The notes under the pieces were generated by a model. It did not search any database. It was not told where the DNA came from and was given only the letters and a program-made list of their open reading frames with translations. Shown here piece after piece: positions 1 through 64,000 of a DNA stretch of 64,000 nucleotides (position 1 is the stretch's first letter; every line of letters starts with the position of its first letter). Made by a program: the position numbers and the translations under genes. Source of the stretch: Struthio camelus. Lineage: Eukaryota > Chordata > Aves > Struthioniformes > Struthionidae. The stretch spans positions 6,434,356-6,498,355 of the forward strand of contig NC_090943.1 in the NCBI RefSeq assembly GCF_040807025.1, read 5' to 3'.

Positions 1-261
1 GCGCTCTGGCACCTTTGCTCTTGCAAACCACTTGGCCTGGGAGATAAGGGAGGGAGTTACAAATGGCAAAGTGCATCTCAGAGGATGCCAGCAGGCTGTT
101 GATTGGGCTGATGGGAAATATGCTGATAGAAGTGCACATTTTATCACATCTGATTAGAGGGTTAGTGATTACAAAGTTTAAACATTAATTTGTCCATTTA
201 AAACATTTTTGTTCATTTAAGCATTGTGTTCTGGTACAGACTGATCATAGGAGCTGTCACC
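1..261. other. 5' flank of SLC22A13-like gene
   Basis: No coding sequence is seen here. This stretch is the upstream region of the transporter gene, and its homology continues to the left window edge. The same sequence, with small indels, reappears in inverted orientation at about 16.46-16.72 kb, so the duplicated unit began at or beyond position 1. Confidence 0.6.
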
Positions 262-654
262 ATGTCTGGGTTTGGAGACATCATAAGTGCTCTGGGGGAG
301 TTTGGGCTATTTCAGAAATGGCTGGTAGTGCTGCTCTCCCTCCCCGTCCTTTTGACTGCTTTCCATATGCTTGGCCAAGTGTTCATGTCAGTGGACGTGC
401 CCCATTACTGCAACACCAGCTGGATCCGGGCGGTCGACCCCAACCTGACTGAGGACGAGCAGCTGAACCTCACTGTCCCCTGGAGCACGAGTGGGGCATA
501 CGAACAGTGCTCCACATATTCACCTGTGGACTGGGACCTTGGGCCTTGGACCTTGGACCTTTAGGCCATCGTGGTGTATGGCCTAAATGCCACGCAGAAC
601 TGCAGCAACGTCTGGGTGTACCCCTCTGCACAAATGCCATCCCTGCTGACCGAG
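262..654 (+). CDS. SLC22A13: SLC22A13-like exon 1 (contains TAG at 562-564)
   Basis: The start ATG at 262 has a good context (gtcaccATG) and begins [15 protein letters not shown], the family N-terminus. The ORF also contains an upstream in-frame Met at 226, but homology starts at 262. The exon encodes the first helix and the extracellular loop (residue run HYCNTSW, then NLT). It is interrupted by TAG at codon 101, after which [10 protein letters not shown] to PSLLTE continues the expected loop in the same frame. The donor GAG|GTCTGT is weak, but its position matches the human exon 1 end, where the next exon begins with FxLVCDRK. Confidence 0.8.
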
Positions 655-3600
655 GTCTGTAATTGCCTTCTGACGCTCTGGGGACCTGGAAGCGATAGGC
701 CACCCAAATGGCCACCCTGTCCTGTACTTTAGTCTGTGCCATTGACAGCCGTAGGGTGGCCAGGCTGAGATTTACCTCAGCCATATTTTGGAGACCTTGG
801 CTCCATCTCCCATTGCCCAGATGTGGCCCCCCCAGGAGGTTGTATGCAAGCAGGCCAAGACACATATAGATGCCAAGCAGGGCCACAGGCCTAGCCGGTG
901 AGTCCAATGTGTGCTCTGCACACCATCTCCCCCTATGCCAGCATCCAGGCCCTTGGTGCACCAAGTGTGGAGGAACCTTGTGGATGTCCCTGCTCCAGCC
1001 ACCGCTCTGCAGCCTGGAGGTACCATTCCAGCTTGTCCGTCCCTGAGTACCACTTTGTGCTTCAGACACCCTGGCTGGGGGCTGAGGGGAGGGTCAGTGC
1101 TTGATTTCAGCTCCTATGCGGTGGCGGGTACTGTCAGAATGTGTGACTGTGTGATGATGACCTCAGCATCTCAGTGCAGTGACTGCAGCTCAGGGCTGTC
1201 TCAAGCAGCCTGGGTTCCTCATTGCTGTGCACTTTGTGTGGAGGTACCAAGTTTGACAAGGAGAGGAGATCTTGCAAAGCCACCCACTTGGGGGTTACCA
1301 GAAACCTCAGCAACGCCAACAAGCTCCACCGAGTAGTGCTAAATTGTACTTTATTTCAGCGCTTTGTCATCTCTGTAAATTTCCTATATAGCCTCTTCCC
1401 TGGGAATCTTTTCCTATAGATGCTTTCGAGATGCAGGCAGCTACAGAACAGCTTTCCAACACAAACCACTTGGCCTGGGAAGTAGTGCTTCATATATTCT
1501 TTTCCTCCTGGAAGGGAAGGCAATCACTTAAAACAAAACAAAACAAAACAAAACAAAACAAACAGGGACACCAGCACCCCTAGTGATGGCTGGAACTGAA
1601 CTAAGTGATGTGAAGAGGACTGCAGATTTTGTCCCAAGAACAGCATCTTCTTTGGCAATATCACTGCACTGAAACCTGAATTTTCCTCTTGAAAACCAGA
1701 GAAGTAAACAGCAAATGTGGCCGTTTGGCAGAAAAATATCTTGTCAGGATGAAATTTCCCACCCTGATGGGGAAAGCCAGCAAAAGCCAACTTTTCTGAG
1801 CAGTAAGAGCAGGCAAAGGAGAACGCGCTGTCTCTGTGCCTCAGCCTGCCAATAGACCTCAGTGCGCATCTGCACTTTTCCTCCAGAATGGAAACTGCCC
1901 CTGGAGGCTCCCCAATGCAACACTGCTGCATGAGAGAGATCACACAGACAGACGTCTCTGCTCTGGCCATGCCGAGGGCTTCCAGTAAAGATCTTCCTTT
2001 CCTGTTGTTTCCAGCCTAGTTCTTCCCACATCACCTTCCTTCAGGGAGAGGTTTATCTCCCAAGGGCCCTGGCTGGCAGTGGTCTTTCTGGGTCCTCCAG
2101 AGATCTTCAGGGCTGAGACAAGATGTCCCGTGGCCCCTGTGGATGAGCAAAGGCTGTATCTCTACCGGCATCCCTGACTCCTCAGGATCTCTGATCTGCT
2201 CTTGTCCTTCCTCCTTCCTCCCTTCTCCTTCCTTCCCTCTGTCCCTACCCCCAGCTTCAATCTTTCTCATGGGTACCTTCCTCTGACCTGCACCAGATGG
2301 GAGACTCCAACATCCATTGTTTCCAGGAGCTCCATGTTGTCTCTGGAATCCATTTTACCACCAAGTCAGGAGCTTCTCCAGGAGGCTCCTCGGTAGCCAT
2401 CTGTTTCCAGATGAATTTCCATGTCTAAAGATGTCACACTCACACATTCATGGACCAGCTGCACATTTGTGTGACTACAGTAAGGGCAGACAGGAGCTAG
2501 TACTGGGAGGACACTCTGTTATCACGGGCTGGCATCAGAGCTCAGACAGTCAGGACTCAGCTGCACGTGCAGCAGCTCATCATTTGGAGCAGGACAATAG
2601 TGTTTCCTGCTATGAGAACAGCTTGGCGCAAACATCCCCAAACTGGCTGCCAAGTCATGCTCATCTCGGGTGCTGGGAGAGCCTGGAGGCTGGGGGCTTG
2701 GCTGTGCCCCTCAGCACTTTGGGCATGTTTCCTATCCTACACTGACTTTCTGCTGCTGAAATGAAAAAAAACAAGGTCAAAGCCAGCTAAAGTCTGCCTG
2801 GGCTGGACTCCAGACACCACAGGTACAACCTGTGTCTCTGCTGAAATACAATGTCCCACTCTGTGCAGCCGCTTAATGTTGCTTATGGATTTCTGAGTCT
2901 GAGTGGAAAGACTGGAGCCACAAAATGAGTCCATAGTAAAAAAGAACTGCATTTTTCCACTGTGCCTCAGGCTTTTAAGGGCAGCAAAATAACACAGTCC
3001 TTTCCGTCTTCCCTTTGCATTTCAGTAGTAAAAGAGAGGAAGGAAGAAAAGTCAGAGAGCAAACTGTGTTGGTATTTCTAAGGAAGGTTTGGGCAAAGAA
3101 ATAGTCACTGCCCTTTTTGACACCTCAGCAATAAGGTTTCCAATGTGTCAGCAGAGAGCAGATTTAAACATCCCTTCTTGGTGCCCTGATCACTGCATGG
3201 GAAAACACTCCTTAAAGCAGGCCATGTGGGCTGGAGGCTGAGTGGCTGAAAGGCTAACTGCAGCCATGAGCTTGGGAAACCACCTGAGAGAGGACATACC
3301 TCTCCTGACCTCCTTCTTGCACCCTTCCCCGCCTCTCTCAACACCTGGCTGTGGGGACAGAGGCCTGAGCCAGACTAGTGCCAGGAAGGGAGCAAGGTGC
3401 TGGGACTCTTATCCTGAATTCCCATTTAAAGCAAAACTTCCCAACCAGGAGGTTATCTCGGAGGAACCTGCTCTGGAGGGGAGTCCTGCAAGTCCCAGCA
3501 CTCAGAGAGGGGCCCCACAGTGAGGAGCCGGACAGAGGTCCAGTAGGCCTGTCCTGCCTCTGGCTTGTGCTGTTCATGCACATGATGGAGATGCATCCTT

Positions 3601-6600
3601 GGGGGTGGGATCTCCACACCCCAGGTTTGAGCAAGGACCTGGGAACTAAATCCTGTGTGCGTGTGGGGACAGCAGTGCTGCCCATCCTGATAAAGCAGTT
3701 GCCCAGCTGGGGCCTGTCGAGAGCAAAAGCAGCTGTGTTTCCTTCCTCCAGTTTGACCTTGTGTGCGACAGGAAGGATCTGAATGACATCTCCCAGGCTG
3801 TTTACATGCTGGGGCTTCTCCTGGGAGCCATGATCTTTGGGCCGCTGAGTGACAGGTGAGGAGACACAACAACCTGCCTGGAGTTACTGCCCAGCATCCA
3901 GGGATAAACCAGCATAAAGTTCAAGATGTGTCCATGCACTGAGCATGAAACATCCGCTCCATGGGTCTTGATCCCCTTGCCTGATTGAGAGCATCTTGTG
4001 ACATCCGAGAGGTATATGGATGTCTGAGAGGTGACAGGAGAGGGAGACAGGTACGACCCTTGGGGGCTTCTTAAGGAATCACAGGTTGAGCCTCAGCAGG
4101 TGTCTCAGATACCCTGGGGTGTCTCCAGAGGTCCCAGAGATCTCCTTTTGGGCACAGAGTTGGACCCAAGTTCAGCTTAGTCAACCAGGCCAGGTGCCCC
4201 CTCCTTCCTGTGGCTCTGCTCAGCTCACCGTGATCCTGAGCAAAGTGCTCAGCTCCTGTGAGAGACACAGCCCCATGGCAGGGCTCACAAGGCAGAAGAA
4301 CACAGCTTGTGTACAGGGTGCTTCACATGTGAACTGGGAGCACAGTCCTTTTCAGGCTGATCCTCAGGGACCTCAAGGGAGAGGACACAGAGTCTCTTCA
4401 AAGGTAGCTTGCTTTAGCAGCATCTCCTTTGCCAGCACAGCATCTGGTCAGAAGGTGCGATGCCGTTCTTCCTGCCTGTTCCTTTCTGGGGTGCTTTTAG
4501 AAGCTTTCTTCACCCAGAGTCTGGATTTCCTTAGGTGTGAGTGGTCCCCAAATCAGTATGTATCCCATTGATCTCTTCGCCATGCTCATGGGATCTCTCC
4601 ACATGCCATCTGTGTCTTCTCTCTTCCTCCACAGGATGGGTCGCCGGCCTGTCATTCTGATCTCCATCCTCATCCAGGGTTTATTTGGTGTTGGAATTGC
4701 CTTTGTGCCGCATTTCTATGTATACATGGCCTTCAGGTGTGTCGTGGGAGCTTCTGTGTCAGGGATAACCATGACGATATTGGCCTTAGGTGAGTAGGAT
4801 GTCCTTGCTCTGAGGCAGGAAGATGTGGTCTCTCAAGATGCAATAGAAAAAGGGACATAAAAGTTCATCCTGCGTGTATTGCAAAACTCCCTCCCAAATG
4901 AACAGCTCTGCAGTGGGCCTGTTCCCCCTCTCCCAGGAAAGGCAAATTAGGGAAGCCAACCCTGCAAAACTGGTATGAAGCTGAGTGCAGCGAGACCGCA
5001 TCTCAGTGAGAAGATGGCCTTAGACTTCAAACAGAAGTTCTAAGTGGCTGCTAGCAGGTGACACAGCCCTGGTGAACTGGGTTGTGGGGCCAGGACTGGA
5101 GCCCCCTTAGCAGGGGTTGCTGTCAGCCCTTGACTGGAACATGCACGGCTTGTTTCTGTGTGCAGAGCTTACTGTCAGCAGTTCCACCATTTTGCTGGGC
5201 CATTTCAAATGCTGTCTGGGTTAAGGCAGACGAAACCCAGCTGCAACATCCCTACTTGCAGTTCTCTGCTGCTGTGTCACTTTGCTCCTTTTCACTGGCA
5301 GGTCTCAATGACTCTTTCAACTGAAGTATGCAGCAATGAGAAGGTTTTATGCCCATTTCTCAAATGGGTACTTTGTGGCACTGAAGTATCTCGTGAAATG
5401 GGACTTGAAGGTTTATGGGCAAACCTTGAGTCACCTCTGAAAGTCCTGACCTCAGGCTTTGTGGAGACCAGGGACCCCCAGAACCCCTCACTGAACGTGC
5501 AATGACCGAGGCCTTCCAAGGGACAAGTAATTTTATAATATGAGCAGGACAGTCACTGTGATACGTCTCAGTGGCTCCTGAAGTGGGTTTATTCAGAGGG
5601 TGATGCAGAAGGGTGGGGACAGGTCTGTCTTTGAACTGCCCTTTGGCACTTCTGCCTCTCCCCAGTGCAGAGTGAGAGCCATGGATAGTCTCTCTCCTAT
5701 GCCAGTGCTCAGATGGGGGCAATGTAAGCACTTCTTACTGCTCCACCTCAGGTTATTAATGTAAGGAGAGAGCCCAGTGGCTCTGGGATGCAACTGGCTT
5801 GGGCCCCAGCAAGGGATTTTGTGAACACTGATAGCAGAGGGGTGAGGTACATTAGCTTCACGTCCCTCTGAAAAGGTCCATGCTAGTGTGCATAACCCTG
5901 CGTTGGCTGTCAGAACAGACCAAGTCTCCAGAGAGGTGCAGCAGCTCACACAATGCTGATGATAATTCAGATGTGTGTCCGACACCAGAGTTCTGACGAC
6001 TGATTTCTTCTCCTGACCTACTAGAGAGCTCTTTCCAAGGGGAGCATGCTGTTTGGATGAGGGGAAACCATTCACACTGATGGCCCTAAATCTTTGTTCT
6101 TTTCAGCTACAGAATGGGTTGGTGTCTCCTACCGGCCCCACGCAGTGCTTATTTCTCACTGCTGTTTTGCCATCGGACAGATGCTTTTGGCTGGCTTGAG
6201 TTATGGTATTCGCAACTGGAGACTGTTAGAGATTGCAGGATCTGTTCCAATATTTGCCCTTTTCTTCTACTTCTGGTAAGTGGGAGGAGGCAGAGAGCTC
6301 CTTGCAAACATGACAGTGGTGGGTGCGAGGGTTGGCAGCCAGGAGGCAGCAGCTCAGAACCATCTTGGTTGCGTCTGCCCCATTATAATGCAGATGCTGG
6401 AAGGGCTTCTGCTGAGCTCAGATCATCTCCCTGAGGCACTGACTGCTGACATCAGAAGCTGCTTTAGTTCATGCCTTTCAGTGTGCACTTTATGGCCTCA
6501 AGTTAGGCCTGGCAAGCCTGACCTGAAGAAGTATTTAGACCTCCTCAGTCACAAGTGATGCATGTTGCTTGCTGGAAGTGGTCACAGGGAGATGGGCTTT

Positions 6601-9600
6601 GAGGATGTTTGGCAGGCTGTGGTGGCATCTTCTGATTTCACTTCCTTGGCAGGGTCCTACCAGAATCGGCTCGATGGCTGATGACAAAAGGGAGAGTCGA
6701 AGAAGCTAAGAAGGTCCTTCAGAAGGCAGCATCCATCAACAAGCGCACCATCCCGCCAGGGCTCCTTGAGCAGGTACCAACAGTGGCATGGGGAACTGCT
6801 TGTTCTCCTGAGAGACTTGCACCTGCACTTGGTTCCCAAGTGCAGCACGTTTAAGTCGAGTCAGTAAAGGTTCAGGAAAGATGGGGTTCTGGAACCAGAA
6901 TAGGTCTATAGCAATTCCTGGAGCTGAGTTCATTTGGCAATCATCTTCTCATGTGTCTTGGGGATTAATTGGGGATGGGATGTGGGTAACTCCAGCTGCA
7001 GCTGAACTTTAGGGAGAATACAAGACCAGGGAAGAGGCTTGTGGTAGTCCCAATCTCTCTATTGTCCACCTTGGGGTAGGCAGGGGACCTATATGCTTCC
7101 CTGGCGTTTCAGCAGTGAGGGCTGCACCAATGTCAAGGAGGAGCAGGAGCTGTCTCTTGAAACTCTGATTTGCCATGAATCAATGCCTAAATGGGGTTCT
7201 CCTCCCTGCCCACCCCAAGGCCCCTAGACTGAGAAGGTTTGTCCTGAGAAAGCTCTGAAGCACCAAACTCTTGCACTGAGTACCCAGACCATAGTGATGG
7301 GACCCCAGCCCCACTGGGCTGCCATTCCCCCCAGAACAGTTTGGGATCTCAAGCCTATCCTGTTGAAGCAGGAGGAGTCTTTCTTTGACATCAGTAAGAA
7401 AAGGAGTTGGCTATGGGTTTCCTTTCTCTGATCTGACTGAGGCTTTTTGAATTTTGAAGCTGAAGCCTGAGCAAGAGGCTAAGCCTGGGAGTACTACAGA
7501 TCTTTTCCGGAAGAAGCACCTCCGCAAGGTGACTTTAATCATGTCGTTCGCCTGGTAAGATCTCCCCTTGTACCCCCTTTGCCGACTACTGGGTGAAGTG
7601 AAAACAGGATTAGAGGTTGATGAGAACTGTAAACTCACTTGGTGCTTCTGGGCTCATGTGCACGTATGTTTCTGCTTCTGCCACCTTTCTGCCATCCAGG
7701 CTGGACCAGATCCATCACCTGTGGGCCTGGGGAGAGGCTGGCTCTTCAGGGTGATGAGGGGGTTGTGAGAAAGGTTGATGTAGTCTCAGCTTTGGGTATC
7801 CCCTGGTCTTGGGGTGGTTTTGTGTCCCCATGCAAATTCTGGAGGTGGTCAAAATGTCATCAGTAGAGATCAATATTGCATTCGCTCATGGACAATATGT
7901 ACGCTTAATGCCATTCTGCTCGGCTCTCAGGTTTGTGAATAGCCTTGTCTACTATGGGCTCAGTCTGAACGTGACGAACTTTGGGCTGGACATCTACCTG
8001 ACGCAACTTGCCTTTGGAGCAGTGGAAATCCCAGCTCGTGCCTCTTGTATCTTGTTGCTTCAGTGGTTTGGGAGGAAGAAATCCCAGGGTGTTCTCCTGC
8101 TGCTGGGTGGTCTGATGTGTCTGATCATCACTGGCATCCCCGAAGGTGAACAACCTCTTCCCATTCCAGGAGCACAGCCTCTGAGGGAGGAGGCTGCAGA
8201 GCCCTTACTCTTTCCTTCCATTCCCAGTCCAGTCTCTGTCCTCCCAGCCTGCCTAGCTGCAGTCCCACACTCTCTCTCAGGGTTTGGGATGCCTCTAGGG
8301 CCATGGTCCCAAGGGGCTGCACTCCTGATGTGCTGGCTTCTTCTCAGCATGACTTTCTTCTCATTCAGAGCTGTGCCTGGCCCCTCAACAGCTCCCTGCC
8401 CTTGGCAGGCAGGGCCCATTACGCTCCACCATCTCCTCTCAGGGAGATGCAGAAGATAAGGCATTTAAAAGCCTAGTAAGTTACCCTTCTTTAAGTGAGC
8501 AGGAAAAAGAAATAACCTCTTCTCTGTTTCTCTCCATTCTTTGCCTGCACTCCATACCATTGCCCCTGCTGCTGTGCTAGTGCTGCAAGTGAGGGTCAAG
8601 GAAAGAGAAGAGATACAAGATGCTTTTAGGGTCCCTGGCATCATATTTCCAGCTATACACTTCCCAAAGAACTGGAGTGACTCACTCTAGTTTCAGGCTT
8701 TCAAAAATCCAGGGACCTTGCTGCGGAGCCAGGGACTGGAAGTAACCATCAATAAACTTCCCACCTCAGCATAGGTGGGCTAGGAAATCTGGGTTCTGCT
8801 TACTAGTTACCCAGAAGGTATTTTCCCAGAAAGGGTGTATTGGGAATAGTTTCCAATAGCTTAGGGGGTAGATTTGCTTGGAAAATCCGTTGGACTTGGC
8901 TATCTGACTCTCATAATCCTAGAAATCTCTTTGCAAAGGCTGAAGACCTTGTCTGAACCTGCCCCAGCTCCAGGGATGTCAGCTCTGTGGTCATGTCACC
9001 ACAGCAGTATGAGTCCTCCTGCTCTGTCTGCTTTCTGGAAAGGGGAGGATGTAGCTCATCTCATACCACTCCTGTATGAGCAGCTGGGATTCCTCATCCC
9101 ATTAAAGCACCTTTCTGTCCCTTATTGGCGATCATGGGGGAAGCCTTAGGGAACGGGTCTCCTCTGTGATGAGGGAGTCCATCAAGACGCTGTCCTGTGA
9201 TGTGAGGCATCCCTTCCACCTCTGTGTGATTCCCAGTTATATTTCCTGACTTCAAGGCCGAAGAGGCTGCCTTGCTGCTAGCTCTTTGAACTGCTTCCTT
9301 TCCAGCAGTGTTATGGGTGCAGCAATGGCCAGTGCCAGCTTCTCCCCTAGTGGGGATTTCCCCGGAGCAACAAACCTTTCCTTTGCTGGCTGCATCCGGA
9401 GAGGAGAGGGCAGAGCCCTCAGGGCATTGGACCACCCACTGGGAAAGGGTTTCCCTCTCAGCGTATTGATGTCTGGGGTGGTGAGATGAATGCAAAGTGG
9501 CATGAAGGTGGTCCTCAGACCAGAGCTGTTCTTTGGTTCAGATTCAGGCACTGTTTAGAGGTGATGTCTCCCTGTGTGGTTTGCACTTGTGTCCAGGTGT

Positions 9601-10940
9601 CCCACTGCAGCCCTCATCTGAGGTCTGAGCAGTGCTGGGCACCCCTGCCACAGCAGCCACCTCTTCTCCACTCAGATCTGCCTGTGGTGATCACCGTCCT
9701 GGCCATAATTGGGAAGTTTGCCACCTCAGCCTCCTTCTCCACCTCTTATGTGTACACGGCAGAGCTGTTCCCCACCGTTGTCAGGTGAGATTTCTCCCCG
9801 TTCCTCTCCCCAGGGCTGGATGCGACCCTGACCTAAGTGGTGGGAGGATGGACATGGTGCTCCTTGAACCAGATCCCCTTCGTGTGCCCCAGTGCACCGC
9901 AGCTGGTGCTAATGGAGCTCTTCGTGCCCCTCCACCCGGAGCATTGTCAGAGCAATATGATGGAAACTGCAGGGTTGCGGTGATTGCGCCACCTCGGCTC
10001 CAGTGATGGAGGGGCCCAGGGGGCCAAGGCATGGCCTGCGCCTCCCGCCACCCCCGCTCCCACCCCACAGGCAGACCGGCGTGGGGCTGTGCTCAATGTC
10101 AGCCCGGCTGGCGGGGATCACCGCCCCGCTGATCCGCCTCCTCAGCCGCTACCACCAGGCTGTGCCCATGGCCATCTTCGGGAGCGCCCCCGTGATCGGA
10201 GGGCTGCTCTGCTTCCTGCTGCCAGAGACCCGAGGCATGGAGCTGGCAGATAACATGGAGGCAGCTGACCCCCAGTGCAGGTGAGTACCCCAACTGCCCC
10301 AGTGCTCCTGGAGGTAACAGTCCACGTCCTTCCTGAGAGCGATGCTCCTCTGAGACCAAACACAAGTGTGCCAAGTAAATGTGATTGTCATTCCAGAAAG
10401 CGTGCTGACGGGAGCCTCTTGTGCAATAGTGGCTCGGGCCGTTTGCCCCTGTAGCCAAGGCCAAAGGTGTATCTCAGACCCACGGTGGTCACGCCTTCCT
10501 TCATGCCCAAAAAACAGAGGGACTCCAGGAGGAGCCCACACGTCCCTTGTCTCCCCCCGCCCTCCCCAGGGAAAGGCCGATGCCGCATAGCTGTGCCCTC
10601 CAGCTTTAGATATCACCTACTGCCCTGCTCCCCACTCCCCATGAAATGTGGCTGAATTGCACCCCAGCGCTTTAGTTGGCCTCCTTGGACAAGGGTGTCC
10701 ACAGCCTCTCAGGGAGTGAGTGATGAACGGGAAGGAAGTTGCCCGAAGGCTACACATCCTTCTTCCCTGGGCCCGTTGGAGAAGGCTCTTGTCAAGTCAG
10801 AATGGGTCTTTGTCTGCTTTCTGACTGTTTTCCCTTTCATTAGGCCCTGTGAAAATGCCAACAGCAGCTCTGAAAATGGACACGTAAAAGTAAATGGCGG
10901 TGGCCAAGACAAAGAGCACACAGAGACCACATACTTCTAG
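262..10940 (+). CDS. SLC22A13: SLC22A13-like organic anion transporter gene (10 exons, with an in-frame stop in exon 1)
   Basis: The exons sum to 1668 nt (556 codons), close to human SLC22A13 (551 residues). SLC22A13 (OAT10) is a plasma-membrane major-facilitator carrier, in mammals an apical kidney exchanger for urate and nicotinate. Visible features are a cytosolic N-terminus and first membrane helix, a large extracellular loop with NxT sites (exon 1), the MFS loop 2-3 signature GPLSDRMGRRP split across exons 2 and 3, the SLC22 motif PESARWL (exon 5), a late ETRG motif (exon 9), and a C-terminus ending in TTYF that resembles the human tail. All nine introns are GT-AG with matching phases. 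The oddity is codon 101 (562-564), which is TAG although homology resumes in the same frame straight after it. Either the gene is newly inactivated or polymorphic, or the base is an assembly error. SLC22A14 or a bird-specific paralogue is possible, but the alignment from memory favours SLC22A13. Confidence 0.85.
534..561 (+). repeat. 7-bp tandem repeat (GGACCTT x4) in exon 1
   Basis: Four head-to-tail heptamers, one of them with a single mismatch, lie immediately before the in-frame TAG. Three extra units add 21 nt, which keeps the frame, so the expansion alone does not create the stop. The heptamer array is absent from the inverted copy, where exon 1 diverges at VDWE. Confidence 0.9.
655..3751 (+). 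other. SLC22A13-like intron 1
   Basis: This is a roughly 3.1 kb intron with no supported coding sequence. It holds an (AAAAC)n tract at about 1529-1562. The part up to about 800 is duplicated in the inverted pseudogene copy, where it joins directly to exon 9 sequence. Confidence 0.7.
1529..1562 (+). repeat. (AAAAC)n microsatellite
   Basis: Perfect pentanucleotide array inside intron 1. The same motif occurs again at 61601-61622, where it forms the polypyrimidine tract of a splice acceptor on the other strand. Confidence 0.95.
3752..3855 (+). CDS. SLC22A13: SLC22A13-like exon 2
   Basis: The acceptor ttccttcctccag precedes [15 protein letters not shown], the loop end and second helix of SLC22 carriers, ending GPLSDR. 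Donor AG|GTGAGG, phase 0 to 2. The sequence closely follows the human exon that starts FNLVCDRK. Confidence 0.9.
3856..4634 (+). other. SLC22A13-like intron 2
   Basis: 779 nt without coding sequence or a recognisable repeat. Confidence 0.7.
4635..4789 (+). CDS. SLC22A13: SLC22A13-like exon 3
   Basis: Acceptor tcttcctccacag. The exon completes the MFS signature DRMGRRP and encodes helices 3-4 ([19 protein letters not shown], then [17 protein letters not shown]). Donor G|GTGAGT. Phase 2 to 1. Confidence 0.9.
4790..6106 (+). other. SLC22A13-like intron 3
   Basis: About 1.3 kb, with nothing coding or repetitive recognised. Confidence 0.7.
6107..6275 (+). CDS. SLC22A13: SLC22A13-like exon 4
   Basis: Acceptor tttgttcttttcag. 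Encodes [13 protein letters not shown] (the typical SLC22 xEWV motif) and helices 5-6 ([18 protein letters not shown], ending in FFYFW). Donor TG|GTAAGT. Phase 1 to 2. Confidence 0.9.
6276..6652 (+). other. SLC22A13-like intron 4
   Basis: 377 nt with no feature seen. Confidence 0.65.
6653..6773 (+). CDS. SLC22A13: SLC22A13-like exon 5
   Basis: Acceptor cttccttggcag. Encodes [19 protein letters not shown], the conserved intracellular SLC22 motif after helix 6, and [10 protein letters not shown]. Donor CAG|GTACCA. Phase 2 to 0. Confidence 0.9.
6774..7459 (+). other. SLC22A13-like intron 5
   Basis: 686 nt with no coding or repeat feature recognised. Confidence 0.65.
7460..7554 (+). CDS. SLC22A13: SLC22A13-like exon 6
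   Basis: Acceptor ctttttgaattttgaag. Encodes the intracellular loop and the start of helix 7 ([19 protein letters not shown]), matching the human DLFRHPQLRKVTLI region. Donor TG|GTAAGA. Phase 0 to 2. Confidence 0.88.
7555..7930 (+). other. SLC22A13-like intron 6
   Basis: 376 nt with no feature seen. Confidence 0.65.
7931..8145 (+). CDS. SLC22A13: SLC22A13-like exon 7
   Basis: Acceptor ctgctcggctctcag. Encodes helices 7-9, with [29 protein letters not shown] and FGRKKSQ, very close to the human gene. Donor G|GTGAAC. Phase 2 to 1. Confidence 0.92.
8146..9675 (+). other. SLC22A13-like intron 7
   Basis: About 1.5 kb. No coding sequence or repeat family is recognised. Confidence 0.65.
9676..9784 (+). 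CDS. SLC22A13: SLC22A13-like exon 8
   Basis: Acceptor ctcttctccactcag. Encodes [20 protein letters not shown] and [13 protein letters not shown], helices 9-10 with the SLC22 motif ELFPT. Donor AG|GTGAGA. Phase 1 to 2. Confidence 0.92.
10071..10280 (+). CDS. SLC22A13: SLC22A13-like exon 9
   Basis: Acceptor cccgctcccaccccacag. Encodes [15 protein letters not shown] to helix 12 ([20 protein letters not shown]). Phase 2 to 2. The last 40 nt, from about 10241, are also present in the inverted copy, which marks one deletion breakpoint of that copy. Confidence 0.92.
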
Positions 10941-11280
10941 CTGGTCCTGCAAGCAGCTATAATCAAAGGCAACCCAGCACTGTGCTGGCACCAAGGGTGG
11001 TCAGGGTGTCCATTTACGGTACACCAGCTCTCTCATTCAAGCAGTCACTGCCAATTCTTTTTTATCTCTTTCTTTTTTTGCCTTCTTGTATCTCCCTCTA
11101 TGGTTTACCTTTCGGCATTGCACACTGTCTCTGGTATTCACCAGTGCTCTCCTTGGAGAAAATCTGGAGCCGTTAATTTAAGGAAAAAAAAAGGTCAGAA
11201 ACATGAATACAACATTATATCCTCCTCTTTCATCTCCTGTCTCCAGCAACACGAGCTGGAAACTTTGTCCAAGTAAGTCA
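10241..11280 (+). repeat. Inverted repeat arm (partner 15095-16062)
   Basis: The stretch from the end of exon 9 through intron 9, exon 10 and about 340 nt of 3' flank is repeated in inverted orientation at about 15095-16062. From about 10270 to 11000 only a few differences are seen (for example cacgtcc/catgtcc and tcctgca/tcccgca). Beyond 11000 the arms differ by substitutions and indels. Confidence 0.92.
10844..10940 (+). CDS. SLC22A13: SLC22A13-like exon 10 (C-terminus)
   Basis: Acceptor ttttccctttcattag. Encodes a hydrophilic tail ending HTETTYF then TAG. The human protein also ends in STYF, so a C-terminal interaction motif may be conserved. The translation is identical to the copy at 15365-15461 on the other strand. 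Confidence 0.9.
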
Positions 11281-11715
11281 CCTGTCACAGCATGGAATAG
11301 ACTTGCAAAGAAGTGCTACACTCACAAAGCAGAAAGCCAGAGCAGACACAGCAGAGAAAATAATCTCACGTTTGCAAAAGGAGTCATTTCTCTGGTCTGT
11401 CTAGCATGACCTTCTCATGCTGTCTTAAAAACACACCTTATTTTTATTTAAAGATGTGAGATGCTCTGTCAAGAAAGAAAATTAAGTATTGGAAGAAACA
11501 ACAAGCAGTGAGCAAGGATGTGTAGCAGACAGCAGGATTTTCCTTTTGGTGATAGCTGTTTTCAGTGAAGGCCTATAGCGATGCTTGGTGCAGGGAAGGT
11601 TATGCTATCAGGTTGTGGTGAAAGACCTCTGTCTGTTCCAGGAAATCAAGAGATGTTGTGGCATTTGGTCGCTTAGAGCAAAATGTAAATCTTTCTGCGA
11701 ATGATCAAGTTGATC

Positions 11716-11821
11716 TGTTCTGTTCTGTTCTGTTCTGTTCTTTCCTGTCCTGTCCTGTCCTATCCTATCCTGTCCTATCTTGCCCTTTCCTATCCTTTCC
11801 TTTCCTATCCTATCCTATCCT
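11716..11821 (+). repeat. Degenerate TTCTG/TCCTR pentanucleotide tract
   Basis: About 105 nt of pure pyrimidine-rich pentamers that drift from TGTTC to CTGTC to CTATC. It generates a spurious open frame. Confidence 0.95.
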
Positions 11822-13879
11822 ACATGCTGTCACTGTGTCTAAATGGTTTATGATCACTTTTGTCTTTTACTATGAAGAAAAAGTAAGTACTTTTCTTTTT
11901 ACATCTCTCTCCACATGTTCTGGCCCTCAGGATGATTTTCTTTTACCATCAGCTTTGTATGGATGAAGCCCAGAAGTTATATACTGCTGGTGTTCCAGCT
12001 TGGATTGCATACAGCTCAAACACTTTTGCAGGTCATGCTGAGACGCTATTAAAGGAGACTTTTTTTTTTTCCTCTCTGTTGCCATGCATGCATGTTTTCT
12101 GTGGGTCAAAGGATCCCTTGGATACTCAGTTCAGTGAAGACAGCATTCTGGATTAAATGAGTTACATGTGACAATGCCCCATCAGGAGGGGCTGCCTATG
12201 CTGCCATCTTCTTTGAATCTCTGCTTTTTAAAGGATCTGTTAAACATTAGCTATGGTGCTCCTAACTGGTGGATCTGAGTGTGGAGGTGCTTGGTCCATT
12301 GTTGGTGGATGCTGGTGTCAGTCTGCTGCTGGTGTCAGTTGACTGGTGGCAGTCTTATCTGGGTCTTTAGGAAAGAGAAGGGACTGAGGGGAAAGGCTGG
12401 GCTGAGGAAGGAGCTTGGAGCAAAAACTGCACTGTTATTGAGTTAGCTGTGGCTTCTCCTTTTTGGAAATCTGCTCTAAGACTCGTCGATTCAGCTCACT
12501 TCATAAATAAATAAAGATGTCCAGGCCCATCTGATGTACTTCTGTTTCCATCTCATTCATGCTTCCAGTAGGCTGTAGATCTATTTCATCTGCTCTTCTC
12601 TAGACCACTCCACCTGGTTAGTTTGACGACAACAGAGTGGTGCATTTTTGGCGGAAGAGCACCTGCATAATATGACTCATGATATTTTGCCCAGCCCAGC
12701 AGGAATGGGAGGATATCCAATAGTATCACTGTGCATAATAAATTCATTGATGGGAGGGCTTTAATGTCATCGCTATCAGGTCTACACATGGTCCTGCACT
12801 GTAATAAATAAAGCTTATAGTGCAGAGTTGAGTTGGATGTGGTGGATTAGCATGTGTGAGTGCAAATTGCACTTGTGCATATGTGTAGCTGAATGTTACG
12901 GGCTCTCACTGAGACGAGGAGATGGGTAAAGGGAAGAAAGTGCCCCAAATGACTTGATGCTATAATTATGGGAAAGAAGATTTCCCCATAGCCAAGGGGA
13001 GAGAAAGGGAGGGTCAGCAAGGCTAAGTGGATGGTGAGGATCAAATGGAGATAGCAAGCCTTAGCCTGAAGAGAAGATGCAAGATATGAAGAAAGTGCTA
13101 ATCAAGGCATCAAGGCAGTGCCATCTGTGGTAAGGTGTTGAGGGTGGTAGCGGTGAGCAAGGACAAAATGGGTGGCTGAAGGGTTTGCTGAGGCATTCTG
13201 ATAAATGTCTAAGCCTTCTTCAGGCCCTTCTTCACCAGGCGTGGGAGCTCCTGTGCATACACCCTCACTTAGAGTACACCTCACCAGAATCTTCAGCCTC
13301 AGCTGCACCCAAAATCTTTGGGGTTAAAAGGTAGCCAAATTATGTAAAAAGATAAGCTAGCAGCTCATAAAACCTAGGCAACTCAGATGGCCAGCCCTCC
13401 AAACATGGAATCTGACCAAGACACTGGCTAAAAAGAAGTGAAATTCTCAGTCAATTGGGTTGAAAAGGTCTTTTAGGGTGAAAGTTTTGGAACACTACCC
13501 AGAACATCTGGAGATCTATATAGCAAATAGCATCTGCTTCTGCCGTACTTATTTTCTTCACGTAAAGAGCTAAGGAGCATTGGGTCGGTGTGAACTCAGG
13601 CTCTCCAAGTCCTGGCTTGGGGAAAGTGGGGATTCACTTAATATAAATAGACACTCCATTGTCTCATCTGAGCCGCTCGAGTCCTACACTTCTCAGCACC
13701 AGCACACAAATGACCAGCGGGGTGCTCAGGGCATGCAGGCAGAAGGAAAAATAATACTGTACCAAGACTAGCTGGTCTCTGTAGCCTGAGCGCTTCCAAT
13801 ACGTCCCTATCCACCCCTGGGCGGCATGAAAATCTAGATCCCAGTCTGCTCTTCCCAAGCCAGGAAGCACAAGCCGTTG

Positions 13880-14150
13880 GGAGTGCTTGCTATCGGACAC
13901 CGGGAGAAAGTGCCAGAGCTGCCGCACGGGCGTGCACGCACGCACGCTCGGCCAAAGCCGGCCACCGCCAGCCCCCCCGACACCGCACACCCCTCGCCTC
14001 CTCGTCAGTGGAGAGCTTCTGCTCAGCGCTCGGGGCCGCTCTCGCTCCCAGACCCTCCTCCTCCTCCTCCTCCTCCTCTCCCTTCCCTTCACGCTCGCTA
14101 GCCACGGGGCTGCGACCAGCTCTAGGCAGCCCCCATCGGGACCTACCCAA
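13880..14150. promoter_or_regulatory. GC-rich, CpG-containing patch (possible CpG island)
   Basis: Locally dense CpG (gcacgcacgcacgctcgg, ccgccagc, gctcggggccgctctcgctc) followed by a (CCT)n run at about 14055-14083, in an otherwise AT-balanced region. It could be a promoter or a decayed island. No exon with a donor is obvious beside it. Confidence 0.35.
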
Positions 14151-15094
14151 TAGCCAGCTACAGGCTAAAGAAACACGGGCGGTAGGAAAAGCACATGCAC
14201 AATTCAGGAAGCTTCCACAGCTGCCCGTGGAGAAAATAGATAAATACAGACTGCTCGTCAGAAGACTGTGAAATACGAAAGTCCTACTTGAACCCGGTTG
14301 TTCCATCTTAACGCTCCGTTTCTGCATTGTTTGTGGCTGACGGAAACCAAACACGTTTCCATCTGTGTGGTAACTTACAGGCTTACAATTTCCGTGTAGA
14401 AAACGTTTCAGAGCCAACGGCAGTTACAAAGGCCAACTGTGAAACAGTAGGGGAAAAAAAAAAAAAAAACCAAAAAACCAACACCATTTATTATTCACAT
14501 ATTGCATTACAAGTGTCTCTTATCAAACGCAAAGTATAATTTATATTATTCATGTAGAAAGTCAAATGAAACACCACATAGAAACAACACCTAAACATGA
14601 GTTACATGGTTTCAGTGACATCCTGATCAAACGTCGAGGCTTGGATCGAAGAGAAGGCTGACAACCCAAGCAAACAGTGCAGGAGGGACAGGTCGCCGCT
14701 CGCTTGCCTAGTATACCGCTCTACTGGCAGTTCTTTATTGCTGTAAAACACAACAGGGATGGTTCCACGTGTACCAGTTTGCAAAGGACTTGGAAATACG
14801 TCAGGGAGGATTCGCACAGGAGCCAGGCATCACAGACCGGGTTTCCAGAACAATTTGAAGTGCGTATTTTCCAAACGCTGCGTGACGCCAAATTCCTCTC
14901 CCTCTGACCATCAACAGCTTAGGGCATCATCTGAAAGATCCGTTTCCAGACAGCAATGCCTCATTCTTCTGCTTTAAGAACAGACTAGGACTAGTCTAGA
15001 ACTTTACCAAATTCCTGTTTATTCCTCATTCACTCTCTGAACATCTGCCGATACCTTCTCCAAGTCTATTCCATGCCCTAATAGCTTTCTCACT

Positions 15095-16720
15095 TGGACA
15101 AAGTTTCCAGGCTCATGTTGCTGGAGACAGGAGATAAAAGAGAAGGAGATGATGATCCTAGTTTCTTCCTTCTTTCTTTTTGCCTTAAATTAGCAGAGTT
15201 AAGATTTTCTCCAGCTGGAGCAGTCCCTCTAACCTGGACACAGAATGTACAATCTCCAAATGCAAACCGCAGAGGGAGATACAGGAAGGTCATTGGTGCC
15301 CTGACCGCCCTTGGTGCCAGCACAGTGCTGGGTTGCCTTTGATTATAGCTGCTTGCGGGACCAGCTAGAAGTATGTGGTCTCTGTGTGCTCTTTGTCTTG
15401 GCCACCGCCATTTACTTTTACGTGTCCATTTTCAGAGCTGCTGTTGGCATTTTCACAGGGCCTAATGAAAGGGAAAACAGTCAGAAAGCAGACAAAGACC
15501 CATTCTGACTTGACAAGAGCTTTCTCCAACGGGCCCAGGGAAGAAGGATGTGTAGCCTTCGGGCAACTTCCTTCCCGTTCATCACTCACTCCCTGAGAGG
15601 CTGTGGACACCCTTGTCCAAGGAGGCCAACTAAAGCGCTGGGGTGCAATTCAGCCACATTTCATGGGGAGTGGGGAGCAGGGCAGTAGGTGATATCTAAA
15701 GCTGGAGGGCACAGCTATGCGGCATCGGCCTTTCCCTGGGGAGGGCGGGGGGAGACAAGGGACGTGTGGGCTCCTCCTGGAGTCCCTCTGTTTTTTGGGC
15801 ATGAAGGAAGGCGTGACCACCGTGGGTCTGAGATACACCTTTGGCCTTGGCTACAGGGGCAAACGGCCCGAGCCACTATTGCACAAGAGGCTCCCGTCAG
15901 CACGCTTTCTGGAATGACAATCACATTTACTTGGCACACTTGTGTTTGGTCTCAGAGGAGCATCGCTCTCAGGAAGGACATGGACTGTTACCTCCAGGAG
16001 CACTGGGGCAGTTGGGGTACTCACCTGCACCGGGGGTCAGCTGCCTTCATGTTATCTGCCAGCTCTGTACCAAGGTCCCCAAAATACAGCTGAGGTAAAT
16101 ATTAGCCCGGCCACACCACGGCTGCCAGTGGCATGCAATAAACTACAGGACAGGATGACCGTTTGAGTGACCCATTGCATCCGCCTCCCAAGAGAGTCTC
16201 CTTGATGAAGTGGTGCTCCCAGTCCACAGGCGAGAACATGGAGCACTGTTTGTGTGCCCCACTCATTCCCCAGGGGACGATGAGGTTCAGCTGCTCGTCT
16301 TCAGTCAGGTTGGGGTCGACTGCCCAGATCGAGCTGGTGTTGCAGTAATGAGGTATGCCCACAACTATGATTGTGACCTGACCAATCGTTGGGAAAAGAT
16401 TAAGAAATATTGCCTGGGGGGGTGGGAGGGCAGCTCTACCAGCCATTTCTGAAATAGTCCAAACTCCCCTGGAGCACTTAGCTCCAGACTCCTATGATGA
16501 CGACTCCTATGATCAGGCTGTACTAGAATACTTCGAGTAAACAGACTAATGTTGATGTTTAGACTTCATAATCACTAAGCCCCTAATTTGATGTGATAAA
16601 GTACGTGCTTCTATCAGCATATTTCCCATCAGCCCTATCAACGGCCTGCTGGCATCCTCTGGGATGCACTTTGCCACCTGTAATTCCCTCTCTGATTCCA
16701 GGGCAAGAGGAAAGGTGCCA
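15095..16720 (-). pseudogene. Inverted, internally deleted SLC22A13 copy
   Basis: Read on the minus strand this copy contains the 5' flank (16720-16530), an exon 1 relic (about 16500-16220), a scrap of intron 1, then a direct junction at about 16062-16073 to the end of exon 9, intron 9, exon 10 (15461-15365) and 3' flank to about 15095. The start ATG is destroyed, the second half of exon 1 and everything from intron 1 to late exon 9 is missing, and the frame reads VDWEHHFIKE where the intact copy has VDWD. It cannot encode a transporter. The exon 10 and intron 9 part is almost identical to the intact gene while the exon 1 part has diverged, which points to conversion or unequal exchange after duplication. 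Confidence 0.9.
15365..15461 (-). pseudogene. Exon 10 copy in inverted pseudogene
   Basis: The translation is identical to exon 10 of the intact gene, including the HTETTYF end and stop. The acceptor is also preserved. With no upstream coding exons left, selection on this copy is unlikely, so the identity is best explained by recent conversion. Confidence 0.85.
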
Positions 16721-19700
16721 GAGCACTGCTGCTCTTGGGGACAGCATGAGGGCAGCTCATAGAATCACACAGAATTACAAAATGGTTGAGGTTGGAAGGG
16801 ACCTCTGGAGATCATCTAGTCCAACCCCCTCAAGCAGGGTCACCTAGAGCACGTTGCCCAGGATCACGGCCAGACAAGTTTTGAATATCTCCAGGTAGAG
16901 AGACTCCACAGGCTCTCTGGGCAACCTCTCCCAGTGCTCAGTCACCCTTACAGTAAAGAAGTTTTTCCTCATGTTCAGGCAGAACTTCCTGTTTGTGCCT
17001 ATTGCTTCTCCTCCTACTGCTGGGCACCACTGGGAAGAGTCTGGCCCCAACCTCTTTACAGTTCATCTTGTCTCAGCCTGGCATATCTCCCCAAGCCTCC
17101 TGAAGGCAGCTGTGCTGCAGTGCTTGAGGTCTTTCTCACAGACGAGAGACTATGATCACCCAGAGGAGGGCTTGGACCTGGGTTCTGGAGTTGCACCCAG
17201 GCATTAGAGGAGGAAACAGGAGGCTGAGCTGAGGAAAGTGGTTCAGGAGCCCGGGGCTGGGTCCCTGCTCTGCCATGGCCTCCCACTGCAGTCCCTGGCA
17301 GGTCCCCGTGGTGCTTAGAACTGCTGCTTGCCTGCTGACATGTGCCCATAGACATGACCTTAGCAGTGCTGAATCCACCCTCACGTGCTACTCCCCGCCC
17401 TGGATCACCCCAAAGCTGAACGTCTGGACTGTGGGACTAAGCACCCCGCAAGGTTGAGATGGCTCGTTAGAGGCTGAGCACCTGGCACTTACACAGGACA
17501 GTGAGGGCATGGGATGCATTTTCCATTTCTGAAGCATATTGTACCACTTACTGTACAGTCTTTTACTGGACCTGCTGTGTTGGCTGCTTGAACTGCAGAA
17601 ATGACTGAGTTACTCTTTGCCAGAGACGTGTTTCCCCGTTGTGCCCTCTCCTTGTCTCCCTTCAGGGACACCCCCTTTCAGAGAAGTGCTGCCATCGCCT
17701 TGTGTACCAGGGCAGACAGCAGGTTTGCAGTTTCTCATTCACACCTGTTGAACCCCCTCCATTTCAAATCACTCTATTCTGAAGCTCTATTCTATCACTC
17801 ATCTGAAGCAAGGAAATAAGTTTTGTGGGTACTCTGGGGTGCATGAAAAAATCATTTTCTCGTGACAAAGTAGTGCTACCTAGAAATTTTCTAAAGTGGG
17901 GAGAAGCAAACTGAGTAAATTTTCTGCCCTTATTAATGGCTCAATAGATATGTAGCCCATTCTAGTGACTGTGAGAAAGAAGAGCAGCAAAGTACTTCTC
18001 CTCTGGACCATGAAATAAGTCTGGTAGACAAGTGAACTTGGTCTTGACTTGTGTCCCAAACCATTGGTTCTCATTTGCCCCAGACAGAAGCACTGAGCAG
18101 TTGCAAAATCAGATCTAAACTACAGCAATATTTTGCAGAGAATCCTAAAACAGATTTGAGTTAAAAAAAAAAACACACTACTCACACATACATGCCAAGG
18201 GTACAGGGTTTGGGGGTAAGAAATGATACCTGGTTTTGCTTGAGGTTCTGAGGTCACTCAGAAGCGGAATCTGATTTGATTTTTGCTGCATGTCTGAGCT
18301 GTTTCCTGGATAGACTCTATTTACCCTCAGAAACTAGAAAGATGAATTGTTCTTAGTGTAGGAAATTCCATATACAATTTGGCAGAAGTCTCCTGGCTGC
18401 TTTCACCAGGGTAATAAGAACCATTCACCAAACACTTCCCTCCCACTCCTCAGCCGCCAGCATCTCCTATGGCAAAGAGGCCACTTTTGACTATAGGAAC
18501 TCTCTGGGGAGAACTCAGACATTCCTGGAGTCTCATGCACTAATGCAGACTTGACTCCTTGAGGCTTTTCTTTCTTATACCACCAGACAGGCTCTTCTGA
18601 AGCTCTGGGAAAGCTTCTGTCCCCTGCTCTAAACTCTGTAACTTTAAGATGACACTTCTTGTTGGCAGAGATCATTCTTATGACTCTCTTCACCTCATGA
18701 TGATGTCTGAGGCTGAGTCCATCAATCCCAGCAAGGCTGGGATCTTCATGGGACAAAGACTAGGTCACCCCTGCAAATTTCTGCTTGCTGGAGCCTCACT
18801 GCTAGGTTTTTTGCTTATTCTTTTTAGTCACTGGCTGGCAGTTTTGCCTGGGTGGATTGCTGATGTTTGCAGAGCCTCTTGAAAATGGAAATCCCACTGA
18901 AGTCAGTGATTCCCAAGGAAGATGTGGATGAACAGCTGCAAAGCCTTCACATCCCATGGGCAGATCTAGGACCACGGTAGGGAGAGGCAGCATCCAAGGG
19001 AGTTAGTATTTGAAAGAGAGGACCCATTGCCCAGGAGGAAGGCTGATACAGACAGTAGGGCATCATTGCAGTAATTCAGACACTTGGCTGGGAGGCCCAT
19101 TTGGACCCCTTCATGCTGGGTGAAGGGGATGCTAAACCTTAGCTGAGGGAGAGTGCCCCTTAACTGGGATTTGTACACTGTGAGCCAGGAGGAAGAGAAG
19201 AGTGATGAAGGGTAAAATGGTCTGGGAAGCAAATGGCTGCATCCTACTGCAAATGCTGGGCAATGTTCCTCCCCACCTTTCTCCATGCGCTCACCCTTAC
19301 AGGTAAAAACAGACTCAAGATGAGGCGAACAGCACTGCATGTGGATGTAGCTGTGCCCGCGCCTGTAAAGGTACAGCTGGAGGGAATCACAAACAGAATG
19401 GATTCATACCAGCCAGCTTTTGTGCTTGTGCATTTTGGCTTTCCCTCTGCCAGCAAAGAAGTCAAGTTTATGGGCATATGCTGGTGACGACTTGGTCTGG
19501 GATGTCACTCAGTGTGTCCTTGACACAGGTGAATAGGCACCCGCCCTTCCTACTTGTTTCAATAGGAGCTGCTTAACCTCTTCAAGCCTTTAGGTCTCAG
19601 TTCCCCGCTCCTAAACACAGCATGACCAGGTTTCCTGTCTTAGGCAGGGCTGTAACCTGGCAGCACCTCTGTCCCCAGTCATTTGCCCCATTGCAGGCTA

Positions 19701-21486
19701 GAGACTGACCTCAGCATCTAATGAGTTATGTAGCTTTCAAGGGCATCTCTCTTTTCCCCTAATTTGTATTGATTTAGCAGTCTCTCTGTAGAGAGCACTG
19801 ACACACTGCTTTGCAGCAGATGTAGTCATTAAGCAGTGTTGTTCTTCCAGCAGATCTAACAGAAACAGTATATAGTTCAGTACTGAAAAGGCAAGGAGGT
19901 TTTTTAAAATTTTTTCTTTAATTGCTTTAACATCTTTATGCTTTTTTTTAACAGGCAGCTGATTAAAAGAGGTGAAAGGATAACCTCCATGAGCCTTTTC
20001 ATAACACGTATATTCTTACATTGACTCTGAGATTTCTGTTGACCTCATTTATCATTGATTAGTATAATTGTTAACCCCTCTAACATTTATATTGCTGCAG
20101 CAAAGGGTGGCCAGGGAAGGTCAGGGCTCCACTGCACTAAGAGTGCAGAGGAGCAAATGCCCTAACGCCCTAGGGCTTTGAGAGACCTAAGTTCCCTTTC
20201 CTCCTCTGCCCTTCCTACCAAGTGACGTTGGCAAGGACGTTTCACTTATCTTTGCTCATTGTTTTACAAGGAGAATAATGATGCTGACCTCCCATGTGAA
20301 GTGATTTTTCAGTCTACTGAAGGAAAAATATAATAAGAGTAGTGAGATATTATTGGTAGGCGTAAGCAAGCCGTACAGTGAAGGGGTAGATGGTGTTTTG
20401 GGTAGAATTCAGCTCTAGATGTCTACATGTAGTTGTCTATATGTGAACTAGACAACCACGGTCTCATTGTAGTCAATGGAGATCAATCAATACAGTCAAT
20501 GGAGTCTAGAGAGCTGTTTAGCTTTTCAGATGCAGTTGTCTATTTTAGGGTGAGCTGAAACACTGTTCAGGCAGTACTAACTGTACTTATGAACTCCCCA
20601 TTGGCTATGATGCGGGGGCAGACATCTGGTTTAGATTTAAATGCTAATATTGCAGACAACCAAACCTAATCTGGAGCTCAGTCTTCACCCTTCTGCTTTT
20701 GCCTGTTGCATTTTTCTAGTGCACTTGTGGCCTAGAATTCAGTTCCTTCCAAGTAACAGCATTCGCTCTTCATTCTAATTTCTAGTTCTTGATGAGTTTG
20801 TTGCTCACGGCTGCTTGCTGATTCAACCTCTTTGGAGGTCTCTCTCCCCTCTGCCATGCAGACACTGGCCATGCAGACATCCTCTGAGGGTTCTCAGCAG
20901 CATATCATGTGGAAGACCTCCTCCAGGTGTAGAGAAAGGGGTGCTGGTCCCACTGGAGAGATTAAGCTCTCCTTGGCGATTCCTTGCAATGAAGCTAATT
21001 TTTGTGATGGTTTTTTTGGGGAACTGAGCACTGACCCACTATGACCAAGATGGAGATCTAAAATTTAACTCCTTAAGCCATTATTAAATCACGCCTTGTA
21101 CAATGGAATTCTTCTTGTTCCAGAGGAGTGAGGGATTTCTAAGCTGATCTCATGAAGCAACCTTCGTCCCATATCACCTCACTTCTACTGCAGTGGTGGG
21201 TGCTTTTCTCTCTTCTTTTGTCAACTGTGTAAAGAACTCCTGGTCTACAAAGCCATCATTTAACACACTCGGATTTGCAGAGGAGTGACTTTCATGAACT
21301 GCTTTGGCTTCCAATGTTTTTCTGCCCCTATCTATTTTTGTAGGAGCCTCCTGGCCCCTTTTGGCTGAATGAACATTCAAGGGATCAAAGACATCCTGAT
21401 TAGGGATTTCAGAAATATGGCTGGTGAACATGGACAATAATGGAAAACTACTTTCCTGTGTAGAGATATGCTTCTTGCTTGAGCCT
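16721..21486. other. Intergenic region between transporter pseudogene and LIM gene 3' end
   Basis: 4.8 kb. Contains the CR1 element at about 16757-17075. The stretch 17.1-21.1 kb shows no gene that I can support. The interval 21174-21486 is probably the LIM gene 3' UTR, and it holds an alternative open frame treated separately. Confidence 0.6.
16757..17075 (-). mobile_element. CR1 LINE 3' end (antisense)
   Basis: On the + strand it begins tcatagaatcacacagaatt and continues ttggaagggacctctggaga, then accccctcaagcagggtcac, cacagtaaagaagtttttcc and agtctggcccc. This is the reverse complement of the avian CR1 3' end, whose sense strand ends in copies of ATTCTATGA. It is a 5'-truncated, non-autonomous copy of about 320 nt. 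CR1 supports a bird, or at least a sauropsid, as the source. Confidence 0.95.
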
Positions 21487-24400
21487 TCAGTACTTGAGAC
21501 CAAATCCAAATGGATCTTCTGCAGCCTTTGTAGTCTGGGACTGTGGATCAAACTGCTGCAGCAGTTCACAGGTCTGAAGCCCTTCAGGGTCAGTGACAAT
21601 CTCATCCTTTCCAGTGAGAAAGGAGATGCTGGAGGTGCCCCACAGTGTTGGTGAGACATTTTTTTCTGCTGGGATTTCCTGGCACAGTTCTGAAGAATTT
21701 GCATCGAAGCAAGGTAGAGTTCCTGTCTGTGAATTTTGCAAGTCCAAATGTGGGGAAGTTTTACTTGCTATGCTGTGAAAATCTTGTCTTTTGTCTTCTA
21801 TAGATAACAAAAGGGTATTGTCCTCCAGATCTCTGTTGTCTAACTGAAACTCAGCTTCCTTGAGTAACTCTCCTAAGTGGCTTGATGAAAAAACTGTTCC
21901 AGCCTCGAGCCTTGTGTCCTCGATATCGAAACTCACCAAGCTTTGAATTTCCAGTGGATGAGCACCTTGTTGACTTCTTTCCCTGATGAGATCTTTGTTA
22001 ATATCAGCGGTTGGCACAAACTCTGGAGGAGGAAGTAGAGGGTTTTTCCCACCTTCCAAGGTTACTGCAGATTCTTTCTGGTTTTCCTTTGCTGGCAATA
22101 GAGAGGACCAATTGTCCTGTTGCTGCTGAACCTGCCTTTTTGAAGCTGATTGTTCATGAATGTCAAGTTCCATTACCTCATGTTTATCAATGCGTGAAAT
22201 GCTTGCATCAGGAGCTAACAACAGGTCATTGATCTCTTTATTGTCAGTGCTGTCCGAGCAGCCTTCTGAGCTCTCCTGTGTCTCTTTAGGCATGACCTCC
22301 ATCTTCCCTGGCTGTGACAGCTGATTGTTCTCGGAGGCCTTTTGCTTGGCTTGGCTGGAGGAGCTGAGGAGGCCCTGGGGCTCTTCCTGCTTGTCTTCAG
22401 GATTTGTTTGTTCTGAGGATCTTTCAGGATTTTCTTGTTGATTCTGCTTCTTCTCTGAGGAGTAACCAAACAAAGTGACAAAAGCTGACTGGGGTTTACT
22501 GGGTTTCCTTTCAGTTGTTGTTTCCTTCTTGAGAGTGCTACCTTTGTCTTCAGAACCAAAAAGCGTAGTGAAGGGATTTTTCCCAAGCCTAAAACCTTTA
22601 CCCAGCATCTCTTTCCTGGCTTGACTGTTTCTGCTCTCTTTGCTTTGGGCACCGGGCCTCGATGTATGCACAGTACTTTCCCCTGGGAGTTTCAGATCTG
22701 TTTTCCCTTTGTCCACTGGATGACTTCTAGATTTTTCTGAGGATGCATTCAATTTGGAAGTGTCTAATTTCTTGGATGATTGCTTAGAAATGTGAATGGT
22801 ATTTGTGCTAAGATCATCACTGAGATCCTTAGACTTGAATTTTGTGTTATCTAATTTGCTGACTTCATCATGTGAGGGCCAAGGGACACTGGCTGTGTTC
22901 AGAGACATGTCTGCTGATATTGGAAAATGCTTGGCAGATGATTTTCCATCATGTATTGAGATATCTCCATAAGGGTTATTTGTCAGTGGGCCATACATGG
23001 TCTGAAGTTCTCCTTCTTGTACACAGGACATATTGTGGTCATCTGTTATCTCTGGTAAGCCAGGTGAAGAGACTCTATTCTTCTCCGGCTTATTTTCCTG
23101 ACGTGTATGCTCAGGACTACCTTCTTCCAGAAACCCTGATACACTTATTGGCGTCATTTCTTTTGTCTTCCCAAATTCTGCCACTTTACTCTCAACCTCA
23201 GGCAAATGACCTACACTGGGTGGCTGTGTATTCTCCTCCAGAGGTGCTGGTATCAGTTTTCCAGGAAACTCATTGGTGTTTGCCTTTGATTTCTCATTCA
23301 CCAGCTCGGCTGGCCCAGCTGATGCCGTCAGTCCTCCAGGCTCTAGGGAACCACATGCTACATAAGGGGTCACTGACACACTAGAGAGGCAGGAGGTTTT
23401 GGCTTCAGCTTCATAGTCAGGGAGAACAGCACCCTCAGCTCCAAGTTTTGGCACCATATTTGTGGTGTTTCTGGTTTCAGGCTCTCCTGGCACACAGATG
23501 GACAGTGGGTTGTTCCTTCTCTCTTTGAGGTGATGCTTGTCTTCTGCAGCAGCTGGGGTGCCTACAATCAGTTCAGGCCTGTCATCTGTCACTGGTGTTG
23601 TGCCTGCTTCACTGGATATGCTCAAAGGGGAAAGAGTCCCACAGACCTCATTTTCCTCTGCTGGGAGCTCTGCTGTGGTGAGGTTGCAGCCCCCAGTGGC
23701 AGCCAGGTACATCCAGTTAGTGGGTTTAGTGCTCTGAAGCGTGGCAGGATGCAAAATGAATGATCTGTGAGCAAGAGATTTAACAGGTCGCAGGACTGCG
23801 GATGAGGAGGCAGAGACAGACCCTCTCTTCAGCTGGGGTTTGCTCTGCTGGAACATAGCAACTCGCTCAGAGACCTTGCCCCCTGGTTTCCCTTTGGGTA
23901 TGTTCCCATCCGTGATCACCGGCTTCTTTTTGTTACCTCTCTGTTCTCCTGGCTTAGGCCAGGAACAAGCTTGCTCTCTCTTTTCAGGACAAGTGAGCCC
24001 AGGTAAGAAGCTTCCCTTCTTCAGAGCTGTCTCTGCTATTGGTTTTCCCTCCTGACTGCTGAGCATCATCCTGCCCACTCCGCTGCCCACAGCCTGGCAG
24101 ATTTGCAAACTCGGTGCAATCTTCTTCCAGGAACACACTCCATTTCCATGCTTTCCATCTACAGCCCCCAAGGCTGTTTCTGAAGGCGGCCAGTTGGTTC
24201 TTAGCTTGTTTCCTAAGAGGACAGACCTGCTGCTCAGCTCTTGTTTTTGCTCAGCCAGCTGCAAGCTGCACCGTCCTGCAAAGGATGTGGGTTTCTCTCT
24301 TGCTTCGGTTTTCTTTTCGGCCCTATTATGCCAGTACTGGGGCTGTGGTCCTCTGCCTGCCATTGCCACTCTTTGGACCTGATGGTCTACTAGCTGGTGC

Positions 24401-24499
24401 TCTAGCCTTCTTGTCTCGCTTCTGCTTTTCACTTCAGCCATTTGCTTGTAGTGGAGCTGGCAGTAAAACACTCCGTGGAGGGCAGCATAGTTTTGCAAG
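21487..24499 (-). CDS. LIM gene terminal exon: second half of LIM domain plus long disordered tail
   Basis: Acceptor atgtgtgttttccag. With the previous exon's AG, the first base makes Ser, giving KLS-LQNYAALHGVFYCQLHYKQ, the second zinc finger of the LIM domain (C-x2-H). About 970 further residues are rich in Ser, Glu, Lys and Pro with no membrane segment or other recognised domain. Two related motifs, NPFTTLFG and SAFVTLFG, lie about 30 residues apart near residues 640-680 of this exon. The frame stops at 21487-21489 after DPFGFGLKY. The frame shifted by one base stays open to 21174. The open frame extended upstream to 24510 is intronic. An unbroken 3 kb ORF argues strongly for real coding sequence. 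Confidence 0.9.
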
Positions 24500-27400
24500 C
24501 TGGAAAACACACATTGGCATAGCTGTTAAAGGCTGTTGGGGAGGGAGGGATTAATGGGATCCTTGAGGGACAGGTTTCCAGCAAAATTGTTTTCCAGTGG
24601 AAAATTTTTGGGGGGGGGGGGTGAAGGAGGGGGAGTTGAAGAATGAAACCTTTCAAAAGCAGCATCTGCTTTCTGAGGATATGTTTGATTTTTCTTTCAA
24701 AAACCTAAACACTTGAAAAGTTAACTATTTCCATGCAAAACCTCTGGGAGCTGTAGTCCAGGTTATGTGTGATCCTATTCTCCTTTATAGGCCAGGCTTC
24801 ACACTAGGACTTCATTCTCGCCCTGTATGCATAGCATTGCCCGTATGGGTAAAGCATAGCAGGGCTCTCATGATACAGCAGTTTTCCTTCATGCTACATG
24901 ATGGGAGAGTGTGTATACACAGCCTAGGGGCCAACAGGATGGCAAGCAGCATTGCAGAAAAGGACTTGAGTTAGCAAACAGGGATGATCTTATTTCTGTG
25001 CCTCTCTATCCTATTGGAGGTTATAGAGAAGACAGAGCCAGAGCGTTCTTGGAATTTCACAATGACAGGATGAGAGGCAATGGGAACAAGCTGCAATACA
25101 GGAAATTATGATGAGATATAAGAAAAAAAAATGTCACCAGTAATGTGGTCAAATCTTGAAAGAGGGGCACCAATCAACACACTGTGGAATCTCCATTCCT
25201 GGAGCCATTCACACCTTCCCCGGACATGGCCCCGAGCAACCTGCCCTTGCTGGGCCTGCAAGAGGCTGGATGGAGACTTACAGAGGTCCCTTCCAACCTA
25301 CACAGCTCTGTGAATATGTGCGGCACCCAAACTATGAGTTCCATATCAGCATCCCCTTTGAAATATTTCTTTTATTTCCAGCTTATCCTTGCACCACCAT
25401 TCAGATGCCTGATTCACAAGTGTCTACAAGCTTGAGGTGAGCAGTCTTCAGCCTCTAACAATGGAGAGGCAGATTGTCTAAGGGAGATAGCCTGCTCTTT
25501 CCTGTTACCTGAGGCCTGCCCAATCGGAATTAGCATTCAGTGCTTGTGATGGAAACGTCTTCGTCTATCCTTAAAAATAAATGGACCCGGGGTCCTACCA
25601 CTCACCTCAGCTTCCTCCTGCAGACCTGGCAGCAGAAACATGAGCGGTGCAAACAGACTTTTTCACTGACACGCTCCATAGAGTAGACAGGCTCGAGGCA
25701 TGAGGTGCATGCCTCTTTCAACATGGGCTGAAGAAAAAGGAGAGAGTGGAGTTAAATAACTCTGAATCATGACCATTTGCAAAGTGTTCTGAACTCATTT
25801 GCTGAATGAGATACTTGTATTTGATTTTCCTGTTGTCTTTTGTAGACTTTTTGTGAGAGTTCAAATTCCTGGCTGACTCAAGCTACATGTCATCTTGGAC
25901 AAGTCAGTATTAATGTTCAGTCAGGACAGGGGTCAATAGTTTTAGAAAAGACAAGACATCCTTGGATCTCTCCACGTAAGTGATTTAATTGTTTAAAAGC
26001 CTTAAAGGAGCTAGGCCACATTACCAAGAAGCTCTGACTCAAAAACTCTGAGTGGGCAACTCTTGAAATCACTGACATCATTCGGCTGCTCTCGTAGATC
26101 GTGTAGTCCAAACCCTAAAAAGGCAGCACATCTCAGCGATAAAGCTCCAGCAGTTCCAGGAACTCGGTTGTTCATTCCAGTATGTTTACACTGTAGGCTA
26201 TATTTTACATCATGACCTGATTCCTCAAACATCACTTTATGTGAAGAGCCCAGGGAATCTCTCTGGAAAGTATTGCCATCACCAGCCATTTTCTTAGTAG
26301 AGAGAGAACAGGAGTAAAGGAGCATGGATGTCAGACCAGCGACAGAAATAGCTCCAGATTGTCTGCATGGTCTGCAAGAAATCCAGAGGCTGCTGAAGCT
26401 CATGACCATGTGGATATCTCAGTATGCACTGTTTCACTGTGGTGCAAAGCAGGAGCTCAGCTTACCTGGTGAGTCCATCTGCAGTCAAGTCTGTCCAAAG
26501 CCCCAAAAGGAGCACAGTGGAGTCAGTCCCATAGAAAACTAACTCTGATTAACTGGAACAGTGCTTTAGGTACTGATACCCCCTCATATGAGGGTATCTC
26601 TGCCTGTTTGCTGGGGTATTTTTGCTGCGGTTTGATTTTATTGAGTTTTACTCTTTCTCTCTACCTCACGTGGTTTTTTGTTCCACATCTGCTCAGCCTG
26701 GTTTGCAGCCTTGTCTGCTCAGAGAATAGGCAAGTTTACTTTCTGCTTTTATATGGACTGGGCTGATGGCCACATTTCAGCCTTAACCAGAAGAAACACC
26801 AAAGACATTTCTGCATCAGATACATACAGTGTATCTCAAGGGATGAGTTGACGAGGGAACAAAACCCCTTCCTTTTACTTGCAGTGGATAGCTGGGGGCC
26901 TGAATCTGTTTTAATCACTTTCTTTTTTTGGCTGCACATACCAACAGGGTCAAATCGTCTTTGTTGTCCCGTGACAACACTTCCTAGAAGAAGATTTTAA
27001 TGTCTTTGATTTTCTTCCCTTTCTCACTTGCAAATGTGAATCTTTCCTCTGAAAAATTTTTTGCTAAATAAGTGGGGATAGGCAAAAATGTCATATATCC
27101 AGACAAAAATCCCGTATTTTCTTCAGTGTTCAATGATCTCGACACAGCTCCGATGTTTTCGAGTCCGCTGCAGAGAGCAGACCATGGCCCATAAATGTCT
27201 ATATGCCTAATGGATGTCCAAATTCCAAGAGTAGTCAGTGGAGGTCCGGTTAAAGGAATCTAGAAAGTGATACATTTACCCTAAAATAGGCACATTTAGT
27301 TGGATAAAATTAGTCAGTTAGGCAAAATGAATTTTACCAATGTGACATTCACCTTTAAGCTACCAACAAGTACCACAAACCTGGAGATTTTCCTTTTCTG

Positions 27401-30400
27401 TACTGTTCAGGCGGAGAGCTGTGAACAACACAGTGTCAACATACTCAAACATTTCTACGTGAGGGATCTTGGGATGCTTCCAAGTGGGCAGGAAGCAATG
27501 GGATAAAATGTACTAGAGCAGTATGCTGATGCCAATGTGAAGGCAGTGCTGGTGAAAGTGAAGCAGAAATTATGGTTTTGTGCACAGAGAAAAGATAGAA
27601 ATGGTAGCAGACACTAAGTGAGAGGCAACAGTGTGTTACTGAGCATCTCAGAGAAACTGAAGCTCTGCACCTTGTCACGGATGGCATTTCACTGGAGCGA
27701 ATGAGCAGGCTATTTGGCAAGGAACAATAAGGGGTGACAGGCAGCTGCCAGAGCCTGTCATCATCGGTGGCGGTGGAACAAAGTGCCAGTCCTGGGAATA
27801 CTAAATCTCAGCCACTGGATTGACTTTGCTTCCATCTGGTTTAATGCATTTTGCAGTATAGATCACAGTTACAACCAGATTCTCTTGCACTATAGGTGTG
27901 TTTCTCCTGTAAAAGCAAAAATGTTTTCCCTTAACCATGACCAAGGAAAAAGAAGCAGAGCCATTTAGCAAACATGCAAGATCATTATGCTCTTAGGTGG
28001 GAAGGAACGTATTTATTACTGGACCGTGTTCCCCAAGTGGAGTAATCTTTTAGAGGAAATGCAGGTCTCTTTCACCAAGGGATTTATTTTAAGTGCTCAC
28101 TGTCTGATGCATTGCAAATACTCTTGCTCTTCAGAGGTATTTTTATAAGCCTCAGGAATAAGCCTTCCTAATGGTTTGGAAAATAACGAGATGATTAGCA
28201 GCCATCAAATGGCACTGTGGGCAAGGAAATTATTTTAAGGCTTATTTGAAAAACTGTACAGATTGTTCCTGGAAGCCTCTTTCAGTACACTGCTGATTAC
28301 TGCCATGCTGAAGGTCATGGCTGGCTTACTGCTTATCCGTTTTCTTTTTTTTGCCTTTTATGCATTGAAATGTTTATGGCAGAGGGATCAGCTTGGAAAT
28401 GCCTGTGTTATCAATGTGTGGGGAAGAAGGAGAACGCAAAAATGTCTGGCCAAGGCTGAGCATCCTCAAGGAGACCAGTAGCTGAAACGGAGCTGGGAAG
28501 GGCTGTATTCCATACCAGCATTTGACATGTGGCATGTTTCATTCCTACTGCTGCAAAGTAGCAGGATCCAGCTGCATAGCTGAGTTTCTCTTGTACCGTT
28601 CAAGGAAGTACAGTCAAGATATGGTCATCTATCTCCCCTCCACTGGTCCTGGTCGTTCTCTCAGCTAGTTTTTTCTTGCAAAGAGATAATGATGGAAATA
28701 ATGTATGGTGATTTCTCCTAACGTTATGTGAGAGTGGAGTGACCTACTAGGACGAAGAATGATGAACAGTCTCATGCCTTGTATCCAAAGAGCCCAGAAA
28801 GCTATTAGTTATTTGAGATTTGAAAGTTTCTATCTGCACTGTTGGTTTATTACTGCAAGGTCTGAAGCAGCGAGACTGTGAGCTGATTCTTCAGCTTGCA
28901 TTTGAGTTTCAAATCTTTGCATTTGTTTTCTTTCCAGCTCTTTCAACGCTTCAAGGAGCCATGTATGGTACTGAAATAATGCAGTATCTGTCTCCTCGTG
29001 ATATTTCAGTTCCTGGTTGACGGAAATGCCATGAAAGAAATACATCTCAAATTAGTCTTATAAATGGCTCATTGAGACATTTAGAAATCCTGTAAAGCTA
29101 GAAACACAAACAATAAGATCTCTATTTTTAAGCACTGACAATGCAGGATATTAGGGTTTATTTGAATTCCCGAGGAATCATTTTGCATTGCCCAAGCAAC
29201 CTCTTTACAGCTTACTAAAACTGCTCTGCAACTATCCCTAAAAAGAGTTGAAACGAACATATATTGGGGCATCCTGAAACAAGCTAAGACTAGAAACAAC
29301 AGGAACGAGAAAAGTGGTGTTAGGAAAATTTTCAAGAGTGACTCAGAATTAATAATTCTCCCGTTTCTACAGCCTTTCCTACCAAAACAATTGGAAAGGT
29401 CTAAGCAGTTATTTGTTCTGATTCCCTGAAACCAGATATGCCTGGTTTTACCTGAATATTTTTTATATTCTTGGGCAGAACTGAAAGCTATGTTACTTTT
29501 CTTTCAGCATGTCTCACCTTCTCAAGCTTATGGGGGCCTGGAGGTAAACTGAACAACTCTGGATGTAAGTAAGCTTTTCTGGGTGGAAGTAGAACTTTTT
29601 ACAGCTCATACTTTTTTCTTTATCCTTCTCCAGAGTACTTCTACGGGCCGAGAAGGCTAAGACAAAACTGTGCCAGGAGTATGTCAGGGTAGAACGTATT
29701 ACCAGGTACCTCCTTTCAGGATTCATCACTCTTAGACCCAAGCACTAACAATGAAATCCCTCCAGTCACCGCTGTCAGGACATCACCAGAGAGCCAGTGT
29801 TTATCCTTAACACATTTTCCATGAGTTTTTATCCTATTTTAAAGCTGAGAAACTTTATGGAGGTTGGAGATATCCATATTATGATCTTGCATTTCCACTA
29901 GCAGCTAACAACAAATGCTTTAGATTTAATCTGTCTGCCTGATCTGCAACGCCTTGAACAGAAGGTGCTGAATGGGGGGAGATAAGAGCTAAGTGGACTC
30001 AGGGTTATGAAGCTGTAGGCTCTGAAATGGTCCATTCCTTCCCAATGTCTTTTTCTTTAATCATCAGTGTACGTGACATCTTTTTCCTCAGAGGGAAAAA
30101 GTAAATATTAACCATAACATTTCACTAAACATGGTGTTTTTTTGAATGAGGCAAGCGTTCCCCTTGGAAGAAGGATAACTTGATGCATAGAGCGATGAGG
30201 TGGATTGCCACAGGTCTGAGCCAGGTGGTAGGACACAGCTCCCTGAGAGACCGCCTAGCTGCTCTGTAGGTTCTCACATTCTTGCGTACCTGGAGCAAAC
30301 TCCTTGATAACTCTCCTCTTTCCCAGAAATGGCCACCCTCTGGTTGATAGCGCTGAGCAAGGAGTGATTCAGCACCTGCCTCTCTTTGTGCGGCTCACAG

Positions 30401-33400
30401 AGGCACACCACCTCTGCTGCCTTCTCATTCGGAGGAAAGTGGTACAGGCTAGCGTTCAGACTCTTATATAAGCTTCTTGCTCAGTCTCCGTTCACCTACA
30501 CAGGCTCCAGGATTGGGTGATGTGTGTTACCCTGGACTCAATGGTGAATGAATGCCGCCCACTTGGTAAAGACGGTGCAGATTAAACCTCTCAAGTGATT
30601 CAGAACATCCTCAGTATGTGATTCAACTAGTTCATTGAGAGACGATTTCTGCTACTTTGAAAGGAAGCAAGCACTCAACAAAAGAAAGTCAGCCAGACCA
30701 AAATATTTTTTTAGAGGTAATGTTTACCTTCCGAATGCAGCAATAAAAGTTAAAAAAAGCCACAAAATATCTAAAATCTTGAGTTGAGAATGTACAAAAC
30801 AAAGTTGTAATAAAAAGAAAATCGCTTTACAAAGTTTCCAAATAAATTTAAACAGTAAACATGTATGAAAGCATGGAAAATCTAAAATAAGGTTTTTGTA
30901 TATACTGAATAATAAATTACAATTCTAAAATAAAGAAAGGAAAGCAATAACCATTCTATCTCACCTACAGCATCTTTCATTGAATCTTTCTTCAGGGCGA
31001 TGGCAATGATAATAGCTGTGAATCTTAACTTAGACAATTTTCAGTACCATTGAGTACGTTCCAGGAACTGAACTCTGCTAAATAGCTCCCCTACCCATTG
31101 TGATAGCGATTTGAGATTCTTTCTTTTTTTTTTTTGATTTTTGCTTTCTTTTTTTTATTAATTGCTAAGAGAAAGCCTCTCTAACCCACCTATCAATGTG
31201 ACTATATGTATATATACATATATGCGTGTTTAGGATACCCTTCTTGGGAAGTCTATACTAAAATCCGAAAAAGAAGATAGCATAAAGGTGCTTATTTCCC
31301 AGTGACCAGATTTCCTGGTTCTTTTGTTGGCCTATCCTTTCTTCTGCTTTGGTTCTGAGAAGCCTGGTACAACCTCCCCAAAACACTTTAGGAGAAAGAA
31401 GCTGCCCTAAGATGCCCATGGATGAATTTTCCCTTGTGCTTCTGACAGTGTCAGGGCTTAGGGTTGTGGTGCAGCACCAAGTCTCTTGGGTTGGCCAGGT
31501 GAAGGCTGTTGTTTGCCTCCAATGTTAAGGCAGAGTGCATCTGTCCTGTCTGTATGAAAACACCAAGATGAGGACCTTGAGAACTCCTTAGGGTGTAGAC
31601 AAGTCCCTTCATGTAATTCGGATAAACCAGGAGATTTATTGTTGTGGACTTTGTTTTTCACTTTGTATAGTTGTTTCCTGTTCTTCAGGATCTCCTATTT
31701 CTTTGGCTTGGAGTTGCCAAAGGTGACAAAGACTACGCCCGGCTCTTGAAAACTGCCATTGGTGTGGAAGCCTTCGCTGGGACTCTTTAAGTACCTCCGA
31801 AAAAGGGGTAAGGCAGATACCTCATATCTGGGATGAGATGCCACATCACACGTGGAGGAGGTTTGGGTCTCGGATTGCTTGGTGACTGTAGTAGATGAGG
31901 TGATGATTTTGTTTCCAAACTGATCTGTTTCCTCGTACTGCTCTGTGACAGTCCGTGTGGCTCCATAGAGCTTGGACCCATCAGGCCCGGTCTGCAGCTC
32001 CAAGATACTCTTCTGCCTTCGAGGGTTCTGTGGGCTGGGGACATTCAGAGAGCAGTAGTCTGAAAAGCCTCCTTTGATCCCACAGTGGCAGCTACCTTTG
32101 GAGGTGTCCAGAGGGCACCTCTCTTTCTCACTGATCTGATGACTGGCTTTGCCAAGGGGAGGCTGCTTTGCTGAGCTCAGCCCAGCTTTCATTTGGATGG
32201 GCTCTGGTCTATTCTCGAAGGACGCTATGTCATGCTCAGAAGACCTTGCTGATGGATGGCTAAAGGAGCTAAAGCTGTCCTGAGCAAAGGCATCCCTCTT
32301 TCCAGAAGCATTGAGATAGTCTGGTGAAGGGGTGTCCCATGGGGAATGTGCAGTCCTGGGTGAGTCTGCGGGTTTCCTGGCGGCAGACTCAATGGAGATG
32401 TAGGAAGGTGAGGAGGGAGAGCTGACACGAGGATGAACCAGGTGGGGGACCTCTAGCTCTTCTTTGGGTACTTCAGTCTTTTTTGCCACCTTTGCACACC
32501 CCACAGGCACTGCCTCCTCTGTCTCCAGTGTGGTGCCCTCCTGCTTGGCTTTGCTTGAGACAATGCTGATTTTGCGGATATTGCTGCTGCTCACAGGGCT
32601 CTGGGTGTTCCCTAGAGACTCCTTGAACAGCCCAGAGAGCCCAGCAATGTCTGACTCAGACTTGAGACTAGAGACAGAATAAAGAGCTTTTCTGATGGCC
32701 TCCTCAATGTCCAGGAGCCGGGCGAGTGTCTGTTCCTTCAGGTGGATAATCTCAGCACTCGCTCGCTCCAGGTCTCCGAAAACGAGCTCTACTGAGGAGA
32801 TGTTGTCAGTGTCCTCCTTCCCTGATGTCTCAGCCCTGGGCTGTTGCTTGGCCTGGTGGGCCTTCTGGCGAACCACCCAGTCAGGGACCTTTTCGAAGAA
32901 ACTCCTCAGGGCTTTCACATCCACTTTGCTTGTCTCTTCCTCAAACTCCTTCACCCGAGTCAAGATCTCTTGCAGCTCCTCCTGCCTCCTCAGGTTCTCA
33001 AAGATCTCCATAGCCTCCTTGACGTTGCCTTTCATGATCTCCTCTTTATGCACAGACAGCCTCTTCCGACGTTCATCTTCTGTTTCTCTCTTGGGTTTTT
33101 CTCTCATGATCACTGCTGGCTTCTCGGGGGCAGGCATCTCTGCCTCTGCACCAGCACATTTCAGTTGTCTGCTGTTCTCCTGCAGTTGCTCCTGGAAGGA
33201 GTTCATTGGCAGCTGATGGAAGGACGTCATTGAGTGACCATCTTGTTTCCTCTCTTTCACCTGCTGTATGACTCTTTGACCATCCCATGATCCATAAGCA
33301 TTAGACATACTTTCCCTTTCCGCCTTGGGTGAGGCATTTTGTGCAATATCATCTCTTCCTTTGGGAGGAGTAGTGTGGCCCACAGAGGAGGTGCTTAGCT

Positions 33401-36400
33401 CAGTCTGCCCTAGTGCATTAAGTGTCCTTGCTCCACTGGGACAGGCTAGCTGTGATAGTGAAGTACACCCATCCTCTTGGCTGCATGGCTCTGTATGCCT
33501 CTGAACTATCTCATCTGGGTAGCTCCCTGGAGCTGCTGCTTTCTCTCTCATCATTCCCTGCTCAGCTTCAAAACCGAGCGCTCCATTTTTAAGTGGCTTT
33601 GAGGTCTTAGCGATGTCTGATTCTACCTTGCTTTGTCCTCCTTTGCTTATCTTGTACCTTTCCTCTGCAATTTGAAGAGGGGTTTTGACAGTGTCTTTTG
33701 GTGGCTGTTTCTCAAGGCTCACGTCCTGAGCAGTGACAGATTCGTCCACTGGTGACTCTGAAGTGCAGCATTTTGCCTGAACCTCTTTGTGTCCTGATTG
33801 TTCTTGCACTTCCGCACAGCACAGTCCCAGGTCTGATGGTGAAGACGTTGGCTTGCTGACCTCCCTCAGGCATGGAGATTTCAGAGGCAGGGGTGGAGGG
33901 ATGGGTTTGACTGATTTGCTTTTGCTATTGCTTGCAGTGGCAGAATGTGCCTCATATGAGAGGTGCTCAGGTTTTGGAGGGGGAAGAGGTTTTTTCCTTG
34001 GTGGGGCAGTAGTTTCTGGTTTTGGAGGAATTCTGGGCTTCTCTGCAGGACTCTGATCACTGGGTTTGGAGGACAGAGGAAGGAGGGCAGGAAGAGGGGT
34101 CTGTAGTGTTGCAGAACATCCTGGGGCTGCATCTTGGATGGCTGCTTGTGGAAGGGCACCTTCTGTTGTTGCTTTAGTTGAGGGTGGGCAATGTTCTGCT
34201 TTCATCACAGCAACTGGGGGAGGAGGAGGAAAGTCATTATCAGCCTGTGACCCTGAAGCCACTACTGCTGTCTGGTTACTAAGGACTTGAGTCTCATTTT
34301 TCTTTTTACACACAGAACAGGACTGCCCTGCGTTTCTGTATATCATAGCAGCTTTAAAATCCCCTTTGGAGACATTAACGTTAGACTTTTCCAGTGACTG
34401 AAGCGTGGCCTTTAAATTACCTGGGACAATATCCTCCTTTTCTACCAGGCGCTGTTCTGTGGCGGCACTTTGCAGTGCTCTGATAGCTGTCTGTACATCC
34501 CCTCTGATAATAACATCTCGCTCTCTTTCTTCTTGCACTGATTGCTCTTTGTAATCAGACTCAAGAAAAGGGTTTATATAGGTTTTCACAGGCTTGGCGG
34601 TATAAAGGCCATCCTTAATGCTAACATCTGCACTAGGCACAACTTGGCATTCCTGGCTCAACAGCTGTCCTCCCTGTACTTCCTCAGAAGCACTGACCTT
34701 TTTGTGTGATGCTATGGTCTTCTGAGACACGCTTGTGTGGGTCTTGGATGCCTCCTGCATTTTTGTGGTGGTCGTCCTGGTGGCAGTGCTGGTGCTTTCC
34801 TGCTTGGTTGCAGAGTCTTGTTGCTGTGTGGTTGATTGAAGGGTCATTGTCCCCTGTGTGCTGGCTGCCTGATGCCTGCAGGCCACCTGGACTTCCTCTC
34901 TGCTCTTCTGTAGCTTGCTCTGGACGTGGTGCTGAATGCTTTTTGCCTCTGCTGTTGCTAGCCTCAGGCTTTGCATTGCAGCCTGGAGGTCACTCCCAAG
35001 CGCCTTTTCTTCTGGCTGTCCTGACACCTGGCTGGCTTCTCCAGTCATCAAGCTCTGGTATTTGCCAGCTAGTTTGTCCCTTTGAACTGCAACTTTGGTC
35101 TGGGCTGTGCCTTGCGCCATAGTTTTGGGTTCCATCATGCTGGCAGAGACAGTCTCTTCTTTCTCTGCCATTTGCTGCTTCTTGCTGCCATTTGCAACCC
35201 TTTGAATTGACTTTGTAGTCACTTTAAGCCCACCTGATAGAATTTCTTCCTTTTCCATCACTGTGGGCAGGCTCAGGGGCTTCCCAAGACATTGCACAGT
35301 GGTGGGCCTCATTCCCACTGCCTGCACAGCCTCTCTGTCTAATGCACCCTCTTTGCCCATGCTTTCACATGCAAACACATTTTTTGCTCCCTCCACAGCC
35401 CCCGGCTCACCCTCTGTAATCACCTTCTCCGTTTGCTCATCCCTTTGTAAGATATGTATCATGGCCCCCTGCACATCCCGTGGGGCACTCTCAGCTCCCC
35501 CCTGTTCTGCTTGAGAACAGACAAGGGACTGTATCTCTGACTCCTGCTGGAGGTTCTTCAGATACTCCAGATCTCCCTTCTCGATGCAGCTGGTGAAAAG
35601 CTGGACGTTCCCCTTCTCATTGTCCTCCCGCTTGACGGTTGCTGTTGCTCTCTGCTCCTGAGAAGAAGCCAGCAGGTTCCCTATTGTGGTCTTCACATCC
35701 CCCTTGACAACTTTTTGCTGGACAGAGTGGAACAGGAGGGAGTAGAGAGTCATCTTCACTGATCCTGTCTTTGTCTCTTGTAAGACCATCCCCTTTTTGA
35801 TGGAGGCCTCTTGACTGAGGAGGCCCTGGAGAGCCTTAGCCACATTTCCGCTTAAGTCCTCTTTGCTTTTAACAGCTTCACTTGGGTCCAGCAGCTGCAA
35901 CGGGCTCACTTTGATCTTGCCCTCTCTGTCCTCTTCCACCAGCACTCCCTGTGCTTCCACGTTGGTTCTGTGCAGAAGCTGAAGCATGATTCTTTGCAAA
36001 TGGCCTCTCACAATCTCTTCTTTCAGGACTTCTGGAGCACCTGGGCTGCTGAGTTGGTACTTAACCATCTTCACGCTCTCCATATCCTTGGCTTCGATGA
36101 CGATCCCACTATGCTGAATAGCCTGGCAAGCACAGAGCATCTCCAAAGTCTCCTTCATGGTCCTTTCTTTCCCTTCTGTTTCTGCATGGCCTTCAGAAGC
36201 ACTCAACTTATCTAAGGGCGTGCTTTCAAAGAGCCATGTTGTGCTTTTTACATCTGCATGAGGGATAGCTTCCTGGGCCTCAGCACTGGCTGTCACCTCA
36301 GCATCCTTGAGGGTGTCCATAGGCTGGGTTTCAAACAACCAGGTGCAGCGTTTCACATCCCCTTTCTGGCTGTCCTCTCTCTGCACTGTGCTGATAGATG

Positions 36401-39400
36401 AGCTTCTATCTGCATCCCCATGAAGGGAGTCCACAGGCTGGTTTTCAAAAAGCCAGGTGGAGGTCCTCACATCACCCCGCTGGACATCGCTGACACTGAC
36501 CATCCTCACGTACTTCTTCTGGCCCACCTTTTGGGACTCAAAGAGTTCCTTATTGGACTGAACATCTCCCTTCAGCACGTCGTCTACTGTTCTGGGCACA
36601 GACCTCTCTCCCCTGGAGAAGGAGTCAAGAGGCTCTGTCTCAAACCTCCACCGGGCAGCCTGCACATCCCCTTTCTTGATGTCCTCTTGGGTGACGGCTC
36701 TAATCACAAACACCTCTTCCTCCTTCTTGATCTGGTCCAGGGGCTTAGTTTCAAACAACCACCGGGCACCCTTCACATCACCTTTCAAGATTTCTTCTTT
36801 TTGCACCGAGGTGACCTCATGGTATCCCCCCTCTTTATCCTGGATAGCATATAAAGGCTGGCTTTCAAAGAGCATCGTGCAGGACTTGACGTTGGCTTTG
36901 CTCATGGTGTCTTTCTGGATCTTCTGGATCTCTGTCTCATCCACCTTATCATGGATTTGGTCAAGGGAGTAGGTCTCAAATATGAACCTTTTGCCTCCAA
37001 CATCTCCCCCCTTGATATCCTTCTCCAGAGGGATTTCCTGGATGCCCTCAGAACTGTCCTTCAGGGAGTCCATGGGGCAGTTCTCAAAAAGCCAAGTGAA
37101 CTTGTGCACAGATCCAGCTTCAATTTTCCCGTCATCCTTCATGACCACTGTTGGTTTAATTGCTGTATCCAAGGGCTTAGCTTCAAAGAACTCCTTCACT
37201 CTGGACACTTCCCCAGACTGTATCTCCACACGGCTGCAGTACCGCACAGTTTCCTTGAGGTCAGCTTTAGTGGCAACACCGCTGCCTAATGGTTCGGTCT
37301 CAAACAGGTGCCGGACAGTTTTGACATCAACTCCCTCTGAGTCATCCTGACTGTATGCTTTGCTGACTTGCAAATACTGCTCCTCCTGCCCTTTCAGGGA
37401 GTCCAGAGGCTGGGTCTCAAACATCCATGTGTATGACTTCACATCAGCTTGTGGTACATAGCCATCCTCTTCCCGCTTCTTTTCAACCTTCTCATACAGG
37501 GTGTTGATGGGCTGGGTCTCAAAAAGCCACCTGCAGGTCTTCACATCTCCCCGCTGGGAGACCTCCCGCTTCACCAAGGGGTGCTCCTCACCTTGCATGG
37601 CTTGATGGTGAATTACATCCATAGGCTGAGTTTCGAAGAGCCATTTGGCTGTTCTGACATCACCAGCCACCACCTCCTGTTTTGTGATCCCACGTATTAT
37701 GTCCACTTTCTTGGTGCTTTCATCAAACTGGTCCAGCGGTCTGGTTTCAAACATCCACTTGTAGTTCTTGACATCACCACTGATGACTTGCTCTCTGCTT
37801 ACGGAGGTGACTTCGTGGAAATTACCAAAGCTGTCTTTGATGGCATACAGAGGTGTTGTCTCAAACAGGATTTGGTTGGCTTTGACGTTCCCAGCAGGAA
37901 TCTGCTCCACTTCTTTGGTGATGGGCTCAACATCAGCCTGCTTAATGCTGTCTAATGGAAGAGTCTCAAACAGGGTCTTGAAAGACTTCACATCTCCTTT
38001 CACCACCTCTTCTGCACTGGCAGCCGAAATTTCTTTCTCAGATGCCGTAGAGATGCTGCCAAGTGGACAGGTCTCAAAGACATGTTTTCTTTGCCTCACA
38101 TCTCCCTTCTCCTCTGCTGAAAGCTCTACTTTCTTTAAATGTCCCACCTCAAAATTATCTTTCAGAGTTTCCATTGGCTGGGTTTCAAATAGCCAGAGTG
38201 TAGATTTCACATCACCTCCAATGACTTGTTCTTTGGCTGTGACACTCTCTGAAGCTTCTCCTTTCAGAGAATCAAGAGCCTGGGTCTCAAACAGCATTCG
38301 CTGCTTACTGACATCCGCCCCTGTGGTAAAATCCATTGAGGCCTTGAAATCCTGTTCTTCCACTGTAATTTCTCTGATGGCATCCAGAGGCTGAGTTTCA
38401 AATATCCACCTTGCTCCACTGACATTTGGCCTTCCTACTTCTTCTAGTGAAATCCCACGGATTATTTGCACTTTGGAAGTGTCCTTGTTGATGGTATCCA
38501 GTGGCTGAGTCTCAAACAGCCAGCGAGCGGTCCTGACTGCATTGCTCTGTATTTCTTCTCGGCAGACAGATTTGATCTCATGGATGTTCCCAGTTTTGTC
38601 TCTGATAGCACAGAGTGGCTCTGTTTGGAAAAGCTTGATAGTCTTCTTGACATCACCTTTTAGCTCCTGGATTTCTGACTTGAGTTGCAAGATGCTCTTC
38701 TCCTCCACTGAGCAGCAGCGCCCTATAGCATCCAAAGACTGGGCTTCAAAAAGCTGTCTGGCCCCTTTCACATCACCACCCTGGACAGGCTCCTTGAGAA
38801 TTGCCTCCTGTACTTCTGTTTCATCCGAGTACAGTTTGTTTAATGAGTCTAGTGGCTGGGTTTCAAAGAGCCACCGGGCGGTATGCACATCCCCTTTGGC
38901 ATGGTCTGTTTGTGATGCCTTGGTTGGTGTTGACAGCCTGTCCCCATTGACTGACTGACTTTCGAATCTCAGGGAAGTACTCTTCACATCCCCACCAGGA
39001 ATGACCTCTTCTTCTGTCAGCTTCTTTGTGGCTTGATGGTCCCCAATAGAGTCAAGTGCCCAGTTCTCAAAGATCCAACGCATGGACTGAACCTCCCCTG
39101 GAAGGACTTTGTCCAGGTTCACGGAGGCCTGTGCATTGGGACCTTCAGTATTAAGCATTTCTGCCAGGTCCTCAGTCACGGCTTCTTCCAAGTTCTTCCT
39201 GAGCTCAGGATGCATGTGTCTGTACAGCCTCCTTAGCTCGTTCACTTGGCGCTGCTGATAGAACTTGGAGAAGGATTGCTTCGGAGGAGGCACGGGGAGT
39301 GAACTGGGATCCTGGCTCCCTGCAGTGGGAGCGCTGACTTGGACCAAGCCGAGGGCAGGAGCGGGAGATAAATCCTCTTCCATTTTCTTGATAGCAACTT

Positions 39401-42400
39401 TGGATGATTTCTGAACCTCTGCCATCTTTAGGGAAACAGTTTTAGATGTCAGCATTGTCTCTTCCCACCCAGCCCAGTGGCCATTAGTAGTGCAAACGGC
39501 AAAAGAAAAAGCCATCCAAACACAGGAAATCTGTGCACCAACTGAGCTTCGTACCTTTGGGTCAGTAGTACACAGCACTCCAAAGCATCACAGCACTACA
39601 CACACTCCAGGCTTGCTGTTAACTCTGAATCCACAGCAATGCACTCTAAAGCAAGGTCTCTAATCCAGGCACGTATGGTAGCCAGCCTGGAGTTCCTGGG
39701 CTTCGATCTAGCTACAGCAGATTTGAACTGTGTCAGCAAGAGAGATAGACCACAAGGATAGCATAAAGAAGGCCATGTTTGAGTAGCAAGCTAAGAGTTA
39801 ACTTCTCCCTCCTGCTCTCATGTGTCTAGGGCAGTGCAGGGTCCTGAAGAGAGTCAGGGAACAAAGACTGTGGGCTGAGGAGAAGGCCAAAGAGCTACTC
39901 ACAAAGAGGTCTTAAGAAGAGCATGGGGAGAGGGAATCAAGTAAATGTGTGAAACTGAGCTGATGACATCAGTCCATTTCTGGACAATCTCCAGCTGTAG
40001 AACCATACATCATTATTTTACATGAGAATACATGCACAGTTATACACTTGGAGACTTAAATGCAGATAGAAGGAACGAGGCAAAAATGAGAGGTACCTAA
40101 CTAAGATCTGCTTAGGCCTATCCCATTTAGCGTGTTCTCTAAGAACGAGTAACTTGCTCGCTACACACCTGGAAGCCAATATGTCATTGTTACGCCACAG
40201 CAGAGTGCATTTGCCTTAACTCACGTTCTTTAAAGATGAGTTGTCAGCTTCTATTTCTTTCCTTTTTTTGTGAATTCTTTCTTTGTGCTTTTCTTTGTGA
40301 ATTCTCTCATTTTTTTTGTCCCTCACCAATGAACTAACTCAGTTTATAAAATGCTCGATTAGCAGACCAAATTCTGAGGTACTCTGTTAGGAGGAGAAAG
40401 CAAGACTGGAGTAACGCCAGAGCTGGGTGCCAGCAAAAGTGTGACCTGCTCAGGCTCACTCAGATTGAATTTCGCTCTCGATTTCTCAACAGTGTTGATA
40501 AGGAAGTGAAAAGGGGGGGTACTCAGGACAGGGTGGATGGTGGCTGTTTAGCCTACCTTTGGGCCTCACTTTCTGAATTTTTCTCCTTAGCTTGGGAAGT
40601 CTGAACGTTGCATAGCCGTTTGCTGAACTGGATACGTATGAGCTCCACTGGACTGGCATTTTTCCAAAGGGAAGTTAGTTAAGGTCTATAATCATTATCT
40701 AAGAAAGGCTATAATCCTGGTAGGTTTTTTTTTTCAGCAAACAGACCTGCTGACCCTTTGTGTCTTCAGAGTTACACCTGTAGAGTTACGCCTGGAATAT
40801 TATTAGTTGTTGTTCAAAGCAATGGTGCGCAATGTTATTTCACTCTGTTACATACAGATTGTTCCATCTAAAAATAAGTATTGAACATTAGTAAAAATAC
40901 TCCAAAACATCAAAATCAGCATATTTTGCAGCAAGTGTAAAATGCAAATCTTTCAGACGAGCCAAAATACTCTGAATGCACTTTTAAAAATAAGCTTATT
41001 TTGACTCTGTGAAGAACGTCTAAACACAGAGAAGGGTGACAGAGCAGCTGATAGCTATATTCAGTGCAAAATCACTACGCACTGTCTTGTGCGGGTATTT
41101 AAATCACACTCCACCACAATTCACAAATATTTGGTTAGAAAACAGTGCATATTGTTAACATTTCTTACCTTGCCTGTTTTTTGGCTGTCAGGGGAGTGAA
41201 TGGAGCTGTCCTTTACAGTAGTCTGGAAAAGACAGAGAGAAATGACATTAAAGTGCATAGGCAGACACATTTGATATTTCTAAGTATATATGTGTCTATC
41301 ACTGACAGCTGAAAACCGTTATGGGTGAGCCTGTTTTAGTTCACTGACAGTTCCGTACCGTTGGGAAAAACAATCTTATTGCAAATTAATCAGAATTATT
41401 TTTCCCCAAAAAGTCTTAGTCAACAAAAAGAAGCCCAAACACATTTGTTTAAGGCTGGGGAAAAAAATTCCCCCCCAAAGTACTGATTTCTCTTAAATTT
41501 GATTTGGCCTGTTGTTTTGTTTTTACTTAAGTATTTTAAAATGAAATAGATTTGCATTTGTGATTGCATTATGAATTTTAAGAGCAAACCTCAGTTTTGA
41601 AGTTAATTTTCTTTTTCTCAGACTCCCATTTTTTCTTTCTCAGGCAGAACAACTTATTGCGATGCAGATTAATTTAAAAGTTTCAGCCAACACAGACTGG
41701 TGAAGAAACATTTCCCAGCAAGTAATGTTGCCCGTTGCACATTGCTGAGCAGGAGTGCGTTGCTTTTTCCCAGCCTGGGGCCGAAGCGAGCCCAGTGCGA
41801 GCTTTTAACAGCATCTGAACCTGCCCCGTATGCAGGCAGGCATAACTCAGCACATGCAGCCCCGCGGGGCCCACGCTTTTGCTGGCTGCTACCGCCTAGT
41901 CAACCCTGGGTGGAAAGACGGACTCTTGCAAAATCACAGCAATCAGCCCTTTCTAGCCAGAAGGTGGTTTATCTCCTATAACCTGATTAGGACCCCAGGC
42001 TAAAAGGCGCTCAGCAGCTCCAGCTCTTGATGAAAATGAAGGGCGTCACAGGTGTTCGCTCAGCTGAGATCAGCTCTCCAACCTCCAACCTCCCATGTGG
42101 TCTTCCAGCCTCCTGTGTGGGACCCAGCAACTGTGTTTTTGTTATCTCTGGCCCTGAAGTTCTCTTGCTTCTTTGAAGCCTCCTGGACTTGCATTGCTCA
42201 CTGAGCTACATGTAGATTGGAGCAAATGGGGCAGCAGCTTGGGCATTGCTTGGGCACTCATTGCTTGGGCATGGGATTTCTTGGGAGGGGAGCACAGCAA
42301 TACCACACGTTACTGCCACATGACAGTGAAGAGGTTAAAAAAACAGCCCCCTCCTCCCCAGTCTCAGGGGATCTGTGTGTAAAAGGAGGAACAGCAGGAA

Positions 42401-45400
42401 GGCACAGTGGAAGATCTACATCATAGTATGACAGATACAGGCATATGTCCGTGTGTGTGTTTGAACGGATACAGCATGGAGACGCATGTGTGGCTGTGCG
42501 TCCTGCATGGATGTGAGTGTGTAAAAATATATATATGAACAAACTAAGTATCTTATGTATGAATACATACTTCTGTGTACGCGTGAGTGAGTTGCATGTG
42601 ACACTGAATGTAGAGGTGTGTTTTTTGGGGTATGCATACACATGCGTGTGTATGTGTATGAGTATATATATAATGCACATGTGTATATATATGTATATGT
42701 GCATATGCAGCATATAACCTCTGATAGTATTTATAAGATATTTGCAGCTGGCAAGAAGAAGGTTGGTAGTTCTCAGAAAACCACATTTCCCCCAGATTTG
42801 CGAAGCCAGCTGCTGCCTCGCCCCCTCCGAGGGCAGATGGCCGGGACGGGGCATCGCTGGGATGCCGCTGGCGCCGCTGGCGACTGGCGCGAGGGAGGAA
42901 TGCGAAGCACGGCTACTTACGGGCTGTGGGGGGCTGCCGGCAGGAGCAGCAGCAGCTGCCTGGGAGAGATAGAGAGCTGACAACTCCTTCACGGAGGGCG
43001 CCGAGGACCTCCCTCGGCGTCGGTGCAGTATGTGGCTAGTGTCGTCTGGTACGTCTAAAAACGCCCGCGTCCTCTCATCTGAAACAGAGACCGATGCGCG
43101 CGGTGAGATGCGTGCCGCGGACCTCGAGCGCAAGCAAGGCACGGCGCTTGTTGAGGGCTGTGCCAGGCGCCTCGGCTGTTTGCACACCAATTTGTTATTA
43201 TTATTATTATTATTTTTTTTTTTTTGCATTACTCTGCTCGGTGTGAATGGGATACCTCCGTCTCTGCCCCGCTGGCATATATAGAGCTTTGTGCCTATAT
43301 GAAATGCCTTGGTGCCCCTCGTCAGCCAGGGTCGTCATGTCTCTCTTACTGCTGTAAAAACACGAGAAGGTTCTCCTTTCATCTGCAGGCTCGTGTTGCC
43401 GCATGAGGATTTAGTGTGGTATTTGCGATGCTTTCTGTTTGAACAATGGTCTATCTACCCACAAATCCAGCTTTTGCACAGACACGGATGGGCTGATGTA
43501 CTTTTTAAAATATGTGCACGTTGAAAGCACTGCAGCAATTCTAACTTTCCCTGCCCTCAAATCTCAGCCCCTCAAATCATGAGGTTTTATAGACAGCAAA
43601 CTTATGATTTGTCTTTATTCTTTTCTAGGTTTTGAGCTTTTAAGTTCAGGTTTTCAAGCCTTGCTCTGAAATAGTAAAGATTTGTTTTGCCTTTATTTTA
43701 AAGCAAAGGCAGCTAATGTAATCTAATAACACGGCCCCAGGAGCTGGTGCTTCAAGTGAAACACTAGTTCCCATGGGACCCTAAGGACCAACGGTCTAGT
43801 AAACACCACCAACAAAAAGACGGTAGACATGAGGGCAGAGAGACCCCCGCGAGAGTGTCAGAGACTGGCCGGCACGTTATTGAAAGGTGCCAAATCCCGT
43901 GCTTGCTTTCGTCTTTGATTCTGGATGCTTCTACAGATGCCCAGGCATTTTGACTCAAAACCGAGGCTGGATACCTGGGGATGCAGCTGGAAGCAATACA
44001 GATTTAGCTGCCTGAGTCTGCCAGAGGTCACGAGGACATGAGGGAGGAAATGGAAGAAGATACTTCCTTAACACTTGTTTTCTGTAAGTCGCCAGGTAAA
44101 GATGGGATTTCTCTCCCTGGCTTCAGTTTGGGAGGCAGATCACCCTCTTATTACAAGAATTTTTCTCCACTCTGCTCACTAGAGCACTCACTTTGACTAG
44201 ACACCTGGCTGCTTGAGATGAATACCACCCTGGAAAAGGGGAGGAAAGAGTGAAGGCATCACTGAGACAACCGCTTTCGCAGGAGTTAAAACAAACCCAC
44301 TACCTGCTGCAGAAGGTTTCCCCCTTCGTTTGGAGGTTCATAGCTCACATTTGAGGGGGTCCTTCTGTTGCAGAGAGACATGAGGGTGGATGTGGGCCAC
44401 CCTGTAGAAGAGAAAGTGAAGTCCTTGGCAATGAAGGTGCCTTGAATTTCATGGTAATTCCTTATTGTGGCCATAAGCAGCATTGAAGTGTGTGCTGAAT
44501 TAGCTCTAGAGAGCTTTGAAGAGGTAGTTGGAAAATCTTCTCAGGGAATCTCTATTTTATGCTATATTGTTGAAGTGCCTTACTAAAAAGGCAAAAGGCA
44601 AGCTCCATCTGGAAACCAGAAGGTAGCAAGGCAGAGGGCTTTTGCTAAGCCTTCCAGTAAGAGCAACAGGGAGAGAGGGGCAGAGGCAGCCTAGCGAGGT
44701 TTAAAGCACAGGGAAAACCAAGCACAAGTTTCTAGCCTTTCCGGTCGGGAAAAGAAACATAAAATTCTGGCAATGGCACGGTAGCACTTGGGGTGGCCAC
44801 ACGCCGAAAAAATACCACTGTTTTAAAAACTACCTCCTGGACATGGCAGCGCTTTGCAGCAGCACAGGGACAGCAGCACGGACCGATAGGAGCGTAGCTG
44901 TGCTTAACCGCTTCTGCGCTGAGTGCTCAGCAGAGGCAGCCCCCTATCCCGGAGCCAGGCCAGCAGTGTTTAATTGTCCCCTCCAGCCAAGAGCGAATAA
45001 TGCAGCCAAATGAAGATTTCCAGTCTACATAGTGGAAAACAGCACAACATCAGAGCCGACTACGCCTTCACCCTCTAGCTCAAATGGATGAGAGGCCACA
45101 GGACTTCTGTTTTAATGACGGATATAATTAGATACAAGGCTTTGGCTGCAGCCTTCCCCTTATCGCTTTGTTTTCTTTTTTTCCTTTTTAGCATTTTTTG
45201 CAGCACAGAGCCCCGTGCTTACTTATCTCTTCTCACAAAATTGCCTGCCGCAGAGAGGGGCTGCTCGAGCCAGCCAGGCGAGCGGCTGCCTCGGCGCGCA
45301 GAGGGCGCCTGGTCCTTCCACCCGGCTCTGCCTGATGAAACAGGCTGCTGCCACCCTCTGAATTGCTAATTATAGATAAGAGCAAAGGAACAACAGTTCG

Positions 45401-48400
45401 TTCTGCTAATGAGAAAGCCAGGCTGTAGCATGCTTGCAGCTAAGGGCGCCCAGGTAGCACCTGAAGCGTCTCAAGAGCTACGAGTACGCGGCACCGCTGC
45501 AAAAGCAGCCTGGGAGGGAGCCGGGGCAGGCAGGGAACCTCCCAGCTGAGGATGCTGAAGCAAAACCAAAGGACATTTTGCAGACCAGGCTAAGGACGTT
45601 ATTGCCTGATCTGCTGTAGATGAGACTGAGGGCACAGAGACACAATCATCTGAGACACTTTTCTGCCTTGATGGGATGAAGGGGCCTGCTGGGATGCCTG
45701 GCATTTGTTACATGATGAGTGATGCATCCCACATGACGCTGGTTCCTGCCCCGGGGAATACAAAACCTGATACTCCAGACATTAAAGCATCCTCATGAGC
45801 TAAAATGGAAGAATGCAGTCCCTTAACGCTCCCTGCTTCTGTCCCATCCAGAGGCTGGCACAGGGGCCTGGCGGCGCCTTTGTCCGAATGAAGAATATGG
45901 GAGACGGTCCCCCCTGCTGGGCTTCAGCACAGAAATGGTCATTTGTACCAGGATCTGGCGCCAGATCAGTTTATGCCTTTCACGTGAGGGGCTGCAATTT
46001 TAGGCCTGTCTGTTGGAGCAGCTGTCGGTGTTTCTTTAGTCGTCCCCTCGTCCCATGTACTTGCAGCTCAGGGTCGGTTTACAGTCTCCTTGCCCCAGAG
46101 GCTGCGCCCTGGGTGTGCAAAGGAGGGCGGTGATTTGCGGGGACCCTTTTTAGGAAAAGAGGGTGCGGAGTGGCGACACAGGTCTCTCAGGAGCCTGCTA
46201 TGCCCAAAAAGGGAGAAAAAGAAAGAAAAGGAAAAGGAAAAGAAACCCCGAAGCACTCTTGGGGCCAGAAGTGCTCCGCAATCTCCTCCCGGTGAGCAGA
46301 AATGTCCTGATTTTATAGCGCTATGCATCTGCCCCACACGGTTTGGGGGTCTTCCCTGTGCGATGGGATAAGCGACCCTTCCCATATTCCCATTGCCAAA
46401 CTCGTGCCCAGATTTGCTGCTCAGAGGTTTTCACTTGTTAAGTGTAGGACTCTTTGGAGACCCCAAGCTTGAAAATCTGCGTAACATCAAACCTGAAAAC
46501 TCACAATAGGGGAAAATCATTCATCATATTCATTTGTATTTGCTAGTCGTTCCTAACAGGGTAGGAAGAAGGGGAAAGGAAAGGGAACAGAGGGGAAAAG
46601 ACTCTTAAATATTCGTCTAAAATTTCAGTCAGTTCCTCTGCTGCTATTGGCCATAAATCACTCAACTGCTCTGTGTCCTGCTCAAGGTAACGTTACAGGT
46701 CTCTTTCTTTTGAACCGTAACTGTTTTGCATCCGACAACCGAATCCCAGCAAGCCAGAAACAAATCACTAAAAAGCCTCTTTCCCTCTCCTTCCCCCGAG
46801 GAATCCCCATCTCTCCAGTAACAGGCAGCTCCAGCTCACTTTGCTTTCTATTTCAACCTCTAAATCCCACTAAGAAACAATATTACCCACCTGTTGGTGT
46901 CCACCACTTCTGGCGCTGGCCCTCTTTGGTAGACCAGCTCCCACCACCAACCCCAGTGAGCTACTGAGCGACTGAGTCACCTATTAAAAAAGGAAGCTGC
47001 AAGCTCAGCATCAAACTCCCCGAGCCGCCTGGCCAACCGCGTGTCATCGGCTTTGCTCCCAAAATCATTCGTCCTGAGCAAACACAGCTGCTGAGCAAAG
47101 CCCTTTGTGCTGCCGCACGCGCCCCGCTCCAGTCGGCCCGTGAAAAGGGGATTGTGTGGTGGGAACCGGGCTGCGCGGGTGAGAGGGAAAGGAAAAATCC
47201 AGAGGTGCAAGTTGTGCCACGGCCTTGCACGCCCCGTGCCGCAGGGCACAGGCGCGTTATGCTCTCAACGCCCCTGGCCACGCCACCGCTCAGCCACCGC
47301 AGGTCCCAGCGCCCAATGCCCAAAGGTCTCTAGCAGCAAAGGGACCCATGTCCCCGTGCTTCTTAGCCCAGGGGAAATTTAGGGAAGGAAATTAGGAGAG
47401 TCCTGACAGGGACTCCATTTTCCACCCCTTTGCTTATGCTGCTTTTAAATATCCCAGGCCCCAGCCTAACAGCTGGTGGGTGCACGAGACTGAGAAGGGA
47501 TGGAGACGGACTGACATGGAAATACTTCTGCTTTCTCAGGGTTGCGGCACCCTGAGCTGGCGTCTTCCCAGGCATCTGGGGTATTTCAGCTATTCCCTCC
47601 TGCCTGGGTTGGGTCATGAGCTACCCCAAGTTGGACGGTCACTACCCACAGGGTCCCCTGCTTCAGGGATGTCCCTATCCTCCTCCTTCCCCCGAATCAC
47701 ACCGACCTCGTCCTCCCCCAGCTTCACCCCCTGCCAAAAGGGGCTCCTAAATACCGACGCCACTGCTGCTGCTGGGCTGGGGGGATTTGCACGGGTGGGT
47801 AAACACTCATAAAAGCTGGCTGAGAAACTAGTGCCGCCGCTTAATCCGTCAGCCTGTTGGCAGTGCTCGGTCAGCGGGGAAAGGTTTAAATCTCTGCACC
47901 GTCAACCTGCTCGCCGGTGGGCCGGGGCTGCCCCCGGGAACCTCTGCCGGAGAGCTGCTGCCGGCAGGAGGAGATGCTCGGAGCCTGCCCTGCCCGGGGT
48001 GAGCGGTGCTGGAAGATGCAGTGGTGGGTGCACCGGCGGTCTGGGGAGCGCAGGACGCAGGCGAGGGTTTGGGAAGGGGAGGGTCTTTCCAGTCATTTCT
48101 CTCTGGCCTTGTGACCTGCTCTTGAGGTTGCAGGGCACATTGCTAAATGCTAAAATTTCCAAAGGAGGGAGGGAAAAAGAGTGGAGGAGGCTGTGGCAGG
48201 GAGCACCTGCTGGGTTTTGGGCTGCCTCCAGGAAAGAGTGAGGACCAGCGATGCTCTGAAGCACCCTGGTTCTCGCCGGTGCTCCCTGGCTCCTGGATCA
48301 GACTGCGCTCTGTTGCAAACCACAGTGTTTTGTCTCATCTTCAGTTCCATGAAGGACAAGGAAGATCTGAAATTCAAGCTTTTCTTGCCAGGGATTGGCC

Positions 48401-51400
48401 AACTATATGGGAGAGTGGCAGTCATAAACATCCTTTTTTTTTTTTAAAGAAAAAGTAATCTGCTTTTTGACCATTTTGAGCTGAATTTTTTTTTTGTTAT
48501 ATATACATATAACTGCATCACGTAGGAAACAACCTTTAAAAGTGAAAAATAGAGACTGTCACAAATTCAGCTAACTACTCCAGGTTTAAGAATACCACTG
48601 ATTACAGTCAGATTTCTAACAAAAATTATATGAATCAGCAACACTTTTTGTCTGATTCCAAACTTCCACGAGTAGACCTTGTCCTTTCAAATAAGTTTGG
48701 ACAATGCCTAATACAATAGATCCCTGATTTGGAGCTGGAGGACATCTCCCATACAGATCATAAATATAATGACTAATGCACATCAAAAAAACAGAAGTCT
48801 CTTTTAGACTGCTTAAAGAAAGATTTTGCAGAGCCGACAAGCCATACGTTGCAATCATGCGAACGGCTCTGGCACATAGAGCTAACATGAATTCAGGAGT
48901 GGGAAACTGTCTGCAGAGAAAAGTGCCAGAACCAGAGGAAGGTGCTAAGCAAATAAATAAAATAAAATAATGCAATCAAAGAGCAGCTGTGGTGAAGCGG
49001 AAATAAGATTTAAAATATTATTTCATACTTTAGGGATTGTTTACTAGATTCTAGCCAAACAATTAACATTTTACATGTGTATAAAGTCACATTTGCAAAT
49101 CTGGGGAAAGAAAATACAGCTACTAAAGAGTGTCTTCTTTCCAGCACTTGACTTTTAAAATAAAATCTCTTTACAATTTCCAGCACCTGTAAACTGATGG
49201 TTCACGGTCTTTAGTCACTTCTGCAAACTCTTTTGGCTCCTTAGTGTCAGCTGGACTTTCCTGTGCAGGGGGGACATCACCACCCCCAGGAGGAGACTCA
49301 GGGATATTTAGCCTCAGGCAGAGATGAGTGTCTGCCCTGAGGCAGTTCAGGGCTATTTTTGGACTTTGCAAAAATCCAGGAATGTGCAAGACACTATTCC
49401 TGGCATACAAAAAAAAAAAAAAATGCCAAGAAGCTTCACCAAGTGACAGCTGCCGGTGGCATTGCTGGTTGGGGACGGCCTTTCTGAGTGGGTCAGCTGG
49501 TGTTTGGTCTTCTCTCCTTGGAGAGGACCTTAAGCATCACCCAAGGCAACTCTCCAACTTTTGGGATACAAAGACACTAGAGAAAGCAGACGCGGCTCCC
49601 ACTGCCAGCTCACAATTGCCTCTTTCTCCATCTCTCCCTGCTGTCTGCAAAGGGTTAATACATGTCGAGCGGACATTTACTAAATTGTTCCCACAGGCAG
49701 CATATGGTCGGGCATCTTGGAGCCCTCCACTGCCCTCCGACACACAGGGGATCACGCATCACCTCCCGCTCACGCCGGCACCGTTCTCGTAATGTCCAGT
49801 AACTCTTTATCTATTATTTACACAAGGAGTTTTCACTGAAATGGTGATAAACACGGGTGTCTGCCACATAGCGAGAGCTGTTCCTATTGCCCTGCTTCTC
49901 AGTTTCACCCAGGGCTGAATGCGGGCTGTAATTTTAGCCCCGGCCCGCTGCAGCCCGGGGCGCTCTACCTGCTCCCGTCGGCCTCAACATCTCGGACCTT
50001 GCAGAACCAGCCAAGCGCTGGGTAACAATTTGTGATAGCGGCCTCTAGAAAAAAAAAAAAAAAAAGAGAGAAAAAGCAATACAGAGCTGTCCACTGAAAT
50101 AACCTCTCCTGGGGAGAGGGCTTTTTGGCGTGCCAGGAATACCAAGCCTTTTAAGGGAAGCCCTCTCTGATCACCGCGGCGCGATACCTTGGGAATGTCG
50201 GCGCAGGCACGAACCGTTGCAAGCGTCGCTGACGGCATGTCCCGTGCGTGGCTGAGACAAGGAGGAAAGCCAGTGGGAAAAGGAGAAAGGAAAGCCAGTG
50301 GCAGGGCTGTGACATGGATTTTTAATCTTTTTTTTTTTTTTTTTAACTGTGCTTTGGCATTTATAGGAGGCAAGGGGGGAGCTGGGCTGAGTAGGGGACT
50401 GCATCTGCATCGCATTTGAAGGATCTCTGAGACCCTGCCCTTGTTTTCTGCTCATAGCGTGGAGTTCTCAATCTATTGTCAACTCTCTGTCATTTACAGC
50501 CAAAAAATATTAGTACTCTTTTAGAAGAAACAACTACAGCCAGAAAAAAAAGTAGTATTTTTCAGAAAGAAAACCCTAACTCACTTGCAGCTACTGCGTT
50601 CCCCAGCTTTGCCGTTTGTTTCTAAAGGAGCAACCTGCCACTGAGAATATGGGGGAGGAGAGAAACGACTGACTTCAAAAGAATAAAATACTGTTTTGTA
50701 CCGTACTTCAGGCAAAAAAGTCTGCTACTGTGCTCAGACCCCGATCTAGGCTTTTTTTGCCTGTGGGGAAGTATTTTTACTTCCCAGTTTCCCGAGAAGG
50801 GGGCTTCTATACCCTGTGAAATGCTGCGTCTCTTCTAAAGGGCCAAACCCAGCCCTGGAGCAGCACCCGCCTCTTGACAGTAGCATGGGTTTAGCCTGTA
50901 AACCTGAAACTTTTCAGAAAAGGATATCATCTCTGGGGATACCATCTAGAGAGGATCTTGTTCCAGGAGTAAAGTTAGCCCAAGTCTGACAGGCATGAAT
51001 GTATATCCTAGGAATTTCCACTTTTATTGGACCCTTTAATTGCCACTAACGGATTATCCACAGTTCTGCCTGGCAAGAACAAGGGTTTTCATATCTTGCC
51101 TCTTCTCATGAAGTGGCATCTGTACCTGAGGAACCGGCTTCACCTCTCTTTCCCCATATCCCCTTTTTCTAATAAAAACCTGAAGCTACTTTGGATATTT
51201 TCCAGCAAAAATTTGGGTGACAATTAAAGAATGGGAGGGAAGCGATGGAAGTCACAGAACCGCTGTTGTTCTTACAGCGATCAGCAGGACGTTTGTCTCA
51301 GAAGGAAACACTAGCAACCACTGAATACATGAGCAGAAAAATGCTGCTTTCAGCTCAGACTGTCGAGGTCAGGCGCTCCGCACAGGGGCAGAGTGGCAGA

Positions 51401-54400
51401 ATCAGGAGACTGACCTGGCCTCCTCACTCTCAGTGGTCCGTGGGACCTCTTGGCCATGACACGGGCCTTAGAGATAACTGGTTTCAGCAAACAGGTAATC
51501 AGGTATGAGACATAGGTTTCTGCTCCACCTTACAGAGCTGTGCAGCTTTTTGGAACCAGCTTTCCATACATGAACAGAAATAAAAAAAGATATTGCCATT
51601 TTAATGCTGTTAACCCGGCAGACCTCTGGGCCCTCCTGAAGGCCTTTATCTGGCTGGACAAGTAAGCAGGAATGACAAAAGTCTTTCAGTGAGTGAGCAT
51701 GAACAGTCCTGAGCAACCTTTCCTCCCCTTGCCTTGGGCAGGGGCTCCGTTTCCCTCCCGGAGCAGAGCACACGGACGATGCTCAGGGACCCAAATACAT
51801 TTCTCACTTTTCCCTTGACCCAGGAGAGAAGAAATTCCTAAAGAATCCTAGCCTGCCTCCTAGTCCCTAGGGATGTAGGAAGAAGCAAGAGTCATTTCCT
51901 TCTGAAGAGTCCCTGTTTCATTGCCTAGTGTGTTGTGACCAGTCCTGACACAGGTTTTGATCTGGAAGAAGTCTCCCCTTGCCCCAGTAGTGTCTGGCTT
52001 GTCTGAATCCAGTACAGACCCTCTACCCTGTTCCTGGCTACAGAGTCCCAGTAACTCACAGCACCTCTAGGGGAAGAGAGTAGGAGCTCAGGATCTGGTC
52101 CCATGAATTTATGCCTCAAAGCTAGACTCGAAAGTTTTGGGACAGAGGAAAACCATGCACGTACAAAAAGCTCTGTGTCTATTTTGAACATGCCCAAACA
52201 CCCGAGACAACAGCGCTGAACCAGACAGAGGCCACAACCCGTGGTGCAGAGAGGCGGTATCATCTGCAGCACAGACCGGGATTTACCAAGCTCTGGGCTA
52301 ACAAAATCCACTACTTTCCACCAGCTGCAAACGCCTCTTTCATAGTGCGAGGCACTGAGCGTCCTCATTTGTCCTGTATTTTAACATCAGTCCAAGGTTC
52401 CTGTCCATGCAATGCTTCACCCCATGTTAACCTACCCCAAAATTACTTACAGAGAGGTCATAGGAGTCCTGATAGCTGTGCCGCACCGTAGGCAGTCCCA
52501 ACGGAAATCTATGTGAAACTCAGGGCCAGGCAGCCTTTAGCGTATCCTGTGGGGAGCTCTGCTCCACTGTCCTCACCCTCGATGCTGTTCACTGGCTCTC
52601 AGTGGTCTCGGACAGCTGGTTTTATCACCAAGCGCTGTGCTATGTTGAGAGGATGAACCGCATGGTCTATTTTTAGGGAAGAGTGTAGCTGCTATCCCAT
52701 CAGGCTGAGTCAATCATGCGTTTTCGCAGTCCTACACAGCGGTGGGGAAAGTCTCAGGGCCTGGCTTATTTTCAGAACTTATTCATTCAAAATACCCCTT
52801 CTGTAATTTAGTACGGGATAGGGGATGCTTCCAAGCGATGGTGCAAGGGGGAGAGGCATTTCCCTGACTCATTGTCATGTCCTTAGGCTGTGATTACCAC
52901 TGCGTGGCTCCCTGCGGCTCCTGTCACAGACAGTTTTAAGAGAAAAGCTGAGAAGGTGGCAGGTATTAGTTACATTTTCTGGTTCCTTATTTCTTTTCCA
53001 TTTCAAGTGTTTTAGAACACGTGAATTTAGGAAAAAGAAAGCAAAATGAAGTATGTGTATAAAGAAGGACAAATGAGCTCCTTGCTTCATGAAGCCAAAT
53101 TATGAAGCAAGGAGTTTCTCTCATTAAAAAAGCGTTTATTGTTCATTTAGTTTATAGATATATACGCCCATATATGTATAGTCACACATTTACTTTTCAT
53201 TTCTGGAAAAAGACTCTTCAGCTAAACAGCCACAGCAGCTATTGCTTCCCTCACTAGGGCAGGAGGACTACTAGACTCATTGTCTGGGAGCACAACCTGT
53301 CAGTGAGCTGCAACCAGGTAGAAATTGCCTCCTTCCTTGCACTCCCCAACTCCGCTAATGATGCAGCACTGCTGGGAAGTGCTTTAGCCAGTGTTTGGAG
53401 AGGGGATAATAACAAAGTGCTGAGTCTCGGATGACTCTTGATATCCTCAAAGCTCAGTGGGGCGATGGCTGCTATTTTTAGCAGTTTAATGGTTCGCGCA
53501 ACTGTGTGCCAGTGCTTGGGACCCTGGCCTGGCCCTGTTCATTTACAAATACAGCCACAGCCAATGACTAGGAGAATTGGGGCTTATTTTAATGGTCATT
53601 TTATTTTAACATCTTTTGCAAGGCTGGGATAGCCATACAGCTGAGAGCAAGATAACCCAGTCCGAATCAGATCCTGTTGGTCTCTCTTTGATTTACTTTT
53701 TGGACATCTTTAGGGAGCTTAAGCTTGAGTAAACCACTATGGGATGATGGAAGGAGACATGAATTTGCTGTGTCAGTACCGGAAGAGTAAATTGGAAGCT
53801 AACATCACGTGAGATAAAACACTCATTCAGAGGTGCTTAGGATAATGAAACATGGTGTTGAGGGCAAGACACTCATGTTCTTTCCCATCCAACTTATGCC
53901 CTACCAGGCAATGGGCATGCACCACAGCACCCAAAACTGGCCGTTCCCAATGCCAGACCACGTGGGCCAATTCCCAGTAGCTACACTGGAGTGGCTGGGG
54001 AGAGAGTTTAGCTGCACAGAGATGAGCCACGCTGAACCAAACATATCTGTTTTATGTACTAGCACAGAAGCCACCTTAGCCTTCCCACGACCCTGTGTAC
54101 CATCAGTAATTGGGGCTGAAGGTACTTCCTTCATCTACCCTAAGCTCTTTCCACCTCCCTGTGATGTGTTTGTGCAGTCTCTAGCACAGCAAGGCCTCTA
54201 TTTCAGCTGGGCTTGCTGGCACCCTGCTCACGTGAAGATCCCAGCAGCATTGTGCTGAGGGGTGGACAGGGATCCTGGTTCCCAAAGGGGCTCCATGCTC
54301 TTTGCCAGAGGACCAAGCAACTCACAGGTGCCAATTTTCCATTTTGAGAGCCTGAGTTCTTGGCTCCCTCCCTCTGAATACTATTGTGAGAGGTTTACGG

Positions 54401-57400
54401 AGGGCGTTAGGGAGGGCCACAAGGATCCTCCTGCCTTGCCTACAGGTATTGCTCCCTGGAGAGGGTGCTACGTATCAGCGAGACTGCTATTCCCCATGCC
54501 ACAGGGAGATTTGCCCTCCAAAAATCACATCACATCCCATTGAACGGCATTGCGTCTCAACACATCATATCCAGCTCCAGATGACCATCTACTTTTACTG
54601 AGCCTCCCGAACGGACCCAGCGCCTCCCCACTCTAATAGCTCAGTTCCTTTAAATACCCTACCAGGCAATGAATTACTGCCTCCCTGCTGAGATGACAGT
54701 TTCTGCTAAGCCCTGCATCTAGGAAGACTATTACCCTCCCTCTGAAATAGTATCTTTTTCTTTGTTGCGTCTTTCAATACATGAGAAAAAGGCTAAATTA
54801 GAATGGACTGAAACGTAACTGTCTTTAGAAAAAAAATACAGCTGCTCTTGTTACTACTGCCTGCCAAGGAGGAGACCGTACAAGGCATAAGTGTTGGCTG
54901 TTAGCAAGGCACCACGGACAGTCAAGGAGGCACAGCCTGAAGCGCCCCATGCTGAGCATATCCAGCCGATGCAGTGCAGGAAAGCCAGGGATGTCGTTAG
55001 GCAGATGATAGACAGGTCCTTGATTGCCAGCCAAGCTGTGAGTCAGAGGGCTGGGAATGGCAAGCGTTGTCATATGCACCCGCTCAGGTAGCGGGGTTAT
55101 TCATGAGCAGGGTGGCAGGGGAGAGTCAGCAAACACATCGGCAGACGGGGAATGGCACGCACAGCGGAGCAGGTCTTATTTATTTCATAGGGGTGGAGGT
55201 GAAGGGCAGCACACATCTGTGCAGTCGGCAGCTCCCAATGGGCACGCGTGCGTTCTTGGGGCTTGTGCATGTCTAGCAGGAACGCACAGGGCACATGCAT
55301 CCATCCAGGTGGATCTCTCTCTCTTCATCTGCAATGTATAGTTGTCAGTCTGTTTGTCTAGCTATACCATACAGCAAGTGTGAACACGGGTGGTGATCTG
55401 TGTGCCTGCATTCATACTCACGGTACCTATCTCTCCGTCTGTGCCTCTCCCTTGCCCTTTGTGGGGTCCTGATCCTACTGTGCCTTCTGTGCGTGCTCCC
55501 GTCGGTGCTTTGCAAGCACCCTCCTCAGTTCCCCTGGGAGCACTCCCATGCCAGTGCACGAGATCTGGGCTGCCTGACACGTCTACAAAGCCCCCAGAGA
55601 GGTGTTTTTCTCCTCCTGTCTGGAAGGCGATAACTTATTAGAAAGCAAGAAAAGGCCTGAAAAAATCAATGGGGCATTGAGTCTTTCTGAGAAGCGCCGG
55701 GAGTGTGACAGGAAGAAAGAGCGTGCAGGGAGAAATAAGCAGCCCAAGGGACGTGAGTCTCTGTAGCGGAGCGTAGCTCTGCTCCCTCACTCGAGACCAG
55801 GCTGACACCTCCCAGGTGCCGAGAAAAGAAGACAACAAGAGCTCAGCAGGGGAAAGGCTCTTTAGGCTGGATCAGACGAGAGGTCTCTGTAATGCGTGCA
55901 GAGACTAGGACTTTCGGGAAAAGCCAAACAACAGGACTGATTTATCTGTTTTGATTGCTGCTGCCTGTAATTGGAGCCATCGTTCAGGCAGGGCACATGA
56001 GTGGAGGGTGATTAGTCCCACGTGATGACAGAGCAGTGCTGGTCCTGCCCTTGGTGACCGCGTGGGAACAGCAGGGCTGTGAACCTTTATACATTCCCAT
56101 AGGAGCCCCTAAAAGCTGCCCATGACCCCTGGACCCCCGGCCAGCTATCACAGGAGGCTCGAGAAAGTGCAAGGGGAAGGAGTCTGCTGCTGGCTTATTT
56201 TTACCCTTTTTTTTTCTGGGAATCAGGAAGCTCTAGTTGGGGTAGGGGGGAGGCAGATGGATCCCATCTTTAAAATCCCAATTTTTCTTCGTGACTGAAG
56301 GCGAGAGGCATGAACCCCTGAGAGATGGATAGATTGGCTCGTTACAGGAGACCGGACATTCAATTCCCTGTTGTCACGCTCATGCAAAGTCACTGCTGAA
56401 AGGGAAATGAGCTTTTGAGAATGATTTCTAAGTGCAGGAGCCTGTATCATCGTGAGTGCCAGAGCTGCCTTGAACTTAGAGCCACCTGGGACGGAAGCTG
56501 AACCTTTTGTCTGAAAGCAGGGCGGCTCCTTGGGTGCTGGCTGCCGGGTCCCAGGCTGCAGGGAGACTCAGAGTGACACCCTCCCTCCATCCCTGGGCCT
56601 GAGATGTGGTGTCCAGCAGCTGCTGTACAGCGGCGTACGGACTGAGGCCAGGGTTGGGACTGGAGGGAGATGGCTTTGTTGTCACTAGATGGCACCGCAC
56701 CCCTTTGCAGGAGAAGCTGTGGGTGCTGCAGCAGACAGGGGAGGCCAGCCATCCCATGCCAGGCGAGCATTGCAATCAAATGCAGCTCTCCCCGCATCGG
56801 GGACAGGGGACCTGACCGCACAGGAGAGGCAGCGGGTCGTTTCTGTGCTCTCCTTGGCTGTCTCACCTCTGTGGGCTTCAGAAAATCCCCATGGGTAGAG
56901 TTTCAAATGAATGCAGAACAGCGAGGGGGAAGGGGAGGAGAGAATTAAATGCATTTTGGAGGCAGCTCTGTAATTTGTAGTCACGTCAGATTCCCATTTC
57001 ATCTTTGCACGGCACTGAGGTAGCATCCTCGTGTGCCCTTCAGCTGAAAGCACTGAATAATGGAGCTATATTAATACATACATGCAGAAGCGTATATATG
57101 TGTGTGAGCCAGGGGAATGGCATGCCCACACGCAAGCCCCTCTCTTCTATTTCTTGGCTGTGATTCTCATTTCCCTCGTTGCCAAAATTCATCTAGTAGT
57201 TGTTAATTTTTAAACCCAGTGTGCTCAAGAGACTGCACCTACAGTAAATTAGCTGGTGTCTTCTGCTGTTTAATATTAAAGGACTCAAGCTTCCACTGTT
57301 TCCCTTTGGGAAAATGGTTCCTTGATTTACCGCCTTCCTTCTTCGTAAGTATTTTGTGATATTGTGTAAGTCTTCCGCTGCTCAGTTTAATCTCATTATT

Positions 57401-60400
57401 GCTAACTATAGACTCTCAGACCCTTTTAATCACTGACGTCCTTCGTGACAGCTTTCTCCGGATCAGCTTGTATTCTCAGTGCAGCCAGGGTTGTTGCCTG
57501 GTGGGTGATGGTTTAGCTGCTTGGGAAGATGGGCTTTCCGAAGGAGCATATCCAGCTTTTTCCTCTGAGAAATGCTCAGGACTCCCTCAGTGTCCCGGAG
57601 GTGACTAAGCCATATCTGGAAAGAGGTACAGCAGCTGATGCTTTGACTTCACGTGTCATTATTCAGCAGTGAACCATTGCACGGACATGCATTTGCTGAT
57701 AAGCCAAATGCCAGGCAGCAGAGTTGTGTTGGACACTGCCAAGCTGTTGTCCTCCACAACACTGAGGCCCAAATTAGAGCCTGAGAAATGTCCTCAGTGC
57801 TTAAGTTTATAACACTGCGTGGCTTCAAAGCATCCTGGATGCCTTCCCCATCCCAGGTCACTATATCACCTGGGCTTCTGCTCCTCAGCCTTGGGAGAAG
57901 GCCTGTGGGATTGTCCCTGCGAGAGGGTGAGGAGGCTCCTGTAGCAGACCTGCGTTGCTCGCTGCAGGGTATGCGGAGCACTGATGTCTCTCTCACTCCA
58001 TACGAATGACCGAGAATAGCTTGTGTCTAGGTGTGTACAAGCCTTGTCCCAGAAGAGATATGGGACAGCTCTCTCATGGACATCTTCAGAAAGCATTGCA
58101 AGTCCAGCATTCGCATCAAAGGTAGCCATTGTATTGCCAGTCCCCTTCCGGGCTGTGTTTGCCACCCCAGAAGGACCCCCCTTCCAGGTGGAGTCTAGCC
58201 CTACCAAAGGATCAGTGCTAGAAATGACAGGAGGTCTTTGCTCTTGCAATGGCTTTGACTCAGGGACTGGAGAACAGTGTAAAGCTCTAAGTTAGACAGT
58301 GATTCATCATTCATCAGCCAGAGAAAAAGATGTCCCTAATGGTGTAAAAGGAACAATGCAGCTAATGCTGTGACCCTATTTAGCAAGACAGCGTGGCAAC
58401 TTCACATGTTCTGATATTAAAAAAAAGCAACATCAAATTTATGGAAAATATAGGTCCTTCGTTTACCTATGTGCTCATGTGAGATACCTATTTCCTATGT
58501 AGCTATGTAATTAAATACTGTGTCTCAATTCCAGGCAGCGTGTGATTTTTTTTTCTTGTGGGAAAGAAAAGGAAGGAATGGAAAGGAAAGGGAAAAACTC
58601 TGGACAGCTGGATATGGGATCCCTGGATTCCAGACTGAGGTCTAAAGCAGGCAGGGTGGTCTGCCTTGTCCCAAATCCAGCCATTATGGGATTGCAAGAG
58701 AGTGTTTCTTTTTTGTCCCAAATCTGTGAAACATTCCTGGCAGAGAGTTTTGGTAAAATTCAATCCTTTCCCACACAAGGCTTCAGCTTGGATGTCTCAG
58801 TGTTCACAGAGGCCGCTTGCCCTGAAATATTCCTGACTGCTGTAGTGCCAGTGATATCATATCATTAGGGATCACTTACATATTCTATCTGAAGCCAAGG
58901 ATGGTGTCTGATACACCACTGCTGCCAAATTCAAAAAGGAGTCCAGTCAGACTCCTTAGTTAGGTAAGCCTCTCCCCAGAGAGCCTTTCCATTTTCCCGC
59001 CCTCAAGGCTGAGGTGCAGGGAGAAATTACTCATCCCAAGCGAAACATGGACGTGCTTATGCCCTTGTGCTTGATACAAGCTATTTTTAAAAGTTGAAAT
59101 AACAGCATGTGGACAGTCAACATGGCTCTGTGGACTCATCAGTGGCCCAGACCCGAGCTGCTTTGGGCTTTGCCAGCTCTATGCAACGGGTGGATGGGCC
59201 CATTTTGGACTGGAAGGAGTACAGCTGCAGTTATGTGGTTGCCTGATCTCCTCATTGCACTCCCTGTCCTCAGCCGCACTCCTGAACAGTCAGCTCTGGC
59301 AGTACCCACGCGACATGCAGACAGGACCAGAATCACTCCACCAGTCTCTGCTCTCCATTACAGGTTAGGTGGGAAACACAACTTCCCCCACGGACCAAAG
59401 ATGCCCCTTCCCAGTTGCAGCTACAGAGCTGGCACTAGAGTAGCAATGATGACCAGGAAGCAAAATCAATTCAACTCACAGCTTCTGCCCATGGCTGAGT
59501 CAAAGGCTGTCTCTGGTATCATGGAGATAATGGCCTGTTTGTCGCTGGGGAGCTTCCCTTCCTGTGTGGGAATGACAACAGGTAAGCAATTAGATCTCCA
59601 TAAACAGTTAAATTCCCATAAACAGAGGAGAGGAACCAGGTAAAGCCCCAGTGTGGGGAAGGCAACTGCACCAGAAAGTTTCCAGAGGTGAAGGTGTCCC
59701 TGACATTGCCTCCATGTACTGGGCTTGGTTTGGCCTTTCTCCCTGTAGACCTAACCACGGCCTTGACTTTGCTCGTTCTTTCCAAGCACAGTGCTTCACA
59801 GGTCCTTGGGCGTAGCATCCATCTCTTCAGAGAGAAGTGGCAGTTTCTCTAACCACCCAACATTTTTTAGGCCACCATGGCTGATTTCTCTTTCTCGGTC
59901 AGGTTTATCCGTTTATTTCTTTTACCTGTCCCCACAGTGATTTTGGTTTCTCAAGCTCAGTAATGATCAATGTTGTCCTTCACAGCACCCCCTGGGAAGC
60001 AACCAGACCGCCCTGCGGAGCAGTAATCACCGGGGCAATACCATATAGCAATGAAATGTCCCTGACCATGTCAGAGAGGATCTTGCCCAGATTTAGTATT
60101 ACTGATGCTAATGACCTCGTGGGACTCTCTTGTTTGCTGGATGTAGGTCCCTGTAGATCTCTTTTCTATTTCTACTAACTCCTTCACTCTAGAGGTCTTG
60201 GACCACTGCCCTGTTGTGTTTGCATTGATAAGGGCTACAGATCACAGACCTATGTGTGCTTGCAGGTGATGTCCTCTCTGCTCATAGCTCTCAAGAGAGC
60301 AGGGAGGCGGATGCTGCGCAGCCTCAATTAAGTGCCTGTCCTCGGGGGCACCCTGAGTGCGTTCCTCCTGCCTTTTTTCCCAGTTATCAGAGGAGGGATT

Positions 60401-63400
60401 GTTGCAAGGAATAGCCTATTGAAAATACGACCTGTGCTCCTGATAACAGACAGCATTAAATCACTCAGAGATGGATGGGATTAGAGGTACACTATGTCAG
60501 AGTACAGAAAGAGAAAAGGATGTTTAGACTGAGAGGACTGGGTCAAGGAGATGTGTTGTTGTGTCTGGTTAGAGTAACAGCACTGGAAGCTAGTTTAGGC
60601 TGCAGATGACATTATCAATTTGTTCCTGCTGGTAGATATCGCCTGATTCTAGACAACATTAACTGCTTGCATGAACGGGCACCATTTCCATCTTATTTGA
60701 TGCTTTATTATTTAATGGTAGGATCAAGTCTGTCTTTCACTCATCACAGCAAGTGGTACCCCTATTCCACTGGACACTGTGGCATTGCAGAACGTGGCCC
60801 AAGGGAAACCCAGCATGTGTTTGGTGACTTGGTGGTGTGTCTGCCAGCTTTTAACAGCTTAGGAAGAGGGGTACCCTCCATGCCACGGGGCGGTAATGTG
60901 CAAAGGGGCCAGGGTTTTTGGTGGTAGGCTCTTCTGCTCACCTGCACCATGCCCAGGAGCAAGGTCTATCCTGACAGGTAGCTCTGGTTTCACAACACAG
61001 GTCCACATTGAAACTAGCTCTCCTTCCCTAGCTATGGTTGCTGCTCCACAGGGCTCCTCTCAGGCCCAGGGGAAACAGTGGATGATGAACCACCAACACG
61101 AAGCACAACCATTCATAAGCACGAATCTGGATACCCAAAGAAAACAGATTTTGGAAGTACTTTGGAAGAATAGCACTCATTAACCTTTGCTGTGGACTCT
61201 TTCCACGTGATGGTGGCAGGACTCCGTTGTGCCTTCCTCTGGTTGCCCTGAAGAGACGAAGAGAAGGATGGATCTTTACAGGGTTTTCTCTCTCTGCTCA
61301 TCAGGGGCTGGATTGTTGTCATGATCCTGGTGTCAGCCTCCCTCTTCCTCAAGATGCCATTGGGAGATGCTGTCTTGAGCAGAGTAGAAGATAAAGTCTT
61401 ACTCCTTGGAGTGGCTTTAGGGGTGTCACAGCTGGTCAGGAGCCCTCTGAAATTCCTCTTTGTTAGGCTGATGTTATGCATGGGAAGATGCTCCATGGAC
61501 TTGCTTCTGGAAGCGTCATTAGGATGGTTTTGAGTTAAGGCACATTTTTTTCCTACTGGATCGTCATTAATCTGTGATAGATGTCCTCTCTCCATGAGCT
61601 AAAACAAAACAAAACAAAACAAACCTCAGAATAGGCTTGTATCTAACTTCCGTAAGAAAGCCACTACAATATTAATTTCTTACATTTCTATTGCAAGTAT
61701 CACATCTGTTAGTCTTTAAATCTCAGGATGAAAGGGTTTTTCATCACTTTATGGTCTGTGTTCCTTGGAATAAATCTCAGGGGCACGATTTAAAAACATT
61801 CTAGCCCTTTCCGAACTGTGGCAGAGGTTTCTATCTTGCCTATTTCCTATGTGTCTCCCTGATTTGTCCACAGTCACGTAAGCCTTAGAGTAGAAAAAGT
61901 GTGACCGCTGGTTGTCTTCCCTCTCAGACCAGAGCTAGGAGCTAAATCTATTCATGAACTTGATGTCTAAGTCCCATTACAATTAAAAGACCCAGGAAAG
62001 TGATTTCCTTACCCTGGGGTACATAATTTCATTTAGTAGGTAGTTAGTGTCATTTGAAATGCACACGTGGGTTGACCACCCACACAGCCTCCAGCTGCTG
62101 CAGCAACAGGGCAGAGATGCCCCAGTGTCGCATTTGTCAGCCCAGTGTGGATGTCTAGGTGCCTTAATATCTTTGGGTGCTTTCATTTCAGGCTGAGTAC
62201 TTCCTTCACTTTCTAACCACTAAATCCTCTTTGAGGGCCTTCCATAAGGCTCTGCCCCTGTGATTTGTTAAGTTCAGAACAATCTGAAGGTAATAAAAGA
62301 AGTTTTCATCCCATTATGCAGCAACTTTTATAAGTAAGCCCATCTGGATACCTTTTGGGGGAGGGGCAGATTCTGACCTACCCTGAGATATCCTCAGAAC
62401 AGCACCTGCAATTGAGAAAAAAAGCATGCTTTTTGGGCTCCCGTTGCTAAGAACTGGAGCATTCTGCTGTCAGGACATGCTCTGTCAACCTCATCTGAGC
62501 CTTTGGCTCTCACCTTGGGATGTTCTTGCTTTGACATGTTGCTTTCACAGTCCAAGATGCTCTGGTACCTGCAGGGGACATAGGAGAGAGCAGCTTAGTC
62601 CGTTTTTAGCCAGGACGTTTAGGACTTTTGTTTGTTTGCTTGTTTTGTTTTCCTGCAGTGTGCAGGATCTTTCTGTCTCCCCCTACCCTCTGGAAAATAT
62701 CAGGCCCAACTGACTTCAAAGGTAGTCTCTAGGGGTGAGAGAAATTTGAAAAATCCTCCAAAGAGACCTGACTTTAAATCTAATGGGTTAGTTTGGTAGA
62801 GCGTCACTGGATCCAGTGCGAGCCCTCCCCTCCTCCTCCCACGCTCTGAGCCCAGTGCAAACACGTCCCTGGAGCGCACTATCTCCCCATTGGTGAAGGG
62901 GAGAGGATCTGCTGGGGGTTGTGTTAGTTGAAAGTGGTGTCTTACTGCATTTGGTGATACGTGGCTTGCTTCTGGAGTCAGACTTTCCAGAAGGTTGAGA
63001 CGTTGTTAATTTATTTAGCTTTAACATAATATTAAGGGGTTTAGCAAGTCAATGACTGCCCTATCATAACAGCAGTGACAAGTGAGATCTCTGCAGAAGG
63101 AAAGAAACCAACCTCCTTCTCTTCTTTGCTGTGGCGGTACACGTTCATCTCTCTCTCTAAAGACCTCAGTCCGATAGGTGACTTCTTTTTACAGTGAAAA
63201 CTGACTAAATTCAGGATATTCAGAACTAAGCTGTCCCTAGGGGAAGTTCAAGAGACAGTCTTGACAGCTGCTCTTTCACCTCCACGTTAAGTGAGATGAA
63301 CCGCCAGTACCATTGCTAATCTTATTTGTTTCACTCTTGGCACTGTTGCGGTCTAATCTCAGTTATGGGTTGTAACCAAAAGGGAAAACAGCCCTTAAAG

Positions 63401-63954
63401 GGCTTGGGTTGAAATATGACTCTCCCTGGAGCATTTTGGTTAGAAACAGTTGATGAGAAACTGGAAGGGGATGAGAAGTCTACATTTCTCTTGTCCCCTC
63501 ACAAGTAACTCTCTCCAACATTTGCTGGTTTCCTTAGTGGCACCTTAGAGACTATCAGTGTTAAAAGCTTTAATTCCCCACCTGTGAATGCTCCAGTCAT
63601 CAAGGTCGAGGGTAAATTCTTCTATGTGTCATTGCATTTGGGTAGTTTTGTCAAGTAGGTCTGGCTTTTAAATCAGGACTGGTCTACCGTGACTAAATAA
63701 TGTATCAATAATATATAATAGCTAGAGGCACTTATGACAGAAAAGTACCTGCCTCTAGCTCAAGACCTGACCTGCTGGGAAGCTTTTCTTGGGAAAGAGC
63801 TTATCTGAGTGAGATCTGTCTGTTATGGAGGTGGGAGAGGGAAGAATGCACCCTGGAAACCCCCAGCTCTGATAGCAGATTAACCACTCACCTGGCCACC
63901 AGTTCAGAGACAGACATAGATTTTCTCAGAGGAACTGCTCTGCGCTCTAGACGG
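21487..63954 (-). CDS. EPLIN/XIRP2-like LIM-domain gene spanning the XIRP1 locus (8 phased exons, 5' end outside window)
   Basis: Eight minus-strand exons (63954-63892, 62568-62514, 61598-61185, 59561-59480, 43078-42921, 41222-41169, 25727-25606, 24499-21487) join without a stop and with matching phases. N-terminal segments (KSMSVSELVARYQ; FDS; SVKELSALYLSQAAA) resemble EPLIN (LIMA1) blocks that end in a KYQxA motif. The LIM domain follows (C-x2-C, H-x2-C, C-x2-C, C-x2-H) and is closest to LIMD2/LIMA1/XIRP2, then a roughly 970-residue hydrophilic tail. EPLIN-type proteins bind and bundle actin. The XIRP1 giant exon lies between exons 6 and 7 on the same strand, as in XIRP2. The gene is either a LIM-containing XIRP1 form or a separate gene hosting XIRP1. 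Individual upstream exons are less certain than the LIM exons. Confidence 0.65.
24500..25605 (-). other. Intron within the LIM domain
   Basis: 1.1 kb intron splitting the LIM domain after KL. Contains a short poly-G run near 24608-24620 and a CR1 fragment at about 25208-25316. Confidence 0.8.
25208..25316 (+). mobile_element. CR1 3' fragment
   Basis: Matches the CR1 3' region: gagcaacctgcccttgctgg, gaggctggatgga, then gaggtcccttccaacctaca. About 110 nt, truncated at both ends, and it lacks the terminal ATTCTATGA units. Confidence 0.7.
25606..25727 (-). CDS. LIM gene exon: first zinc finger of LIM domain
   Basis: Acceptor ctctccttttcttcag with strong donor AG|GTGAGT. It encodes PMLKEACTSCLEPVYSMERV, then CLHRSCFCCQVC and RRKL. 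The first half of the domain shows the ligand spacing C-x2-C-x16-H-x2-C-x2-C-x2-C. The phrase VYSMERV corresponds to VYPMERL in LIMA1, LIMD2 and XIRP2. Phase 0 to 2, exactly completed by the terminal exon. 122 nt, too short to stand out as an ORF. Confidence 0.9.
25728..31694 (-). other. Intron / XIRP1 3' UTR region
   Basis: 6 kb between the XIRP1 stop codon and the first LIM exon. No coding exon is supported. The part nearest 31694 is XIRP1 3' UTR, and an AT-rich stretch (30.7-31.2 kb) includes poly(T) and short TA runs. Confidence 0.6.
31635..31640 (-). terminator. Candidate poly(A) signal of XIRP1
   Basis: AATAAA on the minus strand, 55 nt after the XIRP1 stop. A second one lies at 31159-31154. 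Which is used cannot be told from the sequence. Confidence 0.3.
31695..39425 (-). CDS. XIRP1: XIRP1 (Xin) giant coding exon, 27 Xin repeats
   Basis: Xin binds and bundles actin filaments through 16-residue Xin repeats and localises to intercalated discs and myotendinous junctions of heart and skeletal muscle. The single exon encodes 2576 residues. The start MAEVQKSSKVAIKKMEEDL is chosen because a splice acceptor (actgtttccctaaag) ends right before this ATG and the upstream ORF extension is intronic. The vertebrate block LRRLYRHMHPELRKNLEEA is near residue 75. I count 27 repeats of the type GDVKxxxWLFETQPLD at about residues 107-1072. Next come conserved helical spacers, proline-rich segments (DFPPPPP near 1730; RKKPLPPPKPEH near 1805), a charged helical stretch near 2105-2185, and the conserved C-terminal block LELQTGPDGSKLYGATRTVT near 2470-2490, the filamin-C-binding region in human XIRP1. 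Human XIRP1 is 1843 residues with 16 repeats. The identity is XIRP1, not XIRP2, by the C-terminus and the IKDGLYTAKPV block. Confidence 0.97.
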   Translation of the reverse strand: MAEVQKSSKVAIKKMEEDLSPAPALGLVQVSAPTAGSQDPSSLPVPPPKQSFSKFYQQRQVNELRRLYRHMHPELRKNLEEAVTEDLAEMLNTEGPNAQASVNLDKVLPGEVQSMRWIFENWALDSIGDHQATKKLTEEEVIPGGDVKSTSLRFESQSVNGDRLSTPTKASQTDHAKGDVHTARWLFETQPLDSLNKLYSDETEVQEAILKEPVQGGDVKGARQLFEAQSLDAIGRCCSVEEKSILQLKSEIQELKGDVKKTIKLFQTEPLCAIRDKTGNIHEIKSVCREEIQSNAVRTARWLFETQPLDTINKDTSKVQIIRGISLEEVGRPNVSGARWIFETQPLDAIREITVEEQDFKASMDFTTGADVSKQRMLFETQALDSLKGEASESVTAKEQVIGGDVKSTLWLFETQPMETLKDNFEVGHLKKVELSAEEKGDVRQRKHVFETCPLGSISTASEKEISAASAEEVVKGDVKSFKTLFETLPLDSIKQADVEPITKEVEQIPAGNVKANQILFETTPLYAIKDSFGNFHEVTSVSREQVISGDVKNYKWMFETRPLDQFDESTKKVDIIRGITKQEVVAGDVRTAKWLFETQPMDVIHHQAMQGEEHPLVKREVSQRGDVKTCRWLFETQPINTLYEKVEKKREEDGYVPQADVKSYTWMFETQPLDSLKGQEEQYLQVSKAYSQDDSEGVDVKTVRHLFETEPLGSGVATKADLKETVRYCSRVEIQSGEVSRVKEFFEAKPLDTAIKPTVVMKDDGKIEAGSVHKFTWLFENCPMDSLKDSSEGIQEIPLEKDIKGGDVGGKRFIFETYSLDQIHDKVDETEIQKIQKDTMSKANVKSCTMLFESQPLYAIQDKEGGYHEVTSVQKEEILKGDVKGARWLFETKPLDQIKKEEEVFVIRAVTQEDIKKGDVQAARWRFETEPLDSFSRGERSVPRTVDDVLKGDVQSNKELFESQKVGQKKYVRMVSVSDVQRGDVRTSTWLFENQPVDSLHGDADRSSSISTVQREDSQKGDVKRCTWLFETQPMDTLKDAEVTASAEAQEAIPHADVKSTTWLFESTPLDKLSASEGHAETEGKERTMKETLEMLCACQAIQHSGIVIEAKDMESVKMVKYQLSSPGAPEVLKEEIVRGHLQRIMLQLLHRTNVEAQGVLVEEDREGKIKVSPLQLLDPSEAVKSKEDLSGNVAKALQGLLSQEASIKKGMVLQETKTGSVKMTLYSLLFHSVQQKVVKGDVKTTIGNLLASSQEQRATATVKREDNEKGNVQLFTSCIEKGDLEYLKNLQQESEIQSLVCSQAEQGGAESAPRDVQGAMIHILQRDEQTEKVITEGEPGAVEGAKNVFACESMGKEGALDREAVQAVGMRPTTVQCLGKPLSLPTVMEKEEILSGGLKVTTKSIQRVANGSKKQQMAEKEETVSASMMEPKTMAQGTAQTKVAVQRDKLAGKYQSLMTGEASQVSGQPEEKALGSDLQAAMQSLRLATAEAKSIQHHVQSKLQKSREEVQVACRHQAASTQGTMTLQSTTQQQDSATKQESTSTATRTTTTKMQEASKTHTSVSQKTIASHKKVSASEEVQGGQLLSQECQVVPSADVSIKDGLYTAKPVKTYINPFLESDYKEQSVQEERERDVIIRGDVQTAIRALQSAATEQRLVEKEDIVPGNLKATLQSLEKSNVNVSKGDFKAAMIYRNAGQSCSVCKKKNETQVLSNQTAVVASGSQADNDFPPPPPVAVMKAEHCPPSTKATTEGALPQAAIQDAAPGCSATLQTPLPALLPLSSKPSDQSPAEKPRIPPKPETTAPPRKKPLPPPKPEHLSYEAHSATASNSKSKSVKPIPPPLPLKSPCLREVSKPTSSPSDLGLCCAEVQEQSGHKEVQAKCCTSESPVDESVTAQDVSLEKQPPKDTVKTPLQIAEERYKISKGGQSKVESDIAKTSKPLKNGALGFEAEQGMMREKAAAPGSYPDEIVQRHTEPCSQEDGCTSLSQLACPSGARTLNALGQTELSTSSVGHTTPPKGRDDIAQNASPKAERESMSNAYGSWDGQRVIQQVKERKQDGHSMTSFHQLPMNSFQEQLQENSRQLKCAGAEAEMPAPEKPAVIMREKPKRETEDERRKRLSVHKEEIMKGNVKEAMEIFENLRRQEELQEILTRVKEFEEETSKVDVKALRSFFEKVPDWVVRQKAHQAKQQPRAETSGKEDTDNISSVELVFGDLERASAEIIHLKEQTLARLLDIEEAIRKALYSVSSLKSESDIAGLSGLFKESLGNTQSPVSSSNIRKISIVSSKAKQEGTTLETEEAVPVGCAKVAKKTEVPKEELEVPHLVHPRVSSPSSPSYISIESAARKPADSPRTAHSPWDTPSPDYLNASGKRDAFAQDSFSSFSHPSARSSEHDIASFENRPEPIQMKAGLSSAKQPPLGKASHQISEKERCPLDTSKGSCHCGIKGGFSDYCSLNVPSPQNPRRQKSILELQTGPDGSKLYGATRTVTEQYEETDQFGNKIITSSTTVTKQSETQTSSTCDVASHPRYEVSALPLFRRYLKSPSEGFHTNGSFQEPGVVFVTFGNSKPKK
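36200..39110 (-). repeat. XIRP1: Xin repeat array (27 units in protein)
   Basis: Units of 16 residues (consensus GDVKxAxWLFETQPLD) occur every 30-40 residues, separated by variable acidic linkers. Only the protein is repetitive; DNA units have diverged. A degenerate isolated unit (MKGNVKEAMEIFENL) occurs much further C-terminal, near residue 2140. Confidence 0.95.
39426..41168 (-). other. Intron upstream of XIRP1 giant exon
   Basis: 1.7 kb. Contains two MEF2-consensus sites (40868-40877 and 40984-40993), a palindromic TTTATAAA at 40343-40350 and a strong minus-strand donor AAC|GTGAGT at 40225/40224. It could hold a proximal noncoding first exon, but no coding sequence is seen. Confidence 0.5.
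40868..40993 (-). promoter_or_regulatory. Pair of MEF2-consensus sites
   Basis: CTAAAAATAA (40868-40877) and TTAAAAATAA (40984-40993) both fit YTAWWWWTAR. Xin has been reported as a MEF2-dependent cardiac gene. About four matches are expected by chance in 64 kb, so only the pairing near the gene carries weight. Confidence 0.35.
41169..41222 (-). CDS. LIM gene exon preceding the Xin/LIM choice point
   Basis: Acceptor tctctgtcttttccag, donor AAG|GTAAGA, 54 nt, phase 0 to 0. Only one frame is open (TTVKDSSIHSPDSQKTGK). Because it ends in phase 0, it can splice either to the XIRP1 giant exon (starting ATG, phase 0) or to the first LIM exon (phase 0). Confidence 0.75.
41223..42920 (-). other. Intron with alternating purine-pyrimidine tract
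   Basis: 1.7 kb intron. The segment 42450-42720 is rich in TG/TA dinucleotide steps. No exon is recognised. Confidence 0.6.
42520..42715. repeat. Degenerate TG/TA alternating tract
   Basis: Interspersed tatatata, tgtgtatgtgtatgag and gtatatatatgtatatgtgc units form long alternating purine-pyrimidine stretches. It produces spurious His/Tyr/Ile-rich frames. Confidence 0.8.
42921..43078 (-). CDS. LIM gene exon with EPLIN-like SVKELSALYLSQAAA block
   Basis: Acceptor gcatcggtctctgtttcag, donor CCC|GTAAGT (very strong), 158 nt, phase 1 to 0. It encodes ERTRAFLDVPDDTSHILHRR and RGRSSAPSVKELSALYLSQA, then an Ala/Pro stretch. The latter aligns with EPLIN's SETSIKDRMAKYQAAVS block. A second acceptor (ggcgtttttag) 25 nt further in keeps the same phase. 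The exon lies in a CpG-rich patch. Confidence 0.75.
43195..43221 (+). repeat. (TTA)n / poly(T) microsatellite
   Basis: Trinucleotide array running into an uninterrupted T stretch. Confidence 0.9.
44192..44229 (-). CDS. Possible alternative cassette exon (38 nt)
   Basis: Acceptor ttcctccccttttccag and donor AAA|GTGAGT are both strong. Phase 2 to 1, and it joins exon 43078-42921 in frame, giving VVFISSSQVSSQ. Together with 44401-44349 it forms a phase-consistent alternative to exon 59561-59480. The length is small and chance is not excluded. Confidence 0.3.
44349..44401 (-). CDS. Possible alternative cassette exon (53 nt)
   Basis: Acceptor cactttctcttctacag, donor AAT|GTGAGC, phase 0 to 2. 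It encodes GGPHPPSCLSATEGPPQ in the usable frame. Other frames are also open, which weakens the call. Confidence 0.25.
47808..47999 (+). promoter_or_regulatory. Possible + strand promoter and first exon in GC-rich patch
   Basis: A TATA-like cataaaagc at about 47808 is followed by a GC-rich leader, an ATG in fair context at about 47973 and a good donor (CCCGGG|GTGAGC) near 47998. No downstream + strand exon is recognised, so this may be a noncoding transcript or chance. Confidence 0.25.
52451..52676 (-). promoter_or_regulatory. Candidate muscle promoter and noncoding first exon of XIRP1
   Basis: On the minus strand: MEF2 consensus CTAAAAATAG (52676-52667), then TGATAAAA (52627-52620, GATA-like and TATA-like), an E-box CAGCTG (52618-52613), about 140 nt, then a near-perfect donor CTCTCT|GTAAGT at 52451/52450. 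A transcript starting near 52590 could splice to the XIRP1 giant exon, whose acceptor lies exactly at its ATG. Human XIRP1 likewise has a noncoding first exon. The elements are seen; their function is inferred. Confidence 0.4.
59480..59561 (-). CDS. LIM gene exon with EPLIN-like FDS block
   Basis: Acceptor cctgttgtcattcccacacag, donor AGCT|GTGAGT, 82 nt, phase 0 to 1. It encodes EGKLPSDKQAIISMIPETAF followed by DSAMGRS. The preceding exon ends in phase 0 and exon 43078-42921 starts in phase 1, so all three join in frame. The TAFDS segment sits where EPLIN has STFDS, a similar distance before its SIKDRMAKYQ block. The opposite-strand 178-codon frame here is a shadow. Confidence 0.6.
59562..61184 (-). 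other. LIM gene intron
   Basis: 1.6 kb with no exon or repeat recognised. Confidence 0.55.
61185..61598 (-). CDS. LIM gene exon (138 codons, basic Ser/Thr-rich)
   Basis: The acceptor is a (TTTTG)n run ending in ttttag, and the frame opens LMERGHLSQINDDPVGKK. It contains KSMEHLPMHNISLTKRNFRG, GLLTSCDTPKATPRSK and TASPNGILRKREAD, a basic unstructured segment. Donor AAG|GTTAAT at 61185 is weak; AAA|GTACTT about 30 nt further downstream keeps the same phase and is an alternative end. Phase 0 to 0. It belongs with the LIM gene by phase and composition. No domain is recognised. Confidence 0.65.
61601..61622 (+). repeat. (AAAAC)n array serving as splice-acceptor tract
   Basis: Four AAAAC units. 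On the minus strand they read (GTTTT)n directly before the AG of the 61598 exon. Confidence 0.85.
61623..62513 (-). other. LIM gene intron
   Basis: About 0.9 kb with nothing recognised. Confidence 0.5.
62514..62568 (-). CDS. LIM gene exon (RYQSILDCESN...)
   Basis: Acceptor ctatgtcccctgcag, donor AAG|GTGAGA, 55 nt, phase 2 to 0. Joined to the exon ending AG it reads VARYQSILDCESNMSKQEHP. The KYQ/RYQ motif recurs in EPLIN (FSKYQKAAEE; MAKYQAAV) and at the XIRP2 N-terminus (MARYQAAV). Confidence 0.75.
62569..63891 (-). other. LIM gene intron
   Basis: 1.3 kb. It contains open stretches near 63.0 and 63.1 kb with donor-like ends, but none fits the phase of the flanking exons. Confidence 0.5.
63892..63954 (-). 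CDS. LIM gene exon (first one visible, may be 5'-incomplete)
   Basis: Acceptor ccttccctgttctgtgccgttccccaagcag (an AG 3 nt earlier is also possible), donor AG|GTGAGT, phase 2 to 2. Encodes RLERRAVPLRKSMSVSELVA. The internal ATG at KS-MSVSELV could be a start if this is a first coding exon. Further 5' exons would lie beyond position 64000. Confidence 0.7.
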
Positions 63955-64000
63955 CTGCTTGGGGAACGGCACAGAACAGGGAAGGACTGAGCTGGCCTCA

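What the first reader, a model, noticed from the sequence alone, without database searches (positions are those of the whole stretch)
21487..63954. Unexplained LIM-domain gene wrapped around the XIRP1 exon: XIRP1 may have an XIRP2-like LIM isoform
Seen: eight minus-strand exons with GT-AG ends and exactly matching phases (2-2, 2-0, 0-0, 0-1, 1-0, 0-0, 0-2, terminal) predict an EPLIN/LIMD2/XIRP2-type LIM protein, with the XIRP1 giant exon between the 41.2 kb and 25.7 kb exons on the same strand. Known: in XIRP2 a short form that skips the Xin-repeat exon carries a LIM domain and acts in hair-cell stereocilia. Mammalian XIRP1 is described without a LIM domain. Inference: the ancestral Xin gene had both modules, and this bird locus retains them, giving an alternative actin-binding protein from the XIRP1 locus.
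Basis: partly seen in the sequence, partly recalled or inferred. Interest (0 to 1): 0.85.

Follow-up and report, generated by a model that had tools for sequence, protein, structure and literature searches.

The report
Hidden LIM-protein form of XIRP1
In ostrich, the muscle gene XIRP1 appears able to make a second, LIM-domain protein that skips its well-known actin-binding repeats; similar predicted proteins in other birds and in fish suggest an old trait that the human gene is described without.

Summary
The window is ostrich (Struthio camelus). Eight minus-strand exons with matching splice phases give one frame of 1,334 aa and a LIM domain split across two exons; the XIRP1 Xin-repeat exon (39425-31695) lies between exons 6 and 7. 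Homologs favour one gene with two outputs. Four bird models join the upstream exons to the LIM exon here, and four join them to the Xin exon; two models from one species (flycatcher) share 70 identical residues and part exactly at the end of exon 6. Gar, pufferfish and clownfish proteins share the LIM and tail motifs; pufferfish and clownfish also share N-terminal motifs. I read it as an ancient XIRP1 counterpart of short XIRP2. In my searches of open-licence papers I saw no description of it; human XIRP1 is reported to code within one exon. Not shown: transcripts, expression, function. Against it: 11 of 18 bird LIM models, ostrich's own included, start at exon 7, and 3 more carry other upstream sequence, so a separate gene or second promoter remains possible. 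The proposed actin-repair role is inferred from XIRP2.

The parts
63892..64000 (-). Exon 1 (partial; start codon beyond the window edge), encodes ...RPAQSF...SMSVSELVA(R)
   Evidence: Donor CAG|GTGAGT, phase 2 out; tblastn of P0024 E=2.5e-9
62514..62568 (-). Exon 2, (R)YQSILDCESNMSKQEHPK, phase 2-0
   Evidence: AG/GT and phase; tblastn of P0018 E=6.2e-7
61185..61598 (-). Exon 3, 138 codons, phase 0-0
   Evidence: AG/GT and phase; tblastn of P0018 E=3.6e-44
59480..59561 (-). Exon 4, phase 0-1
   Evidence: AG/GT and phase; tblastn of P0021 E=6.6e-5
42921..43078 (-). Exon 5, contains SVKELSALYLSQAA, seen as SVRERSALYLSRAA in pufferfish; phase 1-0
   Evidence: (P0018 E=5.9e-17)
41169..41222 (-). 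Exon 6, TTVKDSSIHSPDSQKTGK, phase 0-0; branch point: in other birds modelled as joined either to the Xin exon or to LIM exon 7
   Evidence: E=0.027-0.035; flycatcher P0024 and P0041 part here
31695..39425 (-). XIRP1 giant coding exon (Xin repeats), 2,576 codons plus stop; AG at 39427-39426 directly before ATG, phase 0
   Evidence: Pfam Xin E=2.9e-157; AG read; same junction in P0037, P0040, P0041
25606..25727 (-). Exon 7, first half of the LIM domain, phase 0-2
   Evidence: tblastn of P0018 E=1.9e-17
21487..24499 (-). Exon 8, second half of the LIM domain and 987 aa after it; includes the stop codon
   Evidence: emu protein 79% identical over exons 7-8
21177..21486 (-). Out-of-frame remnant of the C-terminal end (...DPLNV...SVLNDGFVDQEFF) that emu and other birds have in frame
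   Evidence: frame shift, real or an assembly error
259..8459 (+). SLC22A13-like transporter exons, the downstream neighbour (tail to tail)
   Evidence: tblastn of P0035: 259-714, 3749-3862, 4630-4791, 6106-6276; a further SLC22-like ORF at 7779-8459 judged by eye only

Best explanation
One gene, XIRP1, with two mutually exclusive products. Transcripts from an upstream promoter carry exons 1-6 and then either (a) splice to the Xin-repeat exon at a phase-0 acceptor directly before its ATG, giving the Xin protein, which stops inside that exon, or (b) skip it and splice to exons 7-8, also phase 0, giving a Xin-less protein with an EPLIN/XIRP2-class LIM domain and a long tail. Shown: exon anatomy, frame compatibility, the LIM ligand pattern, both junctions as gene models in birds, and homologs in fish. 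Inferred: that both RNAs are made in ostrich, and that the LIM form works like short XIRP2, an actin-associated protein recruited to strained or damaged actin in muscle or hair cells.
For: Exact splice phases and one open frame. Bird proteins match all eight exons. The exon 6-7 junction is in P0004, P0018, P0021 and P0024, the upstream-to-Xin junction in P0036, P0037, P0040 and P0041. Flycatcher P0024 and P0041 share 70 identical residues and part at the end of exon 6. The eight-ligand LIM pattern is in 22 of 43 held proteins (18 birds, 4 fish), including all 20 listed with a Pfam LIM domain. Pufferfish and clownfish N-termini match bird ones (best pairwise E 2e-7 to 7e-6; weaker pairs up to 0.008; composition correction off), and the tails share motifs. 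On a LIM tree of 20 rows, birds plus fish lie apart from EPLIN, LIMD2 and mouse XIRP2 at 99/97. A like gene plan, small upstream exons, giant Xin exon, two downstream exons, short forms without repeats but with LIM, is reported for XIRP2. The Met at the start of exon 7 is Leu in duck and Val in P0023, and absent at that place in pufferfish, clownfish and gar P0042, so it is a poor general start.
Against: No RNA or peptide data. Eleven of 18 bird LIM proteins, ostrich's own P0001 included, are modelled as starting in exon 7, and 3 of the 7 that extend upstream do not use exon 6. NCBI often names the LIM part a separate 'uncharacterized LOC'. The bird N-terminus is not significantly like the mouse XIRP2 N-terminal peptide (best E=0.029), and a recalled human XIRP2 N-terminus found the LIM halves but none of exons 1-6. 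Beyond about 92 residues after the LIM, the tail does not match a recalled XIRP2 tail, and the XIRP2 strain sensor is in that tail, not the LIM. The Xin acceptor looks weaker (CCCTAAAG) than that of exon 7 (TTCTTCAG).
Confidence: 0.77

Rival explanations
1. The LIM exons are a separate downstream gene with its own promoter inside 25.8-31.6 kb; models that join exons 1-6 to them are prediction artefacts.
For: Eleven of 18 bird LIM models, ostrich's own included, begin at exon 7, and 3 more have other upstream sequence; several NCBI entries give the LIM part its own LOC. False joins do occur here: P0010 carries an OSR1_C piece and P0035 is fused to SLC22 sequence.
Against: Four bird models use the same exon 6-7 junction, with the upstream exons also used for Xin forms. 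The exon 7 Met is not conserved in duck, P0023 or three fish and has the context CCCATGT. Fish LIM proteins P0038 and P0039 carry a similar N-terminal region.
Confidence: 0.15
2. Both promoters are used: a full N-terminal LIM form and a shorter LIM-plus-tail form starting at or near exon 7, alongside the Xin form. (Overlaps with the best explanation.)
For: Both kinds of model exist across birds.
Against: No start-site data; the exon 7 Met is not conserved throughout.
Confidence: 0.3
3. The LIM part is a decaying relic in ostrich: the frame-shifted end and one LIM residue fewer between the second Cys and His show loss of constraint.
For: The ostrich C-terminal end is out of frame relative to emu and others; ostrich has one residue fewer in the LIM.
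Against: The rest is open over 1,334 aa, identity to emu over exons 7-8 is 79%, all eight ligands are kept, and among 12 bird rows the LIM is more alike (84%) than the part after it (64%).
Confidence: 0.07

Closest known systems
Short (Xin-less) XIRP2 isoform of mouse and zebrafish (PMC10259482, PMC3280289; passages)
   Same: Giant Xin exon skipped; LIM made by exons behind it; frame-compatible upstream exons; long tail after the LIM; a WPP motif after the LIM (in XIRP2 recalled)
   Different: Different gene (XIRP1); N-terminus not significantly like the mouse XIRP2 peptide; tail of 987 aa against a reported 470 aa, aligning with a recalled XIRP2 tail over its first ~92 residues only; mouse long XIRP2 reads exon 8 in another frame, whereas the ostrich Xin form stops inside its own exon
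EPLIN (LIMA1) and LIMD2 LIM domains
   Same: Closest solved LIM sequences: 2lzu E=2.4e-19, 2d8y E=3.4e-14
   Different: No Xin exon (recalled); apart from bird and fish XIRP1 LIMs on the tree (99/97)
Canonical XIRP1/Xin isoforms A, B, C
   Same: Same locus and, in some bird models, the same upstream exons
   Different: Human XIRP1 is reported to code entirely within exon 2 (PMC13267782) and zebrafish xirp1 to be one large exon with intra-exonic splicing; the passages read mention no LIM form

Membership tests
LIM-domain proteins (Pfam PF00412) | Profile match above the curated cut-off | tested here: met
   30.4 bits against 22.9
LIM-domain proteins (Pfam PF00412) | Eight zinc ligands in CxxC..HxxC-CxxC..CxxH order | tested here: met
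   Ostrich (P0001 and the window) and 22 of 43 held proteins match; the other 21 do not hold the pattern (Xin forms or models without a complete LIM)
XIRP1 (Xin) gene | Xin repeats in a giant exon at the same locus and strand | tested here: met
   21 Xin stretches, between exons 6 and 7
XIRP1 (Xin) gene | LIM and Xin forms share exons | tested here: inconclusive
   Met in gene models of other birds (flycatcher P0024 and P0041 share 70 aa); not seen in RNA, and not in the ostrich entry P0001
Short-XIRP2-type isoform | LIM exons behind the Xin exon, frame-compatible with upstream exons | tested here: met
   compare
Short-XIRP2-type isoform | N-terminal region homologous to XIRP2 | tested here: inconclusive
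   Best E=0.029 against the mouse peptide; recalled human N-terminus found none of exons 1-6
Short-XIRP2-type isoform | C-terminal domain recruited to strained actin and binding actin monomers | not testable with these tools
   Only the first ~92 residues after the LIM align with a recalled XIRP2 tail; needs cell assays
Short-XIRP2-type isoform | Expressed transcript | not testable with these tools
   No RNA collection is held

The most novel reading that the evidence does not exclude
The ancestral vertebrate Xin gene was a two-output actin-maintenance gene, Xin-repeat bundler or LIM-plus-tail strain sensor, and both daughter genes inherited it. Birds and fish keep XIRP1-LIM as a second force-recruited actin-repair protein in muscle and hair cells, while mammalian XIRP1 lost it, perhaps when the gene was separated from its SLC22A13 and OXSR1 neighbours.
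Probability: 0.3. Interest if true: 0.75.

Novelty: new member of a known kind. Interest (0 to 1): 0.57.

Why it matters
Human XIRP1 is described as coding within a single exon. A conserved LIM output in birds and fish would mean that work on XIRP1 in chick and zebrafish may have missed a second product, that databases often split one gene into XIRP1 and an 'uncharacterized' neighbour, and that the two-module design known from XIRP2 predates the XIRP1/XIRP2 split. Its diverged second tail would also help to map which parts of the XIRP2 tail sense strained actin.

Tried and rejected
Considered and set aside: (1) LIM exons as chance ORFs: rejected by bird and fish homologs. (2) Fish LIM proteins as XIRP2 rather than XIRP1: held unlikely because pufferfish and clownfish N-termini match birds and not the mouse XIRP2 peptide, and because birds plus fish lie apart from mouse XIRP2 on the LIM tree (16 of the 22 held LIM proteins plus the window's own, only half of the mouse LIM, no fish XIRP2). 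Synteny in fish was not tested. (3) Bird XIRP1-LIM as replacement for a lost XIRP2: the loss stated in 2008 for chicken (PMC2478706) does not agree with an annotated chicken XIRP2 on chromosome 7 (PMC4205046) and with the label XIRP2 in a chick hair-cell gene list (PMC6855842). (4) Endocytic-type DPF/NPF motifs in the tail: above shuffled counts, mainly in fish; kept as a lead, their meaning is recalled.

Led nowhere: AlphaFold of P0001 with 14 sequences gave mean pLDDT 31, 17 of 1,043 residues at 70 or more, so no fold search was made. Searches scored only the 7,989 candidates sharing most words, and one search found 231 candidates, all bound to share exact words and to have 0.55-1.75 times the query length; so the lack of reptile, amphibian and mammal hits is not evidence of loss.

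Confidence went from 0.80 to 0.77 and that of the separate-gene rival from 0.13 to 0.15.

Full report
Identity of the window. A search with the joined LIM exons returned an ostrich (Struthio camelus) protein at 100% identity (P0001), so the window is ostrich. The giant minus-strand ORF at 31695-39587 carries 21 Xin-repeat stretches (Pfam Xin E=2.9e-157); related bird entries with Xin repeats are named XIRP1 or XIRP1-like where they are named.

Anatomy. A script placed eight minus-strand exons with AG/GT borders and exact phases: 63892-63998 (runs off the window), 62514-62568, 61185-61598, 59480-59561, 42921-43078, 41169-41222, 25606-25727 and 21487-24499, giving 1,334 codons and one stop. Exon 1 is cut by the window edge, so the start codon is not in the window. 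The LIM domain is complete only when exons 7 and 8 are joined; it passes the Pfam cut-off and is nearest in sequence to LIMD2 (2lzu) and EPLIN (2d8y) among solved structures.

One gene, two outputs. Exon 6 ends in phase 0. The Xin exon has an AG directly before its ATG (39427-39426), also phase 0, and exon 7 starts in phase 0, so exon 6 could be joined to either. Other birds show both joins as gene models. LIM form: P0018 (Pithys), P0021 (a passerine cluster), P0024 (Ficedula) and P0004 (Anas, from exon 5 on). Xin form: P0036 (Hirundo, joined from exon 5), P0037 (Patagioenas), P0040 (Oenanthe) and P0041 (Ficedula), joined from exon 6. In Ficedula the two models share 70 identical residues and part at the last residue of exon 6. 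These are predictions from public annotation; I do not know which have RNA support.

Against this. Of the 18 bird proteins with a full LIM pattern, 11 are modelled as starting in exon 7, ostrich's own P0001 among them. Of the 7 that extend upstream, 4 use exon 6 and 3 do not: P0010 has an OSR1_C piece, P0022 and P0023 other sequence (Pfam). NCBI often names the LIM part as a separate locus. The exon 7 Met is Leu in duck and Val in P0023, is absent at that place in pufferfish, clownfish and gar P0042, and has the context CCCATGT. I therefore think that upstream exons are normally needed, but an internal start may also be used.

Depth. The second search found a Takifugu protein named 'Xin actin-binding repeat-containing protein 1-like' with a LIM domain (P0038); the third found clownfish (P0039) and two gars (P0042, P0043). 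Best pairwise E-values of four bird N-termini against the pufferfish one are 1.7e-6 (ostrich), 2.2e-7 (antbird), 2.2e-7 (P0021) and 7.4e-6 (flycatcher); against clownfish 2.0e-6, 2.8e-5, 3.6e-4 and 0.008 (low-complexity filter and composition correction off). The best match of these to the mouse XIRP2 peptide is E=0.029, and of the fish N-termini 0.045; that peptide may lack the start of the protein. Three tail motifs are kept between birds and fish: KLRxxWPP, GKNPFxxLFxS and LxxLFxxSSEK, the last two less well in gar. A LIM tree of 20 rows sets birds plus fish apart from EPLIN, LIMD2 and mouse XIRP2 (99/97), but the fish are not a supported group (59/0), only half of the mouse LIM was available and no fish XIRP2 was included. 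No reptile, amphibian or mammal hit appeared, within the limits of these word-based searches.

Mechanism. For XIRP2, papers report small upstream exons, a giant Xin exon and two downstream exons; in zebrafish, splicing of the short exons makes a LIM domain in repeat-less forms (PMC3280289, passages), and in mouse exon 8 is said to encode the LIM and exon 9 the tail (PMC10259482, passages). In mouse the short form gathers at gaps in stereocilia actin, and XIRP2 is needed for their repair; the 470-residue tail, not the LIM alone, is recruited to strained stress fibres, and the tail also binds actin monomers directly or indirectly. By analogy the XIRP1-LIM form is most likely an actin-associated maintenance protein. 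AlphaFold gave no confident fold for the tail, which fits disorder but could also reflect the shallow alignment.

Surroundings. SLC22A13-like exons lie at 259-6276 on the plus strand, and a pigeon model joins the LIM part to an OSR1_C (OXSR1-type) piece (P0010), which suggests the order SLC22A13 - XIRP1 - OXSR1 in birds. From memory, human SLC22A13 and OXSR1 are neighbours and XIRP1 lies about 0.9 Mb away; a rearrangement could have cut the LIM exons from mammalian XIRP1. Untested.

Literature. Human XIRP1 is stated to code entirely within exon 2 (PMC13267782, passages), and zebrafish xirp1 is described as one large exon (PMC3280289, passages). Ten searches were made; the listings, and the passages I read of seven papers (PMC3280289, PMC10259482, PMC2478706, PMC4205046, PMC6855842, PMC5005036, PMC13267782; abstract and outline also of PMC2478706), describe no XIRP1 LIM form. 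I did not read the other listed papers, and the library lacks most subscription journals. The 2008 statement that chicken lacks Xin-beta/XIRP2 (PMC2478706) does not agree with an annotated chicken XIRP2 on chromosome 7 (PMC4205046, one passage) and the label XIRP2 in a chick hair-cell gene list (PMC6855842, two passages). The 2008 search used Xin repeats, so a chicken XIRP2 with few or no repeats would reconcile them; untested.

Verdict. It is a new member of a known kind: the XIRP1 counterpart of short XIRP2.

Noticed in passing
21177-21489 (-): The ostrich tail ends 89 aa earlier than the emu protein; the missing end is still readable in another frame. Frame shift or assembly error.
   Followed up: partly
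16153-16481 (-): A second SLC22-like fragment on the opposite strand to the SLC22A13-like exons (tblastn E about 1.5e-20), perhaps a pseudogene copy.
   Followed up: no
tails of P0039, P0042, P0043 (fish) and exon 8 homologs: DPF, NPF and D[LIV]F motifs exceed shuffled means (clownfish 14 DPF/W against 0.26; gars 3 NPF against 0.10 each), like endocytic adaptor motifs (recalled).
   Followed up: partly
P0010, P0013, P0035: Public gene models join the LIM or tail part to an OSR1_C piece (P0010) or SLC22 sequence (P0035), or give the tail alone an SLC22A13-like name (P0013): annotation errors that hide this gene.
   Followed up: partly
chicken XIRP2 (not in the window): A 2008 paper found no chicken Xin-beta with a Xin-repeat query, yet later annotation has a chicken XIRP2; bird XIRP2 may have lost its repeats.
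   Followed up: no
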